The notes beneath the pieces are model-generated. The model saw only the letters and a list, made by a program, of their open reading frames with translations, made no database searches and was not told where the DNA came from. Below, in pieces: positions 1 through 64,000 of a stretch of 64,000 nt of DNA (the stretch's first letter is position 1; each line of letters starts with the position of its first letter). The position numbers and the translations under genes are program-made. Source of the DNA: Trebouxia sp. TZW2008 (lineage: Eukaryota > Chlorophyta > Trebouxiophyceae > Trebouxiales > Trebouxiaceae); NCBI GenBank assembly GCA_002118135.1, contig BDIU01000207.1, positions 93,443-157,442 of the forward strand, in the 5' to 3' direction.

Positions 1-1859
1 TTTGGGCTGTGCGCAATATCCGGCATGATGTCATCCCTCTTCGCCTTTTCTCTTAGGGACCCAGGCAGTGGAGCTGAAGCAGCATTTGGCCCTGCCCCTG
101 CCCCTGCCCCTGTGGGGGGCTGGGGGTAAGGCTTTGCTTCAGTGGGGGGCTGGGGGTAAGGCCCTGCCCCTGAGGGGGGTTGGGGGTAGGAGTTGATGTC
201 AGGACCCCCCTTTGTTGTATCTTCCACCCCCGGATACCCTGCTGCTGGAATGCCTCCTCTCCGCCTACTGCCCTGTGGAAAATTGCAATACGACAGTCAA
301 TGCCAAAGCATACAGTGTGAGCATTTTCCAGGACGCTCTGAACTAGTGCAGGCTTCACACACTGCTGTTGGAACGCCTTCCCTCAGTCTGCTACCCTGTA
401 GAGACTGTACGCAAGCAGTGAACGCTATGGCACAGTTTGTGAGTGTCTCATGGGAGAAGTTCCTGAACTAAGGCAACCTTATGCCACAAGAATCAGACAA
501 TCCTTTGGTGTATATCAGTCATTGCCAGGGCATGCTGTCATGCGTGATTGAGTGTTGCCGACATAAGCGGGCACATGTGCACATTCCGAGTAACAGTATC
601 ACACAGGTACTTGCTACGACTTGTTGGCGCTTGGCGCCATTTGAGAACCGTTGCTAAACAAGCCTGTTGGACTAGCTTGGCATCGTGTAGCTAGAGCACG
701 TAATCACCGCAGGTCAAATGCAGACCACAAGTTCCTGCAAACGGCTTTCAGCGTAGCAGAATCAGCCTTTGCTTATGCAGCTGCAGCTTGAAACTTCACC
801 GTTGGACGGTGGGGCTTTCCGACGCATCAAGGACCACCCCGAATACCAACAGAAGACCAGGCATACCTGTGCAGCCTCCAAGCCCGACATCACCCTGGTG
901 TCCCTCCAAGCAGACCCTCCCCGCTGGCAATCACACCCTGAACAACGAGGCTCTCCAAGAGTGTCTTTGCCTCCAAGACGCCCGCAACGGTCAAGAGAGT
1001 TGTGGCCCCTGCGCGCAGACTGCCGAGTCAAGCTAAAGCGACTTTCTGCGGCTTATTGGCTTGGCTGACGAGAAAGATACGATGCGCAAGTCAGGTCACA
1101 AAGCAAGCAGTATTTTGCGCATCGCACCTTGCTCAATGTGATGTCGTTCCTGATGCTCCTAAAGTTCTTGTCATGTACATCAATTGCTGCAGCGCGACTG
1201 TTGATGTGCTGCAGTGCTGCGAATGACGCCACAGCAAACACTGCTGTCGACTCAGATGCTTGACTCAAGCCTCAGCACTCAGCCAAACAGTACTTTCGGC
1301 CTGTGTTTGCTTCGGTCTCTGAGCCTTGTTACGCTACACTAGGTTGGTTACGTCAAAAGGTCAACGCAAAACCAAGGTGTGCTCTGCGCTCCGTCTGCCG
1401 GGGAACGCAGCAACGGCACACGGGTGTGCAGTTTGCCAATCGCCGCGTGGTATGACCTTCCATTGGCTATAATCCGTGAAGCCTTTCTCGCCAGTGCGAC
1501 AAGCTGCGAAATCGCCTCGCAAGCCGCATACCCGAACGCGATGGTCTGACAGTCGACCCCAGATCATACAGGGACTCTGCAGCGCAAGTGAAAACAAGCA
1601 TCACCGGTGCGGCTGATTTGGGCGAAGGGGCAGCGGGATCCAGCACTGCAGAAATTTGCCCGCACTGTACTGCTGCATTCACTGCAAGCAGGTACTGCTG
1701 CAGGTATATTGGCAAGCCTAAGCACTTCAGTGTGAACCCTTGCCACCCATGGATTCTACATGCATATATTCAGCGCCCATTGCATCCGTGGCCCCCGCTA
1801 GAATACCAAACACAACCAAACGCTCAGTGTCTGGCTTTGCAGGGGAGGACTAGGGTTCA
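1..1859. other. Left flank without a recognised gene
   Basis: No open frame here resembles a known protein and none is flanked by convincing splice sites. Bases 80-190 are low-complexity: repeats of CTGCCCC and a GGGGGCTGGGGGTAAGGC-like unit repeated three times. The stretch 1300-1859 should contain the promoter and 5' leader of the GH26 gene that starts at 1860, but I see no recognisable promoter element. Confidence 0.5.
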
Positions 1860-4800
1860 ATGCAGCAGCTATTCACCAGGCAAAAGTTTTGTCTATCATT
1901 CAGCGTACTTGCATGGACAGTTGCAGCACTACTGAGCCTGGGCTCAGTCACAGCAACCAACCCATTGGTGCCTGACAATGGGGCATGGATTGGAGTCAGC
2001 ATTGATTGGCAGGAATGGGCTTCTGTGAATGACTATGTGCAGCAAGCAGAATTTCAACCAACTAGCTACACCATTTTCGTCAGGTATGCTTAGTATGGCT
2101 TGACTGAATCGGATCACCTTGCTCAAATGCGCTGCATGCATTGTAAAAAGGTGTGTCAGGAAATGCCAGTACTTGGTTCAGCGAGATCAGCCTATGTACG
2201 CTGAAGTAGGGCCAAATCGCTGGGCAATCAGTAGATGGCTTCTGCTTCTGGTTGGGTGGCATGACTGAGGCTACGTATGGGTGATATTGCCTTGCTTGCT
2301 GCTCTGCAAGCACATCAGAAGTCACCTGCTGGATCATGAGCAGTTTGACCCAATTCAGCACACTTAGCCTATTGTCACTCAACGCAGTACTGGCATGTTG
2401 TCGGCACAATCTTGTTATATTGCATGCAGCATGTGAGAAATTTGCGTAGGTGAAAGATGTGCAATCACTACCTTGCTTATCCAGAAATGTACAATGAAGT
2501 GGCAACAGTTGCTGCGCAAACATGCACAATGTGCCAGCTCTTGTCTTCTTGTTTCAATCAACAGCGCTGTGAAGCACCTCTAGACCTGACTCACACCAGT
2601 TTTTGCTGCATCTGCTGTCCATTCGCTGGTCCACCTGCTGTCCAATATTTGCCATGTCTGCTATCTGGCTGCATGCCCGTCTTTGTATCCCCTTGCTCTT
2701 CATCTGTATGTCGCATACTTCCACTCACTACAGTGAATCAGCATAGGAAATACGTAATACGCAGTACGTAGTATTTGAGAGTATGGATCACTGAGATGCA
2801 GTGCAAAACGTGTAAGAAGCAATTGGTTCGGGCCAATATGTAATCCCCAATGCGCAAGTATTTTGCAGTATCAATCACTGGGGTGAAGAGTATGGTGGTC
2901 CACTGACTTGCTATATTTGCTGTTCTGCAGCGTGCCTCTGAACGCTAGCGATAAAGGACTGTTGGACAATGTGGTGCCTCAGGTCAGTCCTGCTATCACC
3001 CCAATCAGCGTTTCCTTGACTTTCTGCCATTACATGCATGCTGACTAGATTCTGAAAATCCAGTGAATGCCAGTGATACAGGACTGCTGGTCAATGTGGT
3101 GCCTCAGGTCAGTCCTGTTATACTCCCAATTAGCATTTCCTTAACTTGCTGCCATCACATGCATGCTGACTAGATTCTGAAAATCCAGCTAACCGTACAC
3201 AAAGCAATCAGCTGCCTCCAGACATGATGTCGTGGCTCTGTACAGTAGTTGCAAACTGATCAGCAGACTGCTCACTGTACAGTCACAACATTGTGTGCAG
3301 ATGATGGTGTGAGCTGTTTACGCCATCAATGCATTCCTATCTGTTGTGCAGCTTTGATTGTACATTGTGCACAAGCCCAAAGTTGCTATACAGCACCATC
3401 ATGACACAACAACTGATTTGCATGTGGGCATGTACTCAGACTGCTCTGTACACATGACTCATCAGCAACATGCGTGTACAGACACAGGCACTTCCTGTGT
3501 TATATGCATTCACTTACAACCCAGCAAAAGTATACTTTTGAAGAGACAGAGCGTGACTTTGGACTGGTGCTTAGACAGAGCAACGGAACGCTGAGGCATT
3601 TGTTGAGGGCTATCACCCTGCAAGTGTTCGACGCAGCTTGTTGCATGCAAGGCTTGCTGCTGCACAGCAACCAGGATTTGCAAAGTGGCTGTACCTGCGC
3701 AACACAGAAAGCAAGACTTGGTGCAAGAAGGAGTGGCTATCATTACATTTGTGTCATGACCAAACAGTGCAAAGAAAGGCGGCAAAACAGAAAGCACACA
3801 GAGTTTAAGCATGACCATCACATGGAAAAGGCAGCAAAAAAGTGAGATTGACAATATTTTTGCTGCAGATAGCAGCACTGGGTGGAATGGCAGTCATAGT
3901 GGCGCAACCCAGCAAGGGTTTATCCCAAATTACGACTGCCTCAGCAGAGAAGTTCGCTTCGGTCATCCAGGGTTATGAGGAGCAGGGAGCATCCATGCTG
4001 ATCGAATTTGGCCATGAAATGAATGGCAACTGGTATGCATGGGGACAGCAGCCATCAGAATATATCAAAGCCTTCCAGACTGTTTCTACTGCAATCGCCA
4101 AGGTGGGAATTGAGCCCATGACCATGCAATTTGTAGTGCATCAACTGTGTCTGCTGCCATTGCTCAAGTGAGAATTGAACCTGTGAGCATACGTTTTGTC
4201 CTGTATGTGTTTGTGCAACATCACAAAGCAAGGATGGGTGGGGTTTGATGATTGTGTGCATCGGGACACCAGGCTTCAGCGTGCATTAAAGCCTTACAGG
4301 CTGTCTCTACTGCCATCGCTAAGGTGAAATTGAACCCGTGACCCACACACTTTGTCCTGTATCTCAATGTACAACAGTAAAGCAAGCAAAGTTGGGTGGG
4401 GTGTGACAATAGTGTGCATGGGGACAGCAGCCATCAGAGAACAGCAAAGCTTTTCAGACTGTCTCTACTGCCATTGCTAAGGCGGGTCTTGAACCCATGA
4501 CCTATGCATGTTGTCGCTGCATCTCAATTTGCAATAGTACAGCAAGCAAGGTTGGGCCGGGCAGATGATGATGTGCATGGGGACAGCAGTTGTCAGAGCA
4601 TGTAAAAGCTTTTCGCACTGTCTCTACCGCCATTGCCAAGGTGGATTCTGAACTCATGACCATGCATTGTGTACTCACCAACTTGACTTCCCTAGCATCG
4701 TCAGTGAACAAAACAAGACTGCGCATGCGCTGGCAGGTTTGCTGTTGTACTTTCATGCATTGGATCGTCAACAACAGTGGTGGCTTCTGCTCATGCCTGT

Positions 4801-7800
4801 GACGCTTAGCTGGCTGCTGCGATTTGCAAGCGTTGTCAGCAAATAATACAAAACCTGTGTTTACAGGTTTGCTGTCGCACCTTCATGCTTTGGAGCGTCA
4901 ACACCAGTGGTGGCTCCTGCTCATGCCTGTGACGCTTAGCTGGCTGCTGCAATTTGCAAGCGTCGTCAGCAAATAATACAAAGATTGTGTTTGCAGGTTT
5001 GCTGTCGCACCTTCATGCTTTGGAGCGCCAACACTAGTGGTGGCTCCTGCTCATGCCTATGACGCTTAGCTGGCTGCTGCAGTCTGTTAGCATTATCAGG
5101 AAATGAAACAAAGATTGTGTTTGCAGGTTTGCTGTCGAACCTTCATGCTTTGGAGTGTCAACACTGGTGGAGGTTACCCTTATCCAAATGGCACAGACAT
5201 TGCGCAATATGTGTCGCCATCAGACTTCAAGTTGCTGGATACAAATGGCGACGGCAGCATTACTCAGACTGACGACCCATACGCGCCGTATTACCCGGTA
5301 AGTCAGCGCTTGATGCAACACCATTGCTGCCTGTTTGAGCATCTGTGTGTCAGCAAGCTGCATGCAGCCATTTGCAAACGGCACAGACATTGCACAGTAT
5401 GTGTCATCATCTGATTTCAAACTGCTGGATGCAAATAGTGACGGCAGTATTATTCAGGCTGATAATCCGTACGTGCCGTGTTACCCGGTAAGTCACTGCT
5501 TGTTGCTATTGCCGCTTCTTTTAGCACCTGTATCAGAAATGTTGTTCGCAATCAGGCTCTGTCATGTGTCTCATTCACAGGCTGAGTGATGGTCTTGACT
5601 TGCATATTTACATCACTGTGCAAGACACAACGAGTTTCTGTCTCTGCCAATGCAGCATAATTCCATGAAATGTGTGGTCTGTTCATTGAGCTGTCATTCA
5701 TGGCTGTTGTTCTGAGTGCAGACGAAGTTCCTGTACGCACCTAGCAGCTGATTAAATCTCAGCAGCAAGCATGATGGTGAGACGGGATTTGTATTTTGTG
5801 CAGGGAGACAATAGTTTTGACTGGATGGGTATGTCCCTGTACCACCTTGGAACAACATAGCCATACAGCCAAACCAAGTTTCTGCATGTACCATAGTAGA
5901 GGCATGGAACATCGCTAGCAAGCATGCAATTGTCAATAATCATGATCAGAAACAATTTGATGTTTCTGCAGGGGGATGACTACGTTGACTGGGTGGGGAT
6001 GTCCCTGTACCACTTTGGAATTTCATACCCATACAACCAGAACGTGGTGCCAGAGGCGCGCAAGTTCACCTCTACGGTATGCACTTGTTGCTTTATGCAT
6101 GCATTGACATGCTTTACCACATTGAAACCTTGTATACTTACACTCAGAAAGTGTTGCCAGAGGCGTGCAAAGTCACCTCTACAGCAAGCACTTTTTACTT
6201 TTTGACTGCAGTAGCGTACCGGAGGCGCGCAAGTTCCCGTCTACAGTAAGCACTTTTTGCTTTTTGCGTGCATTCACAGGCTGTACCATTTCAGAACAAG
6301 ACACTCATACAAACAGAACATGTTGCTAGAGGATCGGAAGCTTCACCTCAATGGTTTAGAATATTTAGTTTCAGATGTAGTTCCATGCCTGGCTGCATGC
6401 AACATAGAGCCCTGCCCTGCCCTACCCTGACGATTTTTGCCCTGCTGCGCATTGCTCTGCCCTGCCCTGCCCTGCCCTGCCTGACTAATTCTGCCCTGCC
6501 CGGCCATGCTCTGCCCTGCCCTGCCATGCTCTGCCCTGCCCTGCCCTGACTAATTCTGCCCTGCTGCACATGGCCCTGCGATCCATTGACCTGTACTGCC
6601 CTGCCTTGCCCTGCCCTGGCCCCATTGAGATCAAGGCAAGAAGCCCTGAAGGCTGATGTTCCCAGGATGCTTTCAGTGACAGCTCGTTTATCAACTTATG
6701 GAAAATGGTCAAGTTGTGTTACCTTGGATAGACTCCGCATCATGCAGGCATGACCCTGAATTTGTTCCTGCAGATTTTTGGCACTTTCAAGACCACCTAC
6801 GTGGACTATACAAGCTTGCCAAACTTCTACGAGATTTACAGCTCTCCAACTGGAACGCATAAAAAGCCTATGGCAATTCCTGAGACGGCTTCTCTGTGGG
6901 ATTTGAGCAAGATCACTGGCTCACCCACAGAACTCCAAGTTAAGAGTGGTTGGTGGGAACAGGTATGCTATAGCGCTTTCAACAACTTCTTGTTTCTACT
7001 GTCTTTGGCATTGGGCAATTGAGACCTGAGTGCTGTTGGTGTCGAGCTGAAATAGTTGCCATGTGGCAGTGACATACATTTGGCAACTCTTGAATGCGTG
7101 ACAACTCCAGAACCGCATATGTATCTCTTTGAAATTTCAGCACAACCACTGGTTCACCCACAGAATTGCAAGTTAAGAGTGGCTGGTGGGAGCAGGTAAT
7201 CATGCTTTTGGCAACTAGAGCTTTGATAATCCGGTCGTCTTGCAGCTGACTTGTCTCAATTCTGTTTGACAAATTGTGCTTCCCAATACAGCTTGATGAT
7301 GCAGACAAAAGCTTGCAAGAGGGGCTTTACCCTGTCATACAATTTCACTAGTCATACAATGCATCAGACAAAACCTCAGCACTGACTTTGATTTGCGGTC
7401 TTTTGCACTTACTCCCCCTTGGTTGTTGTTCAGCAGGTATCAGCCTGTCTGACTGTGAATCTGTGCATCCCTGAAGCATCACTCATTATCAGAATGTGTT
7501 TGCATTGCCATGAATCACTTCAGGCATTGCGCTGTTCACCACTGTTCACCACTGTTCACCACTGTTCACCATGTAATCTTGTTTTTCTCGTCATTATGCT
7601 GCTGCAGCTGTTCAACAGCTGTGGAGGTGACACAGCAAACGCCTTGAACAATTCTGTGCGCATGCCCAATCTGCCCTTAGTGGCTTGATTTGACCAAAAC
7701 AGCATGACCCAACACAAACCCGCTGCGTCATCATCATGACTCATCAGGCATCACCTGACTGACCATTATTACGCTGCTGCAGCTGTTCAATGTGGGAGGA

Positions 7801-8828
7801 GACTCAACAAACGCCTTGGACATTTCTGTGCACATGCCCAATCTGCGCTTGATTGCCTGGTTTGACCAAAAGAAGCAAGAATCATCAGCCAGCAATGACG
7901 TGATTGACTGGAGATATTCCGCAAACTCTGCCATCCATGACGCTTTTGTGGCATACACCGGCACCAAGACCAACAGCACTGGAGTCAGGTATCAATCCAC
8001 TGGCTATGGCTTCTCACACACCCTAGCTCAAGCCCTGGCTCAGGCCCTAGCTCAGGGCCTAGCCCATGACCAAGTTGTGTGTGGCTAGTGTCTTTGCTTG
8101 TGCGGTGTTGCATGTGTTTTGTCACACTAATGTTGGTCAACATGCCCAAATGTCGCGATTCGCCTGCGTGACATGTGCGCAGTCTCTCTGCAGCATTCAG
8201 CAATGGCTGCAATGCTGCAGTCGACATGACATCAAACTTTGGTGAATCTTGTCGAGGCAGCGTGCATCATTTACACACTGCATGCGCCATGTTTTCAATG
8301 CAATGATATGTCATAAGTCTGTTACCAGCACTAGAGCTGCTGCCTGTTTGCTGTGACTTGTTGCTTAGTGTGCATCAGTCGCTTTGCATGCAGGATTACA
8401 CTACCTCAGTCCATCAGTCATATTGGCAAGGTCAAAGTGACACAAGCAAGGATGATTCACTGTTGTTGACCTTGCATGCAGGTATTGGAGTACAGTACCT
8501 CAGTTCATCAGTCATATTGGCAATCAGTCATATTGGCAAGGTCAACGTGACACTAACATTCAAGCAATAGTGACTCACTGTTGTCAATTTTGCATACAGG
8601 TATTGGAACACGCTGCCACAGTTTATCAGTCATATTGGCAAGGTCACCGTGACGCAAAAGGCGAGCGACGGTTCCACAGAGACATGTCTGAGTTCAAGCA
8701 GCAGCACTGGAAACGAGACATACGCTGATCCTTTAGCCAACATTGGAGCGAGTGGGGCTGTTTCGGCAGCTGTGATGTCATTAGGAGGGCTTTTCGGCGC
8801 TGTCCTGTTGTTCATGGTGTTGCTATAG
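1860..8828 (+). CDS. GH26-type endo-mannanase/glucanase-like enzyme, secreted and probably GPI-anchored
   Basis: Predicted to hydrolyse beta-mannan or a related beta-glycan at the cell surface. I read eight exons: 1860-2083, 2931-2982, 3869-4102, 5127-5297, 5972-6076, 6774-6962, 7783-7988, 8600-8828; phases close to give 469 residues. Residues 1-32 form a hydrophobic signal peptide. Exon 3 carries the GH26 acid/base motif GHEMNGNWY (Glu about 142). Exon 6 carries IPETA, with the likely nucleophile Glu about 299. Exon 4 has an EF-hand-like DTNGDGSITQTDD loop and exon 5 a DWVGMSLYHFG strand typical of the family. The C terminus has a small-residue stretch followed by about 20 hydrophobic residues ending at the stop, as in GPI signals. 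Family assignment rests on motifs only; substrate is not certain. Introns 2-7 are filled with diverged copies of adjacent exon edges. Confidence 0.85.
2944..3188 (+). repeat. Two-copy tandem duplication of GH26 exon 2 and its downstream intron edge
   Basis: The segment from mid exon 2 through the first ~80 nt of the intron (about 2944-3062) is repeated at about 3063-3188. The second copy keeps the sense GLLVNVVPQ and the donor CAGGTCAGTCC, but lacks an acceptor at the matching place, so it should be intronic. It shows the 3'-copy-downstream polarity seen elsewhere in the window. Confidence 0.8.
4115..4662 (+). repeat. Array of four degraded copies of the GH26 acid/base exon 3' edge
   Basis: Copies at about 4117-4175, 4254-4343, 4410-4501 and 4568-4662 repeat the end of exon 3 (TGGGGACAGCAGCCATCAGA to CCATTGCTAAGG, then intronic GAACCCATGACC). 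Each keeps a donor-like AAGGTG/AAGGCG. Frames are interrupted, so they read as pseudoexons within intron 3. Confidence 0.85.
4731..5060 (+). repeat. Three upstream copies of the GH26 exon 4 acceptor edge
   Basis: Units near 4731-4800, 4864-4930 and 4996-5060 repeat the TTTGCAG acceptor and the first ~40 nt of exon 4 (GTTTGCTGTCGCACCTTCAT). They are spaced about 130 bp apart and are followed by a shared GCTCATGCCTGTGACGCTTA tail. The intact exon begins at 5127. Any transcript using an upstream acceptor would quickly meet a stop. Confidence 0.85.
5362..5492 (+). repeat. Downstream copy of the GH26 exon 4 3' half
   Basis: This repeats about 130 nt of exon 4 (NGTDIAQYVS to DNPYVPCYP) with the donor CCGGTAAGTCA. 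It is the longest, best-preserved echo in the gene and stays open in frame. It lacks an obvious AG acceptor at the copy start, so I call it a pseudoexon; use as an alternative exon is possible. Confidence 0.8.
5800..6350 (+). repeat. Echoes flanking GH26 exon 5
   Basis: One upstream copy (about 5800-5880) has a TGTGCAG acceptor and the DWMGMSLYHLG sequence, then a TAG stop. Three downstream copies (about 6146-6192, 6214-6247, 6317-6350) repeat the exon 3' end (AGAGGCGCGCAAGTTCACCT) with donor-like ends. The real exon is 5972-6076. Confidence 0.8.
6412..6625. repeat. CCCTG pentanucleotide array in GH26 intron 5
   Basis: Imperfect repeats of CCCTG (reading CTGCCCTGCC), broken by short unique inserts, run for roughly 200 bp in the intron between exons 5 and 6. 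The long frames seen across it on both strands are by-products of the repeat. Confidence 0.85.
7138..8560 (+). repeat. Echoes of GH26 exons 6, 7 and 8
   Basis: About 7138-7198 repeats the 3' end of exon 6 (TTCACCCACAGAATTGCAAG, then GGAGCAG|GTAA). About 7606-7700 is an upstream copy of the exon 7 acceptor edge ending at a TGA. About 8389-8443 and 8477-8560 are upstream copies of the exon 8 acceptor edge (CAGTCATATTGGCAAGGTCA), the second with an internal 18-bp duplication. Bases 7528-7571 also hold four copies of a CTGTTCACCA 10-mer. Confidence 0.8.
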
Positions 8829-9300
8829 AAAGAAAATTGGACGCAAAAGTATATTTTGTTGGGCGTGATAACAGGAGCGTCTGTGTATAGAAAGAGCCCA
8901 GCTCTGGGGATGTTGCTATAGGATACGTGCACAACATGCAGTCCTTGCATGAAGGCAGGGTTTTTGCATCTGTTACTTGAACGCATGGGTGATGCTAAGA
9001 TGATGCTTTTTTTGGCTTCCACTTTTGCATGGCTACCATGCTGCACATTTTGTTGTGAGAGGCAGACAGGAAGAGTATCTGAACCAACTTTGAAGTACTT
9101 CATCGTATCACTACCATTGTTGCTGCAGCACATGTGAAATGGTTCAATGGCAAGAAAAGCTCGAGAATGTAGCATTGAGCGCGTTCAACATCTGAGCTAC
9201 ATCTGTCCACCTATGTTGCTAGTGGGCTCATTTCCAGCGATGGTTGTTATGTGACATCACCTATCATGAGCTAGCTGTATAGACAGAGGCTCCCATCAAG
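8829..9300. other. 3' flank of the GH26 gene
   Basis: No gene is seen. The stretch should hold the 3' UTR and polyadenylation site of the GH26 gene. I found no TGTAA motif, the usual green-algal poly(A) signal, within 300 nt of the stop. Confidence 0.4.
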
Positions 9301-9303
9301 ATG

Positions 9304-9335
9304 CGATGCTATGCTATGCTATGCTATGCTATCCT
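9304..9335. repeat. GCTAT microsatellite
   Basis: About five to six perfect copies of ATGCT/GCTAT sit at the left edge of a satellite-like repeat block and contain many ATG triplets that seed spurious frames. Confidence 0.85.
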
Positions 9336-9349
9336 GTGACTCAGCTTTC

Positions 9350-9815
9350 CAGCCATACACACGAGCCTTGCTATGTCACCAGCGTGCTATGCCTGTCAGC
9401 ACTCACCCCAACAGCATGCTATGCATGGACCATGATATCAATTGTGCTCAGAAGAACTGTGCCAAACGAAACAATGCAGCAGAACTGCTGTCAGCTCTTC
9501 ATATGGCTGAAGACATGTGCATATGGCTGATGCACACGTGCTAAGTCTGCCATGTGCATGCATGCACATGAACCTTGCTATGCCACTCACATGCACATGC
9601 TATGCTTGCCAGCAATCACCCCAAAAGCATGCTATGCAATGATTGCGTTTTCAGGCATGCTCAGAAGAGCTGTGTAGAAGAAGTTGATGCAGACGGGCCC
9701 GCTGTCAGCTGTTCTATCATGCAGACAAGCCTTTGCTATGCAAACAGCGTGCTATGCTTGCCAGCACTCACCACCACCATCCCCCCCCCTCCCCCCCCCC
9801 CCCCCCCCCCCCCCC

Positions 9816-9851
<36 letters not shown>

Positions 9852-9960
9852 TTCCCAGCATGCTATGCAATCGTTGCGTTATCAGGCATGCTCCGAGCTT
9901 TGTAGAAGAAGGTGGTGCAGCAGGCCTGCTTAGCCACGGACACAAGCCTTGCTATGCCAC
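9350..9960. repeat. Diverged ~180-220 bp satellite-like repeat, three units
   Basis: Units start near 9350, 9565 and 9721 and share ordered blocks: GCACATGAGCCTTGCTATGC-like, GTGCTATGCTTGCCAGCACT, CACCCCAA, AGCATGCTATGCAATGAT, TCAGGCATGCTCAGAAG, and a CTGTCAGCTGTTC end. A fourth, separated unit lies at about 11697-11880. No coding sense is kept between units. Confidence 0.75.
9779..9850. repeat. Poly-C / poly-G tract
   Basis: About 70 bp of almost pure C (interrupted by T, A and T) inside the third satellite unit. It produces polyproline or polyglycine frames with no support as genes. Its length is likely uncertain in any assembly. Confidence 0.9.
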
Positions 9961-10553
9961 CAGAAAGGGGGCAAGCCTTTTGCCGAATCGCCGTTTCGTC
10001 CGCCTTTCAAGTTTGCTCAATCGCCGTTTTGTCTGCCTGTCCAGTCCATGACTGAACAGTTCAACCCAGAGTTGGCCTGCGCTTGAGAGCTGCTATACGC
10101 TGATCAATTGAGCTGTTCATTCAAGATAGCGCGCACTCTTGAAGCCATCGCCGCGAGCATCTGCCGAGAAGCAAAGCTGCGATCCACTCTGTGTGCTTTA
10201 AAATGCTTGCAATCTTGCGAGAGGCCTGCCGTGACACGTGAGTATGATGTGGGCCTTTCACCACTGTCAAAAGTGAGGAAAATGCGGTTATCTTTGTTGA
10301 CTTCGGCGATGGTCTTGCGACCGCAGGCTCAAGTTGCAACGGGGTGTACACCTGGTCACCAGGCTGCCTCGAGGATGCAGTTCGCTTCAACCTCCTGACG
10401 GACAGTATACTGCGGGTGAGGCCTCTGTTCAGCTATAACCGGTCAGGGAGCTGAATCTATCTAGCATAACAAGCCTGATGTGATGTTCCAGGTTTTAGTT
10501 CGTGCAGCTCAGTTGCCCACTGCATCGACCGCAAGGAGCATTCACAGCAAGTA

Positions 10554-11447
10554 TTGCCTGACATCTCTGCCTTGCACAAGACGCTTCAGTGCCAGTGGGA
10601 CGTCACAGCCAATGCTCATCTTGGCAATGTTGTCATAGCAAAACTCAGCCGGAAAAAGGTCTGGTGGCAATGCCACCAGTGCCCGGATGGCCATGTGCAC
10701 CGGTGGCAGGCAATGGTGTTCTCAAGAAGCTATGGTGCTGGCTGTCCTCAATGTGCTGGCCGAAAGCTTTGCAGGCACAACTCGCTTGCCACTGTTGCCC
10801 CCAAGGTTGCGCAGCTGTGGGACAGCGCCAGAAACGGCTGCACCGCAGACATGACTCTTGCACGCAGTAACAAGTCATACCACTGGCAGTGCCACAGCTG
10901 TAGCCATGTTTGGACTGCAAGGCCCAACTCAAAAGTTGTCTATGGCAGTGGGTGTCCAGAGTGTAGTCACAAGGAGAAAGCTAAGCCTAGGCGGCGTCCA
11001 ACATTTGCTCAGTGTCAACACCCCCTCCTGCATCAATGGGACCACCAAAAAAATGCTGATGAAGGTTGGTATCCTGACAATGTCACGCTTGGCAGCGGAA
11101 AGAAGCTACACTGGCTATGTAACAAGTGTCCTTTGGGTCATGAACATGCCTGGGCAGCCACTCCACTCCGTAGGCTATCTGCAGAGCAAACAGGCTGCCC
11201 ATTCTGTGCTGGCAAAGCTGCTTGCAAGTGCAATTCCCTGCAGACACACCATCCTTCAATAGCTGCAGAGTGGAACTATGACAAGAATGAGACAACACCA
11301 CAGCATTTCACATTTGGTTCAACCTACATGGCTTGGTGGCATACTATTGCTAGGGGCAGCTGGCAACAAAGCATCAATAGTCGCACCAATTTCATCCGAC
11401 GAAACGTAGTCAAGCAGCACTTGCTCCAAAATCAGCTTGCAAAATGA
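10554..11447 (+). CDS. Treble-clef zinc-ribbon repeat protein (DUF4379-like), start not found
   Basis: A continuous frame of 297 codons holds three clear zinc-ribbon units and a broken fourth. Each unit has the pattern ..LH/LW..WD...N, then WW/HW-x-C-x-x-C..G/H..W.., then GC-P-x-C. Cysteine pairs lie in CHQC/CPQC (unit 1), CHSC/CPEC (unit 2) and CNKC/CPFC (unit 3). Unit 4 keeps AAEWNYDKN and AWW but has lost both cysteine pairs. This family is known from bacteria, giant viruses and some algae, often beside nuclease domains; function is unproven. The frame's first codon is TTG and the first in-frame ATG comes only in unit 2, so an upstream exon is needed (the frame is open back to about 10491 after a GTGCAG) or this is a fragment. 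Its neighbours are only repeats, consistent with acquired DNA. Confidence 0.6.
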   Translation: MPDISALHKTLQCQWDVTANAHLGNVVIAKLSRKKVWWQCHQCPDGHVHRWQAMVFSRSYGAGCPQCAGRKLCRHNSLATVAPKVAQLWDSARNGCTADMTLARSNKSYHWQCHSCSHVWTARPNSKVVYGSGCPECSHKEKAKPRRRPTFAQCQHPLLHQWDHQKNADEGWYPDNVTLGSGKKLHWLCNKCPLGHEHAWAATPLRRLSAEQTGCPFCAGKAACKCNSLQTHHPSIAAEWNYDKNETTPQHFTFGSTYMAWWHTIARGSWQQSINSRTNFIRRNVVKQHLLQNQLAK

Positions 11448-11696
11448 CAGCCTTACTATAATCAAAGTCAGCGTTGTTTTCCATCAAGTGTGACTCTTCA
11501 GGCGATCATGTGGGCTGTGTGAATTACTTTACATCTCCTGAGGTGATTGAATACAATCTGGCCATACACTTTTAGTCCTCAAGACACTTTGGCTTTATCA
11601 ACATGACATGTTTACACTGAAGTGAATGAAGTTTGATACTTCAGTAAATTGATGTGATCTATTGATATGTCTGACAAGCTAGCGCAGTCAGCTCTG

Positions 11697-11880
11697 CACC
11701 CATGCACATGACCCTTGCTATGACACTAGCGTGTTATGCTTGTCAGCACCCACCCCACCAGCATGCTATGCAATGATCATGTCGTCAGGCATGCTCAGAA
11801 GGATTGCACAGAACAACTTGATGCTGCTTGTCAGCTGTTCAGCCCTGCACATGAGCCTTGCAGCCCAGAACAGCACACTT
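11697..11880. repeat. Dispersed copy of the satellite-like unit
   Basis: It matches the units at 9350-9960 block by block (CACATGACCCTTGCTATGAC, GTGTTATGCTTGTCAGCACC, AGCATGCTATGCAATGATCA, TCAGGCATGCTCAGAAGG). It lies about 1.7 kb away, on the other side of the zinc-ribbon frame. A shorter related piece occurs near 12443-12490. Confidence 0.7.
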
Positions 11881-13240
11881 TGCACAGATAGCGTCAGACC
11901 GTAGCACAGGGCGACCGTATGCCGAGCTGCTGCATGCGTATGCATTATTAAGGCAGCAGACCCTGGAGCAGCTAGCAGTAGGTCAGCATGCCCATACAGC
12001 CTGGAGCCACGCCTGCAGCGAAAGGGAAAGGCCTGCAGCATTGCACACACGCGGGCCAGATGGATTCCAGCAACAAAAACAGGAAACGCTTCCAAATGTG
12101 CTCAGACACTACAGCACTCAAGGCCGGGCGATCACTCAGCCGAGTATTAGTTGAGCCCAACCCAGTTTGACGTCCCTGATCGGACGAGAAGGGGTCTAGT
12201 CTGGATGGTATGGCCGTAGCATGCCCTTGACCCAAAATTACAAGTTAGATGTCGTGCAGAGCACTGATGGTGCACCTTACAGTGTTGGCTGGCAGCTGGG
12301 CTGACGCCAGGTGGTGGGCCTGAGCTTTGGCTGCACTTAGGTGATTGTTGGCCTCACTTACTCAATGTACTGTACCTGACAGTTCAAGCTCAGGTTTGAC
12401 ATGACTGTTATATCAAGATCGATGCAACAGACTCGCTGACAGGTGTTCAGTCATGCACATGAGCCATGCTCTCCAGACAGCAATGCATATGCTGTGCCTG
12501 CTCAAGCCTTGAATCTCTTCTGGCGGTCCTGGAACGCACCCCCAGAAGCCGTCATGAGTCGAGGCAGAGCAAAGTGCAACAGGGCAGGGCACTTGGAAAC
12601 ATGGTCGGGCAGTTTAAAACAGGGCAGGGCAGATTGCAAGAGGGGAGGGCTATTTGGATGTCGGCACAACAACAAGCTCAAGGAAGTGCCACCTAAACTG
12701 ACAGCAGCTGAATTTACTCATGTGACACCAATCTGAAACATGCTACCACCAGCCATGACTACTGAAGCGTCTGCATTGCTGGGCTGCAGATTGTTGCTGT
12801 CAAAAGGCTGCTCACAAACAGCAGGCTTTGCTGGCGTGTTGGCTTCAGCAGATGTGAAACTGGGAATGATCTCAAGCCGCCCATTTGCCCAGCATGTGGA
12901 GGCCAGATGGTAAGCACAGGCAGGAGAGATTTCATGTGATATGCGCACTTCCTTGGGCACACTGCATAGCATAGCAAATAGGTTTTCAAACAAGTCATTC
13001 AAGGCAATTTCATGCAAACCTTCCCAGCCTCAGCAGGCTTCCAGGTCAATTGCCCGTATCACATGCAAGTCAAGTGCATGTGTCATCATTTCATGCACAA
13101 ATGTCAAGGTGAGAGTAATGCCATTGAGACGCAGCAGCTGTGTGCACGCTCCAATCATGCACATTGACAGCATGCAGTCAGAGTGTTGTATCACACACTA
13201 CAATGCAGCAACCGAATCTGGCATGAGTACTGGCTCTGAG
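11881..13240. other. Gene-free stretch with minor repeats
   Basis: No frame has recognisable protein sense or good splice sites. Bases 12560-12660 carry three to four imperfect copies of an ACAGGGCAGGGC-containing unit of about 28 bp. The remainder appears unique. Confidence 0.5.
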
Positions 13241-13880
13241 CATGCAGCACACTCAAAGCGTGCGCGCTCAAAGCATGCACTCAGGGTGGGCACACTCTAC
13301 GCATGTGCACTCACAGCATGCGCGCTCAAGTTATGTGTGCTCAAAGCATGCAGCACATCCAACGCATGCACAATCAAAGCATGCAGACCTCAAGCATGCA
13401 CGCTCAAAGCATGCCCACGCAAAGCATGTGCCTTCAAAGCATGCACTCAAAGCACACACATTCAACTCCATGCAGCACATTTGCAGCGTACTCAGACCAT
13501 GCAGCATATCTGCAGCATGCCTTCTCATAGCCTGCAGACTCAAAGCATATGCACATTTGCAGCATGGTCACTCAAAGCATGCAGACTCAAAGCACGTGCA
13601 CTCAAAGCGTGCAGACTCAAAGCATACATCCAGCGCATGCACTCACAGGATGCACGCGTTACATGCACTCTCAAAGCATATGACCTCAACACCCGGCAGC
13701 ACAATCAAATCATGCACGTCCAAAGCATGCAGCGCCATGCACAGGAGTCTAGACTAGATCTAACCTGTATCCAAATTGCACATCAGCAAAGACGTCAACC
13801 TTTGAACTCAAAGCAGGCACTCTCAAAGCATGCACTGAAAGCATGCAGCCTACTTAAGACATGCAGCCTACTCACACACG
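13241..13880. repeat. Minisatellite built on CTCAAAGCATGCA (~13 bp)
   Basis: Dozens of imperfect copies of a 13-nt unit (ACTCAAAGCATGC / GACTCAAAGCATGC) run for about 640 bp. The 13-nt period is not a multiple of three. The long frames on both strands (SKHA.., ACSTQS.., CFECACFERA..) are therefore repeat artefacts. Each unit contains the GCATGC palindrome abundant in this window. Confidence 0.9.
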
Positions 13881-14310
13881 CACACTCAAGGCATGCCTGA
13901 TTTTCTGACACGTGTCCAGGCTGCACATCAGCAAAGACCTCCACCCCTGAACTAGCTGGTGTCATTTCATCAGTGGATGGATTACAGTCCCATGGCATGC
14001 AGACTCACAGCATGCGCATTCGAAGCATGCAGCACATGCGAGAAAAGTGCCATGCATGGGAGTCTGACCTGTGTCCAGGCTTCAAATCAGCAAACACTTG
14101 CAAACCTCAAGTGGTGTGTTTCACCATCAATGGGTTCACTGCAGCCTCATAGCATGCAGACTCACAGCAGGCGCACGCAAAGCGTGCAGCACATGCGAGA
14201 CGAGTGTCATGCATGGGAGTCTGACCTGTGGCCAGGCTGCACGTCAGTGAACACTTCAACCTCTGAACTAGCTGGTGTCATTTCATCAGTGGGTGGATTG
14301 CAAACGAGGT
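13752..14310. repeat. ~160-bp higher-order tandem repeat, about 3.5 copies
   Basis: Each unit has ordered blocks: GAGTCTGACCTGTGTCCAGG, CTGCACATCAGCAAA, ACCTCTGAACTAGCTGGTGT, CATTTCATCAGTGGATGG, then a run of GCATGCAGACTCACAGCATG and CAGCACATGCGAGA. Units begin near 13752 (partial), 13905, 14060 and 14222. It abuts the 13-bp minisatellite and seems to incorporate pieces of it. Confidence 0.8.
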
Positions 14311-15725
14311 ACTCCACAAATGAGCGCCGGGCAACAATCTCAACCACACAATTCTCTTGAACCACAGCCTATGTAACAATAATGATCATGCACAGCATAT
14401 GAAGCAATAAAGAGAGAGTGGTTGGAATGACAACAATACAAATAGTGATGCTGGTGACATGTTCCCACACACATGCTGAATGTGTGCGTGTCCAAAGCCC
14501 ACAGAAAAACAGTTTTCACATTATAAAATTTGGGATAAAGAGGCTCCAAATGCAAGGCTCTGTTCATCAATTTTCTGTCACAACAACACTGCAGCAGTGA
14601 TGATCAACACTACTCCAACTGTTATTCAGATGATTAGTAATGATAACACTATTGCTGATATTCTAATGTTTGTCATTCTCATTACCTTAAAGGGCAATAA
14701 GCTACCTCCAGTAGTCATGGAGCAAAACCCCACTGGTCCTGCCGTTACTCTTTGTCTTCTGAATGGCAAGGTGGGCAGAGGCCCTCCATGTTTGTGTAAT
14801 GCTGTTGGCAATTTCTGCAACAAAACGGGTTTGAATTCAGTGATTATGCTAGGTTTCAACTAGCTTTGCCTGGGATGGCAACCTGCTAAAGCTGGGTCGC
14901 TGGCTGTATTACAAGACTTGTTTGAATCCAAACGAGCCAATTTCTGGTATGGCTGCAACAAGCTTGGACAGTGCTGTTGGCAGTTCTGTGATGATGCAGG
15001 GTTGAGGCAAGTGTCTATGCTAGGTGTCAAGCAGCCAGAAATTTTGGCACTTTGCTAGATGTGTTGCAGGGAGTCTTAATCGAGGAGCAAGAGGCTTAGG
15101 TGATACAGTCACATGTGCAGGATGTTAGATAGTAGACTACCCAAGGTCATGTTGTTTTATCGAGTCAAAGGCCAACACCCCCCAGGTCGGCCTAGAAAGA
15201 TCTGGAACAACATTGTATTGTCTGACTTTCATGGCTTGATCATTTGACGCCCATTCAGTGATGCTCAGGACAAGACTTGTGCCACACACACCTAGCACTC
15301 TTGTTGGAGAGTGTAACGATTATTATGAATATTGTGTAAGGCTGTTGGCCTTTTCTGTAAAGCAAGGGATCTGGACCAAGTGTGAATGAGCGCATGTTCC
15401 TCGGCTACCAACCTCATTGCAGTGTCCACATGAATGCAACTTACGTTGGGGCATTGCCAATGCTGTAAGATGCAAAATTTTGTCCATTGACACAGCATAA
15501 AGCACGGAAGTGTCTGCAAACGAATGGGTTTGATTAAGTTTCCATGAATGCCTTTTCTCGGCTGACAACCGTTGCAGCTTCTGCATGGGAATAGACACCC
15601 TTGGAAGCAGATTGTGTACAAGGACCTGTCTGCCTTGCATCTCCAGTTGAGTTGATTCCAGATGACCTCTGACAGACTTGCACTGAGGCCGCTGAATGCA
15701 CCTGTATGTGCCTAGTTGCCGAAAT
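14311..15725. other. Unassigned stretch with degenerate tandem copies and a possible retroelement remnant
   Basis: A block centred on GCTGTTGGCAATTTCTG occurs three times with divergence (about 14800, 14965 and 15330), so this DNA also grew by local duplication. At 15150-15245 the + strand reads GRPRKIWNNIV followed shortly by a stop. That motif resembles the C-terminal end of some LINE reverse transcriptases, but no RT core is present. No gene is called. Confidence 0.4.
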
Positions 15726-16559
15726 TCAAAACCTGCCTAGCAAGCATTTGAAAGAAATGAACAAATGGTTTTGGGTGTGAGCGTATTGGAATGTGAGGTC
15801 ATGTGCGTGCATGCCCTGAAGTTTGCATTCGAAGGGCAGAGGGAGTTTGGAGGGAATGGGGCTTCCTGCGCATGCCACTTGCACATGCTTCATGTACATA
15901 GTGAGAAGGCTGACCACAGATTGGGCTGGCACCACCCCAAATTCTACAGCTCTGTTGCCTGACACTCTGAACCTCCAGCGCAAGACGGACTGGTCATGCG
16001 TGCTTTTGTCAGAAACCAACAGTTTGGGACCGAGCAGCCCCTGTAAGGAGATTGTCTGATTGGAGCCTGCCGGCTTGTCCAGAAAAGTGAAGCCTGCAAC
16101 ATCCAATGTGGATTGTGCTCAACTCGCTGACGTTTTGAAGTGTTCTGGCGAGGGGGAGAAAAGGGAAAATGCGCTGACCAGCCTGTTGCCAAAGATCTTG
16201 CCGAAATCCCACCAGACTTTCTTCTAGCAAGAGGCGCTGATTCCAGCTCGCGTCTCTGCACACGTTCAGGATCGTCAAGACATTGAGTTGTTGAAGGGCA
16301 TGCGATTGTCAATGGCGATCACGACATACTTGAAGCGCTTTGCTTCAGCAGTTCCGTATGCAGTCGAAAGCTTGTGACACGCCGCGAGTGCTGTCACAGA
16401 CTTTGACGAGCCCTTTTGGAAGAAGCTGCAGGTTGACCCCAATCGCGCCAATGTGCCTGCGTCCAATCGCTGGAGAATGTGCTGGCACAAAAGCTCGACC
16501 GGTAGGTTTAGCAGGGTGCACTCCGGTGCGGTCTCGAGAGAGTTCTGATCTGTCGTCAT
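15726..16559 (-). CDS. F-box protein with C-terminal SPRY/B30.2-like domain
   Basis: Likely the substrate-recognition subunit of an SCF ubiquitin ligase. Three exons on the minus strand: 16559-16330, 16255-16179 and 16093-15726, total 225 codons including stop; introns are 74 and 85 nt with GT..TGTGCAG and GT..GTTGCAG. ATG has a good context (CCAATGACG). Residues about 16-60 form the F-box (LLNLPVELLCQHILQRL...LARLGSTC), followed by a DASWNQRLL segment. Exon 3 carries LRWRF..VEFGVVPAQ, resembling a SPRY strand pair. The last ~60 residues are less certain; an intron could start near FGVVPAQ. The upstream neighbour is a LysM exon on the other strand. The SPRY assignment is by motif resemblance. 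Confidence 0.65.
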
Positions 16560-17188
16560 TGGCACTACAAGCTGAAGGTAAACGCTACATACTAACAGCA
16601 AACGTCACGATTGCGGTGCAGTGCGCGACGCGACACCGTTGCGATGAATTGAACCTGTAAAGCGTTGACCGGGGAAGGGCTATTTCTGCAGGCAAGGCTT
16701 CTTGGATCTGCCCTCATATGCATGCCATGCTGCATGCCTTGCTGACATTGTCAAGCAAAGTATACCAAGCAACCAGCGGCCGAGTCTTTGGTTCACGTCG
16801 CTTTGACAGCTTGAACCATCGCTGCTCCCTGCACAGCAGATTTGCAGGCCGCCACTGTGTGGTGTAGGTATAGTCTTGTATGCATGGGCCGTCGTGTTGC
16901 AGGTGATGCGCTCGCCATCCATTTGACCTTCATGATTTCGAAAGCTCTCAGATCGATACTGTTTGTGCAGACAAGCTGTTTAAGCTTCCTGTCAGTCTAC
17001 ACAACACCACACTCCTGTTCAAGCTGCGGGTGCCCTCGGACTTGCTCGAAGCTGCCCACCCCTGTTGTGCTAAAAAGTTAAAGGCTGGAGAAATTGTCAG
17101 CCTAGGCATCTGCCGGACGTCCTGTCTTTATCTTTTTGCAATCCCATTGACCTGAGGTCAGTGCCTCAGCTGGCACACTGTTGATCAG
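16560..17188. other. Intergenic region between F-box gene and LysM exon
   Basis: It probably holds the promoter of the F-box gene on the minus strand and 5' parts of a LysM gene on the plus strand. Frames near 16842-17100 end cleanly but I cannot assign them. No repeats stand out. Confidence 0.35.
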
Positions 17189-17341
17189 GTGGACAGTACC
17201 TGGTCAGCTCTAGTCAGACTGTTTTTAGTGTTGCACAAGAGCTTGGGCTGCAGCCATCTGACATAATCAAACTCAATGAGGATCTCAATCCTGCTTATCC
17301 ATTGGCAGCTGGCTCTACCTTGATTGTGCCGCTTCCACGAA
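17189..17341 (+). CDS. Orphan exon encoding one LysM domain
   Basis: LysM modules bind N-acetylglucosamine-containing glycans such as chitin or peptidoglycan. After an AG acceptor (GATCAG) the frame reads a full LysM: YLVSSSQTVFSVAQELGL, then PSDIIKLNEDLNP, YPLAAGSTLIVPLP, ending at a good GTAAGT donor at 17342. About 50 residues match the normal module length. The upstream half is altered (SSSQTV replaces the usual GDT). I could not find flanking exons in the next 2 kb, so this is either a piece of a larger gene with small exons or a relic. Confidence 0.55.
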
Positions 17342-19390
17342 GTAAGTTCAGCAGCTGTAAGACATTTGAAATGCAAAGTGCTTTTGGCCAGGTAGTACAC
17401 AAACCAATTTTGATGGTTTGCTCAATTTTGTGGGTGTATGCAGTCACCAAGTCTGAGTGATGTTGCAACTCAGCCCAAACTCAAGTAAGCCCCAAATTGA
17501 CTTTGAGTGTGTGATCTTGCACAAGGAACGCTCACGCGTCGCTCGTTTGTAATCTGTCCACTCACCAACACTGACTCTGACGAAGACAGACAAACAAGAC
17601 AAGTATGACAAGCAAATGGCAATATGCAGCAATCTATCTGCAAAATCACAATGAAGTAAACGAGCAGTTTCAGGCAGCTGCGGCTGACGGCTGAGCTGTA
17701 CACGTTTGCGCTGTGTCTGAGCTGGTGCTGTGCAGTCTGAGCTGCTGCCGAAATTGAACTGAAAATCAGCCACAAGGTCAGCAGACACAGGCAGAACGCA
17801 TCAGGTCACACAAAATGTATACCTGAAACCAGACAAGCACAAGCAATCTCCTATCGAAAGTAGACAAGCAGCTCCAACAAGGGTAAGATCCAAGCATAAG
17901 CTCAGGCACAGACAGGACGCGAAGGCTCTCGTGACGGGCTGTGGCTGAGCTGAGTGACTGATGTTAGCGGGAGTATGTTTTTGGAATCTGTCGATGCAGG
18001 ACGCATTGGAGCCACCTTGAGCCTCCTCAATCAAATTTGGCTGTTGGTTTGATATGAAGGTCATTTCAAAGGTTTGCGTCTGGGCATTGCTCTTCACAAT
18101 CTTTGAGATATAACGCTGCCTACAATAGTCATCATGTGAGGTATGCTTGAGGAGTTGCGAAAGAGCTCCAGATATCATGCAGATCAAATTATTCGTGAAA
18201 TGAGGTTGCAAGACAAAGTGCAGACCAAAATGCGCAAAGTCCCATAACTCAACCCACAGGAGCTTCCACCAGCCCGTGCTCTTAGTTTTGGCTGGCAACT
18301 ATTGGCTGCTTTCAAGTCAGTGTGGTTTAGTTGCCCAGCAGAAGTATCTGATATCGCTATCACGCCCTTTTGGTGGTGGCTTGACAATGCTCACATTCTT
18401 GTGCAAGCTATTCTGTGGTGCCGAGGTCTGGAGCTGACTGCATTTGGCTTACAACAGCCTGGAAAAGTTGATAATTACACAACATGGACTGTGAACTCAT
18501 ATGCAGTCTTTGCTTGCTGTTTGAGCCGTGCAGCAGTTCTGTAAACTATATGTGGCAATTCTTTATGTTTGTCACAGGCTTGCAATGCGCGTCTCAGAGG
18601 TAGCAACGATTTGCAACGTTGCAGATGTGATCGAACCTGAGTGCATTGCCTGACACTGGGACGCTGTGTGCACAGCTTGCCAGAAGAAGTATGCAAACCA
18701 GACAACTGCTCTGAGTACTCACGTTGTAAAAACAGATTCGAGGCATGTGAAACTGATTAATTTTGTCATGGGATGTTTACTCAGGTCATCGATGTCAGTG
18801 CCGTTGATATCGATTTGATCATGGCTACCTTCACCTTTAAGACTTAGAGGTCACTTGGGCATGAGAGTTTCTGTGACACCACTCACGATTTGTTGGGTGC
18901 AGGACATATGTAATATGTAATGTGCGCGACAGATGAGCTGAAGTGGTCCAGGCAAGCTTAGTGAATATGCGAAAGAAAGTAGCCTCAGTCCATACTGAGG
19001 GCAAGGCACCAAAGGACTTCAGAACTCCACGTGCATGAATGCTTTCAAGCAGCTTGCGTCCGTGCCTTTGCCTTCACAACATACAAATGCTGTCATCACA
19101 TCCGAGACTGACGCTGTCATCCGGGACTGACCCTGTCTACAAGGGCATGCATGACAACTCCTCAGGTATAGCAGCCGAGGCTTATCCAGATGACAGCTCG
19201 CAGTCGTTTCCTCGCATCACAAATGCTTGAATGTTGCTACAATGTGATCTCGGCGCTTTTCCAAAGCTTGCTTGTGAGTGCAGTTTTGGAAGTCTGCTTC
19301 CAAAACACCGACTAAGTATTCAGATGACTGCTCACGCGTGGCAGAGAACTAAAGAATTGGATGCTTTTCTGGATGTTCCTGCTATCGTTA
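17342..19390. other. About 2 kb without an assigned gene
   Basis: Open frames such as 17801-18298 (-) start with TTG and show no family resemblance. Near 18600-18765 (+) there is a short Cys-rich frame (HSLPEEVCKPDNCSEYSRC) that could be an exon of a secreted protein, possibly connected to the LysM exon, but splice support is weak. Confidence 0.35.
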
Positions 19391-22300
19391 TCAAGAGCTG
19401 GCTGCACACACTGCTGGGGCATATCTAGGCATTGGAATATGAGCAGTCTTGGGGTCTGCTGCAAACGACCATGCTATTCCCCAGCGACTTGTACGGCCCT
19501 GCACATCATCACTCATTCATTCGTCAATTCAATGAATGCGCTTGCTAGGCAGGCTTTGGAATCCAGCGGGCAGGTATGTACAGACTCAGTGAGCTGCCTC
19601 CATGCAAGTCTGTCAGAAGCTATTTTGAGCCAACCAAAGTGGGGATGAAATCTCGGGCACGAGAATGTCTGCAGACATTAACCCATGCTGGAGTGATGCA
19701 TATGAAAGTGATCGGAGTAGCGTTTGCAATTTGAATTAGCGTCTGCAGCTGTCGCTGTTGCTGAAGCTGCTGCGTCTGTGCTGTCAAAATGCCGGCCGCG
19801 AGTGCAAATGCAAGGCATACAGATGCTTGTAGACCCTAAACTACCCAAATGTCTGGCACGTCGTGCGCATCACTTGTATGCTCTTACAGTCCTGCCAATT
19901 GCAGACAGCACATCATCAGCATCACTTGCGTGTTTGCACAAGCCTGCAAGTTGCCTGGAGCACGACATCAGCTTTGTCTGCTAGCTTTGCATGCTTCCAT
20001 GATCCCGCTTGTTGCATGCTGCCCATCATCAGCATCACTTGCAAGCTGCGCATTATCAGCACCAGTTGTATGCTTTCAGGAATCCTGCTCATTGCATGCA
20101 GCACATCATCAGCATCACTTGCATGCTTTCATGAGCTTGCTTGCTGCATGCAGCGCAATACCAGCAATGCATCAAGCCAGCTCATGTGAGCATGCGAGAA
20201 ATATTGACGACGTGCTGTGTGCAATGGAAAGGGTCACGAAAGAATGCAAGTGATGCACAGCACATCCGCAGTACCACTTGCATGCTTTTGGGACCTCGCT
20301 ACAGTGATTTCTCAATGTAAGGACACTTGATATAATGGCATTCTCAATGTAAGGACAACGCAACTGGCAATCAAGCCCTGCATTCTGACTACACTGGGTA
20401 CGGTCAATTCAATGTAAGGACAGTTTTCTTGGTGTCCAATGCAGTCATCATACCGAGAGATTACTGGACTTGTACCTACACTTACCTGGACAAACTCAGC
20501 GCTGTGACCTTGCTATCATGCAGCTGCTGCTGCAATTGCTGTAGAGTGGCCTGTTTGCCCACTTGTGTTGCAACATGTTGTTGTGGTGCTAGTGACCAGC
20601 ATGCTCAAGCACCTGGACAATTTCAGTGATTCTCAGAGCTGTGACCTTGCTTCATGCAGCAACAGCAGGCGCTTTTTCTTCAGAGTGGACTTTCTATCTT
20701 GCATGCTGATGTGATGCTACTCGTAAAAGTGATGTCTCACCTGAACAAATTCAGTGGTACTCAGAGCTGTGACATTGCTGTTATGCAACAGCAGCCGTAT
20801 TTGCTTCAGAATGGCCTTCCTGCCTTGCATGCTGGTGTGATGCTACTCATAGGAGTGATCTCTCACCTGGACAAACTCAGTGGTTCTCAGCGCTGTGACC
20901 TTGCTGTTATGCAACAGCAGCCGGATTTGCTTCAGAGTGGCCTTCTTGCCAAGCATTGAGGTGTACCAATGCACTTGCCCTTTCAACTTGATGCTGTCCT
21001 GCACCATCTGGGTGACAAAGGCCAGCTCGCCTCCTGGACACACCATTTCCTCTGGAGTGCCTGCAAAAGCAGCCAAATATAATCTTTAGGGTAGGAGTTC
21101 TGGGGTTTTTGGAGCGTTTTGAGCCTTTTTTGATTCAGTATTGTAGATGCACCAGTGCACTTGTCCTTGCAACTGAATGCGGTCCTGCACTATTGAGTGA
21201 CAAAGGCCAGCTCGCCTCCGGGACACACCATTTCGTCTGGAGTGCCTGCAAAAGTACCCAAAAAGAGTTCTTGAGGCAGCAGTTCTGAGAGTTTGGAATG
21301 CTTTGAGCGTGTTGGGATCCCGGATTATTGGATGGTGGAACTCTAGTGCACTGGTGCTTGCAAATTGATGCTGTCCTGCACCATCTGAGTGACAAAGGCC
21401 AGCACACCTCCTGGACAAACCATTTCCTCTGGACCGCCTGCAGAAGCAGGCAAAAAGTCTTATTTGGGCAGCAGGTTTGAGAGTTTCAAATGCTTTGAGC
21501 GTGTTGGGATCCCAGATGATTGGTTAGTGGATCTCTAGTGCACTGGTGCTTGCAAATTGATCCTGTCCTGCATCATCTGAGTGACAAAGGCCAGCTTGCC
21601 GCCTGGACATACCATTTCCTCCGGAGTGCCTACAGAAGCAGTCAAAAAGAGTTATTGTGTCAGGAATTTGGGCGATCTGGAATGGCTTGAGCAATTTTGG
21701 ATCCTAAAATGGAGATATATCAATGCACACGCCCTTGCAAATTGATGCTGTCCTGCACCATCTGAGTGACAAAGGCCAGCTCGCAACCTGAACATACCAC
21801 TTCCTCTGCAGTGCCTACAGTAGCAGTAGACAGGTCGTACAAAACAATAGGAGGGTTGCTTTCTGCATTTAGTTTTCTGGGCTTTTTCGCAGCTGGTAGC
21901 AATGACAATCTTGCCTTCAAAGGCTGTGTGAGATGTCCATCCAGCTTTCTGTAATGTCTGGAAGCAGAAAGGGGTTCAACTTTGAAAACAATAATAATAA
22001 TGCCACTGTTTGACGATTTCAATCACAATAAGTGATCAACAATGATGGCTTAATGTGATTGATGTGACACTGATGGTTCTACCTGCATAGGTCGTGTGTG
22101 GGTTTCAGCTTCTTGTAGGTCTGGAATCTGTAGGGACTGAAAGGAGGGAGGGTTGCTCATGGAAAAATCAAAATTCTCAAACCCTCATGCACGGCTGGTA
22201 GCAGTGATGGATTTACCTCCATAGGCTGTGTGTGGGTTTCGACCAGCTTCCTGTAGGGTCTGAAGGGAGGGTTGCACATGGAGAAAGCGAAAGTCACATT

Positions 22301-24179
22301 TCACCGCATATCTGATAGCAATGACAATGTTACCTCAGTGAGCTGTGTGTGGGTTCCTTCCAGCTTCCTGTAGGGTCTGAAAGAAGGGAGGATTGCACAT
22401 GGAGAAAGCAAAAGTCTCGTTTCACCGCATATCCGATAGCATTGACAGTGTTACCTCCGTAAGCTGTGTGTGGGTTCCGGCCAGCTTCCTGTAGGGTCTG
22501 AAAGAAGGGAGGGTTGCACATGCAGAAGGCAAAGCTCTCCCCGTCATGCACAGCCGGCAACAAGATACCCTGCAATGCATGAAAACATGATGTTATACAT
22601 TAAATTAATATGCAATGCCTTGACAATCAAGCGTTATGACTGTTGAGGGTTGCACGTGGAGAAGGCAAATCTCTTGCCCTCATGTGCAGCGGACAACAAG
22701 ATAGCCTGCATACATGCATTTACTCACTTTTCGCATTGCACAACAAGCAGATTTACACATATGTGCAAGAGGTCATGATGGTAATGTTTGATGCCTTGGT
22801 GTGAAGCCATTACCCGTCAGCATATTGTGGCGAGCTAGTAGCAAGAAGACGCCCTGCCATGCGTGCAGACATGCTAACATTTGTTGGAGTCATGTACAAT
22901 TATCGGATGTTGAGTGTTGTGATGGCCGCTGTCCTGCAAAGCACAGCCGGCAACATGACGCTCTATATACATGCATGTCTGATATACAATAGGGAACAGA
23001 AAGGAAGCTTTTTGCCAGCAGGCATCATGACAGGAGCTTTTATGGATTGAAGCAGCCCAGCAAGTGTGCTGAAGTTGATTGACTGACCTGATTCAAATTT
23101 GCAGAATCCATTGGCTGACTGCTTTGACCTGTTCTTCTGATCTCAATAAGATGCTGAAGGTGGGCATTTGCCTGCACGTTCTTCTTCGCCCACTCACACG
23201 CAATGTCTGTAATGTCTGTGCCCACAAAGCGCCAACCATTGAGTGCTGCTCCAAGAAGGGGATATATGCAGTTTGCGCCACAGCCAATGTCCAAGCCTCT
23301 TATGGTTTCAGAGCCGCAGTCATCGGCCGGGCCGGGTATGGTGTCAGAGCCACAGCCAGTGTCCAAGCTTGTTATGGGTTTGGAGCCATCAGGGGAAGAC
23401 AGCTGCAGCAAGTCTTCGAGCCAGTGAATGTAGTTGCTTCTGTTGGCAATAGGAGGCACCAGTTGGCGGTCAGGGACATCCCATGTGATGTTGAAGTCGT
23501 GCTTGAGCAGGGCTTTTGTGAGCGCCTTGCACGCTGCCAGCGATCTGAAGTCAATGTTGGCAAGGCCTTGCGTATTGATCTTGATGTGCTGTGACAGTTC
23601 CGGAAAGGTGTTGCTGAGCGCCTTGAAGTCTGGTTGCTGATCAGCGTACTTGTTGCGTGGATGGATTGCAGGCTTGTGTCTGTCAGTGTTCTGGTGTGAT
23701 GGTGTTGCATGAGCTTGTGTGACATGTACAGGCTGCAATTGAGGGCCTATCTGGCCTGAGCTGTTTGCATGTGCTGCATGTCTGATGCGTTTTGCTGATT
23801 GCAAGTCTGAGGAGTCCTGCCTGTGCCTTTTATTTGGGCTACTTGCTTGGGCTGTGGCGTCGTTGCTGCTGCTGTGATCAGTGGCGTCATTGGGTGACAA
23901 GGCTTGACTGTTGTTGCTCAGCTGTTTCTGCTCTTGTAGGAGCTGCAGAGCGGCTTGTGTTGCGGACACTGCTTGGGTCAACTCAGCATAGACCTGAGTG
24001 TGCACAACTCATCAAAGCGCAGACGGGACTAGGCGCTGCGGCGGGCAAAACGCATGCTGCAGGCAAACCTCGCTGGTCTCGTTTGTGCTATGCTCAGTCT
24101 GAAGGAGTTCAAGCTCAGCAAGGCTTTCTTGATATGTTTGCAAGGCTGCCTGCAGCTCCTCGACGGAAACCTCTTCCAT
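19391..24179 (-). CDS. METTL16: METTL16/FIO1-type RNA N6-adenosine methyltransferase
   Basis: The METTL16/FIO1 family transfers methyl from S-adenosylmethionine to A43 of U6 snRNA and some mRNAs in the nucleus, affecting splicing. Five exons on the minus strand: 24179-24069, 23993-23088, 22569-22455, 21060-20867, 19498-19391; phases close to 477 residues. Family signatures: HPRNKY and a DFRSLAACKALTKALL helix (about 148-200), LVPPIANRSNYIHWLEDLL (about 215-233), SAM motif I GLDIGCGANCIYP (about 270), catalytic NPPF at 358-361, GGELAFV..WYTSMLGKK in exon 4, and SRWGIAWSF in exon 5. Residues 1-65 resemble the N-terminal helices of splicing factor SPF30/SMNDC1, an unusual extension. A Ser/Asn-rich linker follows. 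The introns around exons 3 and 4 hold large echo arrays, and the last intron holds a MITE and a minisatellite. The C-terminal end after SRWGIAWSF is short; a further exon is possible. Confidence 0.9.
19850..20165. repeat. Minisatellite in the last METTL16 intron
   Basis: Imperfect copies of a ~60-bp unit containing GCACATCATCAGCATCACTT and GCATGCTTTCATGAGC repeat four to five times. The frames across it on either strand come from the repeat. Confidence 0.8.
20302..20466. mobile_element. Mariner-like MITE 1 (165 bp) in METTL16 intron
   Basis: It begins CAGTGATTTCTCAATGTAAG after a TA and ends CGAGAGATTACTG, so the ends are inverted repeats (CAGTRATYTCTC). The right flank is GA rather than TA, probably mutated. 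Internal blocks TCAATGTAAGGACA and CTGCATTCTGACTACACTGG are shared with the element at 29969-30376. There is no transposase frame; it is a non-autonomous element. Confidence 0.7.
20488..20830 (-). repeat. Three downstream copies of the METTL16 exon 4 3' edge
   Basis: Copies at about 20730-20820, 20625-20720 and 20488-20575 repeat the end of exon 4 (sense KQIRLLLHNS..TALSTTEFVQ) and its GTGAG/GTAAG donor. They lie on the 3' side of the intact exon (21060-20867), are progressively shorter and more diverged, and would add frames with stops if spliced in. Confidence 0.85.
21080..21820 (-). repeat. Four upstream copies of the METTL16 exon 4 acceptor edge
   Basis: About 190-bp units (near 21724-21815, 21530-21635, 21341-21441 and 21147-21250) each carry an acceptor-like AG and the 5' part of exon 4 (sense GT/GGPEEMVCPGGELAFVTQMVQDSI), then an intron-like tail with TGGGATCC. 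Several still match GGELAFVTQ at protein level; frames are broken soon after. The intact copy is the most 3' one. Confidence 0.85.
21900..22710 (-). repeat. Array of NPPF-exon copies in METTL16
   Basis: Besides the intact exon 3 (22569-22455) there are copies at about 22640-22705, 22336-22440, 22216-22315, 22085-22200 and a tail-only copy at about 21905-21975, period about 120 bp. The 22336-22440 copy keeps MCNPPFFQTLQEAGRNPHTA but has stops before and after. The 22216-22315 copy lost 4 nt after NPPF. The 22085-22200 copy reads NPPSF with an insertion. Each downstream copy retains a GTAA donor. Confidence 0.9.
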
Positions 24180-24491
24180 CTTCACGTTTTCAGCTCCTCA
24201 CTCAAGTGGCCGTGTGATCGATTTGCGCTCTATCTCTGCTTGAACGGGAAACAAGCTTGAAGACCAAACGTCGTGCGACTTCCAATTGCACCTGCTTGCA
24301 GCTTGTGGCACGCAAGTGCATTTGTGGCAGTAGCTTCACGCTCAACTCAAAAGAATGGTCCGTACGTGGGCGCGACATGCAGCATCAATCTGTCCTACAA
24401 TCTCGCCACTCGCAAATTGATCACTGGGACAGATGCTTTGATCTTGCCCACACAACAGTGCTTCCAACTGTGTTGTTGACGTGACCTGAGG
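24180..24491. promoter_or_regulatory. Divergent intergenic region, METTL16 (-) / membrane protein (+)
   Basis: The two start codons are 312 bp apart and point away from each other, so this segment must carry both promoters and 5' UTRs. I see no TATA box or other recognisable element. Confidence 0.5.
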
Positions 24492-25429
24492 ATGGCCACC
24501 ATGTTTTCCGCACCTCCTGGAATATATCCTGCCAGAGGCGTTGTTCATCTGGCGCGCCGACCGAACTTGAACAAAAAGATAGGAGGCTTTCTTGCTGGCT
24601 TGAGTGCAGCTTCAGTGGGTGGCATTTCTCTACTAGCCTGGGGCACGTATGGATCACAGTTGCGCTTTGTTGGACAGCGGATCGGCACAGGCATATGGGG
24701 CAAAGTCGCTACCAGCATACTCATACTAGGTCAGAGCGCTTGACGTCATGCTAGCCCCACTTTCACATTTTGGAAGTTCTGCTCTCATCTCACAAGCGCT
24801 TTGCAGGTGAGGCATATGTGCCTCTGTATTTTGCTTTCAGCCAGACATTGCGGCTTTTGCAAAAGCAGCTCTTTGAGGATGTGCTGAAAGGTAAACCACA
24901 GCAATCTACAGCACAAAATGCCAAACACATCACGCACAAACCATCCAATTTGCTATGACCAAATGCAGAGCAAGGAGTCTTTCCAGTCAGGCAAGTCAGT
25001 GGCAATGAGCTGGCCAGCATGGAAGCGTATATGCAATCACAGTCTGAAAAGCGTGCCGCAGAACGTAAATCACGGCACACAGTCAAGGGGTTTGCATTAC
25101 ACGCAGCTCAATCAACCATTGTGTCAGCTATGACATCGCCTCTAGCATCTGTCGTACCGTTTGCGCCTGTGCTTCTGTCTTTCACCTCTGGTGACAAAGC
25201 TACAGTTCCTTTCATATCGCACTATCTGCGCCTAAGGGGACTGAAGTCATATGAGCAGCAACTTGCAGTTGCAGAGACACACAAGCTTGCGTATAGGCAG
25301 TTTGGCATCACTGCAGCGCTGCTGAGCGCTATTCCTGTGGCTAGCTGGGGTTTTGCTTTCAGCAACACTGTTGGAGCTGCACTGTGGGCAGCAGACATGG
25401 AAAAGAGAAATTATGACCTCTTCAAGTAG
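24492..25429 (+). CDS. Small integral membrane protein, possibly EI24/CysZ-like
   Basis: Three exons: 24492-24729, 24807-24890 and 24987-25429 give 254 residues with closed phases; introns are only 77 and 96 nt. ATG lies in CTGAGGATGGCC. Predicted membrane segments: about 32-52 (GGFLAGLSAASVGGISLLAW), about 70-95 and, after a charged stretch (QSEKRAAERKSRH), about 135-160 and 215-245. The final segment with a conserved-looking SWGF..NTVGAALWAADMEKR is reminiscent of EI24/CysZ-type proteins, but I cannot confirm the family. Function unknown. The gene shares a divergent promoter region with METTL16 and has no exon-edge echoes. Confidence 0.7.
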
Positions 25430-25539
25430 ATTAATTGACTTGATGGTTTCTTGTTGGTTTGTTGCACAGGTGCAACAAACGCTTCTGATGCTTTACCCAT
25501 CACAGGCTAAGGCTAGCTAGCACTAGTACCAGCCAGCAT

Positions 25540-25854
25540 TGTAGGCCATGCATGTCATATGATAGACATGCTGTTCTCCTGCGCTGAGATAGTGTGACTG
25601 CTCAAAGCGGGTCTCCAGCATTGACTTTTTCATGTGTTATCTGGCATCCTCAGAAATCAGGCATGCAGTTTTGTTGACAGCAACAGACTGGGATACAAAT
25701 AAATGTGGCACAGCGCTGGTTCCAGCACACTCGACCACAAAGCCCAACTTTGTCTTTGCTCCTGGAGCAAGTGTTTGCCAGCTACCGTATCCATTGCCTG
25801 AACTAAGATAGCCTAATTGCTCAAAGCAGGATGCCAGCATTGAGGTTTCATGTG
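25540..25854 (-). repeat. Two downstream copies of the GH5 CBM exon tail
   Basis: About 25637-25850 is a near copy of the 3' part of the terminal CBM exon (sense WQTLAPGAKTKLGFVVEC..SQSVAVNKTACLIS) including a stop, and about 25556-25630 is a shorter third copy. They lie 3' of the stop at 25855 and would be 3' UTR or an alternative terminal exon. Confidence 0.8.
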
Positions 25855-28800
25855 TTAGCTGGCGTCCTGAGAAATCAGGCATGCAATGTTGTTGACAGCA
25901 ACAGACTGGGGCACAAACAAGTTCGATGTAGCGCTAGTTCCAGAACATTCGACCACAAAGCCCAGTTTTGTTTCCGCTCCTGGTGCAAGAGCTTGCCAGC
26001 TTTCTATTGCAGAGCCTGAGATAGTGTGATTGCTCCAAGCAGGACGCCAGCACCAAGTTTGTGCTAGACCAATATACTGGCTACTCTGTACAGATAGCTG
26101 CCATGGCACTTGTATTGTATTTTGCCCTGTAAAGCAGGCAGCATGACTCACTTTCTGAAAAGAAAGGAAAAGTCGTTGCCGTCAGGCGTTGACACGGCAG
26201 CTTCTGTCAGAAAACTTGTTGTTTTGAGTCCACGCTTTTATACAGTATTTATGCACCAATGATTTGAGTAACAAGTCACATATGATGCATACTGAATGTA
26301 GAGCATTGGGCTATGCAGTGTCCTTCCAACAAGCTTTCTTACATTGCTGCCATCGATTTTCGACTGGCGATGGCAGAGATACAGCAAATCGCATCCTGAC
26401 ACAGTCCGAGCGCTTTGCATTTTGCTTGCAGGGCAAGTAAGGCTCATGATCCTGTGACTTGCATGCAGTACTGTGCAATGATTAAGACTGCATGCGCCAG
26501 ACAGGTCGACAATATGGAAACGTAATGAGCACTGAATCAACAGTTCAGTCAACATGATGCCGAGGCTACAGCATGTGCCACAGAGCTTTGTCACATCCTC
26601 ATACCTCTGTTTACTATGGTGATGTTCACATCACACTGCCACCGCCCAAATGCAGCTTCCCATGGCTGACCAGTCTTGACCACAGCTTGAACACCACCGT
26701 TACCAGCACTGCCACCGCTGGCTTGGCCCTGCCATTGCTGTGTACCTCCAACATTTGCATTGGGGGCAGGATAGTTCCAAGTTTTCTGTTGTCCAGCTGG
26801 CGGCTGCAACAAGTTTGGCTGCTGCTGTAGTTGCTGCTGCTGCTGCAGTTGCTGCTGTTGATGGGGTGCACCACTAGGATTGGTAACAGCATCAGTGTGT
26901 TCTAGAAACCATGGCTCGAGCCCACAACTAATGAGAAACTCAATTTTGTGCCAGTGAATAGAAACCCAGTCATTGGCCACAATGCCACCTGCATGTTTTT
27001 CCACATCAGACAGCTGATTGATGTGTGACCTTTGATGCTTTCTTGACAGCCTCAAGGATCCGAGAGACTGCCCTTGGTAGCCAAAGGAGGAGCACAGCAG
27101 CCAAAACAAGCAGCATCAGCATACAATTTGTGTCAGACCTTGTCAAGACTGGGAATCACATAAGCTGTGATGAATAACACATTGAGCAAGGGCTGGATGT
27201 ACACAACAAGCGCTCATCAGCAAAATCCTCTTCGTTGACACTGTAGCTGAGCAAGGCACAATCACCCTAACACAGTCATGTTAGCTGAACAATGTATCCT
27301 TCTTGAAGCACACAGTTGCAGCAGACTGAAATGATAGAAGCTGCCGTTCTATTCGTGTTGAATGGCCCTGAGCAAACGTGGCCTACCTGTATCGCCGCTG
27401 TTGGCATTCCAGCACCAATAGAACCAGTGAGGTATTGCTTGGTGATGTCCATCTGCACCAGGACCCGTGTTCTCTGCGCACACCACATACACTGTCAAGT
27501 CGCGGCTGCTGTACTGGTGGTGTCAGATTGGTTTTGCAGTAGTGTTAGAACCAGTGAGGTATTGCTTGGTGCTGTCCATCTGCCCCTGGACCTTGGTTCT
27601 CTGCACACACAGTCAGAACATCAGTCACAGCTTGATGCAATTTGCCCATCTGTCTCTTCCTCTGTGCGTACATCACTCACAACCAGGGTAGAACAAGAAC
27701 ACAGGTCACTGCTGTAACACAGACTGTTCTGTGTTGGCATTCCAGCACCAATAGAGCCCTGAGGTATTGCTTGGTGCTGTCCATCTGATCCTTACTATCT
27801 GCAACCATTATACACAAACAGGACAGATTGAAGACATAGGTCACTGCTAGGTACACAGTGAAACGGCTTTACAGCACCAGTAGAGCTAGTGAGATATTGC
27901 TCGGTGCTGTCCATCTGCCCCTGCACATCCACAGACAATGTCAAACACCTTGAACCTGGTGCTTTGCACACTATCAGCACAGCATCACAGCTGTACATAG
28001 CACTGGCTTTTTTGAGTGCTTTTAGAGCAAATGAGATATTGCTTGGTGCTGTCCATCTGCACCAGGACCCTGGTTCTCTGCGCACACCACAAGCCATGCT
28101 AGGTAGACACTGTGCTGTGGCGGCTGTCAAGTGCCAGTTGAATACCACGTGGTAGCCAGCTTTGACTTGTTGGCATATGTCAGTCAAGCATTACGCTGTC
28201 ACACTTCAGTGTATGGACAAAGAAGCAAGCTGCTAGGTTCTGAATTCGATAACGGCATGTATGCAGGAGAGCAACTACCTGAGTAAGTGCTGTCACACTT
28301 CAGTACATTGACCAAGAAGCAAGCTGTCAGGTTCTGGATTTGATAGTGGCATGTATGCAGGAGAACATCTACCTAAGTAAGATGATAAGTCCTGCATGGC
28401 TTGTATGTCTTGTGGCTCTTCAAACTTTGAGCCAAATTCTCCGACTGCCACAGGAAAACTGATCTGCACCAAGCATGAATTGCAAAGTCAACATTGCAGA
28501 TCGCAGCCTTCAGCACAAGAGGAGGGATTTGGACCACCTGCATGCTGACTGGCAAAATCACACTTAGCACTTCATGACAAGTGACTGGGATGCTTTTCAC
28601 ATTGACTGGCAATGCCACACTCAGCACATCATGAAAGATGACTGGGGTGCTTTTCATGTTGACTGTCAATGCCACACTCAGCACTTCATGACAAATGTTA
28701 CAGCAGTGTGCTGCTGGTTGCTTGTTGTAATGATCAGCAACATTCTCTCCACGGTTGTCACAGATCAACAGCGCATAAACAGGAAGCTTGCGTACGAGCA

Positions 28801-31426
28801 CCAAAGGAAGCTGGAACCAGGGTCGCAGCCTCAAATAGCCTTGACACTGCCTGATCATTACTAACAGCGATGAATTTGTTGACCATGTGGCCCTGGCAAG
28901 CCCACTTCTGTGAGCAAGAGCAGTTGTTTGCAATGATTAGAGGCAGCTGGCAACGATGCACCTCTGTTTGTGCACCGCATGGTGATTGGTCAACTTTGCG
29001 AGAAGTATTTCCGTCATGATTTCATCACCGCCAGTCATGATAGTGAGCAGTGTTGACAATTGAAAGCGATCATGCACCTGTTGACCATTTGGCCCTTGCA
29101 AGCCTGCTTGTGTGAGGGCGCCAAAGGAAGCAGTAAGGTGTGGGAACTGTCTGTTGTGACCAGGTGAGTCACGACGTGTCACGCCTGTGACTAATCCTAA
29201 TGAATAAATGCAATTATGCACCTGTTGACCATGTGGCCCTTGCAAGCCGGCTTGTGTAAGGCTACCAAAGGAAGCTGAAAGGCGCTGGAAAAGGCCCTGC
29301 CCTGTTGCCCCTTGACTGGAGTGAGTCACAGCAGGGCCGTACACATGGGGGCACAGCACCACCTGCTGTGCGTATGGCTTAGTCATCAGGGCCTGCACAC
29401 ACACACAGACATGTAAGTATCGCTTGAGTCTTTTCTTGATATGCTTTGTCATGACATGGAGTCCTCCTGGATTGTATTGGGCCGGATGAGTCACCATAAG
29501 ACCGTACACATTGTGACAAAGCACCACCTGCTGTGCATATGGCTTTGTCATCAGGGCCTGAACACATGCACAGACATGGAGGTGTTGCCATCAGTGTGTT
29601 CTTTATTTTGCACCAATCTCGCCTGTTATGTTATGCCATTAGACAGAGCTCTATTGCATCATGGCTGGAATGAGTTACAGCGGGGCCATTCAGTTGAAGC
29701 AAGCTACCACATGCTATGTGAGTGTGCTGAGCATACTTGAAAGAAAGGATTTGGGTCGCTGAGGCCCTTGCTGCTAACGAGATTAGGGTCTGTGCAGAAC
29801 CCATCACCCCAGTTTGCTCCGAGGCCGCTTTGCCCAGTGCCCTCTACAAAGAAGGGCATATCTGGAGCCACTTGGTGTATTGCGTCCATGCCCAGCAAGT
29901 ACAAATCTGCCAAGCCTGCATGGCAAGGTATGGCCTGTTATGCCAAAGGCTACCTCTGATGCGACATACAGTAATCTCTGGATATCAGAACACTCAATCT
30001 ATGGGCATTTTCAATGTAAGGACAATGCAATTGGGAACCAAGCACTGCATTCTGACTACACTGGTACTTCTGGATAAAAACGATTCCATGTAAAGACAAT
30101 TTTCTTGGTCTATGCCTATAACTACATTTTTGAGCTCTGTCATAGATCGCTGTGAACTTTCATGGGTGACGGAATTTTCAATACTTTCAATCTCGGCTTG
30201 CATCAATGAACTTGAAGTCAATACGAACTTCGGCAAAGGGCCTACAGCATGTTTGTCAAGCTTGCGGACCGTAGTGGTAAATTTCGCCCAACTTGAAAGC
30301 TTGTTCACCTGTTAATTGCAGAGGAGCAAAAATTGCACGCACCAACCAGTGCAGTCGTTGTATTGAGAGATTACTGTACAAACAATCTCGACATTGCTGA
30401 CCACTTTTTATCCTGTCTTGCAACCTTTGTACAATCTACCTGACTTCTGAATTTCTTTGGTCGTTTCTTTCAAAACGGTGGCAACTGTTACAAATAAAAA
30501 GCTCACCTGGTTTGCCATTGGCTGCCTCCCATTTGATGCCGTGATTGTCTGGCTCATTCAGCAGATCAACAAGTAGGTGAGCGGCTGTGACCCTATCCTT
30601 GATCAGATCAACAACAAGCTGTGCCCATTGTTGTGCCCACCTACAAATACAAGCACAATCATGTGATGCGTGTGTAATGAGCAAGAAGCATACGACAGGA
30701 GGGTCTTTTCCTAATTCAAAAGCGCATCAGCAGCATGGGGAGGATTCTTACTTGTTGCTGTCTTGCAGGGCTGTCTGATCTTCCCGTAGGTGGTTGTCAA
30801 CGAGCACATAAAAGCCATTGTGCGCAAAAAAATGCACTACCCAGCAAAAACGCTGGTAGGTGCTGGTGCCGGGAAGGTAGTCATTGCAGTTGCTTGCACA
30901 GTGTCTCTGTGGAGGGGACTGCAGGTGTGGGATGCTGTGACCTGCTTTCTGTTGCCTGCTGCTGGGAATGACAGCATTGGCCAGATCTGTTTCTGCAGGG
31001 TGCTGCCACTGGCTGGTCCAATCCCTGGGTGGAAGATTGTGTAGGTCCTGGAAGCTGAAAGGCAGTCTCACAGCGTTGAAGCCCAAGAGCAACAGGCGAT
31101 GAACTACGGTGGCGAAATCCTTGGACAGAGCATGCTGGCCCCAAAGGCCGTCCAGCATCGTTGAGCCATTGTTGAAGCCGAACCAGTTGATGCCCTGTCG
31201 AAAGCGCACATGCCAGTCTCTTCGCTCGTGACTTGAGTGCAGAGATGCGGATGCACAAGCAAACATAATTATGCGCTTGATCTGCCATCACATGGCAAGA
31301 TGCCTTTTGCTGCGGCAGACCTAGACTAGCAAACGTGGCGTTGTGTGATGAGCACGTGGGATGCGTCGTCACCTTGAGCGCGACTGGCCCCTTCTCCCCA
31401 TGCAGCTGGCCGTTCACGATTCTCAT
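25855..31426 (-). CDS. GH5 cellulase-like glycoside hydrolase with C-terminal CBM; 5' end incomplete
   Basis: Predicted to cleave cellulose or related beta-1,4-glucan. Exons on the minus strand: 31426-31373 (first exon seen), 31194-30752, 30640-30507, 29915-29737, 29392-29222, 28463-28373, 27452-27387, 26988-26605, 26126-25855; joined they give 597 codons. GH5 landmarks: GINWFGFNNG, AVRLPFSFQDL, NGFYVLVDNHLREDQTA, acid/base LLNEPDNHG (Glu about 195), FFVEGTGQSGLGANWGDGF, VVLCPHVYGPAVT, nucleophile VAVGEFGS (Glu about 336), WFYWCWNANSGDTGGIV and DWVSIHWHKIEFL. A Gln/Pro/Gly linker (about 422-475) joins a CBM (CDVNITIVNRG, IQVPWQLSV, SNHTISGSA, WQALAPG, LGFVVECSG). No signal peptide lies in the exons I found; one more 5' exon is likely upstream. 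Echo arrays fill introns 5-7 and a MITE lies in intron 3. Confidence 0.85.
27546..28095 (-). repeat. Four upstream copies of the GH5 WNANSGDTG exon
   Basis: The 66-nt exon at 27452-27387 is preceded by degraded copies at about 28030-28095, 27884-27940, 27733-27795 and 27546-27600. Each has the GTGCAG-type acceptor and the CATCACCAAGCAATACCTCA-like start; only 27733-27795 also retains the GGTGCTGGAATGCCAACA end. The intact copy is the most 3' one. Confidence 0.85.
28190..28378 (-). repeat. Tandem ~95-bp duplication at the 3' edge of the GH5 nucleophile exon
   Basis: The segment containing the end of exon 28463-28373 and the first part of the intron (CTAAGTAG edge, then TGCATACATGCC) is repeated once downstream, with the copy edge at about 28267-28287. 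Confidence 0.75.
28550..28692. repeat. 62-bp minisatellite, about three copies
   Basis: Units read TGACTGGGATGCTTTTCACA, TTGACTGGCAATGCCACACT, CAGCACTTCATGA. They sit in GH5 intron 5, between the two exons carrying PHVYGPAVT and VGEFGS. Confidence 0.85.
28795..29560 (-). repeat. Echoes around the GH5 PHVYG exon
   Basis: The intact exon is 29392-29222. One upstream copy (about 29440-29560) keeps the acceptor and ALMTKPYAQQVVLC but reads HNVYGLMVT. Downstream copies of the exon's 3' part (sense SFGALTQAGLQGPNGQQ) lie at about 29069-29145 and 28870-28935, with a scrap near 28795-28830; each is followed by the GTGCAT donor or a derivative. Confidence 0.8.
29969..30376. mobile_element. Mariner-like MITE 2 (408 bp) in GH5 intron
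   Basis: The ends are perfect 11-bp inverted repeats, CAGTAATCTCT...AGAGATTACTG, and TA is duplicated on both sides (29967-29968 and 30377-30378). These are features of Tc1/mariner-superfamily insertions. The left part shares TCAATGTAAGGACAATGCAA and CTGCATTCTGACTACACTGG with MITE 1. A frame of about 100 codons on the minus strand has no recognised transposase motif. Confidence 0.75.
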
Positions 31427-31732
31427 GAAACGCTGCCAGCGCTGTGATATCGAAAGCGCGTACGCCGCATCATGCAGCCTGCATGTGCATGCAGACGCAC
31501 AAGCAGATGCCCTGTGAGTGCACGAATGACTAACGAGCTTCCTCCTCGTCGCTTTGCGTGCAGTAGCTTCCCCAATCTGTGCCTGGTGCCCGGCTAGCGC
31601 TTCATGCGAAGCTGCTCTTCAAAGAAGCTTCAAAGATTGTGAGCTGCGACTTTGGGAAGGGCAAGACAGCAGTTTCCAGACGCTGTGACTGACTCGCCAG
31701 CAATAGGCAGAGCAGGATACAGGCAGCTACAG

Positions 31733-32266
31733 ATGGAGAGCTCGCTAGAGTTTCCTGCCCTGCAGAAAGGAAGACGACGGACGTCTGACAGAACTCGCAA
31801 GGAGCACCGGCCACGCGGCTTAGCGCATCAACGCCTAGGCAACTCTGGCACAGTCAAAGGACATGACAACTGCAGCTGGTGCCGATTTCCCAACTATTGT
31901 AGCATACACACAGAGTCCGGATTGGTATCAAGGGCGCGGAAAGGCTCGCTCAAGCGCAACCTTCGGGAAGACGGTCGAGATTGGAAAGATCTTTTGTATC
32001 TCTCCGAGATGAGTGGTCAAGACGAAAGCGCTCAGGAATCCCGCTTTCCGGAAGGGGACGTCAGCTCCAGCTCTCACAGCGTCTACCATGATGACTCAGA
32101 ATTGGACAACAGTACCGTTCAAGCTCAACAGCAGACTGTTTCTGATACAGCAGAATCAGAGGATGGATGTGTTGTAGAGGAGTACGTTTTGGTTGAGTCC
32201 TTCCAAGAGCCTGCAGGCACAGCAGCTTCTCCTGATAATCATGATCAAGACTGGGAGTGGTGCTGA
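31733..32266 (+). CDS. Unknown acidic, Ser-rich protein
   Basis: A single open frame of 177 residues beginning at an ATG; the frame extends 27 codons further upstream without an ATG. The N-terminal third is basic (KGRRRTSDRTRKEHRPRG). The middle has CSWCRFPNYC, which could bind a metal. The C-terminal half is acidic and disordered (SSSSHSVYHDDSE, DTAESEDG) and ends in EEYVLVESF and DWEWC. The acidic-flanked YVLV and DWEW could act as ATG8-interacting (AIM/LIR) motifs; that is an inference. I recognise no family. It is divergent from the GH5 gene and has no introns or echoes. Confidence 0.5.
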   Translation: MESSLEFPALQKGRRRTSDRTRKEHRPRGLAHQRLGNSGTVKGHDNCSWCRFPNYCSIHTESGLVSRARKGSLKRNLREDGRDWKDLLYLSEMSGQDESAQESRFPEGDVSSSSHSVYHDDSELDNSTVQAQQQTVSDTAESEDGCVVEEYVLVESFQEPAGTAASPDNHDQDWEWC

Positions 32267-33601
32267 CAAAAGACTGCCCCATCAAGCAAGCAAGCTGTGC
32301 ACTCTAGCCTCTTGTACAGCATACACATCACTTGACCTTGAGCATTTGAACTTTCACCCTTAGCCACAGTTACAAGTGTCCCTTTCACAACCTTAATTAC
32401 CATGTATGGCTTCATACATGAGCTGTACATTCTACTGACAAAGCCCTCCTCAAGAGCTGCAGATCCCTACTTGTATGCTTTTTGAGCATAGGTAACATGC
32501 AAGCATGCAATTCTGTATCAATATGTTAAGATTTTAAAGACGCAATTGCACAGTATCAAGTTGCACTGTTTGCAGCCAGGTTTCCAATTGAGAACTGTTG
32601 CAAGTTGTGATCACTGCTGGACCAGCATTTGAGAAGGTTGTCCAATTAAGCTTTGTTTACTCACCCTACCTGTATCTCTCTTAAGCTGTAGCAAGACAGA
32701 CGTTTTCCCCATCTCTTGGTGTGATTTCTAGCATAGGCAGATGTGGCAGTCTCATGTTATTTGCTCTTTGGTACGTACAGCAGCTTTGCACATGGTTTGA
32801 TGACATGACATTGGCATTGAGAGGACTGCTGCCAGTGACGTTCAGTATTGATAGCCTCTGACCGGCTATCTACAGCAGTGCAATGATACTTAACTTGCAA
32901 ATCCACTGCAAACTTAAGGGAATGTTTTCAGAATGTCTTGAGAAATTTTTGTTCTGGGAGTGCTTGCATGCTGCATGTGTTTGGGGAATATGATACTGGC
33001 CTTGTTTCATTGTTTGCAATCATACAGTCGTACTGTAGCTGTCAGCGACTTGCGCTGTTGGTCATCAGTCAAATAGAGGTCGAGACCAAAAATGGCAATT
33101 GGGATCGCGCATAGTTGCATGGTCTTGCACTCAAGAGTTGACTGAACACAAGCTGCGTTATGAGGTGCAGCCAGCGCAAGCTTCTGCCCCTGGGTAACAT
33201 GTGCAGCATACTGACGCATACTCAGGCGCACACATTGATGCTGCAAACATCAGCTATGTGCACACATGGTACAGAAGTATGCATGACAAAGATTTTTCAA
33301 ACAGCACCTTGTTGTCATGCATCGTCAACGCAATTGAGATAAAGAAAAGCAAAGAGCATCACTTGAAAGCTTACAAACTTTACAACACAATCAGTACAGC
33401 AGGCAAATGTATTGTACATGACAGTGAACACACCAGATGTCTTCGTGACTGAACAACAGTTCAATGGAATCAAATGGAAGTTGTCTCTCAACAAAATTAC
33501 GGAGCATGAAGCAGCACTTCTTGAGCAGTGCTATAACAGTACAAAGGTCACACTGCTTGCCTTGGCACAAGGGCAATGCAGTGATGCAACCTGCTGTACA
33601 T
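32267..33601. other. 1.3 kb intergenic region
   Basis: It lies between two convergent genes and should contain both 3' UTRs. A TTACA (TGTAA on the minus strand) at about 33370 could serve the LQY1-like gene. I see no coding sense, repeats or RNA gene. Confidence 0.45.
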
Positions 33602-34256
33602 TCACCTCACAGCAGAATGGTGCTGACACTGCTTCCGCCCACACTGTTTGCAAGTGTGCCTCATCTGACTAAGTGACTGACTAGAATGGTAGGAGTCATT
33701 GAACTTTTTCCTACGCTCTATGTGAACCTTGGCTTCTATTGGTACAGCTGTTCCGCCGCCGTTGCAACTGTTGCAAACCATTTTCCCAGAACCTCCACAA
33801 GTGCCACAGCCAACATCATTGTCAGACCATTTTCGGCAGAAGCATGCTACTACACCAGTCCCATGACACTTTGGACAAATCTCCTGCCCCTCTGTATTGT
33901 TCTGCAGCAAAGGCGCGCACAATGTCAGGCACTGGACAACCTCAGCTGAAAGAAGCAGCACTATTTGCATATACAGCAGGGTCAGGTCACAAGGTGGTAC
34001 GAACCTGTGTCCTGAGGTACCACCAAGCTCCAAAACCCAGCAGCACAGCAGAAACAATGTTGGTGACTGCCTGGAAATTGCTAGGTGATCCAATGTCTAG
34101 TGCTAAGGCTGAGCTTGCTTGAGGTGGTAGCAAACGTCTGGAGGGACGAGGACGGTGCACTCGCGGTCTAGGGTGCAGCTGCGAAGGTGCTCTTTGCCTA
34201 TTGAGTGTTTGCAGAGGCCCTAAGCACCGAGTGTTGCAGAAAGTAGCAGTCTGCAT
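33602..34256 (-). CDS. LQY1-like thylakoid DnaJ-type zinc-finger protein
   Basis: LQY1-type proteins are thylakoid disulfide isomerases that assist photosystem II repair. Two exons, 34256-34005 and 33901-33602 (phase 0, 103-nt intron), give 183 residues. Residues 1-48 are Arg/Pro/Ser-rich, like a transit peptide. Residues about 58-80 (NFQAVTNIVSAVLLGFGAWWYL) form one membrane segment. Exon 2 has DnaJ-type cysteine repeats CPKCHGTG, CFCRKWSDNDVGC, CGTCGGSG and CNSCNGGG. The last ~30 residues (beyond VHIERRKKF) are unusually long and Cys/His-bearing (CKQCGRKQC), so the annotated end may run past a true splice donor. The LQY1 label rests on motif order and the single membrane segment; a related plastid DnaJ-like protein is possible. 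Confidence 0.7.
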
Positions 34257-36906
34257 ACGAGAGAGGCACTGCTACGAGTGGCTGGAATCAGCACTCTGCC
34301 TCCGTTGCAAGGTGTCAGTGCGTCCAGGTAACGAATGCTACTGCTCAGCGCTGCGTCGCGAATAGGTGTATGCCCGCGCAGTACAGCGGTTCCTGTAGGC
34401 TTGCTGAAAGCTTGTGGCCGCAGAAGCTAGAACCACGCAGGGTGGCAATAATCGCATTTTCTGTTTATTTAATACTGTTTATTCAGGATCTGACTCGGAC
34501 ACTGTACAGCTAGCACATGTACAGCATGCTCTGGTCCTGCGCATGCAGCCTGAGATATAAACGGGGCGTACTGCTGTGCGTGCCTGGATGACAGGCTGCT
34601 CCATGCATGCGTCATGATCAGATTCTGCTATGGTTCTGCAGTCCTTTCCAAATTGTTCAATGAAATGACTTTTTTTGAGGCTGCAGATGCAAACTTGAAG
34701 GCGAAATTTCCAGCGAGGATTCTTGCAATGTCAGCTTTATGACCTCAATCAGGGGTTTTCATGCTTCGCTTTGAACATACGGATGAGCTTTTGTTTATTA
34801 AGCCGTGCAGCATTTCAAATGATTCAGCAAATTCGAATGAATTCATTCTCTTTTGCAGTGTCCTTTAAGGGTCCAGGCTCAATACGTCAGCATTGTAAAC
34901 AAGAGCTCTGTGAAACATCAATAGCACTTTCCTGAGGCGATCCACATGCTTGCGCTATATGTCAGGCAAGCACCTAGAATCCATCGAACTGGCTGCTGCT
35001 AACAATAAGGCACGCATTGGCAGGCCTAGGCTGCAGCATCAACGCTCACATCAATGTAAGTATTAATATTAATAAAACTCGTATTAATATTAGCAATGTG
35101 ATGGACTGCCGAGCGAGTCAACTTGAACAATTATATGGAACGTTGCAGCAAGGAGAATGCGCGTTTGCGCGATGTCATGATGATTGAAGGTAGGGGTACT
35201 GCACGACATCCGACTTATGATCAGGTGTGCACAACTTGGCAATACGCGTCTTTATACGATCAAATGCTAATCACAAGCCTCAATGGTATGCAGATTGAGC
35301 AGCTTCCCTTGTGTCTGCAGTTGCAACAGTTGCTCGTTGTCTGCATCTGTGGTGGTTCAAGTTGCTACAGCTGCTGCTGTTGGGGCTGGCCATATGGATG
35401 CATGCAAGGCAATTGTAATTGCGATCTTCGTCGGCAATGCTGATCTTAGGATTGCAATTGATTCTGCGTGATGATGTCAATGATGATGACTGCATGACCT
35501 CAGCTGAGGGACTGCCTGGACACTCAAACCGTGTGGAGAAGGCTTGGAAAGACCCTTTCCCACTCGGCGGAAGCAGTCAGCTTCAAGACCAGGGGTCTTA
35601 CCGTTAGAGACTGAGGCTGTTGCATTGCAGCTCTTTACGAACGTGGCTTGATTTGCCTAATCGTCAGTACTCAAGGGCTCATCGATGACTGATTCAGCCA
35701 GTGTTTGATTGGGTCAATGCACAAAACAGAATAGGATGCAGAACTTCCACCAGACGTGGTTGTTCTATGCGACTTGCCTAGATCTTGCAAAAGCTGCATC
35801 GTACAAGCAATTTCACATCCAAGGCTACATTGGACCCTTCCGAGCCTAGGCGAGTATTTGTCGCTGCGCTTGCAGCGTTAGTGTCCTTGAGCTTTTTGGC
35901 ATGAACTCGCTTGCACGTCACATCCCGGATGTGTTCAATGTGCAATGCGAACTGACCATGAGACGTCATACTGCAGGTTTTCCGACATTGCTTGCAAGGG
36001 CGTAAGGAGCATTAGGACTGCGACCTGGCAGATCGGCTTCAGTCTTGCAGCTGCAGCATTGGACTTTCCGCGAGGAACACTGAGTGTGCGTAGCTCTGTC
36101 GATCGCTCAGCTCTGCCTAGCAGCGTTACCAGCTTGACGAGGTGAGCTCACTTTGAGCCTTGCCCAAGCTGCGTCCACTGCGTTGTCCAATTGCAAGGCC
36201 TACGTCAAGTCAAGGTCTGCTGATCACGCGTACGGTAACGTTGAACAAAGGGCCATCTTGTGGGTAGAGTGGTCCGTTCGAGCCAAACAGGTCTTTGCAC
36301 CCGCATGACTCACCTGCAAGTCGACGCAAACGCCGCACCAACGTGCCCGTGCGATTGCACCCCACTTTCAGCCAATCGCCTCGACTGACTGCTCTTCAAT
36401 TCAGGGGTATATCAGACAGTATCAATCATGATGTTCAAACAAAACAGACGTCTGTTTGAAATGAGCACGCAATTCAGTGTCCTCAGCTTCTGTCAACAGA
36501 AAAACTGAATGGCTAGGAGTATCACAGTTTGGCTAGGAATAGCACAAAGGAGCGATATTAGCGCTGCAATGTTACTGCAAAGCTGTGTCAAGCCATAACA
36601 TCAGGCCTATGCATGACAAGATTGGTATGATGTGAAATTGGCGGTAGCTGCGCAGTATCAGCTCTCAGCCCTTTGCTGTAAGTGACATCTGCACCTCTGA
36701 CTAGTACTGGCAGCAGCACTGTCCGCTTGCGAGTTCAACTCAATCTTTTTGAAAACCCTTGTAGACTGAGCTTTGCAGGCAACTGAATTATATCAGCCAC
36801 AACATCTGGGTACATGAGATGGCTCACACTGGCCACGCTTTTTGCTTCATCTCCCTGAGTGCCTTTGATGTGTCCAGTAACCATCTCTGGGTGATGTTTT
36901 GCAGAC
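34257..36906. other. 2.6 kb intergenic region
   Basis: No convincing gene. An AT-rich inverted repeat lies at about 35057-35095 (TATTAATATTA on both sides of AAACTCG). A frame at 35945-36145 starts with ATG and ends near a GTGAGC donor-like site but has no recognised relatives. GTTTGGCTAGGAATAGCACA and a similar block repeat at about 36510-36545. The right end must contain the promoter of the dynamin-like gene. Confidence 0.4.
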
Positions 36907-39900
36907 ATGTCCCAGATTCAAGATCCCAACTCTGTCATGTATGACATGCCACCTGAAGGGAGTTTGTCATCAGATGAAGAGACACTGAAGCTGTGGGGGC
37001 ATTTTCAGAATGCCCTGCATGAGCTTGGCCAAGACAGATCCAAGATTGGCTTTCTAGACGTTGTTGTCTTTGGTGCACAGAGTTCCGGGAAAAGCTCGCT
37101 GCTTTCAACGCTTTCTGGGCTACAACTGCCCACGGGCGATAGCGACGCCGTCACCAAGTGTCCCATACGCATCTCTGTGACTGACACCAATGCTTCTTTT
37201 GTGGTATTGCCCGGCAGCGGCAAAGACCAGATACTGCTGCCGTACTTTGACAACAAGCCAAGTCTCACCGAGAAAATCTACAACCAGGCCCTGCAGCAGC
37301 TCAGCCAAGGACAGATGACACCCAAGGAACTGGAGGTGCAAGTGGGCCGTCCTGGTCAAATTCCACTCACCATTGTTGATACCCCAGGGATCATAATAGA
37401 CGAGGCAAACCCAGTCAAGCTCCTTGTGGACCAACTGGTCAGGACAGTATTGGCTGGCTCGGGAAATGCTGAGCGGCCTTTGCTACCCATTATGACAGCT
37501 GTAGGGACAGATGTAGATATGAACAAGCTGTACACCAGTTTGGTCCGAGGCAGAAGTTTCATCACAGTGTTTACCCATGCTGATCATCTAGCAAAGGACA
37601 AGGTAGCTGCTGCAACTGCATCTTCTTCTTTTGCCTTGCCTGCTGCCTGCCATATTGCTTCTTCTTCTGCCTTGCCGGCTGGCTGCCATGATTGCCTCTT
37701 CTGACTGCCTTGCTGGCTGCTGCAATTGCCGCTTGTTCTGCATTGGCTGGCTGTCATGATTGCCTGTCCTTCTGCCCTGTCTACTGGTCACAAACAACCA
37801 GATGCATTCCCTGGACACAATACATCTCAAAGCGCACTGCAGCAAAACGTGTGTCAAACACATAAAGCAGGCATGAACACCACCATGTAGTACCTTTGTG
37901 TGGCTGGGCCCGTCTCTTGTAAGTGGGTCCTAGAGCATCCGTGCAGCATTGTAGCTCGCTGATCATGTTGCAACCAATCTTCTTCGACAGCACTTTTAGC
38001 CTGCAGCGACCACAAAGCGCACCTGTCCACAAATGTCTTGTTGTCATAAAGCACACAAGTGCAATCATGAGCTTGGCCACACTTTTCTGCTAATTGTCTT
38101 TGCCAGAACGCTTTGCATGCTGCTGCGTGCGAGCACAGAGCTTTCACTGTCCTCCTGACTTTGTACTTGGGGACTTGATTGTCACTTTTGCCGCATGCAA
38201 GCTAACATCATCACTGGCTGTGCTGATTTGCAGTCTAAGGTGAAAGCATTCCGGCATCGAGCTAAAGAGCTGCAAAATCTTGGATGTCTTGCATGCTTCA
38301 TGGTGAGTTATTTGGCAACATCAGGAGCAGTGAATCAGCCTAGTCTTCAGGATTGAAAATTCAAGCTACTTGCGGTTGAGTGCGAGGTGTCGGTGCTGCA
38401 TTGCATATTTCACATTGTACACAGCATCTCAGTGATCCATACTACGTGTCACGTATTACCTATTGCGCATTGGCCTTCCCGCATGATGAACATTGATTCA
38501 AGAACACTTCAAAAAGCAGCGATCTGCATGTTGAAATCCAAGGCTGCGTGTTTGCCTTCCCCTCCAAACATGGTCTTTGCGTGCATGTGTTTGCCAGCAA
38601 TGCAGACTTTGTTGCGTGGCATGCAACGCTTTGCATGCACCAGCACATGTGTTCTCTGACAGCTCTTTGGGTCACACTAAGCACAAAATGTGTCACAAGG
38701 AGCATGCATGTGAACAGTCTGCAGTGTGAGTTGTACTGGGTTCTCAGATATGTGAAAGCTGCTGGCAAAGCGAGTCTAGACAGCTTCATCATGGTGAGCA
38801 ATGATGCTGACTGTGCAGGTCAGCGTCAGGGACTCTATTGACTGGTCAGAGGAGATGTACCAGGAGTTTTGCACGTTTCACAGTGAGAGCTCCCAAGAGT
38901 ATGAAACGCTTCTCAGCATGTGTGGCATACCCAGATTACTGAAAGAGTTGCAACGACGTCAACTGGATCACATGCTCAGTCAACGCCATCAACTCCTTAG
39001 TAATTTGGGAAATCTAGCATCTACGCTTGATGTCAAGGTAAGTGGTTGTCCTGTGATTGGCATTCATTCTGTCATGAGAGATTGAAGTGATCTCACGTTG
39101 ATTCCCAAGGCAAGTGCTTTGCAAGTGCTTTGATTCCCAAGTGTTCCGTCATCTGAATGTGATGTCATGGCAACTGCTCTGCCAATGCCAAATTGTAAGG
39201 ACGGGAATTCCACAGCTTCTACATACCCTTTATGCTGAGATCAAATGGAATATTGTCAGAGGGCTACAGAATATTGTGCATGCAGAACTATCCTGCTGAT
39301 GAGCAAGCGGTCAGTGATGGGCTCAGAGATGTGCTTAGCCTGATCGCAAGTGATCTTCAGAAAGTACATTGTGAAGGTCGTTCCAGTCTGATGGACAATG
39401 GCCATGCGCGACCAATCCCATTTGACTACCAGGCCAACTCACAGGTGGTATCCGCTGTTAGAATTTATTGTCATTGTGACCTCGTCCTTGTTGAAATGAG
39501 CTGCGCTGCATTCTTAAAGCTGGTTGGACACTGGTCATGCGTGTCTGGATCAGGCACCAGGCCATCAAGCATGTGGTTTTCACTGTCGGAATTCATTGTC
39601 ATTGTGACCTTGTCCTTGTTTGTACGGGCTGCGCTGCTTTTCAGAAGCTGCTTGCTCCCTAGCTGCTTGCCCTAGCCCTCACGCTCACCCCCACCCTCGA
39701 CCCCACCCTCACCCTCGCAAATCAAGGATTGCAAATGAGGTCCTGTGATCATGCTGAGCGCATACAGAAGCATTGCAATCTCAAAATCAAATTTTAAAGT
39801 CTTTGTGTCATGCAGGCTGCAGAAGAACTGAGAAAATTTACTGATGATGCGTTTCGAGATGCCATGCAAAACGTGATGTCAGGTTGGACAGAAAACGACA

Positions 39901-42900
39901 CCCACATCTTGGGGAACAACACCCTCATGACCAACATGCTGACGCATGCATGGAACAAGACCATTCAAGGTGAGCACACTGAACATCACAGACAAGATCA
40001 AAATCATCCATTTCTGTCGAAGTGATTTCTCTTTGTCACAATTGCTTCGGTCATCATAACATCTGCAGACGCATACAGAGTTGTCCTTACTCAGAGGTTC
40101 TTATGCGGTCAGATGGCAGTGACTGATTCCCAACATGCAGTGTCGTTGCAACAAAAATTGCAGTGTCGTTACAGCAAGAATGTCTTCAGGCGCCAGCTGC
40201 CAGGTGTCCATATTAGGAAAGTTTGTTATACCACTCAGTGGGTTATTGCTAACGCACTGCCTGTATGCTGCACAGAGCAATATACTCAATTGCGCCGGCG
40301 TTCAAGGCTGACTAATGATATGATATGCATGTTGTTTGGCTGACATGTGAATGTCTGATCAAGCTGATGCATGCTGTTGCAGCATGTGTCATCAAGCGCA
40401 ATGTACAAGCTCAGCTAGTTGTGTGAATATGGTGATTCACCAACTTGTGTTTCAGGGCTTACATTGATGCTGTGCCTGCATGTGGGATTGTCTCTAGGTA
40501 CTGATGCTAAATGTGATATTTTGTCTCAAGCAGGTGTTTCAGTAACTTGCGGGTCTTAAGTCAATGCAATGCAAGCCTGCAGGCTTGTCTTTGGTGACTC
40601 ATGCTGAGCATGCTGAATGCATTATGATGTCTGCATGAGATGTTTGTAACCATTCGGTTAAAAGGGTACGAACTCGATGTACGTATGCCTTACGGGGAGG
40701 GGAGAGTGTAACGACGCGGCCTAATGAGATGAGAAAATGGGCATGCGTACATCGAATTTGTACCCTTTTAGCCGAATCGTTACAATGTTTCATTCACGTG
40801 TGGCTTCTTGTGAATCAATGCATGCAGGATACGTAGCATGCAGGTTTGTCCTGCGTGATTGATGCAGAGCATGCTGAATGTGACATGTTGTCTCAATGAA
40901 AATGTTTCATCAGCCAATGGTCGCCTTTGAATCAATGCAATGCAAGGCATGCATACATTCGGGCTTGTCTGTGGTGACTCGTGCAGAGCATGCTGACTGT
41001 CATATTTGGAGTCAATGAAATAGTCGACTCATAAGTGAGGTCCTTTCAATCAATGCAAGGCATGCATGCATGCGGGCTTGTCTGTGGCGACTCGTGCAGA
41101 GCATGCTGACTGTCATATTTGGAGTCAATGAGATAGTTTACTCATAAGTGGGGTCCTTTCAATCAATGCAAGGCATGCATGCATGCGGGCTTGTCTGTGG
41201 GGACTCGTGCAGAGCATGCTGACTGTCATGTTTGGAATCAATGAGATAGTTTACTCATAAGTGGTGTCCTGTCAATCAATGCAAGGCATGCATGCAGGTT
41301 TGTCCTTGCTGACTGATCATGCTGGTCATGCTACAAAAGCGTGTGGAGAGTTGATCAGAGTTCTGCGAGATTTCATTTTGTGGCGAGCCAAAATCCATTT
41401 CCAGAGCAAACATTTGAGCATGAGGCATTTTGAGGGTTTCCTGAAGAAGTACTGCGATGACAAAGAGGCAACCTTGATGAATGACTTTTCTGTCATTTCC
41501 CGCGAACTTTTCTACACTCAACCATCTATGCAAGCATCACAGATCTATGTAAGTCACGAGCATGTTCATTGTGTGATTTGGGCACAAAGCTTTTAATGCA
41601 ACTCAGAAGATGCGCCAGTGCTATCACCTACCATACTTGCCTGTGATGTTGTCCCATACATGCTTAGACCAATAGGGTTCTGTAGTTCCATGGTGCACTT
41701 GAATTGGTTCTCTGACTGTTGCAACAGCATACTGGACACACAGGTCTTCATACTGCACTTGAATGGTCTCTGTGACTGTTGCATGCTGTGGCAGTGGCAT
41801 CATGGACACATACGCACTGTTGATAGCTCACACAGTGAGACATGCAGCACTCCTGTGATGTTAAGCGCAATGTGGCTGGATGCAACATCGATGCTAGGCA
41901 TTGCAACTGCTTCAACACAAATGCATCACAGTCATGTCCTGCGCCTGCAAACAACTCTCAAGGATCTCCATACCTAAGCAGTGTTACAATCATGATCGTC
42001 GCTCTTTCCGACATAAGTACGAGGTGTGTGAGGCAACAGCCTTGACTCGCCAGACCAGCTTCTCCTTGGCGTCACCGTGAGACTTATGCATGTTATTTTT
42101 GTGTGGATGCTATGCAGCTCTTCTTCGAATCGCAGCCAAAGGACGTGGCAGCTTTACTGGGCACGGGCGGTGATTTGGTCAAAGCACTGAATCACCCATC
42201 GGGTCAGTGGAACTTGCCAGTCGCGGTAGGTGTACAGTAACTTCTGTTTGTGAGGACACCTGATGTAAGGACACTTGATGTCAGGACATTCTTGATGTAG
42301 GGACAATGCAATTATTGCACTCTGCTTGCAAGGGCGCCTCTCAACAAGAACAAGTTGATTTAAGGATTGCTTTTTTGGTACCAAAAGCTGTCGTTAGAAA
42401 GAGAAGTCACTGTAAGCTGATTTCGCCCTCAGTGTATCCTGATTTTGATCTTACTCTGAACTTATTGCATTTTCCGTGCAATCTTCACGTCATTTTATAT
42501 AGTGACCTAGTCACAGCCCTGATGTGCAAATTAGTTCAGTGAGACTTGCCAGTTGCTGTAGATGTAGTTTTGCTGCAAACTTATTGTAACACTGATGTAA
42601 ACTTGTTATAACCACAAGGTAACCTTATTGCAACCTTAGTATAAGCTTGACTCTACACTTAACGTATATGTGACCTTGTCAAAGTGACCTCATGATTTTA
42701 TTGCATAAAGAGGGATAGTGGGAATTTGCAAGTTGTGGCAGGTATAATCTTGGGATAACCTGGGTATAGCCTTCATTATAACCATAAAGCAATCTCAGTG
42801 TGTTCATAGTGCAAGTGTATTGTACTTGTAACAAGATCACTTGATTGCCATGTTGCACGACTGAGATCAGAGATGATCAGATTTGCAGAATGTGTCTCTG

Positions 42901-44533
42901 TCTCTGTGTTGTATCCTTTGTTGTTGCCCTGTAGCGCTCATTGCTTTTTGATGGATGCTGCACCTGTCACAAACTTATGCTTGCTTGCCTTATGTATATT
43001 CATGCTTCACATGTATGGCAATATGACAACATAATAAATATGTAGTGTTCGTCACATTCAACCCATTTATATATGATTCTTCAAACTACACTCATGAACA
43101 CTCTTGCTTGCTTGTGATTGCTTGCATGCTTGAAACAGCCTTGACAATTCAGCTTTGACAAAAGAGATGCTGATCAGATTCTGATTCAGTGTTTTGTGCT
43201 TGTGCAGTTGCCTGTTCACAACAAGGAATTTCGCAAAGAGCTGGATGTGGCGCAGAGAAGGATCAAGCTGTATGCATTCTTTGCAGTGTCCAGCTTGGTT
43301 GAGACCCTTAGCAGGCGCATGACATACATCATCTTTGCAAAGTAAGCTTTCACCTAGTCCTGCTCAGCTTTTTTTGCACCTTGCTTTTCAAGCGCCTTGG
43401 ATTTCAAGTGCCGCCAGGCTTTCTTCAGCAGGCGCATGACACACATCATCTTTGCAAAGTAAACTTTCACCCAGTTCTGCTTAGCTGTTTTTGCGCCTTG
43501 CTTTTCAAGCGCCTTGGGTTCCAAGTGGCCTTGGTTTTCAAGTGCTGCCAGTCTTCGTTCAGCAGATGCATGACTGCATCTTTGCCAAGTAAGCTATGGC
43601 CTGAGTGATTGCCCATATGTTCAATGGTCTAAGCCAATTTGAGCTTGGGCTGCCATCGCACCATTCTCAGCAAGCATTTGCAGTTGCGACAGCTTGCTGC
43701 AACGGTTCAAATCCACAGGAGGTGTCATGGCACCATTCTCAGTAAGCATTTGGCTTCAAACAGCTTTTGCAAGGCATGGAGGCAGCTGATTGCGCATGTA
43801 GTCGCTGGATTGACACGCCTGCCTAGCAAAGGTAGTGAATGATTCATTGATGGATGGTTGCATTTGCAGGACTTATAATGTCATGCACGAGGAACCAACA
43901 AGCTGGACAAATGCACCGTTGACATCACTTCACTTGGAGGCAGCCTTTGAGCATCACTTCAACAGAAAATTCACCATGGAAGACTGGACAGATCCAAGGC
44001 AAGCAGAGAACAAAGGCAAGCATGAAGTGGTTGAGAAGCTGATTGATGCCTTGAAGAACTACAGAAGCTCGGAAACTGGGGGAAAGGCGCCTGTCTACAC
44101 TCATGCCAAAGCTCGCGATCAGTTGGCCAGCATTGCTCCCATTCCATCACCAGTCAATACTGGGGAATCACCTGAGGCCCAAGGGGCGGCATCCATTCCT
44201 CAAGATGACGTGCCCAGGGCTCCAGTTACACCTGAACAAGCTCAGCCGCTTCCACAGACCCATCTCAACGCCAATGCTCAGTACAACCAAGCCCCAGAGC
44301 AGAACTATGCACAGCCTAACTCAGGGTTCAAGCCGTACAACCAGGGTGGAGAGAACAATGCACAGGCTGCTGATTATGGTCAGGGCTTTAGACGGGATGC
44401 TCACGGCTTCAATCAGCCGCAGCAAGGATACTCACCAGCTTATGCGCAGGGACAGGCAAACTATGAGAACTTTAACAATGCCAGAACTCCTCACGCTGGG
44501 GTGAGTACTTTCTACACTCCAGTGTGGCATTAG
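36907..44533 (+). CDS. Dynamin-like large GTPase
   Basis: Membrane-remodelling GTPase; the organelle is not clear from sequence. Nine exons: 36907-37602, 38234-38302, 38819-39037, 39286-39444, 39816-39969, 41298-41548, 42118-42225, 43208-43341, 43870-44533; phases close to 817 residues. GTPase motifs: G1 GAQSSGKSS (56-64), switch region AVTKCPIRI, G3 DTPG (158-161). The usual G4 T/NKxD is replaced by FTHAD (about 222-226). The middle exons are helical stalk-like sequence (ELQRRQLDHMLSQRH, FLKKYCDDKEATLM, AQRRIKLYAFFAVSSLVETLSRRM). The C-terminal ~120 residues are Gln/Asn/Pro-rich and disordered. No PH domain is seen. At 44504 a strong GTGAGT donor could splice to a small terminal exon near 45404 (GGHY then stop), giving an alternative end. 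Large introns hold echoes and two MITEs. Confidence 0.85.
40480..41297 (+). repeat. Tandem array of the dynamin exon 6 acceptor edge
   Basis: At least five diverged units, about 115-125 bp in the best-preserved part (40920-41297), repeat the intron end (CAATGCAAGGCATGCATGCA), the acceptor position and the start of exon 6 (GGCTTGTCTGTGGCGACTCG, matching exon GTTTGTCCTTGCTGACTGAT), then TGCAGAGCATGCTGACTGTC. Only the final unit continues into real exon 6 at 41298. Confidence 0.85.
40645..40784. mobile_element. 140-bp MITE with ~44-bp terminal inverted repeats
   Basis: The left arm (40645-40689) and right arm (40740-40784) are near-perfect inverted repeats beginning TGTAACSATTCGG. A 5-bp target duplication ATGTT flanks it (40640-40644 and 40785-40789). 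The ~50-bp core is unrelated to the arms. There is no coding capacity. It sits in intron 5 of the dynamin-like gene, inside an older tandem array. The superfamily is undetermined. Confidence 0.85.
42235..42412. mobile_element. Mariner-like MITE 3 (178 bp) in dynamin intron 7
   Basis: It begins CAGTAACTTCTGTTTGTGAG and ends AGAGAAGTCACTG, inverted repeats of the form CAGTRACTTCT, with TA on both sides (42233-42234 and 42413-42414). The internal GATGTAAGGACA repeats resemble MITEs 1 and 2. The element starts 9 bp after the exon 7 donor at 42226. Confidence 0.75.
43380..43600 (+). repeat. Two downstream copies of the dynamin exon 8 3' edge
   Basis: About 43413-43462 and 43558-43592 repeat AGCAGGCGCATGACACACAT..CATCTTTGCAAAGTAA, the end of exon 8 with its donor, separated by copies of a TTTTCAAGCGCCTTGG block. 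They follow the intact exon end at 43341. Confidence 0.85.
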
Positions 44534-46426
44534 CCTGCGGAGCAATGCAACAATTTAATCCCTCAAATGTCTCATTGACAGTGTGACCAGTGCAGTACTG
44601 CCATCACTCAAATTTATCATGTGAACTTCAAGATAAGTGCAGTTCTCTAATTACTCAAGTGACTCAACATCTTGCATGATCTATGCCTTATTTTCACCAT
44701 CCACGTGTGTCATTGCCTGCGTGATTAGGGCGGTACCTTCATCACTCAAGTGTAATGTTAGCTTGATGTGCATTGTTAGCCTGTGGATCAGTGCAGCACT
44801 TTCACCACTCATGTGTATCATCAGCTTTATGTGTAATATCAGCTTGTGGATCAGTGCAGTAACCTCCCCCCCTAAGAAGTGTGTCATTAGCTTGATGATT
44901 AGTGCACGACTTTTGCCACTCGAGTGACTCGTTGGCCTGCATGAGTAAAGCACCTAGTGTCATCACTCAGGTGTATTGTTAGCTTCACAATCAGCACAGT
45001 CCCTTCAAGCTGAAGTCGCTGACTAGCAGTGACCATTGACTGTTAACAGTGATTATCACTGCTGTGCCTGTAGCTGCGTTGCTTCGTGTTTGGCATCTAC
45101 CACGTGGTGCTATGCAAATGTTGTTCACAATGTCAATGCTCCTGGTCATGCATTGAGCCAGGTCACATGAGTCTTGATCATTCTCCTACCCCGCTTGCAT
45201 GATACGTGCTGCATCTCACAATTTGCAATGCTCCTGGCAATATATTGACCCAGTTCACATGAGTCTCGACCATCTGACTTGCACGATACATGCTGCACCT
45301 CACCATAAGTAGTGCACATCAGAAAGTTGCCGTCAAAGAAGGTTGAGTTTGCATGAGCGGAGGCTACACTCAGGTCAGTGACTGTCTTCATGCTGCTTTC
45401 AGGGACACTACTGATGAGTGAGTGTCTTCATTTGTGAAGCAAGAAACATGATCATCATTCACGTGTGGCGTCCAGGCACCTGATGCAAATGAAGGAGCAA
45501 GACGGGAGAAGGGAGGCAAGAACTTTGTCAAGCATCTTTTCCGCCCTGCGCAGCCAGGCAGTGGCTGACTCTTGATAGAGCTTTGCAGCAGCATAGCTTT
45601 GGTTCCCAAGAGAATTGTTTCTATGTTTAATTGCCCTTGCTCAGAGGTACCAGTGCAGTGATTGTCCTTGTGTCCTTACCTCAACAAGTGTCTTGATACA
45701 GAGAAGCTGATGTAGAGGTTTGCAGGACTGTTGTACAGCAACAGCAGCAGGAGTATGTTCAAGTTGGACAAACCAGAAAGCTTGAAAGCTTAAATATTAG
45801 CCACCGTGAATCTGCGAGCGTTGTGTACATGCTGTGGTGTATAGTATGGGGTGAGACATGATAATCCGACCCTGTGCTGAGAGTGCTTGTCCTGCTGTTG
45901 TTGTCACTGTTTGCAATAAGTCTCAAGTTGCACATTGAATGGATGGTTGGTTGCTGCGCTTGAGCTGCCCTTTCTCAAGCCAGGATAACATGCACTGATG
46001 TCAGGGTGTGGGTGCTGAGATGTGTGTTCTACTAGAACAGTTCCAGCTCATGGAGCTCGTTTTGCGGTAAATGTTGTATAGCATGCAACAGTTCTGTATC
46101 AGTACTGTAACAGTGTTCTATACTGTAAGGCTCTTGTCTTGCCCCACCCTATGTCTACTAAAGCACGTTCATCAGAAACTGCATTCTAGCAATGCAGAAG
46201 TTGTCATGACGGTCCTGACCTAACCATCTTCTTCTCCTCGAAGCTGAGCAGCGCTGCAAGCCCGGTTTAGCATGCAGAGCGTGATCTGGACGTCGCCAGC
46301 GCCACACAGCTATCAACGCGGCTGCTGAAGTTCTGCGGACCAGCAGCGGTGTTGCTCAGCTGTGCAGATTATGAGGTTGAAAGCTGACAGCTGCAGGTAG
46401 ATCTGTGACTTGACCGAGCGATCACT
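44534..46426. other. 1.9 kb between dynamin-like gene and SPT4
   Basis: Bases 44560-44980 hold several imperfect copies of a ~65-bp unit containing ATCACTCAAGTG and TGTTAGCTTGATGTG. TGTAA motifs, possible poly(A) signals for the dynamin-like gene, occur at 44751-44755 and near 44829. About 45140-45310 has a two-copy repeat (GTCACATGAGTCTTGATCAT). No further gene is seen; SPT4 promoter elements are not recognisable. Confidence 0.45.
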
Positions 46427-47086
46427 ATGGAGGGTGCCGCTGACGTGCCACGGGAGTCTGGCAAGAACATGTGCGCATGTATGTCTTGCAAGCTAGTCAA
46501 GACTTTTGGTCAGGTACGCTGCATGCTTTGCCTTGTCAAGTCCTTAACGCCTGTGACAGCAAGTGCCAAGTTGCTACGTGCTTGCAGTTCCTGGAACGTG
46601 GTTGCGAAAACTGCCAATATCTCAATATGGACGGCGACAGCAATCGTGTGAGTGACTGCACTACAGTCAATTTCACAGGGTGAGCAGCTGATGCTTCTGC
46701 AGTGCTTTGGCTCCTGAGCACAAGTTGCAACGTTTCCTGCCATGCACATCTCTCAGCTGATGCCTTTGAAAGCTTGGGTTGGAGCATGCTGAAGGCGCTG
46801 CCTACGAATAGGATCAACTTACGTCTTGTGTGCAGGCTTATAGCCATCATGGATCCAACTGCAAGCTGGTCAGCCAAATGGCAGCATGCCTGTAAGTAAC
46901 GCTGCTAACATTTGAACTTGACACCTAGCACAGTCACCAATAGCTCGATCGTGTTCTTTTGTTATGGTGACATTGTGTTGCACTGCAGCTAAACATGTAC
47001 CTGGATGCTATGCGCTGGACGTCCAGGGCGTTGTGCCAGAGCATGTGGAAGATTTGATACAGGACAGACGATATGCAAGGCACTAG
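46427..47086 (+). CDS. SPT4: Transcription elongation factor SPT4
   Basis: The small zinc-finger subunit of DSIF (SPT4-SPT5), which binds RNA polymerase II and promotes processive elongation. Four exons: 46427-46513, 46588-46679, 46836-46891 and 46989-47086, 110 residues with closed phases; introns are 74, 156 and 97 nt. Zinc ligands are CMSC (18, 21) and CENC (35, 38). The conserved FxxxGCENC, DCTTVNFTGLIAIMDP, SWSAKW and VPGCYAL blocks are all present. The protein is close to the usual family length (about 115). The N-terminal ten residues are extra. A TGTAA at 47106-47110 may be a poly(A) signal. No exon-edge echoes occur in this short-intron gene. Confidence 0.95.
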
Positions 47087-47817
47087 AGACAACAGTCAGA
47101 CTGCCTGTAACAGCAGGAGCCTGCGTATTTGCAGTGACTAATGTGCAGTTTACTCAATCTGCCATGAGGCAGGTGCGCCTTGAAGCAGCAATCAAAGCAC
47201 CATGCGCATGTTGGCAGACACATGTGCAGGCTCTTGTACGACCTGACATGGTTAACATTAGTCAGCATTTCTGACTGAATTGTTTTAGGCGCCAGATGAA
47301 AGGCGTGACATCTAGCAATGCAAAATTGCCATGGGACCATGTACAGCTTTGCAGGCAGCAAAAGTGTGTCACAGTCTCTGGATTTTATTTGAATAGAGTG
47401 TTTCAGCCAATGTATGTTGCCCATCTTCACATTTCAGGAATTGCAGCTGGATATGACATGCATCGTAGCTGCTGATTATGCCAACACCAACGCCTTACAT
47501 GTCTGTTTGGTTGCACTGCAAGGCAAACTTCATCACTCTTCATGTTTAGCTCCTAGGGGTATGCAAAATCAAGGGGGGCGCTCCTCTGCATCCTGAATCA
47601 GGTATTACATTGCGCATCAGAAGTGCATTGTCGAGGGAGGCAAGGGACAGCATTGTACGACACAGCAACAGACTGCTGCATTTGAAAGCCTATGTGTGTG
47701 ATCACGCTACAGCCCTGGAGATCCATTCGAAATAGTCATACAGCTGTAGCTGGCTAGCGCTGCTGATATGCAATGCTGAAGCTTTGTGTGCCAGCTGATA
47801 GAGTGCACAGATCTCTA
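47087..47817. other. Convergent intergenic region between SPT4 and the J-domain gene
   Basis: It contains the 3' ends of both genes. On the minus strand TTACA (TGTAA) at 47605-47609 lies about 210 nt after the J-domain stop. Nothing else is recognised. Confidence 0.45.
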
Positions 47818-50800
47818 TCAGCTCACTTCCCTAGGAAACAAGTCAGGCACAAACAGACCAGCGCCAGCTCGAGAACCAGCATTACTGGCACTTCGATGTG
47901 ATGGGAACTGAGCCCTTGACCCATGAGATGTGTTGCCATGCTGGTAGCTTGTCTGATGAGCATGTGGGTGGCTATGCCCTTGATGCATCAGCTTCAAAGC
48001 ATCTGCTTCAGACATCAGGTGTGTGGACTGCATCCCAGGTGCCTGCATCAGTAGACAGCACAACATCAGTAGAAGTTGATGCACTCGCTTCAGCAACTTC
48101 ATGATGCAAGAGTGTAGGTAAGGCCTTTTTGGGAACGGCAGTGACAGGGCATGCCATTTCAATTTGATCCTAGACACTCAAGACCTGCTGTGCCATCCGT
48201 CTACAGCATAACACAGTGTCTTGCACTTGCAAGTCATTGACAAACAAAAACAAGGACCTCACTCATGACAAGCTCACTGTACATGCCAGTACAGCATTGA
48301 AGTTGAGCAGAGCCAGAACCTGTTGCATGCGTGCGCATTGTGACATGGCTTCTAGGAATAGCAAGCGGCAAGTTCTAAGCCAGCTGACAAGCATCACCTC
48401 ATAGCTGTCCTGTTGCTGCTGATGAGCAGATGCGGGCCTGTCGGACTTCCATTGTTGGCCACCCCTCTTTCTACCCCTGCCGCCACCCTTTCCTCTTCCT
48501 CTGCCCTGCCCATCCCGCTGCCTCTGATCACTGTCTATGGGTGCCATCCACTTGGATGACTCATCAGCACGTGCCTCAGCCGCATGGCCATTCTCTGCTG
48601 GATGACCGATGACTTTCTGATCAGGAAGATCATCATCCCAGCCAGACGCTGCTAGGGGCTGTGACTGAGGCTGTCGGGGGAAGCCCTGGCGCTGTTGCGA
48701 GTAGTCCTGGGGCTGCTCTGTGTAGCCCTGGGCAGGGTTGTTGCCCTGACCAATGCTAGAGACCCTATTTTGCTGAGGCTGTTGCCTGTTTTGGCTTGAG
48801 TGCTGCTCATGAGGTGAGCCATGATGTGCTCTGTATTGTGCAGGCGGTCTATATGGCTCGTAAGAGCTGTTGTACATGGCGCCGTACGCGTCTGCATTGA
48901 GGGTGTGAGGATCATGGTGATCACGCGAGTATGACTGATCATGACTGCCATCTGTGTATTCCGGCGCTTTATTAAGCCTCTCCAGGTAGCCAGATTGGGC
49001 AATGCGCTGGGATGAGTCACCATTGTCAGCTGCATGGTGACCAAATCCTGTAAGGTCTGCAGAATTGGCAGGGTAGCTCCCTAAATTTGCCGGACTGAGG
49101 TCATAAGGGTCATAGCGCCGAGCTGGAGGCGCATTATAGGCATGCAGATCCTGCAATGACTGACGCCCTTGATACTGATCATCCTGGATCTGGCTGGCAT
49201 CATCATAGCCGGCGCCAGGATGATCTTTATGGTGATTCATGAGCGGACTCTGGCGATTATACAAATGTCCAGGCTGCTGATTGGCCACAGAAGAATCAGT
49301 CCCCTCCTGATTCCATTTGTCAATGCTTGCTTTCTGGCGCTCAGCTTTGCGGATGTCTGCACCCGTTAGCTTGTCATGATGAGCCAATGAGGCTATTGTC
49401 AGACCACTCCTGAGACAACAAAGAAATTCTGGTCAGTCTGCAGCTAGTTAATGATGATATTGACACGTCAGTTTTTGAGCAAGAACATCACACAGTCAAA
49501 CTATCAGCTTGTCATGGTAAGCCAATGAGACTTTTGTCAGACCGCTCCTGAAACAAGAAAGACACCCATTCAGGCTGTCAGCTTGAGAAGATGAGCTCCT
49601 GCCGCTGTTTTCAGACCACTCCAGACATTACAATGTCACTCGGTCAAATGGTAAATAGGTCATGAAGACCTGATCTGGCCAGAGTGAATAGCGCCAATGG
49701 CAGCATGCCCTTGCCAGCTTGGCTCTGAATGCCACGAAGAGCAATTCAACTGCTCACCTGTAGCTGTCAGGTGTTGGTTCCCATTGGGTTTGGCCAGGGG
49801 CAACAGGCTCACTTGCATTGTGCCCTTGCCAGCTCAGCCCTGGAATGCCAGGGCGCTGCTCATAGCCCTCCTCGCCCCACTTGCCCTCACGATAGCCGCT
49901 GTCCTGATTAGGCGCGTCCCAGCCGCCCTACAGCGTTTCATACACACATGAAGAAGAAGATTTTACTTGTGCATGCTTGCTGTGCTGAATCTGTGACTCA
50001 GTCAGGTCTCACTAAAACCTAAAGCGCTCGGTGAACAATCATGGCAAACAGGTATGTACAGATGCCATGCATTGCAATTCTTGTTACAAACCTGATTCAA
50101 GCTCTGGTGTTGCTCTGGCTGATGCTCAGAGGCAGCATTTGGCACATCCCAGAAGTTGTGACTTTGGTTCTGAGTAGGCTGCTGCCAGGAGCCCTGCTGC
50201 TGGGGTTGTTGCCAGCTGCTCTGATATTGGGGCTGCTCCCAACTGCCCTGCTGGGGCTGATCAGTGCTGTCCCGCTGCTTGGTGTGGGTCCAATCATTCT
50301 GAGGCTGTCGCCAGATGGCCTGCTGCTGGGGCTGGTCCCAGTCTTTCTGGTAGGACTGATCCCAGCTGCCCTCCTGCTGCAGCTTGGGATGATTAAATCG
50401 GCCATGTGACTGCTGCAAAATGCCCTGGTGCTGGAAGTCCTGGCTGTAGTCAGCCTGTTGCTGGGGCTGTTCATGAACACCCTGGTGTTGGGGCTGCTCC
50501 CAGCTGCCCTGGGGCTGGTACCGGGGCTGTTCCCAACTGCCCTGGGGCTGATGCTGGGGCTCTCGCCAGCTGTCCTGGGGCTGCTGCTGAGACTGTTGCC
50601 AAGTGCTCTCTTGCTGGGTGCCTTTCTCTGGCTGGCCCCATTGACCATCTTCTTTCTGTGCATTCCCATTCCACCGCTGCTGCTCTTGCACAGGGTCTTG
50701 CAGCTTGGTTGGCGCAGGGTTTAGCCAATTGGTCTGGTCTTGAGCAGGGTTGGGCCAGTTGCCCTGGCTCTCAGCAGGGTTTTGCCAATTGGTCTGGCTG

Positions 50801-53800
50801 GTTTCAGCAATTGGCTCAGTCGCTTGATCATCAGGATCTGTATCCCAGCCGTTTTGTTTGCCAACTGCCCAGTTATCCTGTTTCAAATGGTTGGCTGGGC
50901 GCTGATTTGAGCCATCCCAGCTGACCTGGTTCAAATTCCTGCCCTGCCCTGAGGCTGTTCCAGATGGCCCTGCCCTTGTGGAGGGCTGCTGAGGCTTTGC
51001 AGCGGCAGATGAAGAAGAGGTGTCCCTGTGCTGCTGAGGTTTTGGGGCTGCCAGGGGGGGGCGGGGAGGGGTGGCAGGGGACCCGCCGGGCAGGGAGGGA
51101 AACTTGTCCTCGTCTAACTACAAAATCAACATCCAACGCGACTTTAGCATGCCGAGTTGCTCTTGTGATGATGCATAAGCCCCTCCTGTCATCATCGCCA
51201 TTTAGGTAGGTTGTAAGGAGGTTCTATGACCCGAGGTTCACAGAGGCAATGGACCGCCGCTAAACAATGCGTGAGCAATTGCTGTGACAGCTATCAAAGC
51301 TAAAATCATGATTGCGGCCCTGATGACTGGAGCTTTGATGATTCACGTGACTGCTACAGTTACTCTCCTTGCAGCAGGTAGCTTGCTTGCAAACATGCAA
51401 CAATAGCTTGGAGATTCAACCAAGTCCATAAATACAAATGCCAGGATCAATTTTGCATGCTGAAGGCAATTTTGAGTCAGGCAGCACTTACAGTCAGGGT
51501 TGCATCTGGCGGGGCTCGCCTATTCTCTTCTTCATACATGCGCATGGACTCCTCCAGGGCCTGACTGATCTGAATTGCCTCCTGTGACAACAATTGACAA
51601 GTACGCAATTGCATTGAATTTTGCCTCACTGACTTACGAGTGAGTACATGCGCATGGAGCCCTTCAGAGCCTGGTTGATCTGTGTTGCCTCCTCTGACAA
51701 GACAAAGCTTGTGAGCGGTTGGCCTAAATTTCTCAACTACACTGGGTGATCAAACAGATTGCCTGCTGGTACAATTTGAGCAATCATTCACTAATTCAAG
51801 TGCTTAGTATGGTCGCCTCCTGTGATGATACATGGAAAATCAAGCAACTGAGAAGATCAGAAATACATCCAACTGGCGGTTAAACGCCCTGAGTGGCTGT
51901 AGCATATGCGTGATCAGACAGTCAGAAGGACAAGCTTCCAGCAAAGCCCTAAGGCTCACCTGAATATTCAAGCGCTCCCTGTCAGCTGCTGAAAGACCCA
52001 GTTCTGACTGCGCCCAACTGCCCTCAGCCCCACTAGCAGCAGCCTGATTAGGCCTGTGCTGCGTCTGAGGCCTGGCAGCAGCAGCCTGATTAGGCATGCG
52101 CTGGGCAGGGCCTTGTCCAGGCAGCCCTAGGCCAAAGTCTCTTGCCCCTGCTGAGTAAGGAGGTGGGGGTGGGGTTGTGGTGGGGGCCTGTCTCTGGGCC
52201 TGGGTGGGGTAGGCGTTGGGCTGATGTGACCTGTTCTCCTGCTGGTGCACAATAGCTGAAGTCATTTGCTGCATTCTCACTGCAACAACTCCTTGAGCAA
52301 CTGCTGCAAGAATAGCTGCAGGTGAGAATGAACCCTGCCACTGCCACTGGCAAAAGTGATGGGTTGACAGCTCACTGGCAACATTGCAAGGGCAAGCTAG
52401 GCAGTTAGTTACACTCACAACAGAAGAAGAAACTGATCTACCTTCTGCTCAGATGCAGGCTCGCTGTTCTCTGGCTGTAGAGGCGCCTTCTTATGCTTGT
52501 TGCGCTTCTTCTTGGCCTTCTTGGCCTCAGCTTCCTGAGCAGCTGCTGCTTTAGGAGCCTGCAGCTTGGCTGTCTCTGCAGCATACTCAGCAGCTGCTCG
52601 CTCAACTGCTGCAGCTCTTGCTGCTTCTTTCTCTTGCTCAGCCTGCATTTGCAGCACCCCATGGAATGTTACAAACAAGTCTGTAGAGGTCTCAGTAGCT
52701 GCTGGCTTGACTGCTGCAGTGCTGCCTTTCAGCAAGCAAGTGTTGGGTCACAAGTGAGGACCTGAGGTGATTCTGCATTGAAGCCAGACCAGCAGCATGC
52801 AGGTGATTGCACACCTGAATAGCAGGCTATCTATCTGTGCAGACATGGCAGCATGCCTGGTCAGCGCCTGCTGGTTGAAGGATGACAGTTTGCGGCACCA
52901 AGGGCGTACAACTGTTTCACCGCAACTTCATGTAGTGCGTAGCATTTTTGGATTGAGCATCATCAAGAACGTACAAGTCATGAAACACACCTTCAGCTGT
53001 TCAATGGCAGCTTGCTCATCAAATGCCGCCTGCTGGGCAGAGACACCAGTGGACTTCTTCTCCCCCTTCTTCTCCGCCGATTTCTTCCGGCTCTTCTTGG
53101 AAGCTGCTGCAGCAGGTTGGGCAGCGGCAGGTGCGTTGGCAGGTGCTGCTGCCTGCCCCACTGTGACATACTGTGACTCAACGCTCCACTCACCCCATAC
53201 AATCTTGCTTGGGGTGGGGTGCTGCCCTGCATGTTCAAGTCAAATATTGATATAGACATAGATATAGATATAGATATAGATTCAGACAAAATTATCGGAG
53301 CATGTAATATGATTTTGGACAGACCTTTGCTTGAGGTTGAGTGATGCCCATTTGGTCAACTCAACATTGTGATTTTACAATCCATGTCGTTCATCATACA
53401 CTTTTCACATTGAAGATAAAGGTTATTGAGCATGATGCATAATACAAGCCAGCTATGCACACATGACATTCACTGATGCACACCACAAAACACTCTTGCA
53501 CACTGCAATCTAGTTCTGCACGTTTCAGGCAAATCATACACGATGCAAAGTCTTTAAGATCGCGACATGCCAAGCACACACCTTGCTGGTGTTTTAAAGC
53601 CATACTTTGTCCCCGGTTGCACATGTACACATCACTGGCCAAATGCTGTTCTGCTGTTGTTTGATGATGCAAACAGAAAGTCAACAATGTACAATGCAAA
53701 GCTTGCATGAACTTGATGAGTGACTGCCCACCTGCCCGTGCTTTGAAAACATACTTGGTGCCAGGTTGCAGGCGCTCACACACCACTGGAGACTCACTGT

Positions 53801-56800
53801 TCTTCCCTTGCTTGACAATCCAGTTGGGATCATGCAAAGCATGGTATGACACTTCCCACATGCCTGAAGCCTGCAGCAACACTGACAAGTCAAGATATGC
53901 ACAAACTATCAAACAAGCACTGATCTTCTCTTGCGTGACAATCCAGTTGGGGATCATGCAAGGCATGGCATGAGACTTCCCACATTCCTGACACCTGTAG
54001 CACCAATGAGCAGTCAGATATGAGGTGCAGCCAGCTGAAATCCTTTGATAACATACTTTGTCCTTGGCTGCAGATGCACACACAACACTGGAGACTCACT
54101 GTTCTTCCCTTGCTTGGCAATCCAGTTGGGATCAGGCAAAGCATGGTATGACACTTCCCACATGCCTGAAGCCTGCACCAACAAAGGCCAGTCACATGGC
54201 TTTGTGATAGCTGCTCATTCTGCCAATTTAACATGCAAAGGTGGCAAAGCTTGCCTGAGATCATTGCATTCTCCTAGCCAAAGTTGTTGAGATTGATGAC
54301 TCAGCGCAGTTCACAATGCTGGAGATGGACAGTGCACAGGACGCTTCACACAGCACTGTACAGATCTGCTCAGTTGTGCTGATTTACACCAAGGGTGACA
54401 TCAGATCAAGAAAAGCATGCCTGAGATTCTCTCTTCCTAGCCAGATTCAGTGAGATTGATGACTCAGTCCTGTCTGCCATTGTGGGCCGGGGCAGCTTTG
54501 GCAGCTGTTTCCGTACTTCTTCTTCATGCTGAGCAGCAATCTCCTCTGGTGTGGCCTTGGGGATTTTGGCTGCCTGTGCACACCATATTTGTGTGTTGCC
54601 CGTGTCAATGTCTTGGTGACGTGAGAATCTGGTGTGGCATGCACGGTGCAAGCAGCATGTGTAGAACTAAAATCTCTGATTGATAGGCTGTATTACCATG
54701 GTACTTGATGCGCAGGCTATGTCAGTGTGTGCAAGACCATTGTAGGTGAAGCAAGCTGTCTCAACATATGCAGGACCCATGTGTGTGATGCACAGAAATA
54801 TCGGGGTTTGCAGACCCAGAGTATCTTATGCAAAAACAATACCAAGGTTTCGGCTGCACAGACTTAGGTCATCGATGCACAGAGCAAATGATGTATGTGT
54901 GCATAATCAAGTCCAGTCTTGCCTGAGCTTGCTGCCGCTGCCTGCGCTCCTCCCTAGCCACACGCTCCTGCTCAGCACGCTCTGCACGCTTGCGGTTCAT
55001 CTCAGCGTTGGCTGCTGCCTCCTGCAGCAACATCACATACTGTCATCAGGAAAAAGACAAAGCGTGTGGCAAGCAGTGGATGGTAGAAAGGCACTAGGCT
55101 GTTGTAGTTCAGCTCCTGTTTGTCTCCTGGCGCAACACCACACACTGGCATTGTGATTGAGGGAGACACAGCATGCTGCGAGCCTTTAAGGCTTGTAAAG
55201 GCATCAGACTTTTGCAACTTAACAACTCCATGGCTGCTCAGCACGCGTACAGTTCATGTCAGGGTTGGCCGCTGCCTCCTGCAGCAACATCCAGTGCAAT
55301 TTGTTGCTGCTCAGCCCTTGTCACAGTAAGTTGAGGTTGTGACACTGGCTGAGGCACAGAGCATTGGCAATCAGACCTAAAAGCTGCACCTTCTTGTGTA
55401 CAGGCCCAAGCCAACCTGGATGGAAAAATATCAGGCTTGTCATCAGGTGTTACCGGCACGCACCTTCTGACAACGACATGCCCAGTGCTCTCTGTCATTC
55501 ATGCTCAGCCCTTGTTACAGTAAGCTGACGTTGTGACACTGGCTGAAACACATAGCATTGATAGTCAGACCCGAAAGCAGCATTGTCTTGTCTACATGCA
55601 CAAGTAAACCTTGAAAAGAGGTATCAGGCTTGCCATCACATGTTGTCTACACGTACCTTCTCACGACGGCGTGCCAGGCGCTCAGCTCGCCTGTCTCTCT
55701 GCCATTGCTGCTCAGCTCTGTGCTGCTCAGCTCTGTTGTACTGGCTGTGGTAGTAGTCATCATCGTCATCATCCTCGTAAAGCTCAAACCCATCATCGGT
55801 GAAGAAGTTGGTTGACCTGCATAACAGGATTGGTGGTGCTCAAATTCAAAGTTTGAGTTGTCAAAAAGTACTCCACCTTAATACTGAATAAGTCAATATT
55901 GATCAGTACTGCTTTGATGATGAGCAGTATCAACTTGGCTATTGTGTTTCCATAACAGGTGCTGCGTAAGTAAGGCCAGACTCCATAGCGCTGTGAACAC
56001 ATTGGTATGTGACCGTACGAGCCAAAACGTTGCTGCACTCTCGGAAGTAAAGAAACTGCCAACAAATGTAAGTGTGTCATTCAGTGTGTGATATGTAGGG
56101 CAGAGGGCCATGGAAATGCTGTAAAGCATGCTGCTGACAGAAAACTGTGCTTAATGGTGTGCATAGCTGTTGCTTGCTTCCTGAAAAGTGATCCTGAATT
56201 AAGCTGCAAAGTAGGAACGGCATGCTTTGCAGCTGTCTGACATGTCACCGGATTCCACCAGAGACACAGGGACCACTGCCTATACAGCCAACAGGGCTGC
56301 CCCCCCCTTCTGTTGAAGCATAAAAAGATGTAAACAGACCCCTAGCTCCCATGTAAAGCAGGAAAGATGTGCTGTGCAGCTGTTTTATGCATGACCTGCT
56401 GCCACCACAGACGCTGTAACCTGCAGCAACTTTTGGATTACAGACAGCGTGTCATACAGCTGTCTGACACTTTACCTGCTGCTTCCACTAAAGACACTGG
56501 GACCGCCCCCCGTGGAGCCAAAGGGGCTGCCCCCCATGAAGGTGAAACCAAACCCTCCACCCCCAGGGAAACTCCTCGGCGCTCCATACCCTCCTCCCCG
56601 CATGCCTCCCATTTGCCTCTGCATCCTGTGATGACAATCAAAACGATCTGTACACTTTCACAGAAATGGAGAATCTTGTCATTTCCAGCACATTTGCTGG
56701 GTATGTATAGCACAAGTCTTGACTGGCCAGGCTGGCTTGTGAGGCAAGTTTCAAACATGCTGATGACATCTGGTACAAGTTGGCTTGGTACGGAAGTGTT

Positions 56801-57513
56801 TGAGCTTTGTTGCTTCGGCCTGCACCTAGCAGGGTCACAGCACCTGTCCAGCAAGCATGTAATGCTGCTGCTGCTGCTGTATATGCTGCTGCTGATCACA
56901 ATGCACTAAGCACTGATCTCTGTAGCATGCAGTGCATGTGCCATGATGCATTAAGCTTCTGTGTCTGCCTTTGTGCATGCATGCATACATACATAATAAT
57001 CAATGCAGCAACACATTCATGCAGGCCTTGCTCTGCATTCATGCAGGCCTTGCTCCGCATGCAGGGTACTGAGGGCAGCTTACATGTACATGAAGAATGT
57101 GAAAGCATCTGACATGTCTTCATCCATTTCGTACTCATCTTCCTCTTCCTCAGGCTGTGTCAATTTCTGGTACGCTGCGTACACTTCTTTAAACTTAGCG
57201 CTGGCTCCGTCCGGATCATTGGGATTCTTGTCTGGATGCCTGCAGGATGATTTCAACAATGCTTGACAAAATGTCAGTGAGACCCTCGGATAGGTCAGTG
57301 ACTTGTGATGAGCAGCTGTGCTGCGGCGACTGTACTTACGATTTCAATGCTAACTTCTTGTACGCTTTTTTGATCTCTTCCTCCGAGGCATCAGGCTGCG
57401 CGCGATCATGAAGGTCAGCGCCGCAGGTGCGCAGCGATGCAAGCGACAAGGCAACTGCGCCTTACCTCAACGTCGAGAAGCCTGAAAGCGTCTTCCCTTG
57501 ACAACTTCACCAT
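47818..57513 (-). CDS. Giant J-domain protein with FN3, UIM-like motif and Gln/Trp-rich repeats
   Basis: A predicted HSP70 co-chaperone with a large disordered tail. Sixteen exons on the minus strand: 57513-57466, 57395-57340, 57239-57084, 56625-56476, 55816-55657, 55021-54923, 54573-54421, 53870-53732, 53160-52991, 52642-52442, 52268-51960, 51581-51492, 51117-50092, 49927-49758, 49409-48398, 48042-47818; all phases close, 1387 residues. Order: J domain 1-60 with HPD at 36-38 and EEIKKAYKKLALK; acidic patch; Gly/Phe-rich segment (about 88-137); DDDDDD; charged coiled coil (RAERAEQERVAREERRQRQQ); FN3-like domain about 245-320 (LPRPTMADRTESSISL, ASGMWEVSYHAL, LQPGTKYVFKA); Ala/Lys-rich region; UIM-like EAIQISQALEESMRMYEEE; PSLPGGSPATPPRPP; about 340 residues of Gln/Trp repeats (QPQ.QGSWEQPQ); His/Tyr/Asp-rich tail with RGRGKGGGRGRKRGG. 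Two introns use GC donors. I do not recognise this architecture; it could conceivably be two genes, but unbroken phase argues for one. Confidence 0.75.
49535..49752 (-). repeat. Echoes at J-protein exons 14 and 15
   Basis: About 49697-49752 repeats the 3' part of exon 14 (GCCCTTGCCAGCTTGGCTCT) downstream of it on the minus strand. About 49610-49635 and 49535-49560 repeat the exon 15 acceptor edge (CAGACCACTCC) upstream of it, as does the AGCTTGTCATG block near 49506. Confidence 0.65.
51640..51710 (-). repeat. Upstream copy of the UIM-like exon
   Basis: A copy of exon 12 (sense EATQINQALKGSMRMY) lies just upstream of the intact exon 51581-51492. It keeps the AG acceptor and AxxxS core but has no donor at the matching place. 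A shorter scrap is near 51800. Confidence 0.75.
53245..53284. repeat. GATATA microsatellite
   Basis: About six copies of ATAGAT/GATATA in the intron between exons 8 and 9 of the J-domain gene. Confidence 0.85.
53520..54322 (-). repeat. Echo array around the FN3 exons of the J-protein
   Basis: The intact FN3 exon is 53870-53732. Upstream copies at about 54050-54180 (open for ~45 residues: ASGMWEVSYHALPDPNW, then lost after YVIK) and about 53905-53995 (frameshifted) carry the CTGCAG acceptor and 5' part. A downstream copy at about 53560-53610 carries the GGGACAAAGTATGGCTTTAA 3' part. About 54247-54322 is a downstream copy of the 3' part of exon 7 with a GC-type donor (CTCAGGCAAGC). Confidence 0.85.
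55215..55560 (-). repeat. Echoes of J-protein exons 5 and 6
   Basis: About 55440-55510 repeats the 3' part of exon 5 (sense DRE..CQK then GTGCGT donor) downstream of it. About 55225-55290 repeats the acceptor edge of exon 6 (GCTGCAGGAGGCAGCGGCCA) upstream of it. Two copies of a CTCAGCCCTTGT(C/T)ACAGTAAG block also occur (about 55312 and 55503). Confidence 0.75.
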
Positions 57514-58018
57514 CCCAATGTGAGAACGCGCTGATCGAAGCAATCAGCGCGTGGCGCAATAAGGAGCCCCAGCGCGCAAGTTGTCGCCTATATTGTTACA
57601 CAAGCTTTGGCAAGTCGGCAGCAAAAGCACATTCCCGGCACATTGCGCAAATGATTATACAAAGTTCGCTCTAAGATCGGGTCGCTGCGCTGCAGCGACT
57701 TGCATGTCTACCTGCAGCACCCGACGATCTCGCGCGCGCTCCTGATCAAAGGCCACGGATGGTGGCACGGAGCTCATTGACGGACAGCGCCTTATGCGGA
57801 GATTCAATCTGTGACTGTGCGTGCGTGCGTATACTTTCGAGTCAGGTTGCTGAACGGGCTACAGCAAGCGGCACCGCCGGTCGCGACGCAAGCGTTGGAG
57901 TAGGAGGTGGACAGGCTGAAACTCAAGTACGAAGTTTCCACCACATCGCATATGCCATCATCGAGCTCTGCTTGCGGTTTCTGTCACGCATCTCGTATCT
58001 CGAAAGACCACTAGTGGA
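57514..58018. promoter_or_regulatory. Divergent intergenic region, J-domain gene (-) / WD40 gene (+)
   Basis: 505 bp separate the two start codons, so both promoters and 5' UTRs must lie here. The stretch is richer in G+C and CpG (GCGCGC, CGACG) than the surroundings. No specific element can be named. Confidence 0.5.
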
Positions 58019-60862
58019 ATGTCGCTCGCCGGCCGGCAGCTCATGCCTCACAAGGCTTCGCTGCACGGCTTAAGCCAGAGCTTGGTGACAAGACATGTCA
58101 GGCCAATCACGCATCGACAGAGGCCAAGCACAACGCGTGCTATAGCTCGGCCTAGCACAGACGCCAGGCTGGCCCAGAAAAGCTCAACCGCAGCACCGTC
58201 GCAGCGGCACGAAAAGGAGGCAGTCCTTCTTCAGCGGTATAAAGCGCATGGAGCTGCCATCACAGCAACGCTCGTACTGCAGGACGCAGGTGCGGTATCC
58301 ATCGAAATTGAGTGGTCAGTATTCTGCAGGACAACAATCACCAACAAAGACTTTACTTTGACAATGCAGGGGATAACAAGGAGGTGATTTCAGCGTCACT
58401 GGATAAGTCTATGGCTTTGTGGAGAATTCAGGTGTGTGCTCAAGTTTCTGGCAGTGTTTGCGAAATTCACCTCCCAAATATGCTTTGCTCAGCCATGAAA
58501 TTTAGCACATGTTGTGCCATGCTGTGCTTTTGTCCTCCTTCCTGTGCCAACAATTCATCTGTATTGTAGGATTCAAATCTTTCAGATGAACCGCCAACCA
58601 CAAGCGGTGTTTCAGAGGTTGTCAGACTGACCCCTGATGTCGCCCCCATCTTCAGTCTTGTAGCAGATTCTCATGCCCTTGGTGACAGCCACAATCAGGT
58701 CTTCTGTGGCAACTTGGCCAAGTGTGTAGTGGCTTGGGAACCGCCAGACAAGAATCTCATTCCCAAGGTCCATCTTAACACTCACACTGGATGGGTTAGG
58801 GGGCTAGCCACATCACGTCGATGGCTATTCAGGTGACATACCGTGTCCCTCCTGTTGGCACAGTGCCTGAGTGCCAATTGGGGCGTTGCCTTGCTCTATG
58901 CATGCATTGCAGTTGACATGGCAGCTGAGAATCCGTCATTTGGTCATTCTTTTATTGAAAGTGATTTACAAAATTTATGGCAAAGTCAGAGACCCATGCA
59001 ACGCAAAGCACTTCAGCAGTCTGAGTTTTATGCCATATAGCTGAGCTGTCACGTCTGTCATTGCAAATACCACATACGCCATAAAGCACAAACAGCTTGA
59101 CTTTGAAGTGCCATGCTGCAGCTGCAGCTGTAACGTGTCTGTGACACAGACTCCCATCTCTGTTGCATTGAGGATCAAGCGCTGCCGTGATGCTGTCAAA
59201 GCTGCCATGATACTCACAAAGTGGTTACATGCTGCAGTTGCAGCTGTAATGTTCTGTGCCAATGGGACATGGCACGTGCTGTTCCAAGGAAAGTAAGAGA
59301 GGTCAAGCTCTTTACAGGCGACATCCAGGGCTTGTGTACTGGCCGCAACCAGGTGTTTGCTTGCACCTCAAATGGAGCCATTAGGTATGCAGTGTCTTCG
59401 ACCATTTGCCCATGATTGCTTTTGAGTGCATGAATTTTGACTCAGGTGCTGAACAAGGTTGCTTGTGCTTGCTGGACGAATGTACTGCGTTGCAATCTGA
59501 TATGATGTGCATTGTACAGCCTGCCTTTTGGGTGGGTCTGTACACACCCAGTTGGCCTTGCAAGCAAGATTTTTTTTCATGTTCTGAATCAGCAATGCTG
59601 CACTGAAAGGCCTGCAAAGAAGCTTTGTCTGACAAGCTGGAAATTGTGCCATCAGACAAGGCGATCTGGAGGTGTGCAACAACTGCATGTCAATGTCCTG
59701 ACTGCTTGAGCTTTAAAATGACCAGCCAGTGCCATGCCGTGTGTCCAGCACCATCTGTAAAGGACGCATTTTATGAACTTTTGCAGTACTCGTGTGGTCA
59801 TCTTGTGGCGAATGTGGTTGTAAATCTCATTTGCCTTGCATTGTTCAGGGCATGGAAGATTGGCAAGAATGGAGAGCTGACAGAATCAGGTGCCAGGGAG
59901 AAGGCACACAAGGACAGAGTCACTGCCATTGTCTGGCACAAGAACTTCCTGTACAGTGTCAGCTATGACGGGACCATCAAAATGTGGGATGACACAAAGC
60001 TGGAGCTGATCATGGAGGTCAAGAACGCACACGAGGGGCAGCGCATTCAGTGTGGCGCAGTTGGTCCTGATGGTTTTTTGTACACTGGGGGTGATGACAA
60101 GGTCAGTATTTCGTCAGCATTTCATGCAATATGTTATGCAAAGTGTGCATGTTGGCATGGTCAGTGTCTCATGTGACTCGTGTTCCGTGTTCGGGCTCAC
60201 AGTCAGATGCTTGCCAGGCAGGAGTACACATCCATGTGAGCATCTATGTGGGTTTCATTGCTTCTCAACATCATTTGTACACTGGGCAGCCTCAGCAAAT
60301 CATATTGGGTGTTACACAATGTGATGCATACATTAAAGTGGAAATTTTTGCATGCTGTGCAGCCGTAAGACCCATGTGACTATCTGCACGGCATGCAAGT
60401 GTTTTGTTGCTGTCTCGCGTTGTCTCCATTGCTTGCTTTCTTTTACTTGCTGGTGCTTGCCCAGCCTCCAAGACTAACCATTGGCATTCTACCCCTGCTT
60501 CTTGCCAAATCAACAGCTCTGTTCATCTTGTCAGCTTTCTGCTATGACGACAGTTACCATCTTGGCTCTATTTGCAGCAGTTAGGCTCGCTGCTCCCCTC
60601 AGAATCTAAAGTGCTCTCATGCCACAACTACGACACAAGTGCATCATGTTTCCTTGCAAGCTAGCGTGCCATGCTAACCATTTCATAACAACCTTTGTTC
60701 CACTTGCAGCTGGTGAGAAGGTGGCAGCTGGGCTCGCTGGTCCCTTCAGAATCTGAAGCGCTCTTCTGTCACAACTACAATGTGCGTTCCCTGTCTGCTG
60801 GGCAGCGAGACATTCTCGTTTCTGGAGACTCATCCGGCGAAATTGCCATTTGGCAGGTCTAA
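58019..60862 (+). CDS. WD40-repeat protein, probably plastid-targeted
   Basis: A beta-propeller scaffold of unknown partner. Six exons: 58019-58289, 58370-58431, 58570-58832, 59238-59384, 59849-60101 and 60710-60862 give 382 residues with closed phases. Residues 1-60 are rich in Ser, Thr, Arg and Ala and lack acidic residues, like a transit peptide. WD-like blades: YKAHGAAITATL..VISASLDKSMALWRI; VFCGNLAKCVVAWE; NTHTGWVRGLA; FACTSNGAIRAWKI; KAHKDRVTAIVW..YSVSYDGTIKMWD; LYTGGDDKLVRRWQL; ILVSGDSSGEIAIWQ. A TGTAA lies 102 nt after the stop. Introns carry echoes of exons 4, 5 and 6. Confidence 0.85.
59107..60650 (+). repeat. Echoes of WD40 exons 4, 5 and 6
   Basis: About 59107-59145 is an upstream copy of the exon 4 acceptor edge (CATGCTGCAGCTGCAGCTGT). 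About 60262-60290 is a downstream copy of the exon 5 3' edge (CATTTGTACACTGGGCAGCC). About 60575-60650 is an upstream copy of the exon 6 5' part (GGCTCGCTGCTCCCCTCAGA..TCTAAAG, then GCCACAACTACGACA). Confidence 0.75.
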
Positions 60863-62045
60863 CTTGCCAATGACCATTGACCATTCAACATGCAACCAGT
60901 CACCATGCAACAAGCTGGGCTGACAGCATGCTCAGTTGTTAGAAGCATACAGACTGGGTGTCATGTAAGACAGCGACACAGCTGATGGTAAGGATTTAGC
61001 TTTTAGTTGAGGGTGCGTGGGTGACCTCACAGTCAGGAACATGTACAGAAGCGTTATCGAGCTGGATTGTGGCTGACAATAGGATGATGTGGAAAGGATG
61101 CTGGCATGATTTGGTTCTGCTACTGCCATCACAGCTTTCAAGATGATTCAGATAGGTTAGAACTTTGTCCTGGCTTGGAACAGGCAGATGGTGTTCGTAG
61201 CGCATTGTGCAACCGTGTGCAGATCGGGGTGGTTGTGTGACTGATTGGCAGTCACATGTGCAGGGCATTTCCATATGGATGCAGTCTCTGCATGGCATTG
61301 CAAGTATTGAGCAGTTTGGCTTGCTAGGTCACTTGCATTGGACATTTGATGCAGTTATCTGGTTGTGGTGTGATTCAAGGAGTTCAGCTCCTGTGTACTT
61401 TCCATTGTACAATATGTTTTCTGGTATTTGATTCAGCATCTGATGTGTAGGTGTTGGTAGTGCTATTTTGCATTTGCTGCTAGGATTTCCCATCCCTAGA
61501 GTTAGCTTTTGCTGAATTCATTGCTTGTAGCTGCAATCCTCATGCAGATACCGTCCATTGTGTAACAGCACACATTTGATGATGTACAGCTTGCTGCTAC
61601 GCCATGCGTGATCACATGCTCTGACTGAATGCACTCACTCTAGATCCGCAAGATCCACTGAAATTTAATGGTTGTGCAATCGCTTGTATGTACATCTGAA
61701 GAGCTGCCATTGATCCTCGAGAGTAGAAACCGTGACGGCTAACAGTTTCCAAGATTTACACAGTTGTGATCGAGTTGACGATGCTTATTGGCAGCGCAGC
61801 GCTGTCTCCTAGGACTTGAGAATTGTTCTGAGAAGCATCCAAGGGCAGACAAAACGGCGCCTCAAGAAGAAGTCAGCAGTCAAGCGGGAATGAGTCATGG
61901 CAATTTTAGGACCACGCATTTTGGAAGCCTGCAGCAATACGTACACAATTGCATCGGCGCGGCATTGACCTTTGCTTCTACCTTGGTGTCGGGCAGCTCA
62001 TTTGATCGCAGACTTGTCACGTCTGTTTGTTGAAAGCTTTGCATC
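60863..62045. other. 1.2 kb intergenic region
   Basis: It holds the WD40 3' UTR on the left and the promoter of the LHC-like gene on the right. No coding sense, RNA gene or repeat array is seen. Confidence 0.45.
60964..60968 (+). terminator. Possible TGTAA polyadenylation signal of the WD40 gene
   Basis: TGTAA is the usual poly(A) signal in green algae. This copy lies 102 nt after the stop, a normal distance. The pentamer is common by chance, so the call is weak. Confidence 0.3.
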
Positions 62046-63662
62046 ATGCAGACCACTTGCATGCAGTCAACCATTGCCGGTACTGGACAGAACTTGGTCT
62101 CTTCGTCTAGGATCACCGCACACCCCGGCCGATTCTTGCCATGCAGAGCGAACGCTTGCCGCGCACGCAACAGCTCTCGCAGAAACGTACACGTATGTGC
62201 GCAGCAGCAGCAGCAGCAAGAAAAGCCTCAAGTAGCCAAGTTTGCTGACAGCGTCGGCTTGCCCACCGACGAGGGTCTGTTTGGCTTCAAGCCTTTTCCT
62301 GAGGTCAGTCACTCACCAGACGCTTGGAGTGCACAGCGGACTGTGGACGTCATCTTCGCAAGCATCGATGTCCAAGGCCATGCCTTATGATCAGCTTGTG
62401 ATGCAGGTCTGGGTGGGGCGTTTGGCCATGATGGGTTTCTTGACAAGTATCATTGAGGAGGCCATCACTAAGAAAGGAACCCTCGGACAAGTTGGCTTCA
62501 TCACACCTTCACCACCACTGTTTTACACCATTGTTGGCGCCGCTACAGCTGCCACCATTTCAGCCACAGCTGTGACACTTTCAAATGCTGCCACTGGCAA
62601 GATGACTGCCAGGCAAGTTGCAAAGCCAGTAGCATACTACTGCTATTGTGTTCTTTATGTGGCTTGGTCACAGCAAATGTAGACTAAGTTCATTGCTCGG
62701 GGCACTTGAGGCAGGTGCTGATGCAAGGAACAGAGCTGTTGTCATCAGCAGGGTTGACCGTTGCATCAGCTCCTACCTTAGTATGCCCTGAGCAATCCTG
62801 CAAAGCTGGAGTCTGCTGTCGTACAATTTCAGTCACTTCTTTCACCAAAACATGTACAACTGCGTCTGCTTGACTTTCCTATGGATTGACTTTGCAACAA
62901 AAGCCATCAACATTCTGCGCTTGTGTGCAGGGATGCTCAGAGGTACAGGGGCTTCTTGGGTATCAAGGACGAGAGCGAAAACATTGCTGCCTCAGAGAAG
63001 ACTATGAAGGGTCAGGGCGACCCAGTCTCTCGCGCTATTGGTCCAGACAATTTGGAAGATGTTGAGGCAGCAAGGAAAAACATTCCAGCTGACAAGTAAG
63101 CTCACTTTGCTGTTGGTTTTGCTTTTTCTGCCCAAAGGGTTTGCTCCTGTTGCCATGTGTTGCATCTTGCGTGGCTGCAAGTACTCACATGTCAATTTTA
63201 TGTTCGGCATAGCTCGCTTGCTTTTGGCCTTCTTGCTGCAGCATCCTATTTGCTGTGCCAACCCCCTGGCAATGCAAGCCTGTTTCAGCAGCTCATGTTC
63301 TTACATAAGCATAATCAGCAGCATCACTGCTGACAAAATAGCTATGTGTGCAGGCTGTTGAAAGTTGATGCCAGGCCGGAATCTAAGGCTCAGCACAGCA
63401 ATGGAAAGACAAGGAGACAAATTGCGTCAACAGGCATGGCTGAAAATACCACTGCTGAATCATTCAACCGTGTTTGCAGGCTGTTGAACTTTGATGCCAG
63501 GCCAGAACCACAAGGCTCAGCACAGCAATGGAAAGAAAAGGAGCCCAACCAGTTCAAGAGGGACAACATTCAGCAACAGGGCATGCCAGGACCAAATATG
63601 TCTCTTGCATACAGAGACGATGAGATTGAGCGACAGAACTTTGCCAATGAGCCAACTCTCAA
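62046..63662 (+). CDS. LHC-like one-helix plastid protein with long hydrophilic tail (3' end open)
   Basis: A relative of ELIP/SEP/HLIP stress proteins that bind chlorophyll or carotenoid in thylakoids. Exons: 62046-62303, 62407-62612, 62931-63095, 63480-63662, continuing toward or past the right edge. Residues 1-50 form a transit-peptide-like N terminus, followed by QQQQQQ. The LHC signature ExxxGRxAM straddles the first splice site (E86, G90, R91, A93, M94), followed by MGFLTSIIEEAITKKGTLGQ. A second hydrophobic stretch (LFYTIVGAATAATISATAVT) follows. The soluble tail (RYRGFLGIKDESEN, LLNFDARPEPQGSAQQW, MPGPNMSLAYRDDEIER) is much longer than in typical one-helix proteins. Intron 2 has a GC donor (CCAG|GCAAGT). 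A terminal exon at about 63853 is possible but unproven. PsbS-like or SEP-like assignment is open. Confidence 0.75.
63353..63425 (+). repeat. Upstream copy of LHC-like exon 4 acceptor edge
   Basis: It repeats GTGCAG|GCTGTTGAAAGTTGATGC through CAGCACAGCAATGGAAAG. Relative to the intact exon starting at 63480 it has lost one nucleotide (CCGGAATCTAAGG versus CCAGAACCACAAGG), so splicing to it would shift the frame. This marks it as a pseudoexon. Confidence 0.85.
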
Positions 63663-64000
63663 GTAAGTCCTGTTTTGGCATCATGACCGGCTTTGATCGT
63701 GTGCACGCTGGAACCTGTGGCAGCATTCAGTCTGTGTAACCTTGTACTAGTGGAATTAGCCTGTGTAGTTGCAACACGTGTTTCGCAGCCCATAAGAAAC
63801 AGGATGTGATCTCGGTGTTGTGTAGCATGCACGCCTTTGTGCATTCATTACAGCATGCCTATCACAAGTTCACATGCCAGCCCATGGTCTGAATTCTGGA
63901 CAAGCTGGTCTAGGACTTGCGTCCCAATATGAAAATGACAAATCGTGAGTTGTCTTTCAGCCTCTTTTTGGTCTTTTGTTGGTGAAGTCCATGATTCCAA

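What the first reader, a model, noticed from the sequence alone, without database searches (positions are those of the whole stretch)
1860..63662. Polarised exon-edge echoes: window-wide intron growth by duplication of intron-exon boundaries
In six long-intron genes (GH26, METTL16, GH5, dynamin-like, J-protein, WD40) and in the LHC-like gene, introns contain diverged tandem copies of neighbouring exon edges. Copies upstream of an exon carry its acceptor and 5' part; copies downstream carry its 3' part and donor. I counted more than 40 such copies and saw no clear exception to the polarity. Genes with only short introns (SPT4, F-box, membrane protein, LQY1-like) and short introns of the other genes have none. 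This suggests introns lengthen by repeated tandem duplication spanning a splice site, with the outermost functional site retained, leaving arrays of decoy sites.
Basis: seen in the sequence. Interest (0 to 1): 0.9.

Follow-up and report, generated by a model that had tools for sequence, protein, structure and literature searches.

The report
Introns lengthened by copied exon edges
In a Trebouxia-like green alga, many of the introns examined are stuffed with decayed tandem copies of the edges of neighbouring exons, splice sites included, and splicing skips the copies; this shows one way introns grow and suggests that splice sites are found across the exon.

Summary
Confirmed and extended. The window comes from a Trebouxia-like green alga (68.5 Mb). 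Local direct repeats vastly outnumber distant or inverted ones. In three genes whose exons are fixed by outside evidence (GH26, METTL16, GH5), 35 intronic copies of exon edges were found; all 26 that include a splice site follow the claimed polarity (upstream copies carry the acceptor, downstream copies the donor). An ab initio test on 17 other stretches of the genome repeats this (22 polar of 64 duplication clusters, 10.1 expected). A contig of at most 2 kb encodes METTL16 with the copies spliced out. Copies look mostly neutral, yet their splice dinucleotides are usually intact. Best explanation: short DNA tandem duplications; those spanning one splice site are tolerated because the exon-proximal site is used, as cross-exon recognition predicts. 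Polarity then follows by logic. Limits: duplications also lie away from exon edges, some long introns have none, ab initio models often mistake copies for exons, no sister-species DNA or RNA reads were available, and exon definition is inferred. Boundary-crossing tandem duplication is known from a potato gene; serial use across a genome sample, with intact silent decoys, was not found in my literature searches and looks like a new variant.

The parts
1860..8829 (+). GH26 gene, 8 verified exons: 1860-2083, 2931-2982, 3869-4102, 5127-5297, 5972-6076, 6774-6962, 7783-7988, 8600-8829
   Evidence: Spliced protein 78% identical to Trebouxia lynnae P0001 with no gap over 2 residues
3064..3188 (+). 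GH26 downstream copy of exon 2 3' part plus donor
   Evidence: 88% identity, offset 125
4254..4683 (+). GH26: three downstream copies of exon 3 3' part plus donor (4254-4363, 4412-4523, 4574-4683)
4733..5043 (+). GH26: three upstream copies of the exon 4 acceptor and 5' part, period 130
5375..5531 (+). GH26: downstream copy of exon 4 3' part plus donor (open frame, but absent from the two Trebouxia homologues compared)
5817..5871 (+). GH26: upstream copy of exon 5 5' part (AG still present just before it)
6112..6355 (+). GH26: three downstream copies of exon 5 3' part and donor region
7124..7198 (+). GH26: downstream copy of exon 6 3' part, donor GT kept
7593..7699 (+). GH26: upstream copy of exon 7 acceptor and 5' part
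8383..8523 (+). GH26: two upstream copies of exon 8 acceptor and 5' part
19394..24185 (-). METTL16 gene; exons include 23088-23993, 22455-22569, 20867-21060 and a last one near 19394-19504; first exon near 24069-24185
   Evidence: Spliced model identical to P0121, encoded on a contig of at most 2001 bp
21897..22418 (-). METTL16: four downstream copies of exon 22455-22569 3' part and donor
22645..22719 (-). METTL16: upstream copy of the acceptor side of exon 22455-22569
21137..21826 (-). METTL16: four upstream copies of the acceptor and 5' part of exon 20867-21060, period about 190
20495..20838 (-). METTL16: three downstream copies of the 3' part of exon 20867-21060, two reaching past the donor
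26585..31279 (-). GH5 gene; exons 30752-31279, 30507-30640, 29737-29915, 29222-29392, 28373-28463, 27387-27473, 26585-26988 (outer ends approximate)
   Evidence: Spliced frame aligns with bacterial homologues P0242, P0248 at 58-60% without gaps over 2 residues
29487..29606 (-). GH5: upstream copy of the acceptor side of exon 29222-29392
28877..29146 (-). GH5: two downstream copies of the 3' part of exon 29222-29392
27546..28091 (-). GH5: four upstream copies of exon 27387-27473, two with the acceptor, two covering most of the exon without either site
28195..28381 (-). GH5: tandem duplication across the donor of exon 28373-28463 (9 nt of exon)

Best explanation
Shown: this genome accumulates short local DNA tandem duplications (smallest offset per cluster 57-233 nt in the verified genes), often repeated at the same place, inside genes and, by ab initio models, between them. 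Where a unit spans one splice site, the extra copy ends up inside the intron with that splice site and part of the exon; the protein is unchanged because splicing uses the copy joined to the rest of the exon. Each event lengthens the intron; repeated events give arrays whose exonic parts decay while the real exon stays constrained. Polarity follows by logic, since only the copy contiguous with the rest of the exon can serve. Inferred: such insertions are harmless because splicing here recognises exons (acceptor and donor closest across the exon), so decoys lying farther away across the exon lose although their motifs are intact. Inferred: the duplications arise from repair of staggered breaks or similar end joining.
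For: Local direct repeats far exceed distant and inverted ones in the window and in 14 of 18 other stretches. Verified genes: 26 of 26 splice-site-bearing copies polar. Ab initio test: 36 polar, 7 anti, 8 mixed, 47 none of 98 clusters in 229.6 kb, null 14.9 polar (0 of 400 shifts reach it); in the 17 stretches outside the window 22 polar of 64, null 10.1 (0 of 1000). METTL16 protein P0121 sits on a contig of at most 2001 bp while its exons span about 4.8 kb here, so it is spliced, and it lacks the copies. GH26 and GH5 match the six homologues compared with no gap over 5 residues. Mismatch to the exon is 0.11, 0.105, 0.252 at codon positions 1-3, and 12 of 35 copies have a stop or frameshift: constrained exon, essentially neutral copy. 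Duplication coverage is 0.05 in introns of 250-400 nt, 0.14 at 400-700 and 0.25 above 700. 17 of 20 verified exons are 52-234 nt and the median of 17 introns is 697 nt; in human minigenes with 365-nt introns the donor nearest across the exon wins over an identical one (PMC9225289, passages).
Against: 15 of 17 clusters in verified genes touch an exon where random placement predicts 27-55%, so plain random duplication plus selection may be incomplete. 847-, 591- and 398-nt introns have no detectable copy. Introns under 250 nt also show coverage of 0.18-0.23 in the pooled models, which the size argument does not predict unless they are model errors. Detectable duplications cover only 0.158 of ab initio introns and 0.095 of intergenic sequence. 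Spliced-contig evidence exists for one gene only. Exon definition was not tested in this alga, and the cited minigenes tested donors. 12 of 31 copies do not beat all random stretches beyond the splice motif.
Confidence: 0.75

Rival explanations
1. The duplication process is aimed at exon-intron boundaries (for example breaks tied to transcription, R-loops or nucleosomes), not random in position.
For: 15 of 17 clusters in verified genes touch an exon; 27-55% expected under four random-placement settings (P 3e-7 to 0.004). Ab initio models: 51 of 98 clusters touch an edge, null mean 35, maximum 45 in 400 shifts.
Against: Duplications also occur between genes and inside introns. Ancestral introns may have been shorter than the collapsed ones I used, which alone would push duplications to the edges; exon parts stay detectable longer than intron parts. 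Coverage does not fall with distance from the edge.
Confidence: 0.2
2. The decoy sites are kept by selection and used in nested, inside-out splicing, the innermost donor-acceptor pair being removed first.
For: In verified genes AG is kept in 15 of 15 acceptor copies and GT or GC in 16 of 16 donor copies (GT 13 of 16), against 0.776 and 0.725 for codon-position 1-2 dinucleotides and 0.44-0.54 for intron dinucleotides. In ab initio polar cases 31 of 37 and 31 of 33, copies under 55% identity dropped. Decoys score at least as high as the used site in 9 of 16 and 9 of 18.
Against: Copies in one array are not independent, so the excess is weak; GT alone is hardly above the control; another alignment setting gave 17 of 18 donors; ab initio cases may confuse copy and exon. 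No splicing intermediates were seen.
Confidence: 0.1
3. The copies are real alternative or constitutive exons.
For: 23 of 35 copies have an open frame; the ab initio model called several of them exons.
Against: Absent from P0121 (METTL16), P0001 and P0002 (GH26), P0241, P0242, P0248 and P0256 (GH5); 9 of 35 have stops and 5 frameshifts; no copy carries both an acceptor and a donor.
Confidence: 0.05
4. Mobile elements (introners), retrocopies of exons, or an assembly artefact.
For: Introners were found mainly in fast-evolving lineages such as green algae (PMC9860276, passage).
Against: One METTL16 and one GH26 stretch were found only at their own locus, in searches that can miss common repeats; copies contain intron DNA and differ from the exon by 7-28%.
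Confidence: 0.02

Closest known systems
Intron gain by tandem duplication crossing an intron-exon boundary (potato RdRp gene, Ma et al. 2016, PMC4974935; passages read)
   Same: A tandem duplication spans intron 3' end and exon 5' part; acceptor and flanks are inherited.
   Different: There one event made a new intron through a cryptic donor; here existing introns are lengthened, at both ends, many times per gene and across the genome sample.
Rogers 1989 / Hellsten 2011 AGGT duplication model; Gao and Lynch 2009 internal gene duplication (known here only as cited in PMC4974935 and PMC3488318)
   Same: Tandem duplication inside genes feeding intron evolution.
   Different: The AGGT model duplicates exon sequence to create an intron; here the unit spans an existing splice site.
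Cross-exon versus cross-intron proximity rule for competing splice sites (Reed and Maniatis as cited in PMC9225289; passages read)
   Same: Competing near-identical splice sites at one exon; the exon-proximal one wins when introns are long.
   Different: Shown for human 5' splice sites and minigenes; in this alga it is inferred from genome structure and one spliced contig.
Small tandem duplications from end joining at breaks with 3' overhangs (PMC8355091, passages read)
   Same: Local tandem duplication without repeats at the ends.
   Different: The paper speaks of insertions under 100 bp; smallest offsets here are 57-233 nt and recur at one place. The link is an inference.

Membership tests
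Tandem duplication spanning an intron-exon boundary | Copy contains contiguous intron and exon sequence across a splice site | tested here: met
   26 of 35 copies in verified genes; intron flank beats all random stretches in 19 of 31
Tandem duplication spanning an intron-exon boundary | Local direct, not dispersed or inverted | tested here: met
   93 near direct, 2 far direct, 5 inverted; one METTL16 stretch found only at its own locus
AGGT intron-creation model | New intron created with both splice sites from duplicated exon AGGT | tested here: not met
   Copies lie inside an intron bounded by the verified exon sites; each carries at most one splice-site type
Tandem exon duplication | Copy contains the whole exon with both sites | tested here: not met
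   0 of 35 copies; absence alone is not significant, P 0.24
Introner | Same element in introns of many unrelated genes | tested here: not met
   Tested for one GH26 and one METTL16 stretch only: own locus hit alone
Exon definition | Exon-proximal site used over near-identical intron-proximal decoys | tested here: inconclusive
   Final structures agree in three genes; the pathway was not observed

The most novel reading that the evidence does not exclude
The decoy splice sites are not silent relics but are selectively kept and used: long introns are removed in nested steps from the innermost decoy pair outward, so the arrays are a built-in staged splicing device.
Probability: 0.1. Interest if true: 0.88.

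Novelty: new variant of a known kind. Interest (0 to 1): 0.62.

Why it matters
How introns lengthen is usually credited to mobile elements or left open (my recollection). Here it can be read off the sequence copy by copy. The genome has in effect run the duplicated-splice-site experiment many times in vivo, with near-identical competing sites, so it offers a natural test of whether a unicellular alga finds splice sites across exons or introns, and of how decoys are ignored. It also warns that gene finders will call the copies as exons in such genomes, as mine did.

Tried and rejected
Introners or other dispersed elements: one METTL16 stretch and one GH26 stretch match only their own locus. Whole-exon duplication: no copy with both sites, but too few cases to be significant. 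Copies as functional exons: contradicted by P0121 and the homologues. Selection destroying decoys: not seen, decoys are mostly intact. Selection keeping decoys: only a weak excess over codon 1-2 dinucleotides, arrays not independent, so left as a low-probability rival. Acyl-CoA oxidase in L006 and UMP synthase in L009 agree with the polarity by comparison with solved structures. GH26 paralogues for dating: the family search of the genome found no match, not even the known gene, presumably because its exons are too short, so nothing follows. A kinase family search gave 134 matches whose DNA could not be cut out; not used. A first ab initio model merged genes and was replaced. Match-level count before clustering: 58 polar, 14 anti, 18 with an edge in both copies, 141 none of 231.

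Literature: 9 searches; the rows listed (at most 15 per search, of up to 829 papers in the larger ones; all 4 and all 5) show no paper on serial exon-edge copies in introns. The Poquita-Du 2024 Trebouxia paper has no occurrence of 'intron' or 'tandem' in its main text; the A48 paper has 'intron' only in a reference title and no 'tandem'. Passages of PMC8724738 and PMC6110457 were seen and not used.

The ab initio anti-polar clusters (10 of 98 with 15-nt tolerance, 7 of 98 strict; 12 different ones) were read by eye, not blind: in all 12 the model had taken a copy as exon or run an exon across copies, and the copy with continuing frame fitted the polarity. The polar clusters (44 with tolerance) and the 12 mixed ones were not re-read to the same standard, except those in the verified genes. 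L003 (AT-rich, many inverted repeats) and L001 were left out of all ab initio counts; 231 of 233 matches were kept, low-complexity ones dropped.
Full report
What the window is. The window is G000:C199:93443-157442 in a 68.5-Mb assembly of 527 contigs. Among named proteins, GH26 and METTL16 spliced from it match Trebouxia best (P0001 Trebouxia lynnae 78%; P0122 and P0124 Trebouxia sp.). Published Trebouxia genomes have 63-74 Mb and about 50% GC (PMC11523091, passages), as here.

The observation. Self-comparison of the 64 kb finds 93 local direct matches against 2 distant direct and 5 inverted ones. Of 18 other stretches from the genome, 14 have more local direct matches than distant and inverted ones together; L014 has none, L016 one inverted only, L011 one of each, and L003 is AT-rich and full of inverted repeats, so it was left out. 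I fixed exon borders in three genes with outside evidence. METTL16 is identical over the whole 405-residue draft to P0121, a protein on a contig of at most 2001 bp, whereas its exons span about 4.8 kb in the window, so that contig must be spliced (the source label 'lgn' is not explained by the tool, and I do not rely on it). GH26 aligns to two Trebouxia proteins, and GH5 to one Trebouxia and three bacterial proteins, without gaps longer than 5 residues. Against these exons there are 35 copies in introns; 26 include the splice site and all 26 follow the polarity; 9 are exonic only (corrected). With a 15-nt tolerance three matches are flagged as wrong-way, because the copy comes within 8-12 nt of the far edge of a short exon; none includes that site. 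The plainest case is the 1394-nt METTL16 intron 21061-22454, 89% of which is covered by local duplications: four copies of the upstream exon's donor side followed by four copies of the downstream exon's acceptor side.

I trained a simple gene finder on the sequence alone (donor CAG|GTRAGT, acceptor TGCAG|G) and classed duplication clusters against its exons. Of 98 clusters in 229.6 kb, 36 were polar, 7 anti, 8 mixed and 47 touched no edge; shifting the clusters along each sequence gave 14.9 polar and 12.9 anti on average, and no shift of 400 reached 36. In the 17 stretches outside the window alone: 22 polar, 6 anti, 3 mixed, 33 none; null 10.1 polar, 0 of 1000. With 15-nt tolerance: 44 polar, 10 anti, 12 mixed, 32 none of 98. 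I read all 12 clusters called anti under either rule; in each the model had taken a copy for the exon or run an exon across copies. This reading was not blind, and the polar and mixed clusters outside the verified genes were not re-read. For UMP synthase (L009) a solved structure of that enzyme matches the downstream copy, as the polarity predicts. For acyl-CoA oxidase (L006) the solved enzyme continues in the downstream copy, and the residues after the upstream copy's first seven match nothing in the best hit.

What the copies are. Copies contain intron sequence next to the splice site: over 60 nt beyond the motif the median identity is 0.65 against 0.27 for random intron stretches, and 19 of 31 beat all 40 random ones. 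That makes them DNA duplications, not spliced retrocopies. Mismatch between copy and exon is 0.11, 0.105 and 0.252 at codon positions 1, 2, 3; 9 of 35 copies have a stop and 5 a frameshift, 23 are open. This is roughly what a constrained exon and a neutral copy would give; the ratio of about 2.3 is slightly above the 2 expected at most, so some early constraint on copies is not excluded.

Why polarity is expected. After a tandem duplication of a unit spanning an acceptor, only the downstream copy is joined to the rest of the exon; for a donor, only the upstream one. If the protein is to stay the same, the other copy must be spliced out, and it lies inside the intron. So polarity supports tandem duplication but is not a further discovery. 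What is not forced is the abundance and the concentration at exon edges: 15 of 17 clusters inside the verified genes touch an exon, where random placement predicts 27-43% with present introns and 37-55% with duplications collapsed, the upper figures giving edge copies a twofold detection advantage. Shorter ancestral introns could close this gap; targeting of the process is the rival.

The decoys. In verified genes AG is intact in 15 of 15 acceptor copies and GT or GC in 16 of 16 donor copies (GT in 13), whereas codon-position 1-2 dinucleotides in the same copies are intact in 0.776 and 0.725 and intron dinucleotides in 0.44 and 0.54. An earlier alignment setting gave 16 of 16 and 17 of 18, with one copy unaligned. 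Among other genes by ab initio models 31 of 37 and 31 of 33 are intact, after dropping copies under 55% identity and possibly inflated by copy-exon confusion. Motif scores of decoys reach those of the used site in 9 of 16 and 9 of 18. So decoys are not being destroyed. Human minigene work shows that with introns of 365 nt the donor nearest across the exon wins over an identical one, and the same paper cites the opposite rule for intron definition (PMC9225289, passages). The 17 introns of the verified genes have a median of 697 nt and 17 of 20 exons are 52-234 nt. Exon definition therefore explains how the copies stay silent; it is inferred, not shown.

Intron length. Duplication coverage is 0.05 in introns of 250-400 nt, 0.14 at 400-700 and 0.25 above 700; 15 of 23 introns of 700-1200 nt overlap one against 10.7 expected by shifting, and 8 of 64 of 250-400 nt against 11.9. 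That fits duplications adding length. Against it, introns under 250 nt show 0.18-0.23, which I ascribe, without proof, to models that split copies into exons. Verified introns of 847, 591 and 398 nt show none. Coverage is 0.095 in predicted intergenic sequence, 0.136 in predicted exons and 0.158 in predicted introns, so the process is not confined to introns.

Known and new. Boundary-crossing tandem duplication is reported for one potato gene (PMC4974935, passages), and internal gene duplication is a recognised intron source as cited there. The rows listed by my nine searches hold no report of serial, both-sided exon-edge copies lengthening introns, and the two Trebouxia genome papers that I searched do not discuss introns in their main text. 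Subscription papers are mostly missing from the library, so this is not proof. I rate it a new variant of a known kind.

Noticed in passing
window 23277-23388 (-): METTL16 exon holds an in-frame tandem duplication of a 36-nt unit, giving 24 residues that are present in P0121 but absent from P0122 and P0123: the same kind of duplication inside an exon.
   Followed up: partly
L013 1-10000 (-): Gene for a DNA polymerase theta-like helicase, an end-joining enzyme, that itself carries exon-edge copies.
   Followed up: partly
window 26585-31279 (-): GH5 cellulase whose nearest relatives outside Trebouxia in the listed hits are bacterial, several from chlamydial families, at 52-60% identity; if it was transferred, its introns and their copies came later.
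   Followed up: no
L003 1-10000: 41.5% GC with many distant and inverted repeats, unlike the rest; perhaps organelle or another source.
   Followed up: no
window 40504-41332 (+): Array of a 113-nt unit, copies up to 95% alike, inside the predicted dynamin-like gene, with older diverged copies beside it; no exon edge recognised.
   Followed up: no
window 13233-14302: Degenerate 15-nt minisatellite and a 159-nt repeat next to it; also a run of C at 9781-9849.
   Followed up: no
all ab initio introns: About 7-13% GC donors and an acceptor signal TGCAG|G with little pyrimidine tract; model-based, not checked with RNA.
   Followed up: no
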